Positions 1 to 64,000 of a DNA stretch of 64,000 nucleotides are shown here, in pieces. Every line of letters begins with the position of its first letter. Positions within the stretch are counted from its first letter, which is position 1. Both the position numbers and the translations under genes were made by a program. Source of the DNA: Eriocheir sinensis (lineage: Eukaryota > Arthropoda > Malacostraca > Decapoda > Varunidae); assembly GCF_024679095.1 (NCBI RefSeq), contig NW_026111665.1, positions 503,499 through 567,498 of the forward strand. The letters run 5' to 3'. The notes below the pieces were generated by a model. It saw only the letters and a list, made by a program, of their open reading frames with translations, had not been told where the DNA came from and did not search any database.

Positions 1-381
1 GTCAGCAGTGTCGTTACCCACCACGCCTGCATGGCTGGGCAACCAGTTTAGGTGGACCTGACGGCCAGCTCTCCCCAGTTCCTGCAACCGGGCGTGGATG
101 CCCGTGAGGAGGGATACGTTGCCATCCATCGGGTCCTGGCACAGCGATCGTATGGCCGGCACCGAGTCACAGTGTACCAGGACCGGGCCCATGCCCCACT
201 CCAGCACATGCCCCAGCGCCATGCTGATCGCCACTAGCTCCGCCTGGGTCGAGGAGGAGCCGTCAGGCAGCCGGAAGATGTCAGCATGGCCCGCCGTGAC
301 GAATGCCGCCCCGACAGCCCCAGTGAGGTGGTTGACGGAGCCGTCTGTGTAGTATGTGGCTGCGAGGGGCCTGGCCGCCTC
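1..381 (-). pseudogene. Family B ORF2 RNase H fragment (duplicate of 5541-5921)
   Basis: Minus-strand remnant of the RNase H domain of a family B non-LTR ORF2. Visible landmarks are QAELVAI (catalytic Glu), VHCDSVPAI (catalytic Asp) and NWLPSHAGVVGND (His and Asp region). It runs off the left edge of the window. By eye the DNA is identical to 5541-5921 and continues identically into the next feature. An in-frame TAG near 382, between TRD and EAARP, separates it from the upstream linker; the same nonsense codon occurs in the copy at 5922. It is a dead duplicate, not an independent gene. Confidence 0.85.
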
Positions 382-1341
382 CTAGTCTCTGGTCATGGCC
401 TCCCGCGCTAGGCTTTGCGGTGTCAGGAGGTCCTTCCTCGCAGGCAATGGCTTGATTGTGGCCGTGAAGGTGGCTGGTGCCCACGGGGGAGGTAAGGTGT
501 AGCCAGGGTGGGGCAGGTCTGTGTTCATCAGGAAACACCGGGAGAGGCGGGTGGACCTGAGTTTGGCCGCTGCCACCGCCGCCCACGTTTTCTTGCGAAA
601 AAGCAGAGGGGCCTGATTGAGGGCCTGTTCCACCGAGGCTCTCAGTGGTTCTGACCCCCTGCGGCGCAGCAGCGTTGCCAGGTGGCCGACGGCGAGCTTC
701 TTCAGGCGAGCTCGGTACACCTCGGCCTGAAGGTGGTGCCCGAAACGTCGCCGCAGGGCCTCCGCCATGCTCCCGTAAGAGGAACGTTGGGCCGGCGGCA
801 GGTGCCCCAACACTTCCACAGATGGGCCCCGAAGCGCTGTTGCCAACTGCAGCGCCTTCTCAGCCTCGTCCCAGCCCTGGGTAGCAGCTAGCATCTCAAA
901 CTGGGCAACATAGGCCTCCCAGGCCACCTTCCCGTCATACTCCGCCGGCTTGCGCCTCCCCAAACGGCGGGAAGCCGAGGGGCTGGATGGGGGAGAAAGC
1001 GGAGCACGTGGGCTGTGAGCCGGCCGGCATGGAGAGGGCGGCGGTGAAGGCAGCAGAGAGGCGGGGTGAGTGGGTCCGACTCCGGCGCCAGTTGGAGCCA
1101 GGGGAGCAGCTCCGATGGCTCCCCAACCTCCTGCGGCAGCTGCTGGCTCTGACACAACGCTGCGAGGCCCCAGGGGTTCTTGCCAGGGGCCCCACGAGGA
1201 CCCCAGCAAGTCCGTCACCCTGGTGCTTGCCGCCAGCACGCGTGACGCTTCTTGTTCCTCCCCGCGTGACGTTGCCAACTCTCGCCGCTGCCTCTCCGCC
1301 TCCACCCTCAGTCCCTGGACCTCGCCTTTCAGAGTCTGCAC
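382..1341 (-). pseudogene. Chimeric ORF: gypsy-type gag fused in frame to family B RT/RNase H linker
   Basis: This is an open frame of 319 codons. Residues 1 to about 212 look like a Ty3/gypsy gag: an N-terminal charged coiled-coil, a Pro/Ser-rich stretch, then a capsid-like core with W-x2-Y-x2-QFE, GWDEAEKALQLATALRG and ALRRRFGHH. The remaining ~107 residues are the RT thumb-to-RNase H linker of family B (AVGHLATLLRRRGSEPLR onward) and end at the shared nonsense codon. The switch occurs at about 698-706, exactly where identity to 5541-6238 ends. Both partners contain AGCTCGCC there, so the join could be microhomology-mediated. Gag assembles retrotransposon particles; nothing suggests that this fusion has a function. 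Confidence 0.75.
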
Positions 1342-1383
1342 CTCTCCCAGTAGTTCACTCTTAACGCTGTCGCAGGTCTCTTC

Positions 1384-1600
1384 CCACTAGGTGGGTTGGG
1401 GCACAGGCGCACCAGGCGTCCTGTAGCTGTACGTTAAAAACACATTCACGCACGTACTCACACACAAACACACACACACATACATACACACACTCTAACA
1501 CGCCCACATATACACAACACATAGCCTACCTGGGCGGCTCATACGCCCGCACTAGGGCAGCCAACTCTCCGTCGTCCAGCGCCCCCACCAAGGCTGGCGC
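1384..1600 (-). mobile_element. Family A 3'-end fragment (ORF2 C-terminus and part of 3' UTR)
   Basis: Reads on the minus strand as the last ~24 codons of family A ORF2 (ending VRAYEPPR, stop at 1526-1528). The CA/TG-rich family A 3' UTR follows, with the block CAGCTACAGGACGCCTG. It matches 18030-18235 and 58630-58830. The 3' UTR is cut at about 1384 where the gag chimera begins, so the terminal hairpin is absent. Confidence 0.8.
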
Positions 1601-1616
1601 CCATGTTGTGTGTGGG

Positions 1617-1670
1617 ATTTACCCCCTAAAAAGGGTGAACGGGCCTTTGTCGATTGACGGCCCGTCGCAG
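1617..1670 (-). repeat. Solo 3' terminal hairpin module of the A/B retrotransposons
   Basis: A copy of the ~55-nt 3' end shared by families A and B, with nothing of the element body attached. On the minus strand the arms ACGGGCC and GGCCCGT enclose an inner GTC/GAC pair, followed by a C-run/G-run hairpin and GTAAATCC. It is probably an extremely 5'-truncated insertion. Confidence 0.75.
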
Positions 1671-2073
1671 GGGGTCGGTCGGTCGGTAATGATTTACCCC
1701 CTAATGGGGAAACGGGCCCTTGTCGTATGCGACGGCCCGTCGCAGTGTTGGCTGTGGCTATACATGTGCGTACACGGCACGCCGCGCGCACGTGAGCATG
1801 TACCTAAATACATACACACGCACACACACACGCCGATGTACGCACATGCATAGATAGGAAACGCCCCTTCCCACCAGGTGGGCCGGGGGACAGGCGCACC
1901 AGGCGTCCTGTAGCTGTACGTTGATAAAAAAAAAACACATTCACGCACATACTCACACACAGACACATACACATACATACACACACTAACACGCCCACAT
2001 GTACAGAAAAGAAAGTCTACCTGGGCGGCTCATAGGCCCGCACTAGGACAGCAAGCGCCCCGTCGTCAAGCGT
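1671..2073 (-). mobile_element. Family A 3'-end fragment with hairpin and (ACCG)n tail
   Basis: Minus-strand order: ORF2 C-terminal codons (up to 2073, stop at 2017-2019), CA-rich 3' UTR (1747-2016), terminal hairpin (1690-1746, arms ACGGGCC/GGCCCGT with inner loop GCATAC), then a tail of ACCG repeats at 1671-1689. The complete 3' terminus shows that this family can end in a tetranucleotide tail rather than poly(A). The fragment is heavily 5'-truncated. Confidence 0.8.
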
Positions 2074-2358
2074 TCGTTCGTTCGTTAAGGATTTACCCCC
2101 TAAAAAGGGGGAACGGGCCTTTGTCGACTGACGGCCCGTCGCAGGGGGGAACCCGCCGCTGGCGTGCGGCGGGTGTGGGGAAGCCTCCGCCGCCGCCACA
2201 GCCACGGGTAGAAGCCGGCGAGCAGCGACGGAGGCACGGGCCCTCCGGGCAGGCGCCCAGTAGCAGCCCGTAGCTGAGCCGAGCAAGCAACTCAGCAGTC
2301 TATAGGTGGCCCAGAGGCCGGGAGAGTTGCTCGCTCGACGAGTGCTGGCGTTCCACTG
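2074..2358 (-). mobile_element. Short GC-rich non-autonomous element ending in the A/B 3' hairpin
   Basis: Minus-strand unit starting CAGTGG at 2358. It has a GC-rich body without credible coding capacity, then the A/B terminal hairpin at 2090-2150 and an AACG-repeat tail (2071-2089). The body segment with TGGGCGCCTGCCC and GTGGCTGTGGCGGCGGCGGAGGC recurs at 2650-2745, 2775-2866 and 3105-3195. A short body with a LINE-type 3' tail is the architecture of a SINE or internally deleted element mobilised in trans by its partner LINE. That role is inference. Confidence 0.65.
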
Positions 2359-2513
2359 TCGTCAAGCGAACCCGACCCTCTTTTATGCGGGCCCTGGTTA
2401 CTCGGGATCGCGGGAACGCGAGGCGGCTCGCGCTCCCATTGCCTGGCTCGCCCGGCCGTCCCCGCCCTCCGATCCTGCGCTGGACTATATAGGCGAAAAA
2501 ATCGGAAAGTGTG
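2359..2513. promoter_or_regulatory. Divergent promoter: two outward TATA boxes, each with a CAGT initiator
   Basis: On the plus strand TATATAG at 2486-2492 is followed 28 nt later by GCAGTGG at 2513. On the minus strand CATAAAAG begins at 2387 and is followed 29 nt later by ACAGTGG at 2358. CAGT matches the arthropod initiator core and the spacing is canonical. Both transcripts would start with the same (A/G)CAGTGGAMCGCCAGCACTC sequence and run into the short repeat elements on each side. It could be a divergent gene-pair promoter invaded on both sides, or the promoter of the elements themselves. Confidence 0.55.
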
Positions 2514-2949
2514 CAGTGGACCGCCAGCACTCCTCGGGCGAGCGGCCGGGGGGTCCTTCTGCTGCGGCGTGGTTGACCCGCTTGGTCATCCTCGCTTAGG
2601 GCCCCACCGCGGCAGTCAAGTCGATCGGTCGGCTGCTCGCCCGTGCACCGCTACGGGTGTCTGCTGGGCGCCTGCCCAGAGAGCCCGTGCCTCCGTCGCT
2701 GCTCGCCGGCTGTTACCCGTGGCTGTGGCGGCGGCGGAGGCGTCCCGCAACGAGCTTGCATTGCTCGCCCATACGAGCGGGCTGCTTGAGCCAGAGCTCG
2801 AGGGCCCGTTCCTCCGTCGCTGCCCCCCGGCTTATACCCGTGGCTGAGGCGGCGACGGAAGGGTTCCCCCACCCGCCGCACGCCCGCGGCGGGTTCCCCT
2901 CTGCGACGGGCCGTCCACTGTGACAAAGGCCCGTTCCCCCTTTTTAGGG

Positions 2950-2981
<32 letters not shown>

Positions 2982-2984
2982 AAG
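2514..2984 (+). mobile_element. Short GC-rich non-autonomous element ending in hairpin and poly(A)
   Basis: Plus-strand counterpart of 2074-2358. It starts with CAGTGG at the predicted initiator. The body contains two diverged ~100-bp tandem copies (2650-2745 and 2775-2866). The A/B-type terminal hairpin lies at 2901-2957 (GACGGGCCGTC, GGCCCGT, then CCCCC...GGGGG and TAAAT), followed by a ~28-nt poly(A) run. No long conserved ORF is present. The ORFs seen here differ between copies, so I regard it as non-coding. Confidence 0.65.
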
Positions 2985-3212
2985 TGCAGCCGGGTGGCCC
3001 TTCTACGGAAGCGAGGTGGACCCGTGGGGTCATCCTCGCTTTGGGCCACCCCTCCGCGGTCAAGTCGACCAGTCGACTGCTCGCACTAGTACCGCTACGG
3101 GTGTCTGCTGGGCGCCTGCCCAGAGAGCTCGTGCCTCCGTCGCTGCTCGCCGGCTCTTACCCGTGGCTGTGGCGGCGGCGGAGGCGTCCCTATACCCGCC
3201 GCATACCAGTGT
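2985..3212 (+). repeat. Partial copy of the short GC-rich element
   Basis: Starts GTGCAGCCGGGTGGCCC and carries the GTGTCTGCTGGGCGCC and GTGGCTGTGGCGGCGGCGG blocks, but lacks the 3' hairpin. A still shorter piece lies at 59038-59100 between a family A 3' end and an H2A fragment. Confidence 0.6.
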
Positions 3213-4127
3213 CTGTGCTGGCTGGCCCTGTTGCTTTTGCGCTTAGCTTAGGTTACCCTCCCAAACGTTTTCTTCTTCTCCTCAGGGTCTACCTCGCCAC
3301 CTACCTGTGTGTGAGACACGATGTTTTTTTTTGTTTTTTTTTTACGTTGTTGCCTATTGCGCCGGTAGGCATCTTCCCGGTGGGGCCTGATGGTCGGCCC
3401 AAGGCTTCTTCCAGGTGGGGCCTGATGGTCGGCCCAGCCCGTTCTGGCGCAGGCGAGTGTTTTATAGTGGCGCCATCTTGCATTGGCTCATGCTGCCCCC
3501 CGGAACTCGTACTTGATTTGCTTGGACGGTTTCCTCTAGAGTCCGGGTTGATGGGTGGTCTTCAGGACAGCATGTGGGTAGTTTTAAGCCACTCGGCGGT
3601 GACCGAAAAATCCGAGTGGTAGCGTGAGGATTCGAACCCGCGTCGTCCATCACGCGGCGAATGTGGGTCCAGTACGCTATCACTTCGACCACCACCTACC
3701 TACTGGGTTAAACTATACCGTGATGATGATGATGGCTGTGTGTGCGTGTGAAGGTGAAGGTACAAACCGATGCATGCTTTCTCGGGTGAGGCAGGGGATC
3801 AGCGACTGACCGATTCATTTTATTCATTCCGGACCTACTCCACAGGCCACAGCAGTGATGACGACGGGCGGGTCGGAGCCCACCCAGCTATTACCTACTT
3901 CATCTCGGCGGGGGCAGAGCCGCATCTGATCTACACGATGGCCATTATCGTCTCAACGACCTGCAGCACCTACCTCCCGGCTCTGTTTTGCGTTTTTATT
4001 TGTTATGCTTTGTGGGTTGTTGTTGTAGTTGTCAGCAGAGGAGTCCTTACCTGCCGTGAAGAAAACAAACAAACTGTGGGAAGCCTGCCAGACTTGGGGG
4101 TTGTTAATTGTTTTTGGAAAAGGATGT
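3213..4127. repeat. Histone-associated spacer repeat (copy 1, interrupted by a SINE)
   Basis: Except for the SINE at 3325-3708, this segment matches 22735-23400 closely: the CCCTCCCAAACGTTTTC block, TGATGATGATG, the ACAAACCGATGCATG block, and the segment ending in GCGTTTTTATTTGTTA. Both copies sit directly 3' of an H2A gene or pseudogene, so they look like the ancestral spacer between histone genes duplicated with the H2A unit. No gene is recognisable. Confidence 0.75.
3325..3708 (-). mobile_element. tRNA-derived SINE (minus strand) with poly(A)
   Basis: Comparing this spacer copy with 22831-22860 gives the insertion boundaries. On the minus strand the head contains a perfect B-box GGTTCGAATCC (3628-3638) and a looser A-box. 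Then comes a conserved body (GAGTGGCTTAAAACTACCC), a segment with GATGGCGCCACTATAAAACA, two direct copies of GGGCCGACCATCAGG, and a poly(A) tail (poly-T on plus, 3330-3352). It resembles the copy at 7584-7916. Transcription by RNA polymerase III is inferred from the boxes. Confidence 0.75.
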
Positions 4128-4144
4128 GGCTCCCAAGGGGAGCC
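4128..4144 (-). terminator. Histone 3' stem-loop of H2A fragment 1
   Basis: A GGCTCC/GGAGCC six-base-pair stem with a five-nt interior on the minus strand, 43 nt after the H2A stop codon. This is the position and form of the replication-dependent histone pre-mRNA processing signal bound by SLBP. The interior is one nt longer than the usual four. Confidence 0.8.
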
Positions 4145-4187
4145 AGATTAAACGGTACTGTTGTCGTCCCTGAAAGGCCGAGGGCGA

Positions 4188-4545
<358 letters not shown>

Positions 4546-4562
4546 GGCTCCCAAGGGGAGCC
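4546..4562 (-). terminator. Histone 3' stem-loop of H2A pseudogene 2
   Basis: Same GGCTCC...GGAGCC stem as at 4128-4144, in the same position relative to the stop codon. Confidence 0.8.
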
Positions 4563-4605
4563 GGATTAAACGGTACTGTTGTCGTCCCTGAAAGGCCGAG
4601 GGCGA

Positions 4606-4907
4606 TTACTTCTTCTCGGTCTTCTTGGGCAGGAGCACCGCCTGGATGTTAGGCAGCACACCTCCCTGGGCAATGGTGACGCCGGAGAGGAGTTGCTCAG
4701 CTCCTCGTCGTTGCGGATGGCCAGCTGCAGGTGGCGTGGGATGATGACGGCCGCCAGGTATACGGGTGCGCCGGCGCCCACGCGCTCGGCATAGTTGCCC
4801 TTCCTCAGGAGACGGTGGATCCTGCCCACGGGGAACTGCAGGCCGGCACGACTGGAGCGGGACTTTGACTTCTCCTTCACCTTTCCACCCTTGCCGCGTA
4901 CAGACAT
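4606..4907 (-). pseudogene. H2A: Histone H2A pseudogene with internal deletion
   Basis: Minus-strand H2A starting at the ATG at 4907. The N-terminal tail and first helix are recognisable ([28 protein letters not shown]). After YLAAV it jumps to IIPRHLQ, an in-frame loss of 23 residues that removes part of the central histone-fold helix. A later one-base loss after NDEEL shifts the frame. The stem-loop follows the stop codon. H2A pairs with H2B in the nucleosome, and this product could not fold normally. Its upstream region is cut 67 bp from the ATG by the 3' end of element B1. Confidence 0.92.
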
Positions 4908-4974
4908 ATCGACAGTGAGTGGTGGGGACGTGGACTTGCGCTTCTGCTGTGGGCTCGGAGAGCGAATACCCGCC
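4908..4974 (-). promoter_or_regulatory. H2A 5' UTR and cap site, cut by element B1
   Basis: On the minus strand TGGCGGGTATTCGCTCTCC contains the histone cap-type motif ATTCG (first base 4967), giving a 60-nt leader to the ATG. Only 7 nt of native sequence remain upstream of that base before the B1 tail, so the TATA region is displaced. The same leader occurs at 23836-23901 and 59200-59266. Confidence 0.7.
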
Positions 4975-4999
4975 ACTTCTTCTTCTGCTGCTGGTTTAT

Positions 5000-5044
5000 T
5001 TATCCCTGGGGGAAACGGGCCTTTGTCAGGTTTGACGGCCCGTG
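5000..5044 (-). other. 3' terminal hairpin of element B1
   Basis: Minus-strand ACGGGCC pairs with GGCCCGT, with an inner GTCA/TGAC stem and AACC loop. CCCCCAGGG and ATAAATAA follow. The same outer arms with different inner loops occur in A1, A2, B2 and the short elements. It probably serves as the RT recognition structure for target-primed reverse transcription, by analogy with other non-LTR 3' UTRs. Confidence 0.65.
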
Positions 5045-5074
5045 AGCTGATTTGGCGAAGTCTTATCGGGGGGT

Positions 5075-8000
5075 TCACCTCGGGGGCTCACATGTTGTGA
5101 CGAGACGCACCAGAGCCTCGTCACTGAGGGCAACAATCAGCTTTGGTAAAGGCAGCCCTTCCGGGTTGCGGATGAGATGGCGTGTGCCCTCACATTCGAG
5201 GAGGTAGTGGAGGAGTGGCTGGGCGAACTCCTCCTCGCAGTAAGGGCACTCAACCGGGACCGGGTCGTCGATGTCCAGGAGCGAGGCACACCGGTACCCG
5301 AAGCGCAGGCGGTGGAGGTTGGAGGCCACTCGCCTGGGGGCCTAATGGAAGCCGACGGCTGCCGGAGCCCGTCGCCGAGGCATACCAGTATGTAGACGGT
5401 GAGCCGGCCGCCAAGGCCTCTGCAAGAGCCCTGACCACACCCGCCGAGGTATGGGCCGCCATGTCACGCTTGATCAGTGACACGCTCGGGGAAACGGCTC
5501 ATGTTATGCTGGGGAGCAGGGTGGCCTCGCCGGCAGCGCGGTCAGCAGTGTCGTTACCCACCACGCCTGCATGGCTGGGCAACCAGTTTAGGTGGACCTG
5601 ACGGCCAGCTCTCCCCAGTTCCTGCAACCGGGCGTGGATGCCCGTGAGGAGGGATACGTTGCCATCCATCGGGTCCTGGCACAGCGATCGTATGGCCGGC
5701 ACCGAGTCACAGTGTACCAGGACCGGGCCCATGCCCCACTCCAGCACATGCCCCAGCGCCATGCTGATCGCCACTAGCTCCGCCTGGGTCGAGGAGGAGC
5801 CGTCAGGCAGCCGGAAGATGTCAGCATGGCCCGCCGTGACGAATGCCGCCCCGACAGCCCCAGTGAGGTGGTTGACGGAGCCGTCTGTGTAGTATGTGGC
5901 TGCGAGGGGCCTGGCCGCCTCCTAGTCTCTGGTCATGGCCTCCCGCGCTAGGCTTTGCGGTGTCAGGAGGTCCTTCCTCGCAGGCAATGGCTTGATTGTG
6001 GCCGTGAAGGTGGCTGGTGCCCACGGGGGAGGTAAGGTGTAGCCAGGGTGGGGCAGGTCTGTGTTCATCAGGAAACACCGGGAGAGGCGGGTGGACCTGA
6101 GTTTGGCCGCTGCCACCGCCGCCCACGTTTTCTTGCGAAAAAGCAGAGGGGCCTGATTGAGGGCCTGTTCCACCGAGGCTCTCAGTGGTTCTGACCCCCT
6201 GCGGCGCAGCAGCGTTGCCAGGTGGCCGACGGCGAGCTGGGTGATCCTCGCGGCAACAGTGCTAAGCCGGACCTTCGCCCTCATGGATAGGCATTTCGTC
6301 CACCGGGGGGCCCCTACGATGGTACGGATCGCCGCATTCTGGGCCGTCTCCAGAGGCCGGAGTGCAGCAGGGTCCACCGTCATGAGGCACGGCGTCCCGT
6401 AATATACACAAGCCCTCACTGCCTGGAGATAAAATAGCCGTAGAACCCTGTCGCTGGCTCGTCCGGCAGTCCTCGCCAGGGCCCGCATGATGTTGGTGCA
6501 TGTCGCTACGGTTTGACGAAGGTGGTTGACATAGGGGGCGAAGGAGAGCAGTGAATCCAGGGTGACGCCCAGATATTTATAGACGTGCACCCAGGGGACA
6601 GGGGTGCCGTCAAGCTCGAAGGCCTCGGGGAGGAGACGGTGGTGGATGGCCATGGCCCTCGTATTTCCCCTGTTCATCACGAGCCAGAGGGACGCACAGG
6701 TCTGTGAGAGGCAGCGGTGGAGGAGACGAGCGCTGGCCACGTGGTTCGGGCCGGAAACCACCATGGCCACGTCGTCCGCGTATGAGAAGACCCGTGCATA
6801 GCGGCTTTATGGCAGAGTTGTCAATTTCTCTACAAGCAAGTTGAAGAGAACGGGGCACAGGACACCACCCTGAGGCGTGCCGTTTTCGAAGGCCCGAGTT
6901 GTGGACCTGCAGCCCTGTAATTGTACTGCCGCCCAGCGATTCTGGAGGCACTGGCCGATCCAAGCCAGCAGGCCTGCCCCGAACGCCCTTCTCGGCAAGG
7001 ATAGTCAGCACAGCAGGCGCCGAGGCCAGCTCGAACGCCTTCTCCAGATCCAGGAATACCACCACAGCCTGCCGACCCAAGACATCAGAGAGGAGAGTGG
7101 ACACGCAACCTCTGGTGTCCATGCCTCGGCGAAAGGCAAACAGGTGGTGGTGAAGGGGCCCCATCGCCCACCGAAGGCGAGAGAGGAGGAATCTCTCCAG
7201 AGTCTTTCCCAAGCAGCTCAGGAGTGATATGGGGCGGAACTCGCCTCCGTCACCGCTCTTGGGGATGGGCACGATGGTGGCAGTTTTCCAGGCTGCAGGA
7301 ACAGTTCCGCGTGAGTAGGATGCATTGTACAGGGCGCCAATCTCGCCAAGCATGTCAGGCCCAGCGTGGCGAAGGAAGGCGTACGGGATTTTATCTTCGC
7401 CTGGGGCAGTGTCGGTGACAGGGATTGCCTTCTCCAGCTCCTGGAGGTGTATGGGGGCGTCGGTGGCATGCCCTTCAAGACAAGCCTCCCTGAAGGCCCC
7501 CATCCTCGCCGGGTACGCCGCCCTCTGCAGTTCCCTGGTGGTAGGGGGAAGTCTCTCAGAGGCAGCACGGAACACAAAGGTATTTATGGGGAGGCGGTGG
7601 CTGAGTCGACAGAGTAACATCACCGCGTTCAGTACGACGCGAGTTCAATCCCCGCTCGGTGCCACCAAGCTGGGATTTTTCAGCCTCCGCCGAGTGGCTT
7701 AAAACTACCCACATGCTGTCCAGAAGACCACATATCAACCCGGACTCTAGATTCTAGGATTCTAGGATTCGGGAGGGAAGCATGAGTCAATGCAAGATGG
7801 CGCCACTATAAACACTCGCCTGCGCCAGAACGGGCTGGGCCGACCATCAGGACCCACCGGGAAGAAGCCTTGGGCCGACCATCAGGCCCCACCTGGAAGA
7901 AGCCTACCGGCGCTATTAAGGAGCCTTTCTGCCTCCTCTTGTGGCTGCGGGTGCAGCGCCGGCCGGGCGACCGCCCCCTGGGCCACGGCTCTGAGCTTGC

Positions 8001-9030
8001 GCCAGAGTACAGCAGTGGATACACTGGCGTCAAAGGAGCCGCACCACTTTAGCCAGTGTTCCTCCTGCATCCTGGCCGCAGTCTATCTAGCAAGACGGAT
8101 CGCAGCCCTGAGGAGGCCCCTCGTCGCCTCCGTGTTTACACGGCGGTTGAGCTTCTGGGCCTGATTATCACTGTGATTGGCCTCCCGAACCTCTCGGCAG
8201 TAATACCAGCGGTCTCGGCGGTTGGGCGCTGCAGGCTGAGAGCGGGGGATCGCCACATCCGCTGCCCGCCGGAATGCGTCAACCAGGCGCGTCTCTGCCA
8301 CCTCCAAGTCGTCAGGCCGGATGGTGTCGGCGAGGTGGCGGGTAACGGCTCTGCTAAAGCTTGCCCAATCCCGGGCAAGGTTCCAGCGCACTGGTCTTGG
8401 AGGTGGCAGTGGCGCCGTGAGCGGAAGGGTGACAACTGTTGCAAGATGGTTGCTGGCAAGGCTGCGGTGGAGGGCCCACGTCGCACCGACGTCAAGTGGC
8501 CGCGTGACCAGGGAGAGGTCCAGCACCCCTCCCCTGACATGAGTAGGCTCCCCCGTGTTCAGGAGGGCGACCCGAGGCACGTCCTCCAGAGCAGAAGCGA
8601 GGTGACGCCTAGCGCGGTTTCTCCGCCCGCTTCACCACCTCTCATGGTGGGCGTTGAAGTCCCCCCCCGATGAAGGTGGGCTCATCATTGGCGAGGGAGA
8701 GGAGCGGTAGGGTTGCTGTACACGCAGCAGAACGTGACAGTTATGCTCGGCAAGGCCACCTTAACCGCCAGTACCTCCACGCCGTCACCGCATAGCGCAG
8801 GGTGAAGCACTCGGGAGTAGGGAAGTGCATCCCTGACCAAGATGCCACACCCACGCGCTGCACCGGCAACGGTAGGGAGGTAGAAGGCACTGAAGCCATT
8901 GAAGGACACCGACTGGCCTTCCTGAAGGAGTGTCTCCTGCAGGAGGATGACATCGAGGTCGTCGGTGCCGATCGCTGCTCGCAGGAGGTTGACCTTGCCT
9001 CGCACGCCACACACGTTCCATTGCAGGACT
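5075..9030 (-). pseudogene. B1 ORF2: endonuclease / reverse transcriptase / RNase H
   Basis: In minus-strand order: APE-type endonuclease (LQWNVCGVRGK, LLQETLLQ), where the frame breaks near 8670-8700 in the GGDFNAHH region; a linker with RRDRWYYC; RT from about 7560 (VPIPKSGDGGEFRPISLLS, VVVFLDLEKAFELA, GTPQGGVL); a lesion near 6807; thumb to about 5990; nonsense TAG at 5922; RNase H (VHCDSVPAI, WLPSHAGVVGND); and a C-terminal CPYCEEE...HYLLEC zinc motif ending at the stop at 5075-5077. At least five frame breaks plus the SINE interrupt it. ORF2 proteins of this type nick the target and prime reverse transcription from it. B2 at 59369-62970 is a far better preserved copy. Confidence 0.88.
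7584..7916 (+). mobile_element. tRNA-derived SINE inserted in B1 ORF2
   Basis: Plus strand: A-box-like TGGCTGAGTCG (7598-7608), B-box GAGTTCAATCC (7641-7651), and a tRNA-related head ending GGTGCCACC. The GAGTGGCTTAAAACTACCC body follows, then an ATTCTAGG repeat (7748-7771), the GATGGCGCCACTATAAACAC segment and two direct copies of GGGCCGACCATCAGG. It interrupts the B1 coding sequence that is continuous in B2 at 61825-61850. Flanking TATTTA and TATTAA may be a decayed target-site duplication. Confidence 0.8.
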
Positions 9031-9031
9031 C

Positions 9032-11024
9032 TTAGCGGCTGGACCCCAGCGATGTCCCGGGGCTGGACACGGGGGCCGTCGTCTGCATGGGGGTCAGGCC
9101 TCGCCGCTTCGGCAGCACCTTGCGCTCGGGCAGCGGGAGGCGGGACCGTGTCGGCACCGTGCGCACCGGGATGTGGGAGCGGGTCGTGTTGCGTCCCATT
9201 GTCCAGTGCACCGCCCTCAACGTTGCCTTGGCTGGGGGTACGCCTAGCTGGGGAGGCTGGTGGCATTCGTCGGCCTCCATCTACGTCACCTCTACGGAAG
9301 GAGGAAGGGGCTCGGGTGCTCGGGTCTCGGCAGGTGGGGAAGCGGGGCTTTGAGGCTCTGGAGGTGGTGGGGCGGGTGTGGCGGAGGGGCCTGCTATGGC
9401 GGGAAAGTGCTCCTCCACTGTCGCCATCGCAATTACTCGCAGGTCCGCCTCGTCGGGCGAGAGCTGGAGGAGGTCCGTCACGGCAAGGGTAAAGCTTGCC
9501 AGCATCCCATCGAACGCGGCCTTCGTCACAAGGACGTAGCCGGGTGGTGTGGACAGTGGTGCAGTCTGTGCGCTCGGGGGGGGCCGCGGCCTGCGGTTCC
9601 TCTGCCGACGCCCGCGCTGAGGCAGAGGAGGTGGAGGCAGTGTGGGAGCTAGTTGCTCCTGTCGCGGGAGGAGCCCGAGGTGGAGGTTGGGCGGGGAGGC
9701 GGGCCAGGTGTCGAGGTGGAGGTTGTGGATGGAGGCGGGGCGGGCGTTAAGGCAGGGCCAGCGGCCGCAGCTGGGAGACGTGACAGAGCGGGTGTTGGGT
9801 TGGAGGCAGTAGAGGCGGCCCGAGAGGCGCTTGGTGGCGGGAGGCTGGGGAAGTGAGCGGGAGAGGTTAGTGTTGCCTGTGCAGGGGGCGTGGGCTGCTG
9901 AGCGACCTTGATCGGGACCGTCTGGTCCTTGCCGGGCGGGAGGGTTTGTGAGCAGCACGCCATTCCTCCTGCCGCTTGACGCCCTCGTCCACCCGGGTCA
10001 GCCGTGAGGGGCAGCAGCGACTCCATGCATGGTGCTGCTGCTTGCAATTTGGGCACAGAGCTGGTACCGCCTCCCCGGCCTTGCATTTGGCCAGACAGAC
10101 CTCGGTCATGTGCGGCCCGGAGCACATGCCGCACACGGCCGGGCGGTTGCAGCAGGAGCGGTGGTGGCCGTACTGCTTACAACTGAAGCAGCGCAGTGGC
10201 TCCTTGTTGAAGGGGCGTGTGTAAAACACCCCCCAACTCCCCAGGTCGAGACTGTCGGGGAGGGGGCTTTTCATCGTTACGATGACCTGGCGGGTGTCCA
10301 TCCCATCTCGCGTCTGGCACCTGTCCGCTGAGACGACGTCTGGGTGGCGAAGGAGAGCCTTGAGGGACATAGCCGCTAGGTATGACGTCACCACACCCTT
10401 GATGGTGGCGTCTCTCGTCTGCCGCAGCAGGACCGGCTTGCCGTCGACTTCCGTCGTTTCCAGCAGCCGGCGGAGAACTTCTTCGGAGGTCGGCGTGATC
10501 AGCACGCTGCCAGTCTCCAGGAACCGCATCTGCAGGCGAGTTCCTAGTTGCTGTTCCAGGGCGTAGTCGAACCCCGGTGTCGGGGACACGATAACCTTGG
10601 GGCTGGCTGGGGTGGAAGCAGCGAGGCGTAAAGCAGGTGCATCGGGGTGCGAGGCGACACGGAGCGGGGCGGTATGGGCAGCAGTGGTAGTCGAGGGAGT
10701 AGCAGTGGTGAGTGTGGACAGCGGTGCGCGCGGGGTGCTGGGAGGAGCGGTCAAGGCAGGTGAGGAAGCAGCGATGGTGAGAGCGGAGGGCGGAGGGCGA
10801 GAGCCGTGATTGGCCGAGGGCGGAGGCACGCGGCGTGAGTGGCGGCGCCTGCGCCTGTCACCAACTACCTCCCACTCGTCGTCAGACGACAGCGGGAGCG
10901 GGTCGCGGAAAGCCTCATCCTCACTCTCCGACTCAAGGCGGAGCTTCTTGTCGGCGGGGGACTCCGACGCTGAGTCATCAGACTCAGGAGCTGGACGCTC
11001 ACGCTTATCAGTAGCGGTGGACAT
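9032..11024 (-). pseudogene. B1 ORF1: gag-like nucleic-acid-binding protein
   Basis: The likely start is the ATG at 11024 (MSTATDKRERP). An acidic/basic N-terminus is followed by a Ser/Pro/Ala-rich region and a conserved core (VLITPTSEEVLRRLLETTE, SWGVFYTRPF). Three zinc knuckles follow: CFSCKQYGHHRSCC, CGMCSGPHMTEVC and CPNCKQQHHAWSRCC, all upstream of 10000. The C-terminal part is Pro-rich with a conserved helix (GMLASFTLAVTDLLQL) and ends TSLGSSR at 9032. Frame breaks fall near 9870-9950 and 9281. ORF1 proteins bind element RNA; this one is broken. Confidence 0.85.
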
Positions 11025-11262
11025 CCTAGCAACAAGACAGCCAGAAGGATGAACCACAGCTACACATTTAAAAAAAAAGGAAAAAAAAAGTGAAAAACAA
11101 ACTAACCTATGTAGAGCCGGGCTAAGCCTACAACAGCGGGAGGGCTAAACTCCCCCACCCTCTAGAGGGCTCGGTAGAGCCCCGCTGTTGCCCCTTGCGG
11201 GTCTTGGGGGGACCTTACTATCTCTGCTGCCTCCTATAACCACCCCTTTAATGACTTCTGAT
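11025..11262 (-). other. B1 5' UTR with conserved structured block
   Basis: Minus strand 11250-11110 contains AAAGGGGTGGTTA, CCCCCAAGACCCGCAAGGGG, then AACAGCGGG pairing with CCCGCTGTT around small hairpins (GCTCTACCGAGC, CCCTCTAGAGGG). The same blocks occur in A1 at 12856-12985 although the ORF1 N-termini differ. A structured leader (ribozyme- or IRES-like) is possible. An A/T-rich stretch (11066-11100) separates it from ORF1. Confidence 0.6.
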
Positions 11263-11456
11263 GAAATTCCCAAATAAATTTCCTGTAAAGAAAACTCTCT
11301 CTCTCTCTCTCCTTCAACTTAATATCAACTAGAGTAGAAATGCAACGTTTAGGAGCCTTCTGATTAATGTAAAATCACTTAGGTTTAAGGACAGACCACC
11401 TAGTCTGGACCATGGGGTCTGTGTGGTCTGATTTTCTATGTTAATCTATGTAAATC
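11263..11456. other. Non-coding spacer 5' of B1
   Basis: Contains a short CT microsatellite (11292-11311) and AT-rich sequence. No ORF, TATA-initiator pair or histone promoter motif that I can defend. Confidence 0.5.
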
Positions 11457-12111
11457 GCTCGCTCTCTCTGATTGAGGTGATTATTTATTTTTTCGATAAA
11501 AAAATAGCATGTATAGTTATTATGGATGTATTCGATCATAGTCTAATAACAATATCAATATTTATTAGCAACTTAAAAAAGAAAAAAAGAATCGGACATG
11601 AAGAATTATCCAGTAACTCCAATAAATAAATAAAATAATAAAATAATGGAAACGGGAGCTGTGATGGAAACGGAAAGCAGGACAAAATGGTGGGAACTTG
11701 GGGAGACGGTCAGCGGGGCAGTGACTCAGCGTCTACACACAGGGCCCATACCACATGGAGGCGGGCGAGCGCCGAGCGTCACTAAGATCCAAACTGTACC
11801 GGTACTAGCGGCAATGCGCAGTGCCGACTGATCATTAAGCTTCCCGTAACCCAAGTGATCATGAGGCCTCGCGGTACCAGTACCGATACCGGGTACCACG
11901 AGGAATCGATTCTTCGCGGTACCAGGTACCGGTACCTGGTACCGGTACCTGGTATCGATACTGGTACCGCGAAGCCTCATGATCACTTGGGTTCCGGGAA
12001 GCTTAATGATCACTCGGCACTGCGCATTGCCGCTAGTACCGGTACCGTTTGATCTTAGTGACGCTCGCGAATCAATACCCATATCACCGAGATATCCACT
12101 CACTGAGTGGT

Positions 12112-12177
<66 letters not shown>

Positions 12178-12330
12178 AAGTGAATATTTATTTTTTCGAA
12201 ACAAAAAATAGCATGTATAGTTATTATGGATGTACTCGATCATGGTCTAATCACAAAAACAATATTTATTAGCAACCTAAAAAAAAAATCGGACATGAAG
12301 AATTATCAATAAATCCAATAAATAAATCCG
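11457..12330. repeat. Direct-repeat-flanked imperfect palindrome rich in GGTACC
   Basis: Direct repeats of ~170 bp (11457-11640 and 12165-12330), sharing ATAGCATGTATAGTTATTAT and ATCGGACATGAAGAATTATC, flank an imperfect palindrome at about 11770-12068. The arms share AGCGTCACTAAGATC, CGGCAATGCGCAGTGCCGA and CATGATCACTTGGGTT-type blocks. The centre (11925-11960) is a run of GGTACC-type motifs. A CT microsatellite (12113-12171) sits before the second direct repeat. It could be a foldback element or an inverted duplication. No protein is encoded. Confidence 0.8.
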
Positions 12331-12420
12331 AGCAACTGGTACCGGTACCAAGCAATCTGGTACCGGTACCGTACCGTTTAGCTGGTACCGTTAGTACCGG
12401 TACTGGTACCGGTACCTGCC
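12331..12420. repeat. GGTACC-rich repeat cluster
   Basis: Repeated GGTACCGGTACC and GTACCGGTACTGG motifs, like the palindrome centre at 11925-11960. It probably derives from the same satellite. Confidence 0.7.
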
Positions 12421-12837
12421 CACCCCTACCCGGCATTGGCTTCCCGGACCTGGCAGCGTGCACACCTCTCCCCCACCTTCTAGCAACAGCTCTCGCGGGC
12501 GAGCGATTGAGCTGCTCTGCTACTGCCAGGCTGTGAGTCACCGTTTCAGTGCTCCCTGATTACGTGTCACTCACTCCCCGGAGTTGCCAGCCGTTACCAC
12601 GCGCCTTCCACCTTGCGCACGCCGACTCCCTGCCCCGCGCTGCACACTTCACCCTGCTCCTCGCTCTGCCGTGCCAGTCTACACTGTCTGCGTGTCACTG
12701 GTCACGCGTCGCTAGTTACACGCGACTGCAGCCTTCCTGCTGCTCTGTGTTTGTGCATTTTTTTTGTCTTTTGTTTGTGTGTTTGAGCCTTTAGACCCTG
12801 GTTTAGTACGACGCCGAACCCCGAGGGCAGTGCCACG

Positions 12838-12985
12838 AGGGGGCCCCTTAGGATAAAGGGGTGGTTAAAGGAAAAACCAGGGTTATCGTTAGGTCCCCCA
12901 AGACCCGCAAGGGGCGACAGCGGCGCCTGCCGAGCCCTTTAGAGGGTGGGCGGGCTTTAGCCCTCCGCTGCCGTAGGTAAGCCGG
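12838..12985 (+). other. A1 5' UTR conserved structured block
   Basis: Contains AAAGGGGTGGTTA, GTCCCCCAAGACCCGCAAGG, then CAGCGG pairing with CCGCTG around CCCTTTAGAGGG. This matches the B1 leader at 11110-11250. The preservation of helices rather than exact sequence between the families suggests an RNA structure. Confidence 0.6.
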
Positions 12986-12989
12986 CTCT

Positions 12990-14691
12990 CTGTACGCTCC
13001 CCGACTCTTCTGATGAGGATTGGGTGGTAGTAGGAAAGGTGCGTGACCGTAACCACCGCTCCCACCCACCTCCGCCACCATCGCCTCCCCGCTTCCGCTC
13101 GCCACTTGGCACCTCTGCTACCCCCACCATGCCCAGCTGCTCACGCTCGACGCCGTTCCTCCGTACTACTGCTGCTGCCCCCACTGCTGCCACCTCACCT
13201 GCCTCCACCGCTGCTCCTTCACCTGCCTCCGCCGCTGCCCATGCCACCCCGCTCGGTGCCGTCTCGCACCCCGAGCAGGCTGCTGCCCGCCAAGCTGCTA
13301 CGGCCCCTGTCAGACCCAAGGCTATCGTCCCTCCTACACCGAGCTTCGAGACTGCCCTCGATTTGGCGGAGGCCCTGGAGGAGGAACTCGGGCAGCGTGC
13401 TGGTCACCCCGCCTTCCGAGGAAGCCCTCCGCGCCCTCATGGACATCACGTCGGTGCATGGGAAGGCGGTGCAACTGCGGCTGATGGGCGACGCAACCAC
13501 CAAGGGTGTGGTGACCACTTATCCGGTTGCCATGCATCTCAAGGCTCTCCTCCGACACCCGAGCGTCGTCACGGCGGAGCGGTGTCTGACGCGCGGCAAC
13601 CTTACCACGAGGCAGGTCCTCATCTCGGTGAGGGGCCCCCTGCCGGGCATGCTCGACCTAGGGAGTTGGGGCGTGTTCTACACGCGCCCCTTCAACGCCG
13701 AGCCCCTCCGTTGCTATCGCTGCCAGCAGTACGGCCACCATCGCTCCCACTGCAATCGCCAGGCAGTGTGCGGCATGTGCTCGGGGCCGCACATGACGGA
13801 GGCCTGCCTTGCGAAATACAAGGCCGGCGAGAACGTGACCGCCCTCTGCCCCAACTGCCGCCAGCATCACCACGCGTGGAGCCGGCGCTGCCCCTCCCGG
13901 TTGAACATAGTGGACCGGGGAATCCAGCGGCAGGAGGAGTGGCGTGCGGCGCACAACCCCTCTCGGCCGGCGTGGACCGGGCGGTCCCGCTCGAGGTCCT
14001 AGCGTCGGCCCGCCCCACCCGGTCAGACAACGCTCGCCTCCCATGAGCACTTCCCGGCCCTCCCACCACCGGGCACATCTAGCGGAAACGCTGCTCCGGC
14101 TGTGCCGCCGCCAGCCACGCCTCCTCCACCGCCCGCCACGCAATCCTACCCGGCCTCCACCTAAACACCTGCCCCGCCCCCACGCCCGGCATCCGCCTCG
14201 GTCCCCTCCACGCAGCTCACTCCCGCACTGCCTCCATCGGCCCTCCCCCAGCGCGTGAGGCGTTGCAGGAACCGCGGGCCGCGCCCCCCCTTGAGCGCGC
14301 CTGCTGCACCCCTGGTTCCTTCTCCCGGCCACGTCTTGATCACCAGGGCTGCACTGGAGTGGATGCTGGCGAGCTTCGCTCTGGCGTTAACCAACCTCCT
14401 ACAGCACACACCGCCACACCGCTGCAAACTCCAGTTGCTGCGCCTCCAACTCGGGCCCGCGAGGACGCTCCACCTCCCGCGGGGGAGGCCCGCATGGAGG
14501 TCGACGCACCCTTCCAGGCAGCGGTTGCACCCGCCGTCTCGGTGGCCCAGCCAGCGCCGGCAACCCAGACCGCCAAGCCCCGCTCACACATCCCAGTGCG
14601 GGCGGCTCCAACCTGCTCCTGCATCCCGCAGCCCAAGAGCATTGTGACCCCGAAGCGCCGGCGGCCCCCTCGCGTGCGGCGGCCCCTTTGA
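12990..14691 (+). pseudogene. A1 ORF1: gag-like protein, truncated N-terminus
   Basis: The first readable codons are DSSDEDWVVVGKVRDR near 13005, which correspond to about residue 55 of B1 ORF1, so the start region is deleted. A frameshift near 13385 moves translation to the frame with VLVTPPSEEALRALMD and SWGVFYTRPFNAEPL. Three zinc knuckles follow: CYRCQQYGHHRSHC, CGMCSGPHMTEAC and CPNCRQHHHAWSRRC. A stop at 14000 and further shifts precede the Pro-rich C-terminus that ends at 14691. Confidence 0.82.
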
Positions 14692-14719
14692 TCACCCCGG
14701 GGGCCTCCTCGGCGACCGG

Positions 14720-17700
14720 CCGCTAAGCGTGATGCAGTGGAACGTGTGCGGCGTGCGCGGCAGGGTTAACCTCCTGAGAGCAGCGATCGGCACCGACGGT
14801 TTTGACGTCCTCTTATTACAGGAGACTCTTCTTTGGGAGGGCCAGTCGGTGCCCTTTAAGGGCTACAGGGCCTTTTACCTCCCTGCCGTCGCCGGTGCGG
14901 CGCGTGGGTGTTGCATCTTGGTCAGGGATGTACTTCCCTGTTTTCGAGTGCATCGCCTGCTGTGCGGTGCCGGTGTGGAGGACCTTCCCGAGCGCGTGTG
15001 TCGCGTTCTACTGTGTGTATAGCGGGCCGCGTGCCGAGCCCGACTTCACTGAATTCCTCTCCCTGGCCAATGACGAACCCACCTTCATCGGGGGCGACTT
15101 CAACGCCCACCATGAAAGGTGGGGGAGCAGGGGGAAGATCCGCGGCGGGCGCCACTTTGCCGCTGCTTTGGAGGACGTGCCTGGGGTCGCTCTCCTCAAC
15201 ACCGGGGTGCCCAAGCACGAAGCTGGTGGCATTTTGGACCTCAGCTTAGTGTCGCAGCCGCTTGCAGTCGGTGCAACGTGGACCCTTCACCCGCACCTCA
15301 CAAGCGACCATTTCGCCTCCGTTGTTGCACTCCCTGTCTCACCGCCTGTGTTACCATAGCGGCCTCCGCGCTGGAACCTGCGCCGGGCTGACTGGCCTCG
15401 GTTCCGCGGGGCCGTCGCCCGTCGTCTGGCCGCCACCATCCGCTGCTGATGAGGCGATCCCCCTCCTCCGGCCCGTGGCGGTGGTCCACCGCGACAGGTG
15501 GTATTACACCGAAGAGGTGAGGGAGGCGAACCACCGAGTCAACCAGGCCCTCAAACTTAACAGGAGAGTAAACACGGAGGCGACGCGAGGCTTGCTGCGC
15601 GCTGCTGTCCGTCGCGCCAGGGAAACCACCGACCGGGTGCAGGAGAAGCACTGGCTGGCGTGGTGCGAGGGACTTGACGGGTTCGCGTCCGCTGCGGTCC
15701 TCTGGCGGAAGCTGACGGCCGTCGCGGGGGGTGCCGTTGCGCACGCACCTGCTGAGGGAGACAAATCCCGGGAGAGAAGCCGCCTTCAGGGAGGCCTGCC
15801 TACAGGCGCATGACACTGACGCGCCTATAAAGCTATGGGAGCTGGAGCGGGCCATCCCCAGGAAGGACACTGCCATCGGGGTCAACAGGATCCCCTACTC
15901 TTTCCTGGCGCACGCCGGCCCGGACATAGAGGCGGAGGTGCTGGGACTCTTCAACAAATCCCTTGAGCTCGGAGCACTGCCAGCCTCCTGGAAGCTGGCC
16001 ACCATCGTCCCCATCCCCAAGATTGGAGACGGGCTCCAACATCGCCCGATCTTCCTCCTAAGCTGCCTCGGCAAGTGTATGGAGAGAGTCCTCCTTCCGC
16101 GCCTTCAGTGGGCGGTGGTAGTGTTTATCGACCTCGAGAAAGCTTTTGAGCTCGCCTCAGCCCCCGCCATGCTCGCCATTCTAGCTGAAAGGGGCGTCCG
16201 AGGCCGCCTGCTGCCGTGGGTGGGCCATTACCTGGAGGGACGTAGAGCGGCTGTCCGATTTCAGGGCAAAACGTCCGCGATAGACACTTTTGAGAACGGC
16301 ACGTCTCAGGGTGGCGTCCTGAGCCCTGTGCTGTTCAATCCGCTCGTCGAGACGTTGACATCCCTTCCGACGAGCAGAAACGCCAGAGTCCTATCGTATG
16401 CGGACGATGTGGCCATGGTGTTGTGGGGCCCCAACCACGTGGCCTACGCCCGCCAGCTCCTTCGCCGGCTGACCCAGACGTGCGCCGCCCTAGGGCTGGT
16501 CGTCAACAGGACTAAGACAAGGGCCATGGCCCTCCGCCACGGCCACCTTCCTGAGCTCTTCGACCTCGAGAGTACGCCCGTGCAGTGGGTGCACACGTAC
16601 AAATACCTCGGGGTCACTGTTCACTCCAGTCTGTCCTTTGGCCCGCACATTGCCCGCGTGCGGGAGGAGGTACGGCGGCGCACTAATGTGATGAGGGACC
16701 TTGCCAGAACAGCGGGTGGGGCTGGGAACAGGGTCCTGCGGACTTTTTACGTCCAGGACTTGCGGTCCTGTATTGACTACGAGACGCCGTGCCTGCTGAC
16801 GGTGGGTCCGGCGGCGCTTCTGCCGCTGGAGACAGCTCAAAACGCCGCCCCCCGCGTCATCGTTGGCGCCCCCATGTGGACCAAATGCGTGTGCCTCCAG
16901 GCGGAGGCAGGCGTGTGCAGCGTCGCCGCGAGAGTCACTCAACTCTCAGTGGGGCATCTGGCGGCGCTGCTGAGACGCATGGGGCGGAGCAGCTCCGCGC
17001 CTCCGTCGGGCAGGCCCTCCTTCAGGCCCCCCTCTTGTTCCGCAAGAGAACGTGGGCGACTGTGGCGGCAGCCACGATTCGCAGTAGCGGACTCCCCACG
17101 CCCTTGTGACGGCTGTGGACGCCCCCCACCCCACCTACGTTGCCCGCCCCCCGTGGGAGCCGCCTGCCTTAACAGCCACCATACGGCCGCTCGCCACAAG
17201 GAAGGCCCTCCTCACCCCTCAGGAGCTGGCCAGGGATCAAGCCAGCAGAGAGCGGGAAGCAGCGCACCCTGGAGCCTCCGTGTACTTCACGGACGGCTCC
17301 GTCAACCACCAGACGGGGGCTGTCGGCGCAGCTTTTGTGTGCGATGGGGTCACCGCGGTATTTTGTCTGCCAGACGGATTTTCATCCACCCAGGCTGAGC
17401 TGGCAGCCATTGGCGGGGCTCTGGATCATGCAGTGGAGGAGGGTCGGGGCCCTGTCTTGATCCACTGCGATTCAGTCCCTGCCATCCGCTCTCTGCTACA
17501 AGACCCCCTGCGCGACAACGTGTCCCTCCTCACCTCCATCCTTGCGAGGCTGGCAGATTTGAGGGGAGCGGGGCGAACAGTACAAGTTAACTGGTTGCCC
17601 AGCCACTCGGGCGTGGCGGGCAACGAGGCGGCGGACGGCGCTGCTGCTGAGGCAACGCTCCTGCCTGCTGCCACGCGGCCTGTTGTGGTGAGCCTGTCAC

Positions 17701-18104
17701 AATTGAAGAGGGGCATGGCCGCACGGTCTGATGGTGGGGTTGTCAGGGAGCTGGAGGAGGCCCTGGCTGCGGGCTTGCCGTCCGCATATCGGTACTCGGC
17801 GGCCACTAACACCGGCGCCCGCCAGTCCCCGCCCTACCTGCTGAGACGGGAGGCATCCAACATCCACCGCCTCCGTCTCGGCTACAAGTGTGCGTCAGTC
17901 CTTGACCCTGATGACCCGGCCCCTGTCGTGTGCCCTTACTGCGAGGAGGAGGTCCTCCAGCCGCTCCTCCACTACCTCATCGAGTGCTGTGCGACACGCA
18001 ACCTGCTTCCGAACCGGGAGGGGCTATCGGCGCCAGCCTTGGTGGGGGCCCTGGACGACAGGGCGCTTACGGCCCTAGTGCGGGCATTTGAGCCGCCCAG
18101 GTAG
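14720..18104 (+). pseudogene. A1 ORF2: endonuclease / reverse transcriptase / RNase H
   Basis: Endonuclease: MQWNVCGVRGRVN, LLQETLLWEG, a small deletion near 14985, then GGDFNAHHERWGS and TSDHFASVVALP. A nonsense codon lies at 15357 and deletions near 15440 and 15745. The long frame at 15731-17398 carries RT, but about 34 residues between LQWA and VVVFIDLEKAFELA are missing. SYADDVAMVL is the catalytic YADD box. A frameshift near 16985 precedes the RNase H frame (17106-18104), where YFTDGSVNH, TQAELAAI, IHCDSVPAI and NWLPSHSGVAGNEAAD keep the catalytic residues. The C-terminal zinc motif is CPYCEEEV...HYLIEC. Inactive as a whole; the RNase H domain alone looks intact. Confidence 0.88.
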
Positions 18105-18428
18105 GCTCTCTGTTCTGTATACGTGGGCGTGTTAGAGTGTGTGTTTGCATGTGTGTGTGTTTGTGTGTGAGTATGTGCGTGATTGTTTTTTTTTTTTTAA
18201 GTCAGCTACAGGACGCCTGTTGCGCCTGTGCCCCAACCAACTTAGTGGGAAGGAGTGTTTATTATATATATGTGTGCGTACATCGGCGTGTGCGTGCGCG
18301 TGTGTATGTATATATGTACATGCACACGTGCGCGCGGCGTGCCGTGTATGCACATATATAGCCCCAGACATAACTGCGACGGGCCGTCGTACTAGACAAG
18401 GGCCCGTTCACCTTCTTAGGGGTTAATC
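18105..18428 (+). other. A1 3' UTR and terminal hairpin
   Basis: TG/CA-rich, with the CAGCTACAGGACGCCTG block shared by all family A copies. It ends with the hairpin at 18374-18427: ACGGGCC and GGCCCGT arms, inner GTC/GAC, loop GTACTA, then the TTCTTAGGGGTTAATC end. Loop changes relative to family B leave the arms intact. Confidence 0.75.
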
Positions 18429-18453
18429 TTAGAAGAAGAAGAACAAGAAGAAG

Positions 18454-18496
18454 GCCCGGCAACATTCGCTGGCCGTCTGGGAGCGAAGAAGCAGAC
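18454..18496 (+). promoter_or_regulatory. H2B cap site and 5' UTR, cut by element A1
   Basis: CCCGGCAACATTCGCTGG contains the histone cap motif CATTCG (A at 18464), leaving a 33-nt leader. Only ~10 nt lie between this motif and the A1 tail, so the native TATA and upstream elements have been moved ~6 kb away. Confidence 0.65.
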
Positions 18497-18868
18497 ATGC
18501 CCCCCAAAGCATCAGGAAAGGCCGCCAAGAAGGCTGGCAAGGCCCAGAAGGCCATCGCCAAGGGTGACAAGAAGAAGAAGCGCAGGAGGAAGGAGAGCTA
18601 CTCCATCTACATTTATAAGGTGCTCAAGCAGGTCCACCCCGACACCGGCGTCTCCTCCAAGGCCATGTCCATCATGAACTCCTTCGTGAACGACATCTTC
18701 GAGCGCATCGCCGCCAAGGCCTCTCGCCTGGCCGATTACAACAAGCGCTCCACCATCGCCAGTCGGGAGATCCAGACGCCCGTCCGTCTCCTCCTGCCCG
18801 GTGAGCTGGCCAAGCACGCCGTGTCCGAAGGCACCAAGGCCGTCACCAAGTACACCTCCTCCAAATAA
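18497..18868 (+). CDS. H2B: Histone H2B (divergent, 123 aa)
   Basis: Complete 123-residue H2B with the lysine-rich tail ([15 protein letters not shown]), [17 protein letters not shown], the [20 protein letters not shown] histone fold and the C-terminal AVTKYTSSK end. H2B dimerises with H2A in the nucleosome. Length is normal and the frame is intact. Four core changes stand out against the arthropod consensus I know: AAEAS to AAKAS, LAHYN to LADYN, TITS to TIAS, and IQTAV to IQTPV, the last placing a proline in a helix region. With its promoter displaced by A1, it may be an early pseudogene or a degenerate copy in a multigene array. A histone stem-loop follows at 18904. Confidence 0.93.
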
Positions 18869-18903
18869 GCAACCCACCAGCTTGCTTGCACTGGAAAAGA
18901 ATC

Positions 18904-18918
18904 GGCTCCATCGGAGCC
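18904..18918 (+). terminator. H2B histone 3' stem-loop (shortened loop)
   Basis: GGCTCC/GGAGCC stem 35 nt after the stop codon, with only three nt (ATC) between the arms. The canonical loop has four, so processing may be impaired. Confidence 0.75.
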
Positions 18919-19637
<719 letters not shown>

Positions 19638-19677
19638 TGCCGCTGCCTGAGCGAGCCCGACCTAACCCACCCACCCC

Positions 19678-19694
19678 GGACCTCTTTGAGGTCC
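19678..19694 (+). terminator. H4 histone 3' stem-loop
   Basis: GGACCT/AGGTCC perfect stem with CTTTG between the arms, 41 nt after the H4 stop codon. This is the typical place for histone 3' processing. Confidence 0.82.
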
Positions 19695-20074
19695 ACATTC
19701 TTATTCACTAAGAGAATAGTAGCACACTTTTTACTTCAGTTATATTTTCTTTCTTTCTTTTTTTCTTTATTTTTCCTCCCTCCCATCTTTTCCCTCCCTC
19801 CTGCCTAATGATGGTTCGCACCTCCACCCACTGCTCCCCATCCACCTCATTTGACACGAGTAAGCTCCAGTTTGTTTCCTCCTTCCCATCTTTTCCCTCC
19901 CTCCCTCCCTCCTGCCTAATGATGGTTCACACCTGTGCCCACTGCTCCCCATCAACCTCATTTGACACTAGTAAGCTCCAATTTGTTTGTTTCAGTTCTT
20001 ACAGAAACATCATTTTGTCATAATTTTCCCTGTCGCTGTCAATTCTTTGTAAAATCAGTAACAGGATATCTATG

Positions 20075-20155
<81 letters not shown>

Positions 20156-20799
20156 GGAACTATATTTTGAAAAATATATAGACAAAACAAAGAGACGTCT
20201 AGACGGGAAGAGGGAAAGAAAGAGCGTAAGGATGACATAGAAAGGTTAAGTAAGAAAGAAAGAGAAAGAAAAAAAGGAGAAAAAGAGAAAGAAAGCAATA
20301 ATGAGAAAGACGGCAAATATATAGACAGAGAAAGAAGCCTCCCCTTCTTGATCCACTCCTTCTATTGTCTCCTGTAATGTGCAGGAGTGTATAGGAAAGC
20401 AAGGGTAGGGTTAGAGGGGGAGGGGCAGGCTCAGAGCGAGCTTGAAGGGAAAGGCTGAGGAAGTGGGAATCTCTCTCTCCCTCCTCCCCCTTCTTCTTCT
20501 TCTTCTTCTTCTTCTTCTTCTGCTTCTTCTTCTTCTTCTTCTTCTTCTCCTCCTCCTTCTTCTTCTCCTTCTTCTTCTTCTACTTGTTTTTCGTTGTCGT
20601 CCTCATCATAACGTTGCGCCCTTTCTTACTGGACCCGCTTTTCAGATACGTTGAACCAGCCCCGCCACCGAGTAGCCCGCCGGAACCCTGGGCAAGCGTC
20701 TAGATGCCCAACAGTAGACAGGTGGATGACCAAAAAGCTGCAAATACGTTTCTATGAAAGTAGTTGTGCAGGCATGTAAATAGGTGTGCCTGCCTGCTT
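19695..20799. repeat. Simple-repeat spacer
   Basis: Holds a ~112-bp unit repeated twice (19805-19915 and 19916-20000; both contain TAATGATGGTTC and CACTGCTCCCCATC), a GA tract (20078-20153), A/G-rich sequence (20210-20330) and CTT repeats (20488-20583). The Leu-rich and Ser-Leu ORFs here are translated microsatellites. No gene. Confidence 0.8.
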
Positions 20800-21665
20800 G
20801 CCTGCATGCCAAAACAAGCAAACGGGATAGCTAACAAACTAAAAGACAAACTAGCTAGCGAGCAAGCAAACAAACAAACAAAGTAACTCAGTTGAGCCAA
20901 CGAGCTAGAATAGGAAGAAGCCAACAAACCGACCGACCAACCAAACAAACAAACAAACAATCAAGCTAGCTGGCATCACACAAACAAGCTAGTTAGCAAC
21001 AAACAAACAAACTTGTTAGCAAACAAACAAACAGGCTAGCTAGCTAGCTAACTAATACACAAACAAACAAACAAACAAACAAGCTACCAAACAAACAAAC
21101 AAGCTACCAAACAAACAAACAAACAAACAAGCTAGCTAACAAACAAGCAAACTAACTAGCTAGCTAGCTAGCAAACAAACTAACTAGCTAGCTAGCTAGT
21201 AAACAAACTTACTAGCTATCTATCAAACAAACAAACTAGCTAGCTAGCAAACAAACAAGCTAGCTAGCTAGCAAACAAATCTAGCTAGGTAGCAAACAAA
21301 CAAACTCACTAGCTAGCTAGCAAACGAACAAACTCACTAGCTAGCAAACAAACACACTCACTAGCTAGCTAGCTAGCAAAGAAACAAACTAGCTAGCTAG
21401 CAAGCAAACAAACAAACAAGCTAGCTAGCAAACAAACTAACTAGCTAGCAAGCAAACAAACAAACAAGCTAGCTAGCAAACAAACCAACTAGCTAGCAAG
21501 CAAACAAACAAACTCACTAACTAGCTAGCAAGCAAACAAGCTAACAAACAAACAAGGTAGGTAGCTAGCTAGCTAGCAAACAAACAAACTAACTAGCTAA
21601 CTAGCAAACAAACAAACGAACTAACTAGCAAAAAAGCTAGATAGGGAGCTAGCTCGTTTGTGTTT
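20800..21665. repeat. Compound AAAC / CTAG satellite-like tract
   Basis: About 850 bp of alternating (AAAC)n and (CTAG)n blocks in which CTAGCTAGC alternates with AAACAAACAAAC at irregular spacing. Not coding. Confidence 0.85.
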
Positions 21666-21824
21666 GTTTGTTTGTTGCAAGCTAACTTGTTAGTTAGTTT
21701 TGTTGTGGGAGTTTTGTTCTTAGTTTGTTGAGTTTTGTAATGCGTGTTGGCTTTCCTTTTTTTTTGGGGGGGGTTGTTTGGGATGGAGTATTGCGATTTA
21801 TTTTTACATATGTTAGATGACTGG

Positions 21825-22244
21825 GTCTTTATAGTGATTCTGACAGTCCTTTAGCGAAAAAAATCACTACGATTATAGTGTCTTTCCTGCAATATTTGCC
21901 TGTGCAATGGAACAAGTCTTATTCCATCTATCACTGAAATAACTGGATTTTTATACAAAAATATTGCCATACTCAACTCCTAATACCTCCCCAATTTTGG
22001 GTTGATTTTTGTATTTCATGGAAAAGAGCACTTTCTCAAGAGGACTCTTTTTATTTTTTTTTTTTTTTTTGTGTGTGTGTGTGCAAGACCATAGGTAATA
22101 GTAGCTGTATCCACAAAACGATTGGTAATTGTTACTCAAGCAAATGGTACAAATAAATAGTTCTCCTTGAACAAGTTTGTTTTTACATCCTGTGCATATG
22201 GGAGGAAAAATGAAATCTAATAGCCCTATTATAAACTCCTTCAT
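21825..22244 (-). pseudogene. ComF-like amidophosphoribosyltransferase fragment of apparent bacterial origin
   Basis: The minus-strand frame from 22244 starts MKEFIIGLLDFIFPPICTGC, with KNKLVQGELFICTICLSN next. This is the N-terminal CxxC...CxxC arrangement of bacterial ComF proteins. After an A-rich and CA-repeat interruption it resumes with PLEKVLFSMKYKNQPKIGE, the KY(K/R)G-like segment of ComF. Past a frameshift at about 21950, DGIRLVPLHRQILQERHYN and then (another shift) FAKGLSESL match the VPLHxxxLxxRGYNQ...FAK region. ComF proteins belong to the phosphoribosyltransferase family linked to DNA uptake in bacteria and are not animal genes. The AT-rich composition differs sharply from the GC-rich flanks. 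At least two frameshifts and a microsatellite make it non-functional. Confidence 0.68.
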
Positions 22245-22408
22245 AGTTACTGAAATATTATAATACCTACAAACAGAACATATATTTTTAGTATTGTATG
22301 TTAGAGGTATAGAGGGAATGAATTGCTTGTTAAAGCTTATATTCTAAGAATTTACCTCAAAAAAGTATAAAAAGTTCAGTTAAAAGCGTAATGATTACCG
22401 AAGTAGAA

Positions 22409-22582
22409 AAATCATATAAGATCTCTATTCATAACTCCCGTAACACCTATGTGTGAATATACTGCTCCTGTATGGTTTATGGTAGCAAAAGACTTCAAAG
22501 ATATAATCAAGAGAGAATCATACAATGTAATAAACTCTACCAACATACTAGCCAAAGTATATGCTAAAGATATTTCTCAATG
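22409..22582 (+). pseudogene. Unidentified ORF end in the AT-rich bacterial-like segment
   Basis: Open frame reading LFITPVTPMCEYTAPVWFMV, followed by a Lys/Asn-rich C-terminus that ends AKVYAKDISQ at the stop at 22580-22582. AT-rich codon use like the adjacent ComF-like fragment suggests a common source. I do not recognise the family. The upstream part is frameshifted or missing. Confidence 0.35.
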
Positions 22583-22691
22583 AAAAAAAAAATCACTCCT
22601 TATCAATGGCTTTTAGTTACAGCAGAAGAGCAACTAGTGGGGTTCACCGTCCGTTAGGGGAACCTGCGGCGGAGCAATGTGCGTTTTTTTG

Positions 22692-22722
<31 letters not shown>

Positions 22723-22734
22723 TGTGTGTGTGTG
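22583..22734. other. Junction and T/GT microsatellite
   Basis: A poly-A stretch, a short unique segment (22620-22680) and a (T)n(GT)n tract at 22684-22732 lead into the histone spacer repeat. The (T)n(GT)n motif also occurs inside the ComF-like fragment (22047-22082). Confidence 0.6.
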
Positions 22735-23403
22735 ACTGGCCCTGGTGCTTTTTGCGCTTAGTTGAGCTTACCCTCCCAAACGTTTTCTTCTTCTCCTCAG
22801 GGTCTACCTCGCCACCTACCTGTGTGTGTGAGACAGGATGTTTAGGTTAGGTTAAACTATGCCGTGATGATGATGATGGCTGTGAGTGCGTGTGAAGGTG
22901 AAGGTACAAACCGATGCATGGTTTCTCGGGTGAGGCAGGGTATCATACATCACGTCAGCAACTGACTGACTGACTGACTGATTCATTTTACTCATTCCGG
23001 ACCTACTCCACAGGCCACAGCAGTGATGCCGACGGGCGGGTCGGAGCCCACCCAGCTACTACCTACCTATTTCATCTCGGCGGGGGCAGCTCCGCATCTG
23101 ATCTGCACGACGGCCATCATCGTCTCAACGACCTGCAGCACCTACCTCCCGGCTCTGTTTTGCGTTTTTATTTGTTATATTTTGTGGGTTGTTGTTGTTG
23201 TCGTTGTCAGCAGCGGAGTCCCTTACCAGCCGTGAAAAAAACAAACAAACTGTGGGAAGCCTGCCAGACGTGGGGGTTGTTAATTGTTGTTGTCATGACT
23301 GAGGGTCTTCTTCTTCTTCCTAGTAATATCAGCAGGAATTGACCTAGGAATGGCACTATGTACTTGAGGGGGTGTCTAGAACTCTCTTTTTGGAAAAGGA
23401 CGT
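22735..23403. repeat. Histone-associated spacer repeat (copy 2)
   Basis: Matches 3213-4127 without the SINE and so provides the empty site for it. It contains GACT repeats (22962-22980). It leads into the 3' flank of the H2A at 23464, as copy 1 does for the H2A pieces at 4188-4907. Confidence 0.8.
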
Positions 23404-23420
23404 GGCTCCACAGGGGAGCC
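23404..23420 (-). terminator. H2A histone 3' stem-loop and purine-rich downstream element
   Basis: Minus-strand GGCTCC/GGAGCC stem 43 nt past the stop codon. About 15 nt further lies CAAAAAGAGAG, resembling the histone downstream element that pairs with U7 snRNA. Confidence 0.82.
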
Positions 23421-23463
23421 GAATTAAACGGTACTGTTGTCGTCCCTGAAATGCCGAGGGCGA

Positions 23464-23835
23464 TTACTTTTTCTCGGTCTTCTTGGGCAGGAGCACCGCC
23501 TGGATGTTAGGCACCACACCTCCCTGGGCAATGGTAACGCCGGAGAGGAGCTTGTTCAGCTCCTCGTCGTTGCGGATGGCCAGCTGCAGGTGGCGGGGGA
23601 TGATGCGGGTCTTCTTGTTGTCGCGGGCCGCGTTGCCGGCCAGCTCGAGCACCTCGGCGGCCAGGTACTCCATGACGGCCGCCAGGTACATGGGGGCGCC
23701 GGCGCCCACGCGCTCGGCATAGTTGCCCTTCCTCAGGAGACGGTGGATCCTGCCCACGGGGAACTGCAGGGCGGGACGGCTGGAGCAGGACTTTGACTTC
23801 CACTTCACCTTTCCTCCCTTGCCGCGTCCAGACAT
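23464..23835 (-). CDS. H2A: Histone H2A (full length, divergent)
   Basis: A complete 123-residue frame with N-terminal [49 protein letters not shown], the acidic-patch segment [18 protein letters not shown] and the KKTEKK tail. Differences at normally conserved positions are Gly12 to Trp, Arg17 to Cys, Ala21-Gly22 to Pro-Ala, Val to Met in [11 protein letters not shown], and Leu to Val in GGVVPNIQ. The frame and stem-loop are intact, but these changes and the retroelement 66 bp upstream suggest relaxed constraint. Either a pseudogene at an early stage or a rarely used copy. Confidence 0.9.
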
Positions 23836-23901
23836 GTCGACAGTGAGTGGTGGGGTGTGGAGTTGCGCTTCTGCTGTGGGCTCGGAGAGCGAATACCCGC
23901 C
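23836..23901 (-). promoter_or_regulatory. H2A 5' UTR and cap site, cut by element C
   Basis: Same leader as at 4908-4974. The ATTCG cap motif starts at 23894, 59 nt upstream of the ATG, and 7 nt further upstream GGCGGG meets the (GAATTT)n tail of element C. Confidence 0.7.
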
Positions 23902-24558
23902 AAATTCAAATTCAAATTCAAATATTTATTTGAACAGGTTGGGGAAATTACAGAGGGGGGGGGGGGATGCATATACAAGGCTATATAAAGATATAAGGAT
24001 ACATATCCATACACGGCCTAGTACGTACAGGGAGAAAAGTTTTCGAAAAAAACAGAGATAAAGGAGGAGGTAGAAGGCTGCCGAGCGGTTACAGCACTGC
24101 TATTTTTCGTATATAGTTTGAAAAGTCGAGGGTAGGAGGTAACATTTTAGTGAAGGAAATTGGAAATGGGGCTACAATGGCTTACCAGCCTATCATATAT
24201 ACATAATCTTAATCGCGGGTTACATACATTTTTAGCGAGTTACATAAAATTAATACAAAAAGTTGTTAAAATGAATTTTGCAGTTTACAGGTATACGGTA
24301 ACAATATGGTTACATAAGAGTGTTTACGGGAGACATGTAAGGGAGTGATTCGAAAAAAAATTATGGACACAAGGGAAATACACAGTTACGGGAGAGGGAG
24401 TGATGAGAAAAAATACGAACACGGGAAAACACATCGATAAGGGGAAGATACCTGAGAGGCGTCCGCGTTGAGGAGACTCCGCGGAAACCACGGATGACTT
24501 CTCTGTGGAGGTCCCGAAGGGTCTGGAACTGCTCCCAGCCTTCCGTCTCCATCCGGGT
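23902..24558 (-). other. Element C 3' UTR
   Basis: AT-richer than the ORFs. No coding potential. It ends with the GAATTT repeat tail at 23902-23922 abutting the H2A leader. Confidence 0.65.
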
Positions 24559-26928
24559 TCATATATTAACCGACATCTGATGGAGCAGGATATTTAGGGG
24601 AGGAATGCTAGCCTCCTCGTGGATGGAACGCGTGGTCCTGAAGTCATCCCACCTTACGTTGAGGGCAAAGCGTAGTGCCGCGTTCTGCACCTTCTGGAGT
24701 CGACCGAGGGCCGTCGCACTAAGCCCATGGATGGGAATGGGCAGGTAAGTGAGGACAGGGATCACCAAGGTCTTAACGAGATGCAGTTTTATCCTGTGTT
24801 CGAGATCCCAGAAGCGATACAACATGGTCAGCGCCGCCCTCTCGGTGACGTTGGTGGTGAACCCACGCCGGGAGATCTTAAGACAGAGAAGACGTCCATG
24901 AGCGCTGAAGTCAACGAGTTCGTCATCGACAATGAGCGGGGCGGGGTTTTTGGACGCCAAAGGTATGACGGTAAACTTCGCCATGTTCGTTCTTATCTGC
25001 CAGGCCTTCTCGAAGGCTCCGACCCTGGTGATCTCACTTGCCGTGCGGGCATTGAGCATCTCACGAGAGCGTCCTGGGTAGGGCACCACTTGGGACACGT
25101 CGTCCGCATACAGTATGTTAAGCCCAGTGATGGAGTCTGGGCAGTCGCTGGTGAAGAGGGAGTACAGCGTTGGGGAGAGTACACAACCCTGCGGGACGCC
25201 GGTCTCCAGAGGGAAGGCGGGGCCGACGTGGCCGCCGACCCGGATCCGTGCTGTCCTATCCATCAAGAAGTCACACAAAATGCGCTCGACCGGGGGTGGG
25301 AGCCCCAGATGTAGCTTCTTGTACTGGAGTCCAAGACGCCACACTTTGTCGAAAGCCTTGCTGACGTCTCGGAGAACAAAGCTGCAACGAGATCCGGATG
25401 CTAGGTTGATGGCAACCGTTTCCGTCGCCAACGCGATGGCGTGGACGGTGCCCCTCCCCCTGCGAAACCCGTACTGGGCCGTGTTGTATTGGCCCTCCCA
25501 TTCCAGTTGGTCACGGAGACGTTTCTTGAGAACCCTCTCGAAGAGCTTCCCTGGGACCTCCAGAAGAGAGATGGGACGATAGCTGTCTGGGCGGGTCGGG
25601 GCCTTCCCAGGCTTCACTATCATCCTCATCTCTGCCTCCTTGAGGCGATCCGGGAAATACCCAGCCGAAAGTGCCGCGTTAAAAATGTCCCTCAGTCGGG
25701 CCAGGGCGCTGTCAGGAAGGTGGGAGAGTATGGTCTTGTTTATGCCGCTTGCCCCCGGAGAGGATGACTTGCTCCCCCTGTTGGCCTGCCGCAGCTCCTG
25801 GAGGGAGATACGGCAGCTTAAGTGGGAGGCGCCGCGGCATCAAACGGGAGGGTCCTTTGAGCATGTTCGGCGAGGTAGTTCCGTACAATTTCATCGTTTT
25901 GTTCGTCTATGTCTACGTCTAAGTCTGCGGCCTCCCCAACGTCGTGTAGCTCCTGACGTAGTCGAACGAAGCGCCGGTACTCGTCGTACGTCCAGCCGAG
26001 TAGCGTCGCTCTGTCTCGCAATGCTTCGAATTGTATGCGCAGAAGGCACGTCGTGCGTGAGGGTCTAGCGTTTGGGATTAGTCGATAGGTCGAGGTGGGG
26101 ATGTGGCAGTCAGCAGTTGTCTTGACGCTCGACATCCAAGAGTCGAGCGCCGCGTCAATGTCTTCTAACGTTTCTCCGGACACGTCCGGTTGGTCAGTCA
26201 TGTCAAGGTTGTTATCGGTCTGAAAGGCCACCCAGTCGGTCCTGCGGAAGGCGTACCGTCTTGTGGTGGGGATCAAGAGGGGGGGACGTCGAGATGTCAA
26301 TGATGACGGGGATGTGGTCACTGGAGGTGAGGGGGCCAGGTGTGAAGCGGTGATTAAAGTGGTTGGAGGGGTTGGTGAGTACTATGTCTGGTGAGGACGC
26401 GAACCGCGGTCCGAAGTATGTTGGGAAGTTAGGTCCGATGTGTCGAACGATGTGTTGGCGTATGTAGTCGACGAGGTCTCGGCCGACACGGTTCGACGAG
26501 GCGGAGCCGATGTCGATGTGTCGGGCGTTCAGATCCCCCGCGAGGAGCACCGGGGTGCGCCTGCGGAAGAGCCTGAGGTAGTCTGGGTGAGGGAGGTACG
26601 GTCGTCTGGGCGGAAGGTAAGATGTCGCGACTATCAAAGGACCATCGGAGGTGTCGACTGGCACTGCGAGAGTTTCGGAGGGGAAGTCGTCCTCGACTCT
26701 GCAGCGCAGTCGACACCTGACGGCGATGGCAACCCCGTCCGAAGGCTCGGAGCTGAGGTTCCTTTGGTGGACCCTATAGCCCGGGATTTTGATCCTAGCG
26801 TCGTCCGTAAGTCCGTGGCTGTTGAGAAGGATGTTGTCAGGGTCAAATTGTCGGTAGGTATTGTTCAAGTCAAACTTTCGTCTGTCCCAAGTCAGTACAT
26901 TGTGTTGAACTACAAGCAACCGAGTCAC
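24559..26928 (-). pseudogene. Element C ORF2: endonuclease and reverse transcriptase
   Basis: The endonuclease frame (26212-26928) begins with VVQHNVLTWDRRKFDL. It shows LLAGDLNARHIDIG (Asp/Asn of the active site) and LTSSDHIPVIIDIS (terminal SDH). The usual Glu motif (QET/SET) reads ILLNSHGL here. A frameshift near 26260 leads into the inter-domain region (25818-26250). After a second break near 25820 the RT frame (24559 to about 25760) has RPDSYRPISLLEVPGKLFER, QYGFRRGRGT, VLRDVSKAFDKVW, TGVPQGCVLSPTLYSLF and ILYADDVSQVV. It ends at 24559 without RNase H. The frame opens at a GTG overlapping the ORF1 stop TGA, so translation may need reinitiation. Confidence 0.85.
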
Positions 26929-28420
26929 TGTAGGTCCGGGCGTTGCCTGGTCACGCGGAGGCTGGGGAGCAGTGCCTGTGGGACAGGGCCGGGGGTGAAT
27001 GAGTGAAATTCATCCTCGGGGAGGGAGTGGAGGTAGCCGGCCAGCGGCCCGGGGAAAGAGCGGAACCAGCCCCTCAGGTAAGGGAGGAAGCAATCCGGGC
27101 CAATGTACCCTAGCTTGAAGCGACCGCCATCCAGACCCTTTTCGAGGGATTGGTACGTGAGGTGAGGCGGCCAGCGATCGGATCGGCGCCGGATGACGTA
27201 CGGGACAACATGGCACAAGGCCCCCTCCCCAAGGTCAGACGCCTCCGAGGCGGTTAGGGAGCGGGCAGGGGAGACGGAGGATAGAGAGGAGGAGCGCCCT
27301 GAGGATCCCTGTGGGGGGAGAGAGGGGGATATGGGAGGGGGGGGGGGAGAGAGAGAGGGGAGGATGGCTGTGGCTGGGGCGGGGGTGTCGCCTCGGGCTT
27401 CACCGTCTCCTCCGGCACTGCCGGTAGTGGCGTGGCGGGGGACAGGAGGGCGATCGCAGCGCAGAGAGCCGTCTTCACAAAGTCTGCAGGCAGCCGAAAG
27501 GGGGGGAATTGGAGGTCGGGGAGACCGTTCTTCTGAAGGGCCCCTGAGAGGACCTCCTGGAAAGTGCCAGGCTGCGTCGCGTTCAAGACGTGCGCGTGAA
27601 AGACGCAGGCAAGGCTGCCGAGGTTGAAGGACGGAGAGGGAGGGGGGGAAGGTGCCTGCGCGGTCTGGGATTGAGCCGCCTGGGCGTAAGAGGAGGGGGA
27701 CGTCTCCTGAAGGCGCCTCCGCTGCTGCTCTTTTTCCCTGAGGGCAGCCCTGCGGATGGGACACCGCATGGCCCGAGCACTGTGCTCTCCGTTGCAGTTG
27801 GGGCACTTTTTCAGCTCGGCAGCACATACTCTGAATGAGTGCGGACCCGAGCACTCCGAGCAAAGTGGGGTGGCGTCGGGTAGGTGGCAGTTGGGGGTGG
27901 TGTGCTGCTCGATCTTGTGGCAGCGGTTACAGGCCATGAGGGGGGTGTACACCTCCGCCCTGATTTGCTCCGGAGTCACGGAGAAAGAGAAGAGGAGAAG
28001 CCCGTTCTCGACCGCCTTCCGGGCCATCTCGCTGGACCGGAAGACGATCTTCAGGGTGTGGGAGTGAGGGAATTTATAAATGTCCTCCACTTTCGCCCAC
28101 CCATGAGCCCTTTCGAGCTCCACCCTGAGCTCGCTAGGGCTATTCTCCGTGACCAGCTCGTCTAGGCGGAAGCATATGACAGTCCGCCGACTACGGACCT
28201 CAGAGGGCATGAGAGGAGTGAAGCCCTCTGCCGCAAGGGCCACCAGCAGGTTGCTTTCAAAGACAGCCTCTGTGTCCTGGTCCGAGGCCGTAACCACCAC
28301 CACCCCGTCCTCCGCGGCGAGTAGGCGAAGGAATCTAAGTTTGGGCCGCAGTAGGTTTGATAACGCGCGTCGTGTCGCGAGGGCCTCAGGCTGGGCGTGC
28401 CGAATTTTGACGCGGCCCAT
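26925..28420 (-). pseudogene. Element C ORF1: gag-like zinc-knuckle protein
   Basis: Starts MGRVKIRHAQPEALATRR at 28420. An RRM-like central region is followed by three zinc knuckles (CNRCHKIEQHTTPNC, CSECSGPHSFRVC, CPNCNGEHSARAMRC), a coiled and Pro-rich region, and after a frameshift near 27290 a C-terminal segment with VPYVIRRRSDRWPPHLTY that ends at the TGA at 26925-26927. It binds element RNA in related families. One frameshift makes this copy defective. Confidence 0.82.
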
Positions 28421-29824
28421 GGTGGGTCCGTGGGCCCGGGGTAGGGGGGAGTGGTGTCAGGGGTAGGGGAGAGAGACGCCGCAGGAACCCGCAACGTGGG
28501 GGGACATAGAGAGGCAATGACAGAAGCCCCGGTCGTGAGGGGAGGGGGGCAAGAGCTGAGGGGGGGTCACAGGGGAGAGGGAGGGTAAAAGCTGGGGGTG
28601 GGGGGTGCGGGGCCGACGGGTGGAAGCGGGGCACGGAAGTAAGGGAGGGATGAGCCAGGAGAACCCAGGGAGGTGGGAAGGGGGGCGGGAGGTGGAGGTG
28701 GAGCCAAGGGGGGTAACCGTGTTGCGTTGCTAGTGGCGGGAGGGCGGGGGAATGGGAGAGGACTCGGCAGGATGTGTTGGGGAGTCGCAGAGGACGCGGG
28801 AGGAGGAGGGAGTGGGGGAGTGGGTGACTCGGAGAAATGTCCCCTATACGCCAAACGGGCCCGAAGCAAGCCAAGACCAACCACTCGATTGGGGAGTCCT
28901 GTCAGACGGGGGCGGGCGTCCCGGTAGACGACGGGGAGGTGGGTGGTGAGGGGAAGGGTGAGGTGACTCGGGGAGAAGCCCCTCAGCGCCACAAGAGATG
29001 CACGAGAAAACGGGCTCACGCAGGGGCACAAGTAGATTAACCCTATCACAGCAGCGACATTAATCAGTAATCAACATACCTTGCGTATCGGTTGTGCATG
29101 CACCACAAACCAGATTCGGCCTGAAGAAACCACGGCGGCTGGGAATGGTGGGAAGGAACAACGTACTCAAGTCTCAACTCGTAGAGCAGGCAAGAGAGGG
29201 GTCCACCACCACAGCCGGCGAGCGGGAGCGGGGCAGGCAGCCAATGAGAGGACGAGAAACCGGCCCCACGCTCGTCCAAGCCACCACCGCTGGCTGCCCT
29301 CTGCCGTGCAGCAAGGGATGGCGGGGCGACACACACCTACCACCCGCCACCAGAATTGGTGAACCACGGAGTCACAGAGACACAGGCGCTACGGGGCCGA
29401 CACTATCAGTCACCATCAAGTATGAGACGTTACACGTGGTATTTAAAGGAAACGAGAACACACTAAGATACACGGGAGACACTCGTCTCTCGCTGCAGGG
29501 CCAGCACGGAGGAACCCACCGTCGCAGAGTCAGCGAGCGGGAGGTGGTAGCCAATGGGAGGACGCGTAGCACTACCCACACACTCCCGGGCCCCTTGCCG
29601 AGTCAACCCTGTGCCGCCCGGCCACGGAGGTGGCCCCCCCAGCACACGCCGCTGGCGAGTTGGTACACTGAACTCACACCACGGTACAGGGGGCCGCCAC
29701 ACACCGTCACTCGAAAGTTAGTTCGTCGGAAGCACGCGGGGCCACGGGGGCCGCCTGACCGGACTCGGGAGCACACACAGCTTGTTCAGGCCGCCGCCTC
29801 TGCACCCACACAAAACACCGAGCC
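28421..29824 (-). promoter_or_regulatory. Element C 5' UTR with two diverged promoter-like modules
   Basis: Very GC-rich near ORF1 (28421-29000). Beyond it are two related ~300-bp modules, each with a plus-strand CCAAT in the context GCGAGCGGGA...CCAATG (29241-29245 and 29551-29555). Such monomer duplication is known for L1 promoters; regulatory function here is inference. No ORF is conserved between the modules. Confidence 0.5.
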
Positions 29825-29828
29825 CCGG

Positions 29829-29869
29829 TGTCACACGCCACAGTGTCCTCCCCCGCCTAAATGTCCCCC
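29829..29869 (+). repeat. Ginger left terminal inverted repeat
   Basis: Pairs with 43712-43752 with mismatches at positions 4, 13 and 39. It contains GTGTCCTCC and AATGTCC motifs that recur just inside the end (29889-29905 inverted; about 30047-30056). Confidence 0.85.
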
Positions 29870-30679
29870 TTTGTTTACAAACAAAAGGGAGGACATTAAG
29901 GGGAGGCACAACAGCTGAGATGATAAAATTAGGTCAAAAAATCATTTTTTAGTATTTCGCATATCTAGATAGAAAAAAGCTTCAAGAATGAAGCCGTAGT
30001 CAGTAAATAACGAACACCGGGTGGCAACACGGTCCTCAAATTCCTAAATGTCCTCCCATTATTTTCCAGCACGGAAGGGCATATTGTTATATTCTTTCAT
30101 AGGAAAACATCAGTGAATACATTACAACGCTCTGCTTTGTATAAATGAAGTGAAGGGACAATAAATAGCCTTCATGACAGTGATTCATCAGTAAATTAAC
30201 GGCAAATAGCCTTTTGCTATAGTAAAAAAAATGTCGATATGCATAGCCTATGAGACCCTTTTTTTTGTGTGTGTGTGTGGGGGGGGGGGGTGAGCGAATT
30301 GAGCATGCCATGCATATGTGCTTTTTATTTTTCTTTATATAAGCCCTTTAAGGGAATTTTGAAGATGATCTAAAAAAAAGTGAGGGGTGGTGCTATATAA
30401 ATAGCTTACCCCCCAAAGCAGATTGCTTTCTCTTATAATTATGTGGGGTCTACTACATATGACCCTTCTGTATAACAACTCAGGTTATCAGAATTACATT
30501 GCGGTACACTGTGCTATGGGTGAGGTTTGATTGTCTACAGGAATCAAGTATCTTGCTGGAAAAATGGCTATTTAAGAATGTAATAGGTCCCAGAGAGCTA
30601 TCCATTTATATTTTCTTCTCTTCTAAGGACATCATTTGTTATAAGATCCCCCCTGGTACATATTTTCACATAATTCCTC

Positions 30680-30920
30680 CCCTCCCAAGGGCTCTGAGGA
30701 AGTCCTCAGTTCTTCATATAGCATGATTTTGATTCCTTACCTTGGTAACAGGTCTGTGCCCTTCTTCCCCTCCCAAGCGCTCGGAGGAAGACCCCAGTTC
30801 ATGCTGCAAGATCTTACTTACCTTGGTACACGTTTTTCCCTTCCTTCCCTCCCAAGGGCTTAAGGAAGACCCCAGTTCTTCATGCTCTCTAGTTCTCTAG
30901 TTCTTCATGTTACAAGATAT
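30680..30920. repeat. ~85-bp tandem repeat, three copies
   Basis: Copies share CCCTCCCAAG(G/C)GCT, GGAAG(A/T)CC(C/T)CAGTTC and CTTACCTTGGTA. It lies between the left TIR and the transposase gene. 29870-30679 and 30921-31379 show no gene, only AT-rich DNA and a CTA microsatellite (31051-31087). Confidence 0.7.
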
Positions 30921-31052
30921 TCCTTTGGTAGTCTAACAACCATCCATAATTAATTTAAGGGTCAAAGAAGGCTCCAAAATTTCTTGCATAAATATATATT
31001 TGGTAAATTACATATAGTTATTTACACAATTGTGTATTAATTTACTATCTAC

Positions 31053-31088
<36 letters not shown>

Positions 31089-31379
31089 ATTATAATAATA
31101 AAAAAGCTACAGATACAGACATACAACACAACAGATAATTAGATGGCCCCCCAAAAAACACTTAACAAAAACATAAAATTTGCCGAACACAAACACATAG
31201 CAACCTTCCTCGCAGACAATTTAAGTAACAACATAAACATTTTTTCAAATTCTTTAGGGCATGCAAATATGCTACCAACACTATTATATCACAGAAAGAC
31301 AACAATATCACAGTAGTAACCAGCCCACAACACCGTTCCAATTAGTGTGCACCCAAGAACACTACCAGACACCAACCAT

Positions 31380-32060
31380 GCCACACAGCCCCTTCTTCCA
31401 ACAGCCCCCCTCAACATTACCATTAACAGTATGGGGAGGAGAGGGGGAATCCTGGCATTACAGAAGGACTTGACAAGTAAATTCACTGGGCCCGACAACA
31501 TCCTTGCCTTCATTCTTAAATCCTTAGCCCCGTCCTCCAGGGACTCCTTGATCCAATATATATCACCCTCATCATCACTTTGACTGGCTTCTGACAAACA
31601 TCAACCCTTTATTTGAGACAGGTGACTGGACTGACACAGCCAATTATTGCCCCATTTCACTAACACTGATTCCATGTGGAACTTTTGAACACAATACACA
31701 AACACATAATGAAATCTGCTTGACACAAACAACATTGTTTCTGACTCACAACATGGCCTTACAACCCAAATGCTCATGTGAATTGTACACACACACAAAT
31801 ACCTCAGAGTTCAATTCTCCATTAACTTAAAATTCAACACTCACACAGAACACATCAGTGCCACAGCCAACTGAACACTTTTGGATCCTTAAGTGTAATC
31901 AACATAACTGTATAAAAAAAAAACACTTATACAACTAGTAGTAGTATATCACACTTGTGAGATCAATGCTTGAATACTGCTCCACGGTGCGGCATTATCA
32001 CACACAGAAACATTGAGAGGTTAGAGCAAATCTACACCAAGGTGTTTCTAGGAAAGGAAG
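31380..32060 (+). pseudogene. Decayed CR1/Jockey-like LINE RT fragment
   Basis: Several plus-strand frames carry RT scraps: LTSKFTGPDNILAFILKSLAP, then NPLFETGDWTDTANYCPISL (the GDxxDxxNYRPISL box), HTEHISATAN and EYCS...VW...TQKHIERLEQ-like remnants. Stops and shifts are everywhere. It is an old insertion inside the Ginger element, and a related scrap lies at 50310-50440. Confidence 0.6.
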
Positions 32061-32089
32061 AGGTTGTGTAGATTATTTTCTTTTACTGA

Positions 32090-32295
32090 AAATGCTATTT
32101 GAAAAGTACCTAGAGAAGCATAGGAAGCTGTTTGCTGCATTCAAGGACCTAGAGATGGTATATGACAAGGTTGACAGGAAGGGTTTATGGGATGTTACTC
32201 CATTAACCCTTCCCTTTCATATGCCATCTCTATGTCCATGAATGCAGCAAACAGCTTCCTATTCTTCTCTAGGTACTTTTCAAATAGCATCTGAA
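32090..32295. repeat. Inverted repeat with ~80-bp arms
   Basis: AATGCTATTTGAAAAGTACC near 32090 is mirrored by GGTACTTTTCAAATAGCAT near 32270, and the arms extend through AGCTGTTTGCTGCATTCA. The left arm and loop encode an RT-like scrap (FKDLEMVYDKVDRKGLWDV). The inversion lies immediately downstream of the transposase stop codon. Confidence 0.75.
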
Positions 32296-33639
32296 AAGAA
32301 GTTACCTGCAGTTGCTGCAGTGGAATGTCTGGCTGTTAGCTTCTGACACTCCCTCGCAGCTGAAGTGATACCACGCGTTGCAGTTATCACAGGCAATCAT
32401 GGGACGGGTCTCATTGTTTGGCAAACGGCATTTACATAAGACTGTTTCCACCTCAGTGCGAACAGTACCCTTATTGTTCCTTTGGGGTACTGTTACAGGG
32501 GGTTGAGACAGTTCTCCGGCTTGAAGGCATCCAACCAGCCAGTCGTACAAACTATCTTGATCCCATGCACACTCCTCAGGTCTGATATTTGCACAGAGTG
32601 CATAAGCATTGGCGATGGCATACAAGCCGCAAGCATCGCCGCCCCTCTGACGCTGAACATCACGCCATTCCATTGTTATGGCATCGCTAGAGGTGTAGCA
32701 TCCACCCAAGCTGTTCAATGAATTTTTGGCGGTGGGACATACCGATTTTAGTGAACATGGAGTCATAGATTCTTACTTTACCTTCTTGAAAATTTTGAAT
32801 GTTACTTACTGTAATCCAGTGATTACTACTGACATTGATAATTTGAACAAACTTCCCCCTAGGGGTACCAACACGAATATGCTCCACCGCCTCAAATATT
32901 GCACAGCTTTGGAGGCCATCAACCTCGGGAAACTGATGTTTGAGGAGGGCCTGGCAATGATTCATGTGGTCATCAGTGAGCCACCTTCTCTCTTCAAGAA
33001 TCTGAATCATTACCTCCATTTGTGGATCTTGGCGACTGGCTGGCACAGGGGGCAGACACACGGCTTCTCTTTCAGCCTTGGCCCTGGTTCCGATCAGAAT
33101 GACGTCTTCCTCCCTGTCTGGATGCCTTGTGTCCCCTGGCTTAGGAGGGGCAGTAACTGACACAGGGATGGAAAGGCCTTGTCTTTTTTGGTATAATTCC
33201 TCATTGAGGTGTAGTTCAGGGTCTGTATCAGTAGAACTGCCTGCTGGCAGCTCTTCTGAGGGCCTGTGAAGAGCACCGAACTTTACAGGCTTAAGCTGAT
33301 CGCAAGCCACCATCCGTGCCAGGGGAACATCATCGTGTCCAATCTTGACGTGAGCCAGCTTTACTGTGTCCCTTTCTGTTATTTCCAAAATCCTGCAAAT
33401 ATAAACATTCATTACCTTAAGTTGCATCACTATTATAATATAACATAGGGTAGCCCCAAAACATGTGTGTCCGGATGAGATGGAGAAAGTAGTGAAAGCA
33501 TGCATAAGCAGTTTGGTATCGGTGTGACAGTGAAAAAGTGGATTGTGGAGTGGGTGAAGCATGGGGCACTGAGATGGTGTGGACCTGTGAGAATGAATAT
33601 GTGAAGAGAGAGTATGAGGGAAGGAAATGGAGAAGCCAA

Positions 33640-34285
33640 TATTTCATTAAAAAAAAAAAGAATATGTGAAGAGAGAGTATGAGGAAGGAAATGGTGAAGC
33701 CAATATTTCATTAAAAAAAAAAGAATATGTGAAGGGAGAGTATGAGGGAAGGAGATGGTGAAGCCAATATTTCATTAAAAAAAGAATATGTGAAGAGAGA
33801 GTGAGGAAGGAAATGGAGAAGCCAATATTTCATTACAAAAAAAAAAGAATATGTGAAGAGAGAGTATGAGGAAGGAAATGGTGAAGCCAATATTTCATTA
33901 AAAAAAAAGAATATGTGAAGGAGAGTATGAGGGAAGGAAATGAGAAGCCAATATTTCATTACAAAAAAAAAGAATATGTGAAGAGAGAGTATGAGGGAAG
34001 GAAATGGAGCCAATATTTCATTACAAAAAAAAGAATATGTGAAGAGAGAGTATGAGGAAGGAAATGGAGAAGCCAATATTTCATTACAAAAAAGAATATG
34101 TGAAGAGAGAGTATGAGGGAAGGAAATGGTGAAGCCAATATTTCATAAAAAAAAAAAGAATATTTGAAGATAGATTATGAGGGAAGGAAATGGTGAAGCC
34201 AATATTTCATAAAAAAAAAAAGAATATGTGAAGAGAGAGTATGAGGGAAGGAAATGGAGAAGCCAATATTTCATTAAGAATAAAT
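33640..34285. repeat. Minisatellite, ~60-bp unit, about 11 copies
   Basis: Units contain AAGAATATGTGAAGAGAGAG, a TATGAGGAAGG variant, GCCAATATTTCATTA and an A-run of variable length. It lies upstream of exon 10 of the Ginger gene. Unit variation is mainly in A-run length and single-base indels. Not a CRISPR array. Confidence 0.9.
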
Positions 34286-35554
34286 AAATCTGCAATGAAA
34301 TTTTAGTAACCCTTTCATTGATAAATGTTTGCAGTGGGCATTAGGCGTATTTGCTGGTGGCGCTAAACACTCGCTGTGAGCTCCAGCTGCACTCAAATCT
34401 CCCACATGTGAGTGTTCCATAACTAATTCTCATAACACAGGTCCGATTGCCAATAGAGTGGGTTCTTCACTAAATTTGGTGGAAAATCATGTCAGCCAAG
34501 CACAGAAAATCTACGGATGAGCAAGTGGTGGATATTCTTGCCCAATATAGTGACATTTTTGCACAGCTTCACCTATCACTTGACTCATATTTTGACCAAA
34601 TAGTTGTAAAGTTTGCAGTTGGCAATACTCCCTTGCCAGCACCCATCATCAAGAGATCTACAGTAGTTGCCTTGCGGCTGACCGTCACGCACATATAAAT
34701 GTACATCTTCACAGGAAACACCCCCTGAACGTGCCTGTATTTTCGCAGGAGAGGCTTACATTACCGAATATTATAAATCTTGGCCTCCTCTTTCCAATGG
34801 AGTTTTGTTTTAGCTGTGATAAATAGTTTTTTTATACAAAGGTTAAAAGAGCGAGCACTAGCGTCACTTGCTGGTGGTGCTAAAAGCTCGCTGTGAACGC
34901 GCCTGAGGGGAGTCTCATTGTGAGCGCTTAGCAATGAAAGGGTTAAGAAAGATAATTAATATTATTTTGTGGAGACAATGGAAACAGTTGAGAAAGGTTC
35001 TGGTGATCTCAATTAATGGCTGGACCCCACAGCTGGAGTGCTCCATTGCCAGCCAGAGTTGTGGTGTCTCCCTAATCATGCCACTGCTGAATTCCACAAC
35101 GCTGCAGCCTGTTGTTACCTCTCTGTAAAGACAGTTGATGGAGGCTCAAGGCTCTGCCTCAACACTACTAGAAAGAGGGGAAAAGTTCATACATGAGAGA
35201 AGCATCAACTAAAACATGCATACATCACAACATAGGTACATGAGGAAACACAATCACTACTGAACTGAAACATGCCCATAAAAGACAACAGGAAAAATAT
35301 GCAATCTAACAGCACACATAATATAGGTACCATGCTTAAATGTAGTCAACTGTCAACTATGTTTTATGGAAGTTGTGGAGGCAAAATTTGCAATAGTGTG
35401 TTGTTGTCAATTAGTATAACATTATATTCAAAAGCCATTCATATATAAACTACAAATTTCTCTTACCCACTCCAAAGTGGATCACATCTTACTGGATTAG
35501 TAAAACTAAAATTACATATTCAAATGCCATTCATAGATTAGCAAAAAATGTCAC
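34286..35554. other. Ginger intron DNA without a recognised gene
   Basis: Holds a 69-codon ORF (34489-34698, starting MSAKHRKSTDEQ) that I do not recognise. Near-duplicate phrases around 34350-34390 and 34860-34900 (CTGGTGGCGCTAAACACTCG and CTGGTGGTGCTAAAAGCTCG) suggest an old element inserted here. No further support. Confidence 0.4.
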
Positions 35555-36789
35555 TCACCTAAATGGGCCAGTCCACAGTGGATCACACTGTCCACCTTTG
35601 CGTGCAATGTTGGCTGCCTGGCGTTTCAGCACAAGCTGGCCCACATGCAGTGCAAAGCTTTTGACCCCCTTGGATTTTTTCTTTTCGTATGCCTGTTTTG
35701 CCTTGGCATGTGCTTTGTTTGGTTGATCTGAGCCTATAAATTTAATACTTATTAAAAAAGAGTAAAACCAATATATGGAAATTACTACAAATCCATGTAA
35801 TAATGTACTACCAAAATACAATTACATTATGTCAGCAAGTAATACATGCTACAAATTGTAATTTCCATTCAAAAGAGACTATTATAAGTAAAGTCAAGAC
35901 TCACCTTTTCATATGCCTTTTCGTAGGTGGTTGCATGGTCTTCTACAAATTCCTCAAGCTTGCCATCTTCTATGATGTCAGTGTCAGAGTCCACACCTTT
36001 GATCTGAGGGAAGGCAAATTTACATGAACTACATAATCAATAAGACATACTGGTCATCATGAAATACGTATTACACAAGCTACATATAGTTGGACAATGC
36101 AAACGTCCCCATAAGTTTATTCAGTAGTGCTAAAAATAATTCTGTTGATTTTATCATTACGGTTTTTGAAAGCACATGAATCATATAGTGTTTTCTGCAT
36201 ATTCCTCTGACTAAAAATGTGATGCACACCAATAACTGTTACTTTTAGGCATTACATGCACCAAAAACAATGTTTATACTGACCTCCGAAAGTGTGTGGG
36301 CTTCCCGACCAAACATTAGGAAAAATGGTGTGTACTTCGTAGCTGACTGTGGCTGAGCGTTTATTGAGAAAATGATGTCATGCAGACTCTCGTCCCAGTT
36401 TTGCCACGGTCAACCAACAGCTTGCTTACTCGGCGTTTCACCATACCGTTTACTCTTTCCACCAAACCTAGAAATGGATACCAATCTTAAGAACCAAATA
36501 AAAGCCACATAACTCAACTCATATGATATCAGGAAATGTGTTCAAACTGATCTGCCATATCACTATCACAGCAACATTACTGTTTTATAATCCCACTGTT
36601 ATAGAAGCTCAGTGAAAATAAATCTGCTACACCTGAGACTGTTTGCTGTGCAGTTCCTTTACAGTGCCCATACTCTAATGGGGACCTGATCTGCATGACA
36701 TTCCAAGGCGAGAAAAGCACAAGAATAGTAGTACTTTAGACCAAACAAAGCTGTTTATGTACTGCAGTGACTATGCCTGATGAACATCC

Positions 36790-36960
36790 TCCCATAACCA
36801 ACTCGGTAAGGAGTGGCTCTCCCGACACTCTCGTCACAGGTTCAATCCCAGGCAGCCGGCGAATACTCTCTCCTTGTGATTAGTCTCTCGTGATTTGATA
36901 CACGCAGAGGACGTGCGAGAGTAATAGGAAAAGAGAACAGAAAATCTCGTCATTAAATTG
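36790..36960 (+). repeat. Possible degenerate tRNA-derived SINE
   Basis: A B-box-like GGTTCAATCCC (36840-36850) lies ~45 nt downstream of an A-box-like TAACCAACTCGG. The 3' part is unrelated to the other SINEs in the window. Weak evidence. Confidence 0.3.
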
Positions 36961-37853
36961 ATAATACTTGGTAAATAGTAAGTGAACTGTTATGCCCTGG
37001 ATGATAAGCACCACCACTTTATTAGAGGAAAGCTGTTAACAAAACTTTTACTAAATGATTCCCTAAGCAGTGCCAGATAAAACTTAAGCTAATAAAAGCT
37101 GGTTCCCAAGTTGTGTTAATTGAAGCATCCTGCTTCAAAGTATACTGTATAATTAAGCCAAACTAACCATTGGTCTGGGGATGATAAGCGCTGGAGACAC
37201 ACCTTTTTATTCCCATTTGCTGGCAGAAGTCATTGTTGATCTGAAAGTATGAGGCATTGCATGTAAAAATATTGCACACATTGTAGAAACTGTCAATGAT
37301 CGAGTAATTTTCAACAAACCGTAAGATTAATTATATATGTGTTAATCATCCTAACACATTTATGTAGCTTATAGCCATGGGTTGAGTGATCCGTTCAGGC
37401 TACACTAAACACTAAAGAAAATATTAAACTTTCCACAAGAAGTCATGGCGGGGTGACAACTACTGTTGTGGCAGGACTGCACGGCAGCAAATGAATGTGT
37501 GACAGGGATCAGGGGACATGAATGTCCTCTCCTTCAGCTGACAGTAAGGAGGTGGTGTTCCTTCCCCCCTACTTGGTTACAGTATGGGAGGTACAAAATA
37601 GTGCACAACCATTATCATAAGTTCAAAATTTCCTGATTTAACCGAACTGAAAAATTGGTGAGGCCTATTAAGTATGGACAACCTTTCAAAGTGACTATCT
37701 AAAGAAGTCATACATGTAGTATATCATACCTTACCACCAGTAGATTTTATGAATGCCAAGCTGTGTTCAGGTGCTTAAAGGAGCAAAAAAAAGAAGCTAA
37801 GAAACTACAAAGCAACAGATGTAACTAAGGAAGAACACTGCAATATTACAGTT

Positions 37854-38178
<325 letters not shown>

Positions 38179-39861
38179 TAAGTAGACACTTAAAAAAAAA
38201 ATTGTCAATTTCAAAAGCTCCAGTATTATACCTGTCATTCTAAATGATCCATACCTTATTACAAAACTCCTTCCCTTGATCAGAGATGAGGCGTTTTGGT
38301 GCTCCCAATCTGTGAAAACATAAACACACACCATATGGTACAGCGAGCTTACACATTCTCCCTCATGGACCTTACAGTGCCATAAATATTTTACATAAAA
38401 TATATTTTGTGTATGTTTATGCTTATTCTACCTAAGAATACTGTAAAGGAAATACTATTGATATCTTATTACACTAAGGATTGTCCCATTGGAATACAAA
38501 GACCTACAAAACCAGTACGTATCAATGAAATTCATCTTACATGCTTATGTACTGCTTGATGCAATTGTTGACACCTGTCCCATCCTTTCTTGGAAGAGGG
38601 AACAACAGTACATATTTGGTGAAGTAATCCACAATTGTCAATACGTACTGACTCCCACTCTTGGTCATCGCCAGTGGTCCTGTAATACAGTGAAAATATA
38701 TCAGTATACATGTAGTGGCATATTTCCTCCCCACGATGGATATCATTTAGCTGAAAAACATGAGGAGCAGCACTGTAATGACTTACTATGTGGTGGCAGA
38801 AAACAGATAATAAAGGTGTCATTACAATGGAACACTGAATGCTAAGTTGTTTTGTTTCAAAATATTGTGGAAAATTAAATTGTGGCAATTGTAAATGTAA
38901 CAGTATTTACTGCATCAAAGTATCTTCTATCATCATCCCTTAACTCATCATTTCTAAATCAATGAAGTCAATTGAGAAATCCATCGCAGAGCAACACTCT
39001 GCCATTTGTAAGATCTCTTAAGATACAAAATTCCACATGCAAAAAACCATTATCTTATCTGGTGTGAGGATGGTAAGATTTTATAGTAATATAAATAAGG
39101 CATACAAAACCTACTGAACCAAACTCCTAAGTGCAGGGGATGTGAGGATTACTGGCCAGGGCATGAAGCAGGGGAGGTTAAACCCTAAAGGGCGGGTGAC
39201 AGGGTTTTCTGGTCCGACTTTTTCCGCCATAATTTTGAAGTTTGTGCGAGGATTTATGGCTTTCACTGTACATTCCCACCCTTTAGGTTTTAATTTGTCA
39301 GAAAAAGGTAACAGTTAGGCTAATTAAGTGCAGCTGCTATTTCTTATAACCTAATAACAGTAACTGGGGGCCCTAATGCTAGTGGCAACCACATAACAAA
39401 AATAAGTAAGAGAAAGCAGTAAATGTGATACAGAGGTCATTGCAGGGGAACATGCCATCATAGAGTGAACTATTAGCCAACATAAGTGTGAGAAAGTAAT
39501 GTGTTTATGTACACACAATAATAAGAAACAGTAAGAAGAGGGACCATACTTCCTGATGTGAAACCTTAGCAAAAGTAAATAAATGAGTTACATTTTTACA
39601 GGTAAAATATAATATATTTCACGATGTTCACCTAAAACTTTTAAGACACCATAAAACATGCAAGGGTTCATCATGCATCTTAAAATCTCATATGCATTCT
39701 AATAAACTAGAAACTGATTGCCCTTCATTATACTGGATGAGGTCCTGGACAAGATGAGCATGTCATGTCGCCGAACTGTATTTGTCACTGCCTGCTTGCA
39801 ACACTACCTTAGCTTTTCCTGTAATAACATGTAAATCCTGGAAATCGAATTTCTCATATCT

Positions 39862-40045
<184 letters not shown>

Positions 40046-40869
40046 CACTAGATCTAGCCTTAACCTATTGCTCAAGAAATTATGGTAAATTGAAAACAAG
40101 CATGGAAATCCATGTGACAATAGCTGGAATTTACATAATGGACAATTAATATGCTACACTAATGTAGTTTGACAAATAGTGATGACACTAACAATTATAC
40201 TAAATTTTGACAATCATCAGCTTCAGTACATTGATAAAAAATATCAAAATCTTCAGTCTTAAACAACATTATGACAGATACTGCACACATGTATAAATAT
40301 GTGTGTGTGTTAATTTGACAGCAATAACTATAATCTGTTTCATTCCGTCTGTCCACCAACAAAGCATGAAAGAAATGGACTAAACATTATTAAATATTAT
40401 CCATTGATGTAGAGGCGATAAATACACCAAAACACTTACCAATAAGATCCATGCCTACGACTTCCATGGGTTGAGACACCTTAATTTGTTTAAGTGTGGG
40501 AGCTTGTGTCTTTACAACCTCAAAAGTCTGGCAAGTTGTACAAGTTGATATCTGAAAAAAGTAAAGAAAGGATGTAGTAAACCTGAAAGGTAGGCAGGGT
40601 TATTGTGCTTCTATCCTGATTCTGTAAAGAATTGTAGCTGTGGCATAATTATTTTTGATGTGTTGCTAATATCAAGTATTAAATGGAAATAACACTATCA
40701 CCTTGTGTTGTGTTGCTGACTTTAAACAGAAGGCAGACAAAATTATTATATACTGTCTTGGTGGAATTTTTTTTAAACATAGGAAGCAGCTCAAGGGCAA
40801 AAAAAAAGAAATGAAAAAAAAAGCCCGCTTTTGCTGCTTCCCCAAAAAGAATTGATAGATATATCCAAA

Positions 40870-41095
40870 TCGATCAATTTCAGGAGGAGAGGTGTCCTGA
40901 TATCCTCCTCTTGAAAGAGTGCAAGTCATAGGCAGAAGGAAATACAGATAAAGGAAGATTGTTCCAGAGTTTACCAGCATGAGGGATGAAAGAGTGGAGA
41001 TGCTGGTTAACTCTTGCATAAGGGGTTTGGACAGAATAGGGATGAGCATGAGTAGAAAATTGCGTGCAGCGGGGCTGCGGGAGGGGGTGAGGCAT
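40870..41095 (-). pseudogene. LINE ORF2 C-terminal scrap
   Basis: A minus-strand frame contains HPYSVQTPYARVNQHLHSF, then FIPHAGKLWNNLPLSVFPSA and LHSFKRRISGHL. This is the LWNxLPxxVFP tail typical of CR1/Jockey-like RT ORFs. It is isolated inside a Ginger intron. Confidence 0.65.
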
Positions 41096-42831
41096 GCAGT
41101 TAGCAAGTTCAGAAGAGCAGTCAGCGTGGAAATATCAATAAAAAATAGAAAGAGATATTAGCATTATTAAAGAGAAACAGATAGTACAGTATGCATTTCA
41201 GTAATATACTACATATTTTATATTCTGAGTGTGAAATTTGTTAATTCCTAAACCTATGATCTGAACCTTCACTTTTGTGGACTTCAAAAAATACAACTAA
41301 TACCTAAAATATACACAGATAAAAGTGCAATAAAACTTTTACCTGAAGGTGTTATTTACTTACATATGCAATGACGTCCCTTGACATACCAAGCCAGTAA
41401 TAATGGTCAGAAATCCTGGACTGGTTTTATCAATACCAGCATGACAGCCACTTGTGACATGATAAAAAAGCAGAATATCCATCACTTCTCCCAGTGTTGA
41501 AGGAATCTGAACCCATTTGTTTCTTCTCTTGCGATACAGCTGGTTCTCTGTAACAAAAGGATAACTTTACCACATGTAAAAGTAATGGTATTATATACTG
41601 CTTTACAGCATCCATGAAACAATCAAACCTTAACCGTTTCATTGAATAGATCTCAACATTTTCACAGTTGAACTAGGTTGAAAAATTTAGAAATAACAAT
41701 GATAAAAAATTCTTAATTTTCAAGGGGGTTAAGACGTAAAGCCTTAAGTTAGGAGATTAGTTAGGTTAGATTTGATTTAATTTTAAAATTTACTGTTTCT
41801 TCATTAGAAAATTCTGTGAGTGAGGGGATTTAGCACAGCAGTTGAAGGACAAAATAACAGTTATGGCGAGGCACCCTGAGTGGCAGCCCTGACCATCGCT
41901 GGCCAGGCCTATTATTTCAGTAATATAGAATGTGATTTTGACAAGAAACTGTTATATTAATTCAAAACTCAAAAAAAAATTTCAAATTGGGTGCAAGTCT
42001 TTACAATGCTTCCCTTGTCTGCATTGTGTATCTGTTTGTCCAAGCCAAGTGTGAGGAGCTTTGGGCATGATTTTGAGTGTTCATAAGGACAGCTGATTCC
42101 ATTTTAGCCAAATGTACAGTCTTTTTTTTATGGTATAATTACAGGTCCTTCAAAAATGACTTCTTTTCTCCACTTGGTAGCTCAACACCTCTGCCTCTGT
42201 TGTTCTGGCTTCTGGGAAATTGTGTGCCTTTAGGGTGAAGGAGTGTCTTTGTCTACTGGCCTCTAGTCTCCCTCCCCTTGACCATGTATCTCTTCCACTA
42301 TTTTATGGATTTCCCATGGAGATTAGCGTTTGCAGTGTTGTGTGTGCCACTGATGGTCTGCAACCGTGCAGATTGCATACATTCTTCATTCTCACTAGCC
42401 AGGGTGTCATAATCTGCGTAACACTGCCAAGCACATCATGTGCTGCCAGGTGCAGGGTAATTACCCTGTTTTTTGGGTAATCTGAACACTATCAGGGTAA
42501 TGGGGTAGAAGCATAGACAGAGACAGATTTCTAGAGTAATTTCACCACAGACTGAAAATCCATCTGAAATCTAGATATTTAGGCGAGAGAGAGAGAGAGA
42601 GAGAGAGAGCGCACAGACCTATACATTGAATATAACATAGTACTACATACTCACAAACTGAAGTCAGTCCTCATGAGTCATGATGCTAGGATCCATCAGG
42701 ATTCTTTTAATGTAATTTTCTTAATATAGTCACCAAACACTTTAATTTCTATTCTCAGGCATGACATGGTTTACCAACAACTCTACACAGCAGTACACAC
42801 TGATGAGTATGAATATTACATTTTGACCATA

Positions 42832-42851
42832 TATATATATATATATATACA

Positions 42852-42938
<87 letters not shown>
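42832..42938. repeat. (AT)n and GT microsatellite
   Basis: AT run followed by GTGTGTGTG at 42939-42955. The rest of 41548-43473 is intron without a recognised gene. Confidence 0.95.
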
Positions 42939-42941
<3 letters not shown>

Positions 42942-43711
42942 TGTGTGTGTGTGTGTTTATGTATAAAACAGATGGCAAACTGAGTAATTTTAAAGCAAAC
43001 AGGGTAATTTTAAGGGGGAAAGTAGGGTAATTTGCCCACTTGACCTGGCAGCACATGGCTGGCCTGCCTTGGGTGCCTTTGTTCACATCATGGGTGGCCA
43101 TCTTTGTAGTGTTCTATTTTTGTACAGCCACAGCACTTCCTAGACACTTATGGCCATTTCCTTAAGTGGCCCAGGCCTTCTTTTTCCCTTTCATAGTTCT
43201 TAATGAAGGGGATTTCCTTAGGGATGGTAGATAAATTCTGATAATTATGTGGGGGGGGCAAGACTGGGTATGACCTGCCCTAGCCTGAGCTGACCTTCAG
43301 CCCTGGAACCATAAAACACAAACCACTGTATTGCTCAGCTTGTGGCTGCCACTTTCCACGGGTGCTATTCAGGCTGACTGGCTTTTTCAACAAACCAGAG
43401 TTTATTAAATGCAAGAGTACCCCTTTGTTGTTTCCCCGAAACAATAAACTATTTTCACTCGATCAGTACTCACCTTTTATCATGTGATGTTCCCTCTGTC
43501 TTCTCAAAATTCTCCTTTGATTTCCAGTCAAGCCTGGTGGATACTGGTTGTTAAGAATTAGTTGCTTAAGCGGGACTAAATTCTCATTAAAATGGAAAAT
43601 CCTGTCGCGGAGATCCGAAGCCATTGTTGTGGTGGACACTCTGGCGTGAGACTGCTATCAGCTGGCCTTTGTTTGTTTATGTTCGCTCCGACACCGGGGA
43701 CCCGACGGGGG

Positions 43712-43752
43712 GGAGGACATTTAGGCGGGGGAGGACACTATGGCGTGTAACA
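43712..43752 (-). repeat. Ginger right terminal inverted repeat
   Basis: Reverse complement of 29829-29869 with three mismatches; ends ...GTGTAACA before CCGG at 43753-43756. Confidence 0.85.
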
Positions 43753-43766
43753 CCGGCAACATATAC

Positions 43767-45330
43767 ACGCCCCTCCAGGTAATGGCCCACCCACGCCAGC
43801 AGGCGGCCCCGGACGCCCCTTTCAGCTAGAATGGCGAGCATGGCGGGGGCTTAGGCGAGCTCAAAAGCTTTCTCGAGGTCTATAAACACTACCACCGCCC
43901 GTCTCCCCAGGACACCAGAGAGGAGGGTGGAGATGCAGTCTCTGGTGCCCCTGTCCCGGCGGAAAGCAAAGAGGTGGTGATGGAGGGGGCCCATCGCCCA
44001 CTGAAGGCGCGGAAGGAGGACTCTCTCCATACACTTGCCGAGGCAGTTTAGGAGGGAGATCGGGCGATGTTGGAGCCCGTCTCCACTCTTGGGGATGGGG
44101 ACGATGGTGGCCAGCTTCCAGGAGGCTGGCAGTGCTCCGAGCTCAAGGGATTTGTTAAAGAATCCCAGCACCTCAGCCTGCATGTCCGGGCAGGCGTGCT
44201 CCAGGAAAGAGTAGGGGATCCTGTTGACCCCGGTGGAGGTGTCCTTCCTGGGGATGGCCCGCTCCAGCTCCCATAGCTCTATAGGCGCGTCAGTGGCATG
44301 CGCCTGTAGGCAGGTCTCCCTGAAGGCGGCTACTCTCCCGGGGTTCGTCTCCCTCAGCAGGTCGCGAGTGTGGGCCAGAAGCCGAGCGGAAGCAGCACGG
44401 GAGGAGAAGGTGGTAACAAGCTGCTCCGCCTCGGCCTGGGGCTGTGGGTGTAATGCCGGGCGCGCAACGGCACCCCCCGCGACGGCCCTCAGCTTCCGCC
44501 AGAGGACCGCAGCGGACGCGCAGCTGTCAAGTCCCTCGAACCACGCCAGCCAGTGCTCCTCCTGCACCCGGTCGGCGGTTTCCCTGGCGCGACGGACAGC
44601 AGCGCGCAGCAAGCCTCGCGTCGCCTCCGTGTTTACTCTCCTGTTAAGTTTGCGGGCCTGGTTGACTCGGTGGTTCGCGTCCGCCGCCTCGAGGTCGTCG
44701 GGCCGGATGGTGGCGGCCAGACGACGGGCGACGGCCCCGCGGAACCGAGGCCAGTCAGCCCGGCGCAGATTCCAGCGCGAAGGCCGCTGTGGTAACACAG
44801 GCGGCGGGACAGGGAGCGCAACAACGGAGGCGAAATGGTCGCTCGCGAGGTGCGGGTGGAGGGTCCACGTTGCACCGATTGCAAGCGGCTGCGACACTAA
44901 GCTGAGGTCCAAAACGCCACCAGCCTCGTGCTTGGGCACCCCGGTGTTGAGGAGAGCGACCCCAGGAACGTCCTCCATAGCCGCGGCAAGGTGGCGCCCG
45001 GCGCGGTTCCTTCCCCTGCTCCCCTACCTCTCATGGTGGGCGTTGAAGTCGCCCCCGATGAAGGTGGGTTCGTCATTGGCCAGGGAGAGGAGTTCGGTGA
45101 AGTCGGGCTCGGCCCGCGGCCCGGTATACACGCAGTAGAACGCGACACACGCGCTCGGCAAGGTCACCTTGACTGCCAATATCTCCACGCCGGCACCGCA
45201 CAGCACGGGGCGATGCACTCGAGAACAGGGAAGTACATCCCTGACCAAGATACAACACCCACGCGCCGCACCGGCGACGGCAGGGAGGTAAAAGGCCCTG
45301 TAGTCCTTAAAGGGCACCGACTGGCCTCCC
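43767..45330 (-). pseudogene. Family A ORF2 fragment (endonuclease to mid-RT), inverted
   Basis: Minus strand: endonuclease from VPFKDYRAFYLPAVAG through GGDFNAHHER and ASDHFASVVALP. The linker and RT N-terminus follow in one 375-codon frame (43851-44978) with VPIPKSGDGLQHRPISLLN, HHHLFAFRRDRGTRDC and VVVFIDLEKAFELA. After a frameshift it continues to GHYLEG at about 43767, where homology stops 10 nt before the CCGG of the Ginger end. It lies head-to-head with the family B fragment at 45331. The EN-RT linker is better preserved than in A1. Confidence 0.85.
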
Positions 45331-45937
45331 CGCGGCAGGAGCAACCAGCTCCAACACTGCCTCCACCTCCTTGGCCCCAGCGCGGGCGTCGGCAGAGGAA
45401 CCACAGGCCGCGGCATCCCCCGAGCGCGCAGACTGCACCACTTGCCACACCACCCGACTACGTCCTAGTGACGAGGGCCGCGCTCGAGGGGATGCTGGCG
45501 AGCTTTGCCCTTGCCCTGACGGGCCTCCTCCAGCTCACACCAGACGAGGCAGCTCTGCGGGATATTGCAAAGGCGACGATGGAGGAGCACTTCCACGCCA
45601 TCGCAGGCCCAACGGCGACACCCGCTCCTCCTCCAGAGTCTCAGAGCCCCGCACCCCCCCCTGCCGAAACCCAAACACCTACGCCCCTCCCCCCCTCCGC
45701 GGAGGTGACGGAGATGGAGGCCGACGAGTGCCACCAGCCAAGGCACCGGTGAAGGCGGTGCAGTGGAATATGGGACGCAACACAACCCGCTCCCACATCC
45801 CCGTGCGTACGGCGCCGACACGGTCCCGCCTCCCGCTGCCCGAGCGCAAGGCGCTGCCGAAGCGCCGAGGCCCGGCCCCCACGCAGACGTCGGCCCCCGT
45901 AACCACCCCAGCGACATCACTTGGGTCCAGACACTGA
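45331..45937 (+). pseudogene. Family B ORF1 C-terminal fragment
   Basis: Starts within the Pro-rich region (QEQPAPTLPPPPWPQRGRRQ in approximate form) and carries the conserved helix LEGMLASFALALTGLLQL. It ends TSLGSRH at 45937, overlapping the beginning of ORF2 in another frame. Confidence 0.8.
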
Positions 45938-48243
45938 GGGTCCTGCAGTGGCACGTGTGTGGCGTGCGCGGCAAGGTCAACCTCCTGCGAGCAGCGATCG
46001 GCACCGACGGCCTTGATGTCATCCTCCTGCAGGAGACTCTCCTTCAGGAAGACCAGTTGGTGCCGTTCAAGGGCTTCAGGGTCTTCTACCTCCCTGCCGT
46101 TGCCGGAGCAGCGCGTGGGTGTGGCATCTTCGTCAGGGATGCACTTCCCTGCACCTGAGTGCTTCACCCCGCGCTATGCGGTGACGGCGTGGAAGTACTG
46201 GCGGTTAAGGTGGCCTTGCCGAGCACGACTATCACGTTTTACTGCGTGTACAGCAATCCAGCTGCTGTGCCGGACTTCACTGAGCTCCTCTCCCTCGCCA
46301 ACGATGAGCCCACCTTCATAGGGGGCGACTTCAACGCCCACCATGAGGGTTGGGGGAGTAGGAGGAGAAACCGCGCTGGGCGGCACCTCGCATCAGCGTT
46401 GGAGGAGGTGCCTCGGGTCTCCCTCCTGAACACGGGGGAGCCAACGCACGTCAGGGGAGGGGTGCTCGATCTATCTATGGTCACGTCGGAGCGACGTGGG
46501 CCATACACCACTGTCTTGCGAGCGACCACCTCGCAACCCTAGTCGACCTTCCGGTTCCGCCGCCACTGCTACCTCCCAGACCGGTGTGGCCGTTGACCGC
46601 CACCTCGCCGAAACCATCCGGCCTGACGACCTAGAGATTGCGGAGATGCGCCTGATTAACGCCTTCCGGCGGGCGGCAGACGGGGCGATACCCCGGTCGC
46701 AACCAGAGGCGCCTGGCCGTAAAGACCGCTGGTACTACTGCCCCAATGTACGCGAGGCCAACCACCGCGTAAACCAGGCCCGAAAACTCAACCGCCGGGT
46801 CAACACAGAGGGGACGAGAGACCTATTAAGGGCTGCCATTCGACTGGCTAGGGCGACTGCGGCCAGAATGCAGGAGGAGCACTGGCTGAAGTGGTGCGGC
46901 TCACTCGACGCCATTGTGTCCACGGCCGTGCTCTGGCGCAAGCTAAGAGCCGTGGCCGAGGGGGCGGTCGCCCGGCCGGCCCTGCACCCGCAGCCGCAGG
47001 AGGAGACAGAAAAGCTTATCGATACATTTGTGTCCCGTGCTGCCTCTGAGAGGCTTCCCCCCACCACCAGGGAACTGTAGAGGGCGGCGTACCCGGCAAG
47101 GATGCGAGCCTTCAGGGAGGCTTGTTTAGTGGGGCATGCCACCGACGCCCCCATACACCTCCACGAGCTGCAAAAGGCCATCCCTGTCAAGGACACGGCC
47201 CCGGGGGACGACCGAATACCTTACGCCTTCCTTCGGCACGCTGGGCCTGGCATGCTCGATGAAATAGTAGCCTTGTAAAACGCCTCCTATATACGCGGAG
47301 CTGTCCCTGAAGCCTGGAAGACTGCCACCATCGTCCCCATCCCCAAGAGCGTTGACGAAGGTGAGTTCCGCCCCATCTCACTCCTGAGCTGCTTGGGGAA
47401 GACGTTAGAGAGGATACTCCTTTCTCGCCTTCGGTGGGCGATGGGCCCCCTTCACCACCACCTGTTTGCCTTCCGCCGAGGCATGGGCACCAGAGATTGC
47501 GTGTCCACCCTCCTCTCTGGTGTCTTGGGTAGGTAGGCTGTGGTGGTGTTCCTTGACCTGGAGAAGGCGTTCGAGCTGGCCTCGGCGCCTGCAGTGCTGT
47601 CCATCCTCGCCGAGAAAGGCGTTCGGGGCCGCCTGCTGGCATGGATCGGCCAGTATCTTCAGGATCGTAGGGCGGCAGTGCAGTTTCAGGGGTTCAGCTC
47701 CACGACTAAAGCGTTTGAAAATGGCACGCCTCAGGGTGGGGTCCTGAGCCCGGTGCTTTTCAACACGCTAGTAGAAAAATTGTCAAGCATGACACATAGC
47801 AGATTCACACGCGTCCTCTCTTACGCGGACGACGTGGCCATAGTGGTTTCCGGGCCGAACCACGTGGCCAGCGCTCGTCTCCTCCTCCTCCGCCGCCTCT
47901 CACAGACCTGCGCGTCGCTAGGCCTTGTGATCAACAGGCTAAAAACGAAGGCCATGGCCATCAATCACCGTCTCCTCCCTGAGGCCTTCGAGCTTGATGG
48001 CACACCGATCCCATGGGTGCACGCCTACAAATATATCGGCGTCACCCTGGATTCTCGGCTCACCTTCGCCCCCTACGTAAACCACCTTCGCCGCACCGTT
48101 GTGACCAGCACTAACATCATGCGGGCCCTGGCGAGGACTGCCGGAGGTGTCAGTGACCGAGTCCTGCGCCTGTTCTATCTCCAGGCGGTGAGGGCCTGCG
48201 TTGATTACGGGACCCCATGCCTCATGACGGTGGCCCCTGCTGT
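45938..48243 (+). pseudogene. Family B ORF2 fragment (endonuclease and RT)
   Basis: LQWHVCGVRGKVN and LLQETLLQED, frameshift at 46158, GGDFNAHHEGWGS, and a deletion near 46490-46600 that removes the SDH end of the endonuclease. RT with stops at 47080, 47278 and 47536, then a clean frame with FLDLEKAFELA, GTPQGGVLSPVLF and SYADDVAIVV. It ends after YGTPCLMTV, where it joins family A sequence that restarts at an earlier RT position (GPNHVA), so the join duplicates part of RT. Confidence 0.85.
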
Positions 48244-48244
48244 A

Positions 48245-49276
48245 GTGGTGTAGGGCCCCAACCACGTGGCCTGCGCCCGCCAGGTCCTCCGCCGGCTGAC
48301 CCAGACGTGCGCCGCCCTAGGGCTGGTCGTCAACAGGACTAAGACAAGGGCTATGGCCCTCCGCCACGGCCACCTTCCTGAGCCCTTCGACCTCGAGGGT
48401 ACGCCCGTGCCGTGGGTGCACACGTGCAAGTACCTCGGGGTCACTGTTGACTCTAGTCTGTCCTTTGGCCCGCACATTGCCCGCGTGCGGGACGAGGTAC
48501 GGCGGCGCACTAATGTGATGAGGGCCCTTGCCAGAACAGCGGGTGGGACTGGGAACAGGGTCCTGCGGACTTTTTACGTCCAGGGCGTGCGGTCCTGTAT
48601 TGACTACGGGACGCCGTGCCTGCTGACGGTGAGTCCGGCGGCGCTTCGGCCGATGGAGACAGCTCAGAACGCCGCCCTCTACGTCATCATTGGCGCCCCC
48701 ATGTGGACGAAATGCGTGTGCCTCCAGGCGGAGGCAGGCGTGTGCAGCGTCGCCGCGAGAGTCACCCAACTCTCAGTGGGGCATCTGGCGGCGCTGCTGA
48801 GACGCATGTGGGCGGAGTATCTCCGCGCCTCCGTCGGGCAGGCCCTCCTGCAGGTCCCCCTCCTGTTCCGCAAGAGAACGTGGGCGACTGTGGCGGCGGC
48901 CACGATTCGCAGTAGCGGACTCCCCCACGCCCTTGTGACGGGCTGTGGACGCCACCCACCCCACCTACGTTGCCCGCCCCCCGTGGGAGCCGCCTGCCTT
49001 AACAGCCACCATACGGCCGCTCGCCACAAGGAAGGCCCTCCTCACCCCTCAGGAGTTGGCCAGGGATGCAGCCAGCAGAGAGCGGGAAGCAGCGTACCCT
49101 GGAGCCTCCGTGTACTACACGGACGGCTCCGTCAACCACCAGACGGGGGCTGTCGGCATAGCTTTTGTGTGCGATGGGGTCACCGCGATATTTCGTCTGC
49201 CAGACGGATGTTCATCCACTCAGGCTGAGCTGGCAGCCATTGGCGGGGCTCTGGATGGAGGGGGGTCAAGGGCTCC
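48245..49276 (+). pseudogene. Family A ORF2 fragment (RT thumb to RNase H), 5' half of an interrupted copy
   Basis: Begins GPNHVACARQVLRRLTQ and runs through KYLGVTVDSSLSFGPH, VGHLAALLRRMW and a frameshift near 48940, then into RNase H: YYTDGSVNHQTGAVG (first Asp) and STQAELAAIGGALD (Glu). Coding stops at about 49276, where Harbinger DNA begins, and resumes at 58034. Confidence 0.87.
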
Positions 49277-49510
49277 GGGCCGGATTGTCAAAACTTACCT
49301 TCGGACGACGGGACCCTACGCGCCGAAATCCCTACCGTCAAACTGTTTTGGGTCGCGACGGGACCCGTTGCGGCGCGGGGGAAGAGGCGATACGAAGGGA
49401 CAGCACAGGGCACCTCTTGCCCCGCGCCACACGTTGCCTCTGATGTCCCCTCCGTTCTTTTCATCCATTTGTCTGACCAGGTAAGCATATTTCCTTTACG
49501 CAGTGTTACT

Positions 49511-49930
49511 TTTTAGGTGTTTTATGATTACGTTGATCTGTATGAGCAAGTAGAAAACCATGAGTAGCCTGCAATGGTTAATACTGGCTATGCCAATATG
49601 TGCTCCTTCGGCCCATGCCTCCCGTCACCAAACTAACCAAATATTAGACAACACAAGGGCATGTTCCAAACTTAGTGATAGGTTTTAGGTGTTTTATGGT
49701 TGCATTGACCTATAAGAGCAAGTAGAAAACCATGAGTAGCCTGTAATGGTTAATACTGGCTATGCCAATATGTGCTCAGTCGGCCCAGCCTCCCGTCACC
49801 ATACTAACCAAATATTAGACCACACAAGGGTATTTTCCAAACTTAGTGATAGGTTTTAGGTGTTTTATGGTTGCAATGACCAATAAGAGGAAGTAGAAAA
49901 CCATGAGTAGTCTGCAATGGTGTGGGGTGT
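49511..49930. repeat. 172-bp tandem repeat near the Harbinger left end
   Basis: Two full units and one partial unit start TTTTAGGTGTTTTATG at 49511, 49683 and 49855. They include AACCATGAGTAG and GGCTATGCCAATATGTGCTC. Confidence 0.88.
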
Positions 49931-50299
49931 CCAGGGGGGCAGCCCCCATGGTCAGCTATGTAGACCAGTTTATTTCTTTAATATACTTATAATAAAAATT
50001 TATGAACATTAAGAGAAAGGGGGACAGAAACCTATCTCACTTGGTCAGAAGCCAGGAACTGTTGGTGGTCATCCAGAATCGGTAATTGTGTCGATTAGTT
50101 ATTTGTTTATTTCTTTTTATCACTTGTAAACGCAGTATATGATTGATTCACAGGTAAAACTAGAGTAACACAACAGTGTGTGATAGGTTGGAATGGCTAA
50201 TTATGCAGTGGTAAGTGACAGAGCTGTGGAGTTAATCGACACAATTACCCCTGAATTTACTTTAATTGTCTGAGTGTAGCCAACCTGGTGTTGACTTTT

Positions 50300-50450
50300 T
50301 CTAACCTATCACAGCATGGAGCAGTATTCCAGCGTTGGTCTCACAAGTGTATCATAAGCTAAGTGTACTAAGTCAGGGGTGCAGTTGTATACATTCCTCC
50401 TGAGGAACCCCAGTGTTTGGTTTGCTGTGGCACTGATGTGGTTAGCTATA
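50300..50450 (-). pseudogene. LINE RT scrap
   Basis: The minus frame contains ISATANQTLGFLRRNVYNC, then LVRPTLEYCSMLW, the thumb motif of CR1/Jockey-like RTs. It lies 5' of the HARBI1 start and is related to 31380-32060. Confidence 0.65.
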
Positions 50451-50556
50451 TATACCTGTTTATTTATTTCATGTTGGTGGTAATCCAGAATCTACTATAA
50501 GAACATGGTGACAGATGTTATAATTTATATGTTTGCTTTTACAGGTTTGTGTGATC

Positions 50557-53555
50557 ATGGCTGCTTACGATGATGTTTGGGATGAATTCGACCTCTGGGA
50601 TCAATGGGAGGAGCTGGAGGAGATGGATGCCCCAAGAGTTGTCGTCCGTAGACCTCGAAGGATTGTCACAGGTATAAGTGAGGGGTGAAGGTATCTATTT
50701 TACTGGTTCCTCAATCCAGTTATTGAAAAATATACGAAAATTGGTTGAGTGTATATAATATTACGTATGTAGCGTCCCTACAAATTATTACTGAATTTGC
50801 AAGGCACTCGAGCCTTGTGCATGCCTTCTTGATTGGTTCCATGGTCGCTAACCTATACTGGAGTCCCGAGTTCGAGGCTTGGCGAGTACACTTACTGAGA
50901 ATATATTTTTTTACCAAATCAATTTCCATGTTTGTACAAGGTGCCAAAAAAGCATTGTGACATATTATGTACAAGTAAGAAATCAGGGGAAGTATTATGC
51001 TGGTATCAATTACGTACCAGTCCTTACATTACATACCTACACTATTACACCTGTGAATGTGACAGTGTTATATCCCTGGTCAGCTACCAAACTCATTCAC
51101 ACCCTTCTATCCCAAAGCCTTAAAAACCGACTTTCGCAGCAACAGTGACATAGAAATGAGTATATCATATCCAATGCAAACTCACTGTGTTTATTCCACT
51201 TACAGATCGGATGAATCCCTTCACGGCAATGAGCGACAACGAGTTTGTTGATCGTTTCAGATTAAGAAAAAATTCAATGTATGATCTCATTGAAGAAATA
51301 CGAGAACATCTTCCTGCCCCAACTGACTCCAGAGGTAATTTCTTATCATTATATAAGTAAAGTGGGGTAAGAAAAAATATAGGGGTGTATGGGGTAAGAA
51401 CGAATCATCTCGTATCTATTAATGCCATTAATCTAAAGATGTCTTTTTATCATCGAAAAATAGGTCATTTTTTTGCAATCAATACTTTGCCTGTTTGAGG
51501 AAATACCAGTTACTTGTATGCGCTTAAGATCGTTTTTTCCGTGATCAGGCGAAAAAAGTTTGTCAAAACTTTGAAGTATCTTTCATGAACTTAGATTTTC
51601 TCTTTCCCTGTTAATTGTGACAAGACTCTTTTGTTGTAGCTTTTCCAGAAGTCGAGCATAGTAACCGTTGTAGATGAGTCGATGGCTTTGATGGCGCGGT
51701 CATACGCAATATGGGTATATGAGCGAGGAATGTCACATGCGCAGTTAATGGAAAAATACCAAATAAAGAAAACATCCTTGCACGATCTCCTGAAGGCGAA
51801 GGACAAGACCAAGGACATCAATTACGTGAATGATTATGCCTTACTCGTCATCATCATAGTAAGAGGAAGGAGGGGGCACCGGAGAATGGTGATCAGCTGA
51901 TTCGGGAGACGAACCTCATGGCCCCATGCATTCATTTGTGTTAAACTTGAGAAATATTAAAATAATGGTACTTACAAAATTTTTGGAGGGAAACTAAGGT
52001 ATTTCCTTAACAGATTGATATTTTTTCAAGATAAAATGCATATATTTAAATTTAAAGGATACATTTTTTCTCCAAAATATACTATATTTTTTCTTACCCG
52101 AACATGATATTTTTTCACCCCTTTTTGGGTTAAGAAAAAATCAGAGGAAAATATTCATATTAAATACTGTTACGTATGCTAGGCTCAATTTGACCTTATA
52201 TTATTATACGGAAAGAAGTTTCAATGTATCATAGAAGTCATGATTTATATACAGGAAAACTTCTCCTGTGAAAAAAAGTTTCAGGTTTTGCACTTTTCTT
52301 ACCCATTTTACTATAATCATGAAATGGTGACCCTAGCAGTGGTGGCTCAAAGCATAAATTGGTGGGGTGCTGCTCCAAAAAATGTTTAGGCCAGTGGTTC
52401 TCAAAGTGGGGCCATGGCGGTTGTTGCAAAGAGTACATTTCTACATAGTTTCAGGATTATGAATGTTATTTCATTACTTACCTTTGATTGGCGGGATGAG
52501 ATTATGCAGAAAAATAAAGGGGGGGCGCAGGAATGTTGAAAATTCATGAAGGGAAGAATGGAGAGGAAAAGTATGAGAACCACTGGTTTAGCCCTTGCTG
52601 TAATCCACATTACAGTGCAACCAACTCAGGTGTTCATCCTTCCCTTTTTGGGGATTGATTACTTAAAAATAAACTATAACTTTAATTTTCTTTTTTCTCA
52701 CAGGATGTCCTGTCCCAGCACATTTACAGACACTGATAGCACTACGCTGCATGATGTCTGGGGATCACCAGATGACATTAGGTGACTGCCATGATGTCTC
52801 CCAGACAACAGTTAGCCAGTGCTTGAAGGTGGTGTCACGAGCAGTGGCTAGTTTGAGCAGGCATCACATAATGGCGCCTTCTGGGAATGATCGGCAGAGG
52901 ACTGTTCAAGAGTTCTATGCTATCCATGGCATGCCTGGGGTTATTGGTGCAATAGACTGTACACACATAGCTATAGTGAGACCGTCTGTTGCAAATCCTG
53001 AAGTGTTCCGATGCAGGAAGGTTACTTTTCAATGAATGTGCAAGCTGTGTGTGGTCCCGATCTGCTTTTTCACAACGTTGTTGCTCGTTGGCCTGGGAGT
53101 GTACATGACAGTAGAATTCTGGACAACAGCAGACTTTGTGCACAGTTAGAAGAAACTTTGGAACCACAATACCACCTGCTTGGAGATGCTGGTTATGCCC
53201 TAAAGAGGTATCTCCTAACACCGGTAGCCGTTCCACCAACGATCATGAGCGAGCCTACAACAGCAGTCACACCCATACCAGGAATACAGTGGAACGTGCA
53301 TTTGGTGTCTTAAAAAAAAGATTTGCATATTTAGGAAAGAAAATGAGGACTAGTTTAGATACAACTAAAGCAATCATTGTTGCAGCAGTAGTCTTACATA
53401 ATATAGCTGTGAAAACTAGACTGGTCATGCCACAAGATGGAGCGGAACATGCAATAATCAATGTCAATGCCCTTCATAATGGAGTTCCAGTAGACAGGCA
53501 GGGAAATGCACAAGGCAGATTGAAGCGTCAACAAATCATCAGGGATTTTTTCTGA
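50557..53555 (+). pseudogene. HARBI1-type Harbinger transposase gene (3 coding exons)
   Basis: Exons 50557-50671, 51206-51334 and 52704-53555, all with GT/AG borders, and possibly a 5' non-coding exon upstream (acceptor before 50544). The N-terminus is acidic (WDEFDLWDQWEELEEMD), followed by FRLRKNSMYDLIEEIREHLP and an HTH-like stretch (VSQTTVSQCLKVVSRAV). The DDE core has GVIGAIDCTHI (Asp), PGSVHDSRIL (Asp) and NTVERAFGVLKKRF (Glu). A one-base loss after EVFRCRK (about 53018) and another near 53225 break the frame, so no full transposase can be made. Such nucleases cut DNA together with a Myb-like partner, here encoded at 54277-56204. Confidence 0.87.
52392..52585. mobile_element. hAT-type MITE in HARBI1 intron 2
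   Basis: Ends CAGTGGTTCTCA and TGAGAACCACTG are perfect 12-bp inverted repeats. They are flanked by an 8-bp duplication GTTTAGGC / GTTTAGCC (52384-52391 and 52586-52593, one mismatch). TIR and TSD length fit hAT elements. It is 194 bp and non-coding. Confidence 0.85.
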
Positions 53556-54276
53556 ACATCATCCTCATCATTGACGACTACTCCCATCTCTTTCACAGCT
53601 TCCCCCCTCTTTCAATATCTTTCCTTTCTCATTCATTATCTCATTTATTTTACTTGGGGAGATGTGTTCTAAATTTATTCATATATTACTACTTTCCAAT
53701 ATGATTTTTTATCCCCTTTATAGTTTTCAGTTAGTCTTTCACCAAACTCTTTATCAAATCGCTTTTTCCTTTCTTTTAATGTTATGGTTACTTCCATTGC
53801 ATTCTCTTTATTTTTTTGTTCTTTCCCTTTTTACTTGCGCCTCCATATTATTTTCTTGAGATTTCTAATAAAGTTCCCTTTCCTCTTTTTCTATCACCTT
53901 TATCTCCTCTGTCCACTATGAATTTCCTATTCTTTTTTTATCTCGCACCAGTTTCAGCCCTGAAACCTTTCTTGATATAATAATACTCTTCAATATTAAG
54001 TTGATTATGCTTCCGTTCTGTGCACTGTATTTTTTGCATGTATGAAAATGCTTTATTTATATTGTTTATTATAAAATAAAATTCTTGTTACCCTGAAGTT
54101 GTAACCTTTCATTTCTAAGAACTTACCAAAGTGACCTATTATTATGTATTCTTTGCACACACTAGGACAGCAGATAATTACAGAAAAGTGAGATGTTTTA
54201 GGAACAAAAAGTTACTAAAACAATGGTTACTAGTTCATCCATTTTTATATATATTATATATGCTCTTACATATATC
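53556..54276. other. Spacer between the convergent Harbinger genes
   Basis: T-rich and low complexity, with AATAAA-like signals near 53868 and 54075 that could serve the plus-strand gene. No further gene. Confidence 0.5.
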
Positions 54277-56204
54277 TCATGTGCAGTTTGCGTGCTCTTT
54301 TTCTGCAATGAGTCGATACATTTTTGCTTCTAAAGCTTTTTCTTTTGCCTCCTCTTTTCTGGCTTCAGCCTCCTCAAGCTTCAACTCCATGTATCGTAAT
54401 TGCATGTCCATCAATTTTGCCCTCTTGTTCTGAAACTCGTCGTCCCTGCTTGTGCTGGCCTTCACTATCTCCCGGACTTCTACGTCTTCGCCCGCTTTCC
54501 ACCTCCCGGCTCGACGTTGCCTGCTCGTCATCCTTACGGGGCTGGCAGGCACAATTGTTTCCCCAACTTTGTTGCCGCCCTGTTCTTCATCTGGTGTTGG
54601 TGCCAGTGGTTCGGAACTCACCAACTCACACCAGATGTCGGAGCGTGCTGGCAGTAGAGTAAAAGAAATTATTAGTTGATGAAAACATCTGTTAATGAAA
54701 TGCAGTGGTGTACGTGTCATCTGGCATATTTGTCTGAAAACAGATGCGTTATCAATCAATTAAAATTTTTAATTTTCTAGAACTGCCCCCATGATTGCTG
54801 ACTCAGCACCACAAATTGGCATATTAAATAATATGCTTGCTATACAGATGCTATGTTCATCAAACAAAGATTGGATCGGATTATGATTATTGGAAATGTA
54901 CACCACTGTACTTGTTCAATAACCTCCATTTACGCTTACATATTTAAGTGGCAATGTTCTCAAACGATTATGGTTCTCGCCAACAGTTTTAGGAAGAAGA
55001 AATTCACCACAGACAGAGGCAGCACCTCAGACCCATTACTGCCACGTTCAATGGCACTGTTATTATGTTCATTTATAATAAAAACTTGTGATGCATTTAA
55101 GTGTGTGTTGAGCTTCGCGGGATATATAAACAGGCAGAACACCTGCTTACGAGGTATTTACTTATAAGCTATTCTCCTTATGAGTGTAACATCTTACCTC
55201 ACAAGAGACCTTGAAAATCGGATGAGTCGACCATGGTGGTTCGACTTTGCTGGGAATAAATACATCTGAGTAAACACAAGTATAGTACAGCATTATTTAA
55301 CTTAATTTACTCAAAACCTGTATAATCGGTCGAAGACTCATTGGAACACAGAGTTTTGATGAGATGTCAGAGGACACAGCTTAGGCTGAGTGGAAATGAG
55401 TAATGAAACAAGTGTAACAACGGCAGCATCAAATAATGTGGATTCAGGATGATACCCATGTGATGAAGTTCCATTATTTCATGACAAAATAATTGTAATG
55501 TCAAGATATCCATATCTACTATTCATACGTATTTAACATTCATATTTCCTATGTATACATCATTTACCTGTTATAATGCAAATTGATTATATTGTATACT
55601 TACGCTGAGATGGCAAGGCATCATCATCATAGGGGTTGCCGATGTCATTAATGTCATCCCCGAGGAGTGTGAGCACTTGCTCACAATCTGAGGTCATGTC
55701 TGGTGGAGGCGCGCCACCACCAGTTTTGAACACCTCCCGTTTCAAGTCAGCCTTGCTTTTCTTCGCCCTAAAATAAAATAAATAGATATAGATAGATAGA
55801 TAGATATAGATAGATAGATATAGATAGATATTTGTTGTACTGGTGGTGCAGTTCTTGAATAAATGATGAATATATTAAATTTAATTAAATTTTAGAACTT
55901 GGGGCCATTAATGAAAGTGTTGTTCAGAAGGGCATTGTTCACAGTGTACAGAGATATTTTTCTTCACTTACTTGACTTTCAGTCGCTCCCAAACTTTCTT
56001 GAGCTGCACCTCTGACCGTTGGGGCCCCATGTTGTGGGCATTGAATGTTTCGGTAATTTTCCAGGCCTCCCTCTTCTGTAGGAGTATCCTCCCGTCAGTC
56101 TTTAGGCTGAGTAGGATTGGTTCCTCAGCTATTAGGCCCAATAGCAACTCTCTTGCCGGGGGCGAAATGGGACCTGTCCTCAGGCACTGCTCCAGGGATG
56201 CCAT
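54277..56204 (-). CDS. Myb/SANT-like Harbinger partner protein (3 exons, 255 aa, intact)
   Basis: Exons 55972-56204, 55604-55767 and 54277-54647 join in phase (233+164+371 nt) into a 255-residue frame without stops. It starts MASLEQCLRTGP. The N-terminal ~80 residues form a trihelical Myb/SANT-like domain with the pattern KREAWKITETFNA...EVQLKKVWERLK. A Lys-rich link and an acidic middle (LLGDDINDIGNPYDDD) follow. The C-terminus is a long charged coiled coil (MQLRYMELKLEEAEARKEEA onward). In PIF/Harbinger elements the Myb-like protein helps import the transposase and bind transposon ends. A leader-intron acceptor lies just upstream of the ATG. It appears intact although the transposase is broken. 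Confidence 0.8.
55785..55832. repeat. ATAG microsatellite
   Basis: ATAGATAG-type repeats in the first intron of the Myb/SANT-like gene. Confidence 0.9.
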
Positions 56205-56399
56205 CGTCACTAGTTAGTGCTGTAAGGAAAGCCAATGTAGAAGGTAATATTATATAAGTGTCGTATTGTCGATGAAACGTATTTGATTTTATGCCATAGC
56301 ATAAATAGGCAGGTGTCCTTACACATTAACCTTATACCAGTTTAAGTATGATTTATGAACCCAGATAATACATGTGTGGTTACATTAGTTTACATTACA

Positions 56400-56790
56400 T
56401 TATCGTGCACAGAGGTTATATAGCTCACTACACCGCTTGAAAACTATAACAGATTCAAGTTGTGTTTGCACCTGGTCAGTAACTTAGGTAGGCCAGGGGA
56501 GTTATGGGGTTGACCATGTGCACACTGCTGGTAGCTCTTGGGAACGTATTTACCCTGCACAGAGGTTATATAGCTCACTACACCGCTTGAAAACTAAAAC
56601 AGATTCATGTATGTGTTTGCACCTGGTCAGTAAATAAGGTGGTAAGGGAAGTTATGGGGTAGACCCTGTGCACACTGCTGGTAGCCAATGGTAGCTCTTG
56701 GGAACGTATTTATCCTGCACAGAGGTTATATAGCTCACCACACAGCTAAAAATCATAATTAGCTTATGCATCTGTTTGTACCTGGTCAGT
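56400..56790. repeat. ~150-160-bp tandem repeat, three units
   Basis: Units begin TGCACAGAGGTTATATAGCTC at about 56406, 56556 and 56716, and share GCACCTGGTCAGTAA and GGGAACGTATTTA. The units contain TATATAG, which might act as promoter modules for the minus-strand Myb/SANT-like gene; that is speculation. Confidence 0.88.
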
Positions 56791-57089
56791 AAATGATTAT
56801 GTTATTGCTGAGGTGGTGTTGTGGAGACTGCCTGCTGTTGACGTCAGCTCAAAACAAATGGAATGAAGGTGCTTTAATCCTTCCCTGCAAGCCACATAAG
56901 CTACTTAAGTATCCACACAGGCTAGCTACGTCAATAAACAAACAAAAATACCCTAAAAACTGGCACATGCCCATAAAGTGGCCAGTCAAGGCAGTGATAA
57001 TTATAATTGGTCATGGCCAGGGCAACGTGGTCTCGTCAGTGCTCCCTCCCTACGGCTAGCCAGACTCAAAGAAATATATTTGGCTACCC

Positions 57090-57780
57090 ACAAGGGGTAA
57101 CCCTGTCAGGAAATGCACAAAAACATCATACAATGGGTCATATGATGAGTAAATCCAGTCATACGGGTGGGGCTGACGAGAGCCCAACAGGCTGTAGTCA
57201 GCTCGCCCTCAATTAGGCTAACTAGACCCAAAGCAAGCTGTTTGCCTTCCCACAAAGGTTAACCCCATCAATAAACACACAAAACATCATACAATGGGTC
57301 ATATGATGAGTAAATCCAGTCATACGGGTGGGGCTGACGAGAGCCCAACAGGCTGTAGTCAGCTCGCCCTCAATTAGGCTAACTAGACCCAAAGCAAGCT
57401 GTTTGCCTTCCCACAAAGGTTAACCCCATCAATAAACACACAAAACATCATACAATGGGTCATATGATGAGTAAATCCAGTCATACGGGTGGGGCTGACG
57501 AGAGCCCAACAGGCTGTAGTCAGCTCGCCCTCAATTAGGCTAACTAGACCCAAAGCAAGCTGTTTGCCTTCCACAAAGGTTAACCCCATCAATAAACACA
57601 CAAAACATCATACAATGGGTCATATGATGAGTAAATCCAGTCATACGGGTGGGGCTGACGAGAGCCCAACAGGCTGTAGTCAGCTCGCCCTCAATTAGGC
57701 TAACTAGACCCAAAGCAAGCTGTTTGCCTTCCCACAAAGGTTAACCCCATCAATAAACACACAAAAAACATCATACAATG
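57090..57780. repeat. ~161-bp tandem repeat near the Harbinger right end
   Basis: Four nearly identical units, with AACATCATACAATGGG at 57122, 57283, 57444, 57604 and 57767. Unit homogeneity is high, suggesting recent amplification. The flanking 56791-57089 and 57781-58033 hold no gene. Confidence 0.92.
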
Positions 57781-58033
57781 GGCGAAAATGTCCTACCTTG
57801 TAAGTAAATGCAGGGAAACTTGGAGAGGTGGTGATGACTCCTTCCCGCCAGCAGACGAAAAACAGAATGAAGATAGCGATGCGCATGTAAACAAACCTAC
57901 CGACGTACCAACCCCTCCGTGATCCAGGTACTCGAAGGGGGAAGAGGCGGGAGGATTTGACGGTTCCGATCGCCATTACAGTGCTGAGTTCTCCCGTCGT
58001 GTGGAGCCGTCGGTGAAGGGGGAAGGGAGGTTT

Positions 58034-58700
58034 TGACAATCTAAGGCTCTGTCTTGATCCACTGCGATTCAGTCCCTGCCATCCGCTCTCTGCTACAAGA
58101 CCTCCCGCGCGACAACGTGTCCCTCCTCACCTCCATCCTTGCGAGGCTGGCAGATTTGAGGGGAGCGGGGCGCCCAGTACACGTTAACTGGTTGCCCAGC
58201 CACTCGGCGTGGCGGGCAACGAGTCGGCGGATGGCGCTGCTGCTGAGGCAACGTTCCTGCCTGTTGTCACGCGGCCTGTTGTTGTGAGCCTGTCACAATT
58301 GAAGAGGGGCATGGCCGCACGGTTTGCTGCTGGGGTTGTCAGGGAGCTGGAGGAGGCCCTGGCTGCGGGCTCGCCGTCCGCGTATTGGTACTCGCCGGCC
58401 ACTAACACCGGCGCCCGCCAGCCCCCGCCAAAAATGCCGAGACGGGAGGCATCTAACATCCGCCGCCTCCGTCTCGGTTACAAATGTGCGTCAGTCCTTC
58501 ACCCTGATGACCCTGCCCCTGTCGTGTGCCCTTACTGCGAGGAGGAGGTCCTCCAGCCGCTCCTCCACTACCTCCTCGAGTGCTGTGCGACGCGCAACCT
58601 GCTTCCGAACCGGGAGGGACTATCGGCGCCAGCCTTGGTGGGGGCCCTGGACGACAGGGCGCTTACTGCCTTAGTGCGGGCATATGAGCCGCCCAGGTAG
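58034..58700 (+). pseudogene. Family A RNase H C-terminal part, 3' half of the interrupted copy
   Basis: Resumes with IHCDSVPAIRSLLQDLPRDN in frame. A one-base loss near 58206 shifts to GNESADGAAAEATFLP, and it continues to the CPYCEEEVLQPLLHYLLEC zinc motif and the terminal YEPPR, with the stop at 58698-58700. It joins 48245-49276 as one copy split by Harbinger. Confidence 0.87.
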
Positions 58701-59018
58701 GCTCTCTGTTCTGTATATGTGGGCGTGTTAGAGTGCGTGTATGTATGTGTGGGTGTTTGTGTGTGAGTATGTGCGTGATTGTATTTTTTAAGTCAGCTAC
58801 AGGACGCCTGGTGCGCCTATGCCCCAACCCACTTAGTGGGAAGGGGTGTTTACTATCTATAGTGCGTACATCGGCGTGTGCGTGCGCGTGTGTATGTATA
58901 TATGTACATGCACACGTGCGTGCGGCGTACCGTGTATGCACATATATAGCCCCAGCCATAACTGCGACGGGCCGTCGTAGTAGACAAAGGCTTGTTCCCC
59001 TTCTTAGGGGTTAATCTT
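58701..59018 (+). other. Family A 3' UTR with terminal hairpin
   Basis: Same TG-rich UTR as A1. The hairpin at 58972-59018 has one arm changed (GGCTTGT instead of GGCCCGT), weakening the pairing. A short AAAAGGAAGG tail follows. Confidence 0.78.
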
Positions 59019-59037
59019 AAAAGGAAGGCGGCCCGGC

Positions 59038-59100
59038 CTCGGGCGAGCAGCCGGGTGGCCCTTCTACGGAGGCGAGGTGGACCCGTGGGGTCATCCTCGC
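59038..59100 (+). repeat. 5' piece of the short GC-rich element
   Basis: GAGCAGCCGGGTGGCCCTTC and GGTCATCCTCGCTT match 2560-2600 and 2985-3045. It is cut by the H2A fragment at 59103. Confidence 0.65.
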
Positions 59101-59102
59101 TT

Positions 59103-59199
59103 GACGGTGGATCCTGCCCACGGGGAACTGCAGGCCGGCACGGCTGGAGCAGGACTTTGACTTCCCCTTCACCTTTCCTCCCTTGCCGCGTTCAGATAT
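59103..59199 (-). pseudogene. H2A: Histone H2A 5' fragment with lost start codon
   Basis: Minus-strand H2A N-terminus ([20 protein letters not shown]) through [10 protein letters not shown], then an abrupt break at 59103. The start codon is ATA instead of ATG (59197-59199). The rest of the gene is absent, so it is non-functional. Confidence 0.9.
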
Positions 59200-59266
59200 G
59201 TCGACAGTGAGTGGTGGGGGCGTGGACTTGCGCTCCTGCTGTGAGCTCGGAGAGCGAATACCCGCC
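59200..59266 (-). promoter_or_regulatory. H2A 5' UTR and cap site, cut by element B2
   Basis: Same leader as at 4908-4974 and 23836-23901, with the ATTCG cap motif at 59259. The element tail begins 7 nt upstream, the same distance as in the other two H2A copies. Confidence 0.7.
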
Positions 59267-59368
59267 ACTTTTTTTTTTTTTTTTTTTGTTATTTATCCCC
59301 TGGGGGGATACGGGCCTTTGTCAAGTCTGACGGCCCGTGAGCTGAATGGCGAAGTCTGATCGGGGGTT

Positions 59369-62300
59369 TTACCTCGGGGGTTCACAGGTTGTGACTACAC
59401 GCACCAGGGCCTCGTCACTGAGGGCCATAATTAGCTCCGGTGCCGGCAGCCGGTTTGGGTTGCGGAGCAGATGGTGTGTGCCCCTACACTCGAGGAGGTA
59501 GTGGATGAGCGGCTGGAGGACCTCCTCCTCGCAGTAAGGGCACTCCACCGGGACCGGGTCGTCGATGTCCAGGAGCGAGGCACAACGGTACCCGAGGCGC
59601 AGGCGGTGGAGGTTGGAGGCCACTCGCCTGGGGGCGCCTAATGGGTGCCGACGGCTGCCGGCGCCCGTCGCCGAGGCATACCAGTGCGCAGACGGTGAGC
59701 CGGCCACCAAGGCCTCTGCAAGGGTCCGAACGACACCCGCCGAGGTATGGGCCGCCATGTCACGCTTGAGCAGTGACACGCTCGGGGAAACGGGGCATAT
59801 TACGCTAGGCAGCAGGGTGGCCTCGCCGGCAGCGCGGTCAGCAGCGTCGTTGCCCACCACGCCAGCATGGCTGGGCAACCAGCTTAAATGGACTTGACGG
59901 CCTGCTCTCCCCAGTTCCTGCAACCGGGCGTGGATGCCCGTGAGGAGGGAGACGTTGTCATTCAGTACAGCGATCGTATGGCCGGCACCGAGTCGCAGTG
60001 TACCAGGACCGGGCCCCTGCCCCACTCAACTGCATGTCCCAGCGCTTTGTTCAGCGCTACAAGATCCGCCTGGGTTGAGGAGGAGCCGTCAGGCAGTCGG
60101 ACCATCTCGGCGTGGCCCGCCGTGATGAATGCCGCCCCGCCAGCCCCAGTGCCTGCTATGGGTCGGGCTGCCTCCGTTTTTCTGTTCCTGGCCTCCCGCG
60201 CTAGGCGGTGAGGTGTCAGTAGGGCCTTTTTCACAGGAAGTGGCTTGCTGGTGGCCGTGAAGGTGGCTGGTGCCCACGGGGGAGGTGTGGTGTAGCTAGG
60301 GTGGGGCAGATCTTGGGCCATCAGGAAACACCGGGAGAGGCTGGTGGACCTGATTTTGGTCGCTGCCACAACCGCCCACGTTTTCCTGCGATAGAGGAGA
60401 GGGGCCTGATGGAGGGCCTGTTCCACCGAGGCCCGCAGCGGTCCCGATCCCCTGCGGCGCAGCAGCGTTGCCAGGTGGCCGACGGCGAGCTGATTGACCC
60501 TCGCGGCAACAGTGCTTATCCGCGCCTCCGCCCTCAAGCATATGCATTTGGTCCATCGAGGGGCCCCTAGGATGGTGCGGATCGCCGCATTCTGGGCCGT
60601 TTCCAGAGGCTGGAGTGCAGCAGGGTCCACCGTCATGAGGCATGGCGTCCCGTAGTCAACACAGGCCCTCACTGTCTGGAGATAAAACAGCCGTAGGACA
60701 CGGTCGCTGGCACCTCCGGCAGTCCTCGCCAGGGACCGCATGATGTTGGTGCGGGTCACCACGGCTTGACGAAGGTGGTTGAGATAGGGGACGATGGAGA
60801 GCCGGGAATCTATGGTGACGCCTAGATAGTTATGGACGTGCACCCAGGGGACAGGTATGCCGTCAAGCTCAAGGGGTTCGGGGAGGCAGCGCTGGTGGAT
60901 AGCCATGGCCTTCATCTTTCCCCGGTTTATTACGAGCCCGAGAGACGCACAGGTCTGTGACAGGCTGCAGAGGAGGAGACGAGCACTGGCCACGTGGTTC
61001 GGGCCGGAAACCACCATGGCCACGTCGTCAGCGTAAGACAGGACCTGTGCGTACCGGCTGTAGGGCATGGCCTTCAGCTTCTCCACAAGCATGTTAAAGA
61101 GTACGGGACTTAGGACCCCACCCTGTGGCGTTCCGTTTTCGAAGGCCCGAGTTGTGTACCTGCAGCCTTGGAAATGTGCTGCCGCCCTCCGATCCTGGAG
61201 GTATTGGCCAATCCATGCCAGCAGGTGGCCCCGCACGCCCTTCTCGGCAAGGATGGACAGCACAGCAGGCACCGAGGCCAGCTCGAACGCCTTCTCCAGG
61301 TCCAGGAACACCACCACAGCCTGCCTACCCAAGACACCAGAGAGGAGAGTGGACACACAATCTCTGGTGCCCATTCCCCGGCGGAAGGCAAACAGGTGGT
61401 GGTGAAGGGGGCCCATCGCCCACCAAAGGCGAGAGAGGAGAATTCTCTCCAGGGTCTTCCCCAAGCAGCTCAGGAGGGAGATGGGGCGGAACTCACCTCC
61501 GTCACTGCTCTTGGGGATGGGGACGATGGTGGCAGTTTTCCAGGTTGCAGGGACAGTACCGCGTGAGTAGGAGGCGTTGTATAGGTTAACAATTTCATCA
61601 AGCATGGCAAACCCAGCGTGGCGAAGGAAGGCGTACGGGATGTTGTCTTCCCCTGGGAAGGTGTCGGTATGAGGGATGACCTTCTCCAGCTCATGGAGTT
61701 GTATGGGGGCGTCGGTGGCATGTCCTTCACTACAGGCGTCCCTGAAGGCCCTCAATCTCGCCGGGTACGCCGTCCTCTGCAGCTCCCTGGTGGTGGTGGT
61801 AAATCTCACAGAGGCAGCACGGGACACAAAGGTATCAACAAGTCTTTCTGCCTCCTCCTGCGGCCGCGGGTGCAACGACGGCCGGGCCACCGCCCCCTTG
61901 ACCACGGCTCTAAGTTTGCGCCAGAGCACAGCGGTGGATACACTGGCGTCAAGGGTGCCGCACCGCCTCATCCAGTGTTCTTCCTGCATCCTGGCCGCGG
62001 TCGCCCTGGCAAGACGGATGGCAACATTTAGAAGGGCCCTCGTCGCCTCTTTGTTAACCCGGCGGTTGAGCTTCCGGGCCTGATTGATACGGTGGTTGGC
62101 CTCACGAACCTCTGGGCAGTAATACCAGCGGTCACGACGGGCGGGCACTGCAGGCTGAGAACGGGGAATCGCCTCATCCGCCGCAAGCCGGAAGGCTTCA
62201 ACTAGGCGCATCTCTGCCCCCACTACATCGTCTGGTCGGATGATGTTGGTGAGGTGGTGGTTTACGACTCTGCGAAATCTTGCCCAGTCCGTCCGGCTCA

Positions 62301-62970
62301 AGTTCCAGTGCACAGGTCTTTGAGGTGGCAGTGGCGGCGAGAGCGGAAGGGTGATGACAGTTGCGAGATGATCGCTGACAAGGCAGTGATGGATGGCCCA
62401 CTTAGCACCCACGTCAAGTGGCCGCGTGACTAGGGATAGGTCAAGTACCCCTCCCATGACATGAGTAGGTTCCCCCGTGTTCAGGATGGCTACCCGAGGC
62501 ACATCCTTCAACGCTGCAGCAAGGTGACGCCCAGCGCGGTTTCTCCTTCCGCTTCCCCACCTCTCACGGTGGGCGTTGAAGTCGCCCCCGATGAAGGTGG
62601 GCTCATCGTTGGCGAGGGAGAGGAGCTCTGTCAGGTCCGGTACAGCGGTGGGGTTGTTGTACACGCAGTAGAACGTGACAGTTGTGCTCGGCAAGGCCAC
62701 CTTAACCGCCAATACCTCCACGCCGTCACCGCATAGCGCAGGGTGAAGCACTAGGGTGCAGGGAAGTGCATCCCTGACCAAGATGCCACACCCACGCGCT
62801 GCACCGGCAACGGCAGGGAGGTAGAAGGCATTGAAGCCCTTGAAGGACACCGACTGGCCTTCCTGAAGGAGAGTCTCCTGTAAGAGGATGACATCGAGGC
62901 CGTCGGTGCCGATCGCTGCTCGCAGGAGGTTGACCTTGCCTCGCACGCCACACACGTTCCATTGCAGGAC
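59369..62970 (-). pseudogene. B2 ORF2: endonuclease / RT intact, RNase H damaged
   Basis: The frame runs unbroken from VLQWNVCGVRGKVN (62970) to 59962: LLQETLLQEGQSVSF, GGDFNAHRERWGS, VSDHLATVITLPL (endonuclease); VPIPKSSDGGEFRPISLLS, HHHLFAFRRGMGTRDC, FLDLEKAFELA, GTPQGGVLSPVLFNM, SYADDVAMVVSGPNH (RT). RNase H has lost ~30 bp, including the first catalytic Asp block (YYTDGSVNH in relatives), and is frameshifted after VHCDSVPAIRSL near 59970. The last 218 codons (59369-60025) supply the HAGVVGNDAAD part and the CPYCEEEVLQPLIHYLLEC zinc motif. EN and RT could be functional if expressed; RNase H could not. An in-frame TAA at 62971 separates it from the preceding sequence. Confidence 0.88.
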
Positions 62971-62973
62971 TTA

Positions 62974-64000
62974 TAGCGTCTGGATCCCAGCGATGTCCTG
63001 GGGGTGGACACAGTGGCCGTCGTCTGCATGGGGGTCAGGCCTCGGCGCTTCGGCAGCGCCTTGCGCTCGGGCAGCGGGAGGCGGGACCGTGTCGGCACCG
63101 TGCGCACCGGGATGTGGGAGCGGGTTGTGTTCAACGGTGCCTTGACTGGGGGTACGCCTGGCTGGGGAGGCTGGTGGCATTCGTCGGCCTCCATCTCCGT
63201 CACCTCTACGGAAGGAGGAAGGGGCTCGGGTGCTCGGGTCTCGGCAGGTGGGGGAGCAGGGCTCTGAGGCTCTGGAGGTGGTGGGGCGGGTGTGGCGGAG
63301 GGGCCTGCGATGGCGGGAAAGTGCTCCTCCACTGTCGCCTTCGCAATTGATCGCAGGCCCGCCTCGTCGGGCGTGAGCTGGAGGAGGCCCGTCAGGGCAA
63401 GGGCAAAGCTTGCCAGCATCCCCTCGAGCGCGGCCTTCGTCACAAGGACGCAGCCGGGTGGTGTGGACAGTGGTGCAGTCTGTGCGCTCGGGGGGGGCCG
63501 CGGCCTGTGGTTCCTTTGCCGACGCCCGCGCTGAGGCAGAGGAGGTGGAGGCAGTGTGGGAGCTGGTTGCTCCTGTCGCGGGGAGGAGCCCGAGGTGGAG
63601 GTTGGGCTGGGAGGCGGGACAGGTGTCGAGGTGGAGGTTGTGGATGGAGGCGGGGCGGGTGTTAAGGCAGGGCCAGGGGCCGCATCTGGGAGACGTGATA
63701 GGGCGGGTGTTGGGTTGGAGGCAGTAGAGGCGGGCCGAGAGGCGCTTGGTGGCGGGAGGCTGGGGAAGTGAGCGGGAGAGGCCAGTGTTGCCTGTGCAGG
63801 AGGCGGGGGCGGCTGATGCGACCTTGATCGGGACCGTCTGGTCCATGCCGGGCGGGAGGGGTTGTGAGCAGCACGCCATTCCTCCTGCCGCTTGACGCCC
63901 TCGTCCACCCGGGTCAGCCGTGAGGGGCAGCGGCGACTCCATGCATGGTGCTGCTGTTTGCAATTTGGGCACAGAGCTGGTACCGCCTCCCCGGCCTTGT
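62974..64000 (-). pseudogene. B2 ORF1 C-terminal part (runs off window)
   Basis: The visible part starts in the third zinc knuckle region (CPNCKQQHHAWSRRCPSRL) at the window edge. It continues DEGVKRQEEWRAAHNPSRP and a long Pro/Ser/Thr-rich stretch with PQRGRRQRNHRPRPPPSAQT, then the conserved helix EGMLASFALALTGLLQLTPD and SHIPVRTVPTRSRLPLPER near its end. The frame stays open past 62980 into overlapping ORF2. The N-terminal half is not in the window, so integrity is unknown. Confidence 0.8.

Follow-up and report, generated by a model that had tools for sequence, protein, structure and literature searches.

The histone locus and its retroelements

The window analysed here is a 64-kb stretch of the genome of the Chinese mitten crab, Eriocheir sinensis (GCF_024679095.1, NW_026111665.1, 503,499-567,498, forward strand), which was examined within 283 kb of genomic sequence complemented by 180 short flanks. 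It carries the following histone genes and elements (window coordinates).

2091..2358, minus strand: X-type short element, 5' end CAGTGGAACGCC, 29 nt past the H2B TATA box
2359..2513: divergent H2A/H2B promoter core, including both TATA boxes and isolated by an X element on each side (head to head)
2514..2985, plus strand: X-type short element(s), 5' end CAGTGGACCGCCAGC, 28 nt past the TATA of H2A; near 2940-2983 lies a poly(A)-tailed element 3' end
4566..4974, minus strand: H2A gene 1, degenerate, ORF of 113 aa, with leader ending at 4974 (TGGCGGGTATTCG)
4975..11250, minus strand: family B element, 3' end at 4975, tail (CAG)(GAA)n
12435..18452, plus strand: family A element, base 1 at 12435 (ATTGGCTTCCCGG) after CCCGGC, 3' end at 18452, tail (GAA)n
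18453..18868, plus strand: H2B leader with an intact 123-aa ORF, separated from the gene's TATA box, which is absent
23464..23901, minus strand: H2A gene 2, intact 123-aa ORF, leader end at 23901
23902..28420, minus strand: family C element with its 3' end and ORFs for RT and gag, tail (GAATTT)3
48245..59033, plus strand: second family A 3' part (48245-49256 and 58045-59033, 8.8 kb between)
59095..59266, minus strand: H2A gene 3, of which the 5' end alone remains, leader end at 59266
59267..64000, minus strand: second family B element, tailed by poly(A), with an RT ORF at 59962-62457, extending past the window

The first-pass annotation had proposed that three H2A leaders and one H2B leader are cut just upstream of the cap motif by the 3' ends of non-LTR elements, and each part of this description was borne out, all four junctions to within a base or two. 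On the gene strand, the H2A leaders open with (T)GGCGGGTATTCG at 4974, 23901 and 59266, GGCGGGT lying 7 nt before ATTCG, and the H2B leader opens with GGCCCGGCAACATTCG at 18453, 10 nt upstream of CATTCG. The adjoining elements are all in sense, with B at 4975 and 59267, C at 23902 and A at 18452, and their tails are unlike: (CAG)(GAA)n, poly(A), (GAATTT)3 and (GAA)n, respectively. Comparison of the two B copies shows 5 differences over 70 leader positions, and a divergence of about 9-16% per 250 bp in the elements themselves. The first B element contains ∼300 bp of another repeat (7584-7913) and, by comparison with A, is probably 5'-truncated. Past the 3' end of the second A element (59033) come GCGGCCCGGC and a truncated X element; a 70-bp repeat at 59033, considered as a new gene, was rejected since it corresponds to this X element. 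Several element 3' ends also lie at 1.6-3 kb of the window; these, the A 3' end at 59033 and the promoter core at 2359-2513 with its two element 5' ends add to what the first-pass annotation described. A palindromic repeat occupies the place of the promoter between A and B, and positions 1-698 are a 100% copy of 5541-6238. Rfam at gathering scores gave no match within the 64-kb window.

Core promoters of four histone genes are split at the same position

Beyond the window, sense-oriented LINEs separate the TATA box from the cap in H2A, H2B, H3 and H4 genes. A census of caps in this one genome, redone without the best-match regex scan, revealed an element interrupting the promoter between its TATA box and cap in 4/13 cases for H2A, 6/14 for H2B, 2/19 for H3 and 11/15 for H4; one more H2B promoter carries a deletion and one more H4 promoter is unexplained. 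A further set of 20 H2A leaders included 13 split ones. All the elements recognised at split H2A, H2B, H3 and H4 leaders are in sense. Target duplications measure 8-13 bp and span roughly -13 to -1, histone +1 being presumed from TATA spacing and the cap motif; the duplicated bases are GCGGCCCGGC for A at H2B, GAGCGGCAGGT for a B-like element at H2A, GCGGCGGGT for X (locus L046) and GGGCAGCCCA(ACA) for E at H4. Successive insertions are stacked at one site, and a separate copy of the target bases follows each of them. Compared with intact promoters elsewhere in the genome, the junctions fall each time in the same few bases, which excludes chance, and the initial proposal of site-specific non-LTR elements at histone promoters is supported both here and beyond the window. 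Its restriction to histone genes did not stand, as U2 starts are used too (see below).

How often each family lies on target was read from DNA searches that each scored the best 40 candidates, out of 69-262 at first look. These copies are the nearest relatives of each query, so the shares for A, B, C and E are skewed towards them and are not genome-wide rates, and some of the junction lists, drawn from a regex scan in best-match mode that passes over hits, may be incomplete. Among the rows read for A, 3' ends lie at the H2B site in 20/41 cases, at the U2 start in 4/41 and elsewhere in 17/41, the last comprising 10 where another element begins, 2 at other points of U2 arrays and 5 unexplained. 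An off-target A copy (C16:15454140) sits inside the RT frame of another element, with the duplication GGGACGCGC. For E, 19 of the 26 copies read among the best 40 are at H4 or H2B sites. Among the matches listed for C, 24 are full-length with at least 87% identity, and 15 of the 19 read from these lie at H2A or H2B sites; 23 of the 24 are on contigs with a histone match, against 2 of the other 16 in the best 40. These distant C-like copies are thus mostly (14/16) on contigs without histone matches, and none of the three read lies at a histone gene. For B, the 23 copies read of the best 40 comprise 4 at H2A leaders, 8 at H2A-like target bases followed by another element and 11 elsewhere. These counts address the first refuting condition of the first-pass annotation, namely that most copies lie outside histone genes. 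Segmental duplication also renders most junction rows non-independent, the 20 A copies at the H2B site representing about eight events by our count.

Family A also enters U2 snRNA genes

In U2 snRNA genes, where +1 is known, base 1 of family A lies at +1, as it does at the presumed +1 of histone genes. On contig C1655, the U2 promoter ends with TGGGCGGC and an A element starts at 111951; a second one starts at 118522, after a tail and TGGGCGGC; finally, an A tail is followed by TGAGCGGC directly before the U2 +1 at 125106. The 3' junctions of A with U2 fall at -8/-9 and once at +2, and the 5' junction at +1. Insertions were found at 2 of 20 U2 starts (20 of 46 rows read) and at none of 20 U1 starts of the same arrays (20 of 42 rows read), numbers too small to decide since U2 itself reaches only 2/20, which makes U1 a weak control.

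Element 5' ends lie at the known or presumed host start site

Complete elements with a host promoter attached have their base 1 located 28-32 nt past the histone TATA box, which is the presumed histone +1; this range comes from ten junctions that we picked, setting aside seven 5' junctions in which the element is truncated or of another kind. A separate search for A starts (20 read of the best 40) found the H2B promoter directly upstream in 4 cases, at 30 nt each, an H3 promoter in 1 (32 nt) and the U2 promoter in 1 (base 1 at +1). Another 4 starts come after target bases of H2B, U2 or H2A that follow another element, 2 after poly(A) then CCGGC, 7 have other or unknown flanks, and 1 is a copy of the window locus. 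With base 1 at the host start, the host promoter is so positioned that transcription would begin with the first base of the element, and the host gene loses its TATA box; from these positions, we infer that the host promoter drives element transcription. Family E carries TATTRAA at its 3' end; this box precedes the H4 start by 23-27 nt in 15 of the 17 junctions and by 16 nt in the other 2, the native TATA lying at 31 nt.

The elements belong to at least two LINE lineages

A reverse transcriptase domain (PF00078) is present in ORFs of A, B and C, and no RT was found in E and X. RT identity is 46-75% among A, B and F and 30% between C and B; the LINEs at histone starts comprise at least two reverse-transcriptase lineages. 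For B, an AP-type endonuclease (Pfam PF03372/PF14529) is identified through its relative P0003 (60% identical to B), whose first 233 aa match two ExoIII-type chains in a PDB search; the endonuclease fragment of the window alone gives a weak match (best E 0.14). P0003 displays an N-terminal ExoIII-like domain, an RT (424-748) and an RNase H (942-1066). Judged on this relative, B differs from R2/NeSL/Utopia, which have a restriction-like endonuclease and no APE domain, and RNase H (PF00075) in relatives is compatible with the R1/I group; matches in the PDB did not assign a clade. The 3' tails, target duplications and 5' truncations are marks of target-primed reverse transcription, and independent insertions at one nucleotide position, with off-target copies too, are those of site-specific LINEs. 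Taken jointly with the mechanism proposed below, A, B, C, F and unnamed relatives are very probably site-specific LINEs of the APE-endonuclease type, with E and X as short partners without RT.

Discussion

We propose that these elements use target-primed reverse transcription to enter the core promoters of H2A, H2B, H3, H4 and U2 snRNA genes. A bottom-strand nick ∼7-13 nt before +1 would prime cDNA synthesis, and the top strand would be cut near +1. Choice of the site would depend mainly on a short GC-rich motif immediately ahead of +1, the targeted gene families being conserved, multicopy and tolerant. As base 1 lands at +1, full-length element RNA would be made from the TATA box or U2 promoter of the host; the element could therefore dispense with a promoter, and each new copy would restore the arrangement.

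Alternatively, the start itself could be recognised, the element machinery reading the pre-initiation complex or melted DNA instead of sequence. DNA is melted from about -9 to +2 at initiation. Duplications at about -13 to -1 in promoters as unlike as those of H2A, H2B, H4 and U2, the presence of A at the presumed H3 +1, and the use of both TATA and U2-type promoters as targets all fit such a recognition. However, GRGCRGC-like bases recur at the nick (GAGCGGC in H2A, GGGCGGC in H2B and U2, GGGCAGC in H4), the A copy at GGGACGCGC lies within a coding frame, and, as a weak control, none of the 20 U1 starts is hit. The shared motif and the off-target copy at a similar sequence lead us to favour choice by sequence, and we hold recognition of the start to be possible but rather unlikely.

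The common site might also be inherited, one or a few insertions having multiplied as histone units underwent segmental duplication and concerted evolution. Duplication is real: L049 is a copy of the A/H2B junction of the window, L067, L074, L075 and L076 are the same, as are L133-L140 and L144, L029 is a similar case, and seven further copies of the A/X/H2A unit (58-59.9 kb) occur elsewhere (C1591, C1383 twice, C1439:942k, C1803, C1182 and C2037). Yet families A, B, C, E, F, H and X, with unlike tails, truncation points and target duplications, meet at the same bases, placement is the same in four unlike histone promoters and U2, and stacked elements have their own target copies. With such a variety of families and tails at one site, a single duplicated event is excluded; duplication on a local scale does, however, add to the number of copies. 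Descent from one insertion, which had been put forward as a challenge for the H2A copies, fails on the same differences, and we judge the inheritance explanation very improbable. Broad insertion with survival limited to redundant, damage-tolerant arrays is likewise very improbable: histone and U2 genes are multicopy and off-target copies occur, two of them elsewhere in U2 arrays, but survival by itself would explain neither the confinement of junctions to a few bases nor the sense orientation of every recognised element at split leaders. Lastly, an assembly artefact joining repeats to histone genes, for which 2158 contigs, dense repeats and the identity of 1-698 to 5541-6238 could be invoked, is practically dismissed by junctions with target duplications on more than 20 contigs, including large ones (C9, 25.7 Mb; C53, 12.6 Mb; C57, 12.0 Mb).

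The first-pass annotation knew of no LINE described for histone promoters, and none was found in our full-text literature search, which covered few subscription papers. TRAS and SART are site-specific LINEs inserted by target priming into telomeric repeats, and R1 and R2 use transcription of the rRNA gene. The telomeric target is a simple repeat, whereas the crab elements target genes. R1 and R2 are site-specific LINEs of multicopy 28S rRNA genes (PMC3706591) and lie inside the rRNA gene, while the crab elements lie at the core promoter of Pol II genes with base 1 at +1. Keno, with an APE-like endonuclease, and Utopia are LINEs of different lineages that target one site in U2 genes, with occasional tandem insertion, and the U2 sequence downstream of them begins at nucleotide 39, within the RNA (PMC4640811); in contrast, A joins U2 at -8/-9 or +2, with base 1 at +1. 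Tf1, an LTR element, and TRE5-A target Pol II promoters and tRNA genes, respectively, and so resemble the crab elements in aiming at promoters or gene neighbourhoods, but are described in PMC3706591 as inserting near their target and not at fixed positions inside it. Dada DNA transposons occupy a fixed site in multicopy snRNA and tRNA genes (PMC3706591), like the crab elements, but use a DDE transposase and do not retrotranspose.

More tentatively, a guild of unrelated LINEs may have converged on strongly expressed multicopy Pol II starts, capturing the promoter at each jump, and the AT-rich box of the element may keep the displaced histone gene alive. We regard this as plausible but on balance doubtful; if true, insertion would be a promoter swap and not a gene disruption, and element RNA would be made in S phase with histone mRNA.

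To conclude, at least two lineages hit the core promoters of protein-coding histone genes, and U2 starts, with almost single-nucleotide accuracy, which points to endonucleases with a new natural target. The choice between endonuclease and transcription machinery in targeting becomes testable, and, as distant C-like copies are mostly on contigs without histone matches, a single family may serve to study how specificity was gained. The splitting of 11 of the 15 H4 promoters read raises the question of H4 supply in the crab. If promoter capture is right, it would offer a concrete way for a promoterless LINE to stay expressed.

Element junctions at histone promoters

The first-pass annotation had claimed that LINE 3' ends adjoin four histone leaders in the window, and these junctions are exact: the neighbours, all in sense, are the 3' ends of families B, C, B and A, with TGGCGGGTATTCG kept on the H2A gene side and GGCCCGGCAACATTCG on the H2B gene side. 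Since the divergent H2A/H2B promoter is intact in other clusters, where the empty site reads CTATATAGGGCGAAAAAGCCGCGAGCGGCAGGTATTCG for H2A and CATAAAGGGGGAATCCGGGGGCGGCCCGGCAACATTCG for H2B, the elements can be placed between the TATA box and the cap. The two window B copies have unlike tails and are ~9-16% apart per 250 bp, and their leaders differ at 5/70 positions. H2A plus B also looks tandemly duplicated, given that window 1-698 is an exact 698-bp copy of 5541-6238 and that a second H2A leader with a B element lies just beyond the window (C1439:502698-502928). One promoter core in the window carries short partner elements:

Window 2359-2513: H2A/H2B promoter core, two X elements (no RT found) head to head on it

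Elsewhere in the window, a GGTACC-rich palindrome (11773-12067), flanked by a direct repeat (11455-11631 / 12158-12327), occupies the place expected of an H2A/H2B promoter, and similar sequence lies upstream of an A element at C53:11040349 (L190). One A copy in the window is split by an 8.8-kb AT-rich stretch (49257-58044), in which the translated ORFs at 52751-53313 resemble a transposase of HARBI1 type. ORFs at 32302-33562 resemble a Ulp1-type protease and a PHD finger and are perhaps transposon-borne; that at 32687-33562 had no Pfam match.

A census covered 283,362 bases, window included, in regions picked for holding histone genes. Elements split 4 of 13 H2A caps, 6 of 14 H2B caps, 2 of 19 H3 caps and 11 of 15 H4 caps (8 by the short partner E, 3 by LINE family F). 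Nine H2A promoters have a TATA box (one, missed by the pattern, was counted since it reads CACTATAGGG), and 7 H2B, 17 H3 and 3 H4 promoters are intact. The last H2B is fused to H2A by a deletion; the last H4, the window's own, is unexplained, being without the usual promoter and having upstream sequence (19200-19325) that matches none of the element ends read. Twenty further H2A leaders, drawn from the best 40 matches to the window's leader sequence, comprise 13 split and 7 intact on the H2A side, three of the latter (L033, L044, L048) having other sequence at the H2B target bases, which is X in L048. The ORFs of split genes are mostly whole: 9 of the 11 split H4 genes give 103 aa, one overruns the expected stop and one ends at 52 aa, while split H2B genes give 123 aa in five cases and 61 aa in the sixth.

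Element ends across the genome

The 3' junctions of A, B and C, whose genome-wide collection had been proposed as a check, were gathered from the 1.77 Gb assembly, in which the window is C1439:503499-567498; the shares below rest on the best 40 candidates scored in each DNA search and on short flanks read at 180 loci (L029-L208; 29,074 bases). All 41 listed 3' ends of A, window copy included, were read. Twenty belong to the H2B site (the leader itself, or else the target bases or cap with another element after them) and represent about 8 events. Four lie at a U2 start, two of them joined to U2 RNA (Rfam-confirmed) and two, within that array, with the octamer TGGGCGGC and then another A; two more lie elsewhere in U2 arrays, ten at element starts (X 4, A 1, Y 5), and five are unexplained. 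For C, 19 of the 24 full-length rows with at least 87% identity were read: three ends adjoin the H2A leader, three the H2B leader, nine H2A target bases and then an A/B-type start (identical junction, taken as one event) and one an X start, three being unexplained. The remaining 16 C rows are partial or at most 85% identical (one, 88% over 120 bases), and none of the three read lies at a histone gene. Among 23 of 40 listed B ends, four adjoin the H2A leader, eight H2A-like target bases (GTGGCGGGT, GTGGCTGGT, GTGGTGGT) followed by another element or a truncated B, two an X start and five other sequence; in the other four (L157, L158, L150, L152) the adjoining leader contains CATTCG or TATTCG and may belong to another histone-like promoter or to that of an element. 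Of the 26 E ends read (40 listed), 13 lie at the H4 leader and five at H4 target bases with another element behind them; one adjoins the H2B leader, six other elements and one other sequence. One A (L079) and one E (L093) adjoin a different repeat (CACTGAAGAAGGGT..ACCCGAAATCGCGATCTGG), which may be an additional target bearing a start site of its own.

RT identity is 46-75% among A, B and F and about 30% between C and B, and a C-like element at H3, whose tail is TTAGA, shares 46% with C, so these sites have been used by at least two lineages. The closest named matches to the RT ORF of B (59962-62457, minus strand) come from Eriocheir sinensis.

At the 5' side, in the fetched clusters, the E start is preceded by TATATAGAGCGAACGCTGGGGCAGCCCA(ACA) and the A start by CATAAA...GCGGCCCGGC. 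From the first base of TATA to element base 1 we counted 28-32 nt in ten chosen cases, a set that excludes seven junctions which are truncated or of another element kind. A separate search for A starts (20 of 40 flanks read) found an H2B promoter immediately upstream in four (L202, L203, L204, L208; 30 nt each), an H3 promoter in one (L205; 32 nt) and a U2 promoter in one (L199; base 1 at U2 +1). Four follow another element plus H2B, U2 or H2A target bases (L189, L200, L206, L207), one copies the window locus (L190), two follow poly(A) then CCGGC (L192, L193) and seven have other or unplaced flanks (L191, L194-L198, L201). E, F and X starts read CAGT, an arthropod initiator; A begins ATTGG. 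Copies of a further family, H, at H2A (L034, L038) seem to bear a 5' segment in inverted orientation, of the kind that twin priming leaves, and matching sequence follows H4 target bases at L104.

U2 and U1 genes

Three junctions on contig C1655 involve U2, and their spacing points to two whole A copies in tandem:

C1655:111951: U2 promoter ending TGGGCGGC, then A start
C1655:118522: A tail and TGGGCGGC, then second A start
C1655:125106: A tail and TGAGCGGC, then U2 +1

Eighteen of 20 U2 starts read (46 rows) are empty; at the other two an element joins U2 at about -9, namely A in L127 and one of another kind, with poly(A), in L128. None of 20 U1 starts read (42 rows) has these elements, although L188 shows odd upstream sequence, without a tail. 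The comparison of 0/20 for U1 with 2/20 for U2 decides nothing alone.

Target choice and possible promoter capture

As the first-pass annotation had supposed, a histone-targeting LINE appears undescribed: our full-text literature search found none. Histone genes are absent from the targets that the introduction of PMC5035012 names, and the word histone from PMC3706591. Keno/Utopia join U2 at nucleotide 39 (PMC4640811), whereas A lies at the U2 start.

Tails and 8-13 bp duplications are present, as are a truncated copy with the same junction (C1533:303031) and stacked elements that are each accompanied by a separate copy of the target bases. These marks are those of target-primed reverse transcription, which is probably the pathway used. 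The elements might recognise the initiation site itself, as the same position is used in five unlike promoters. However, the targets have a GRGCRGC motif in common, and an off-target copy on C16 (L201 + L083) has GGGACGCGC on both sides and sits in the RT frame of another element; recognition of the target by sequence is thus the more probable reading. After insertion the host promoter faces element base 1 and only about -13 to -1 is restored before the histone cap, because the duplicated bases extend to about +1. Judging from this arrangement, we infer that the element may capture the host promoter.
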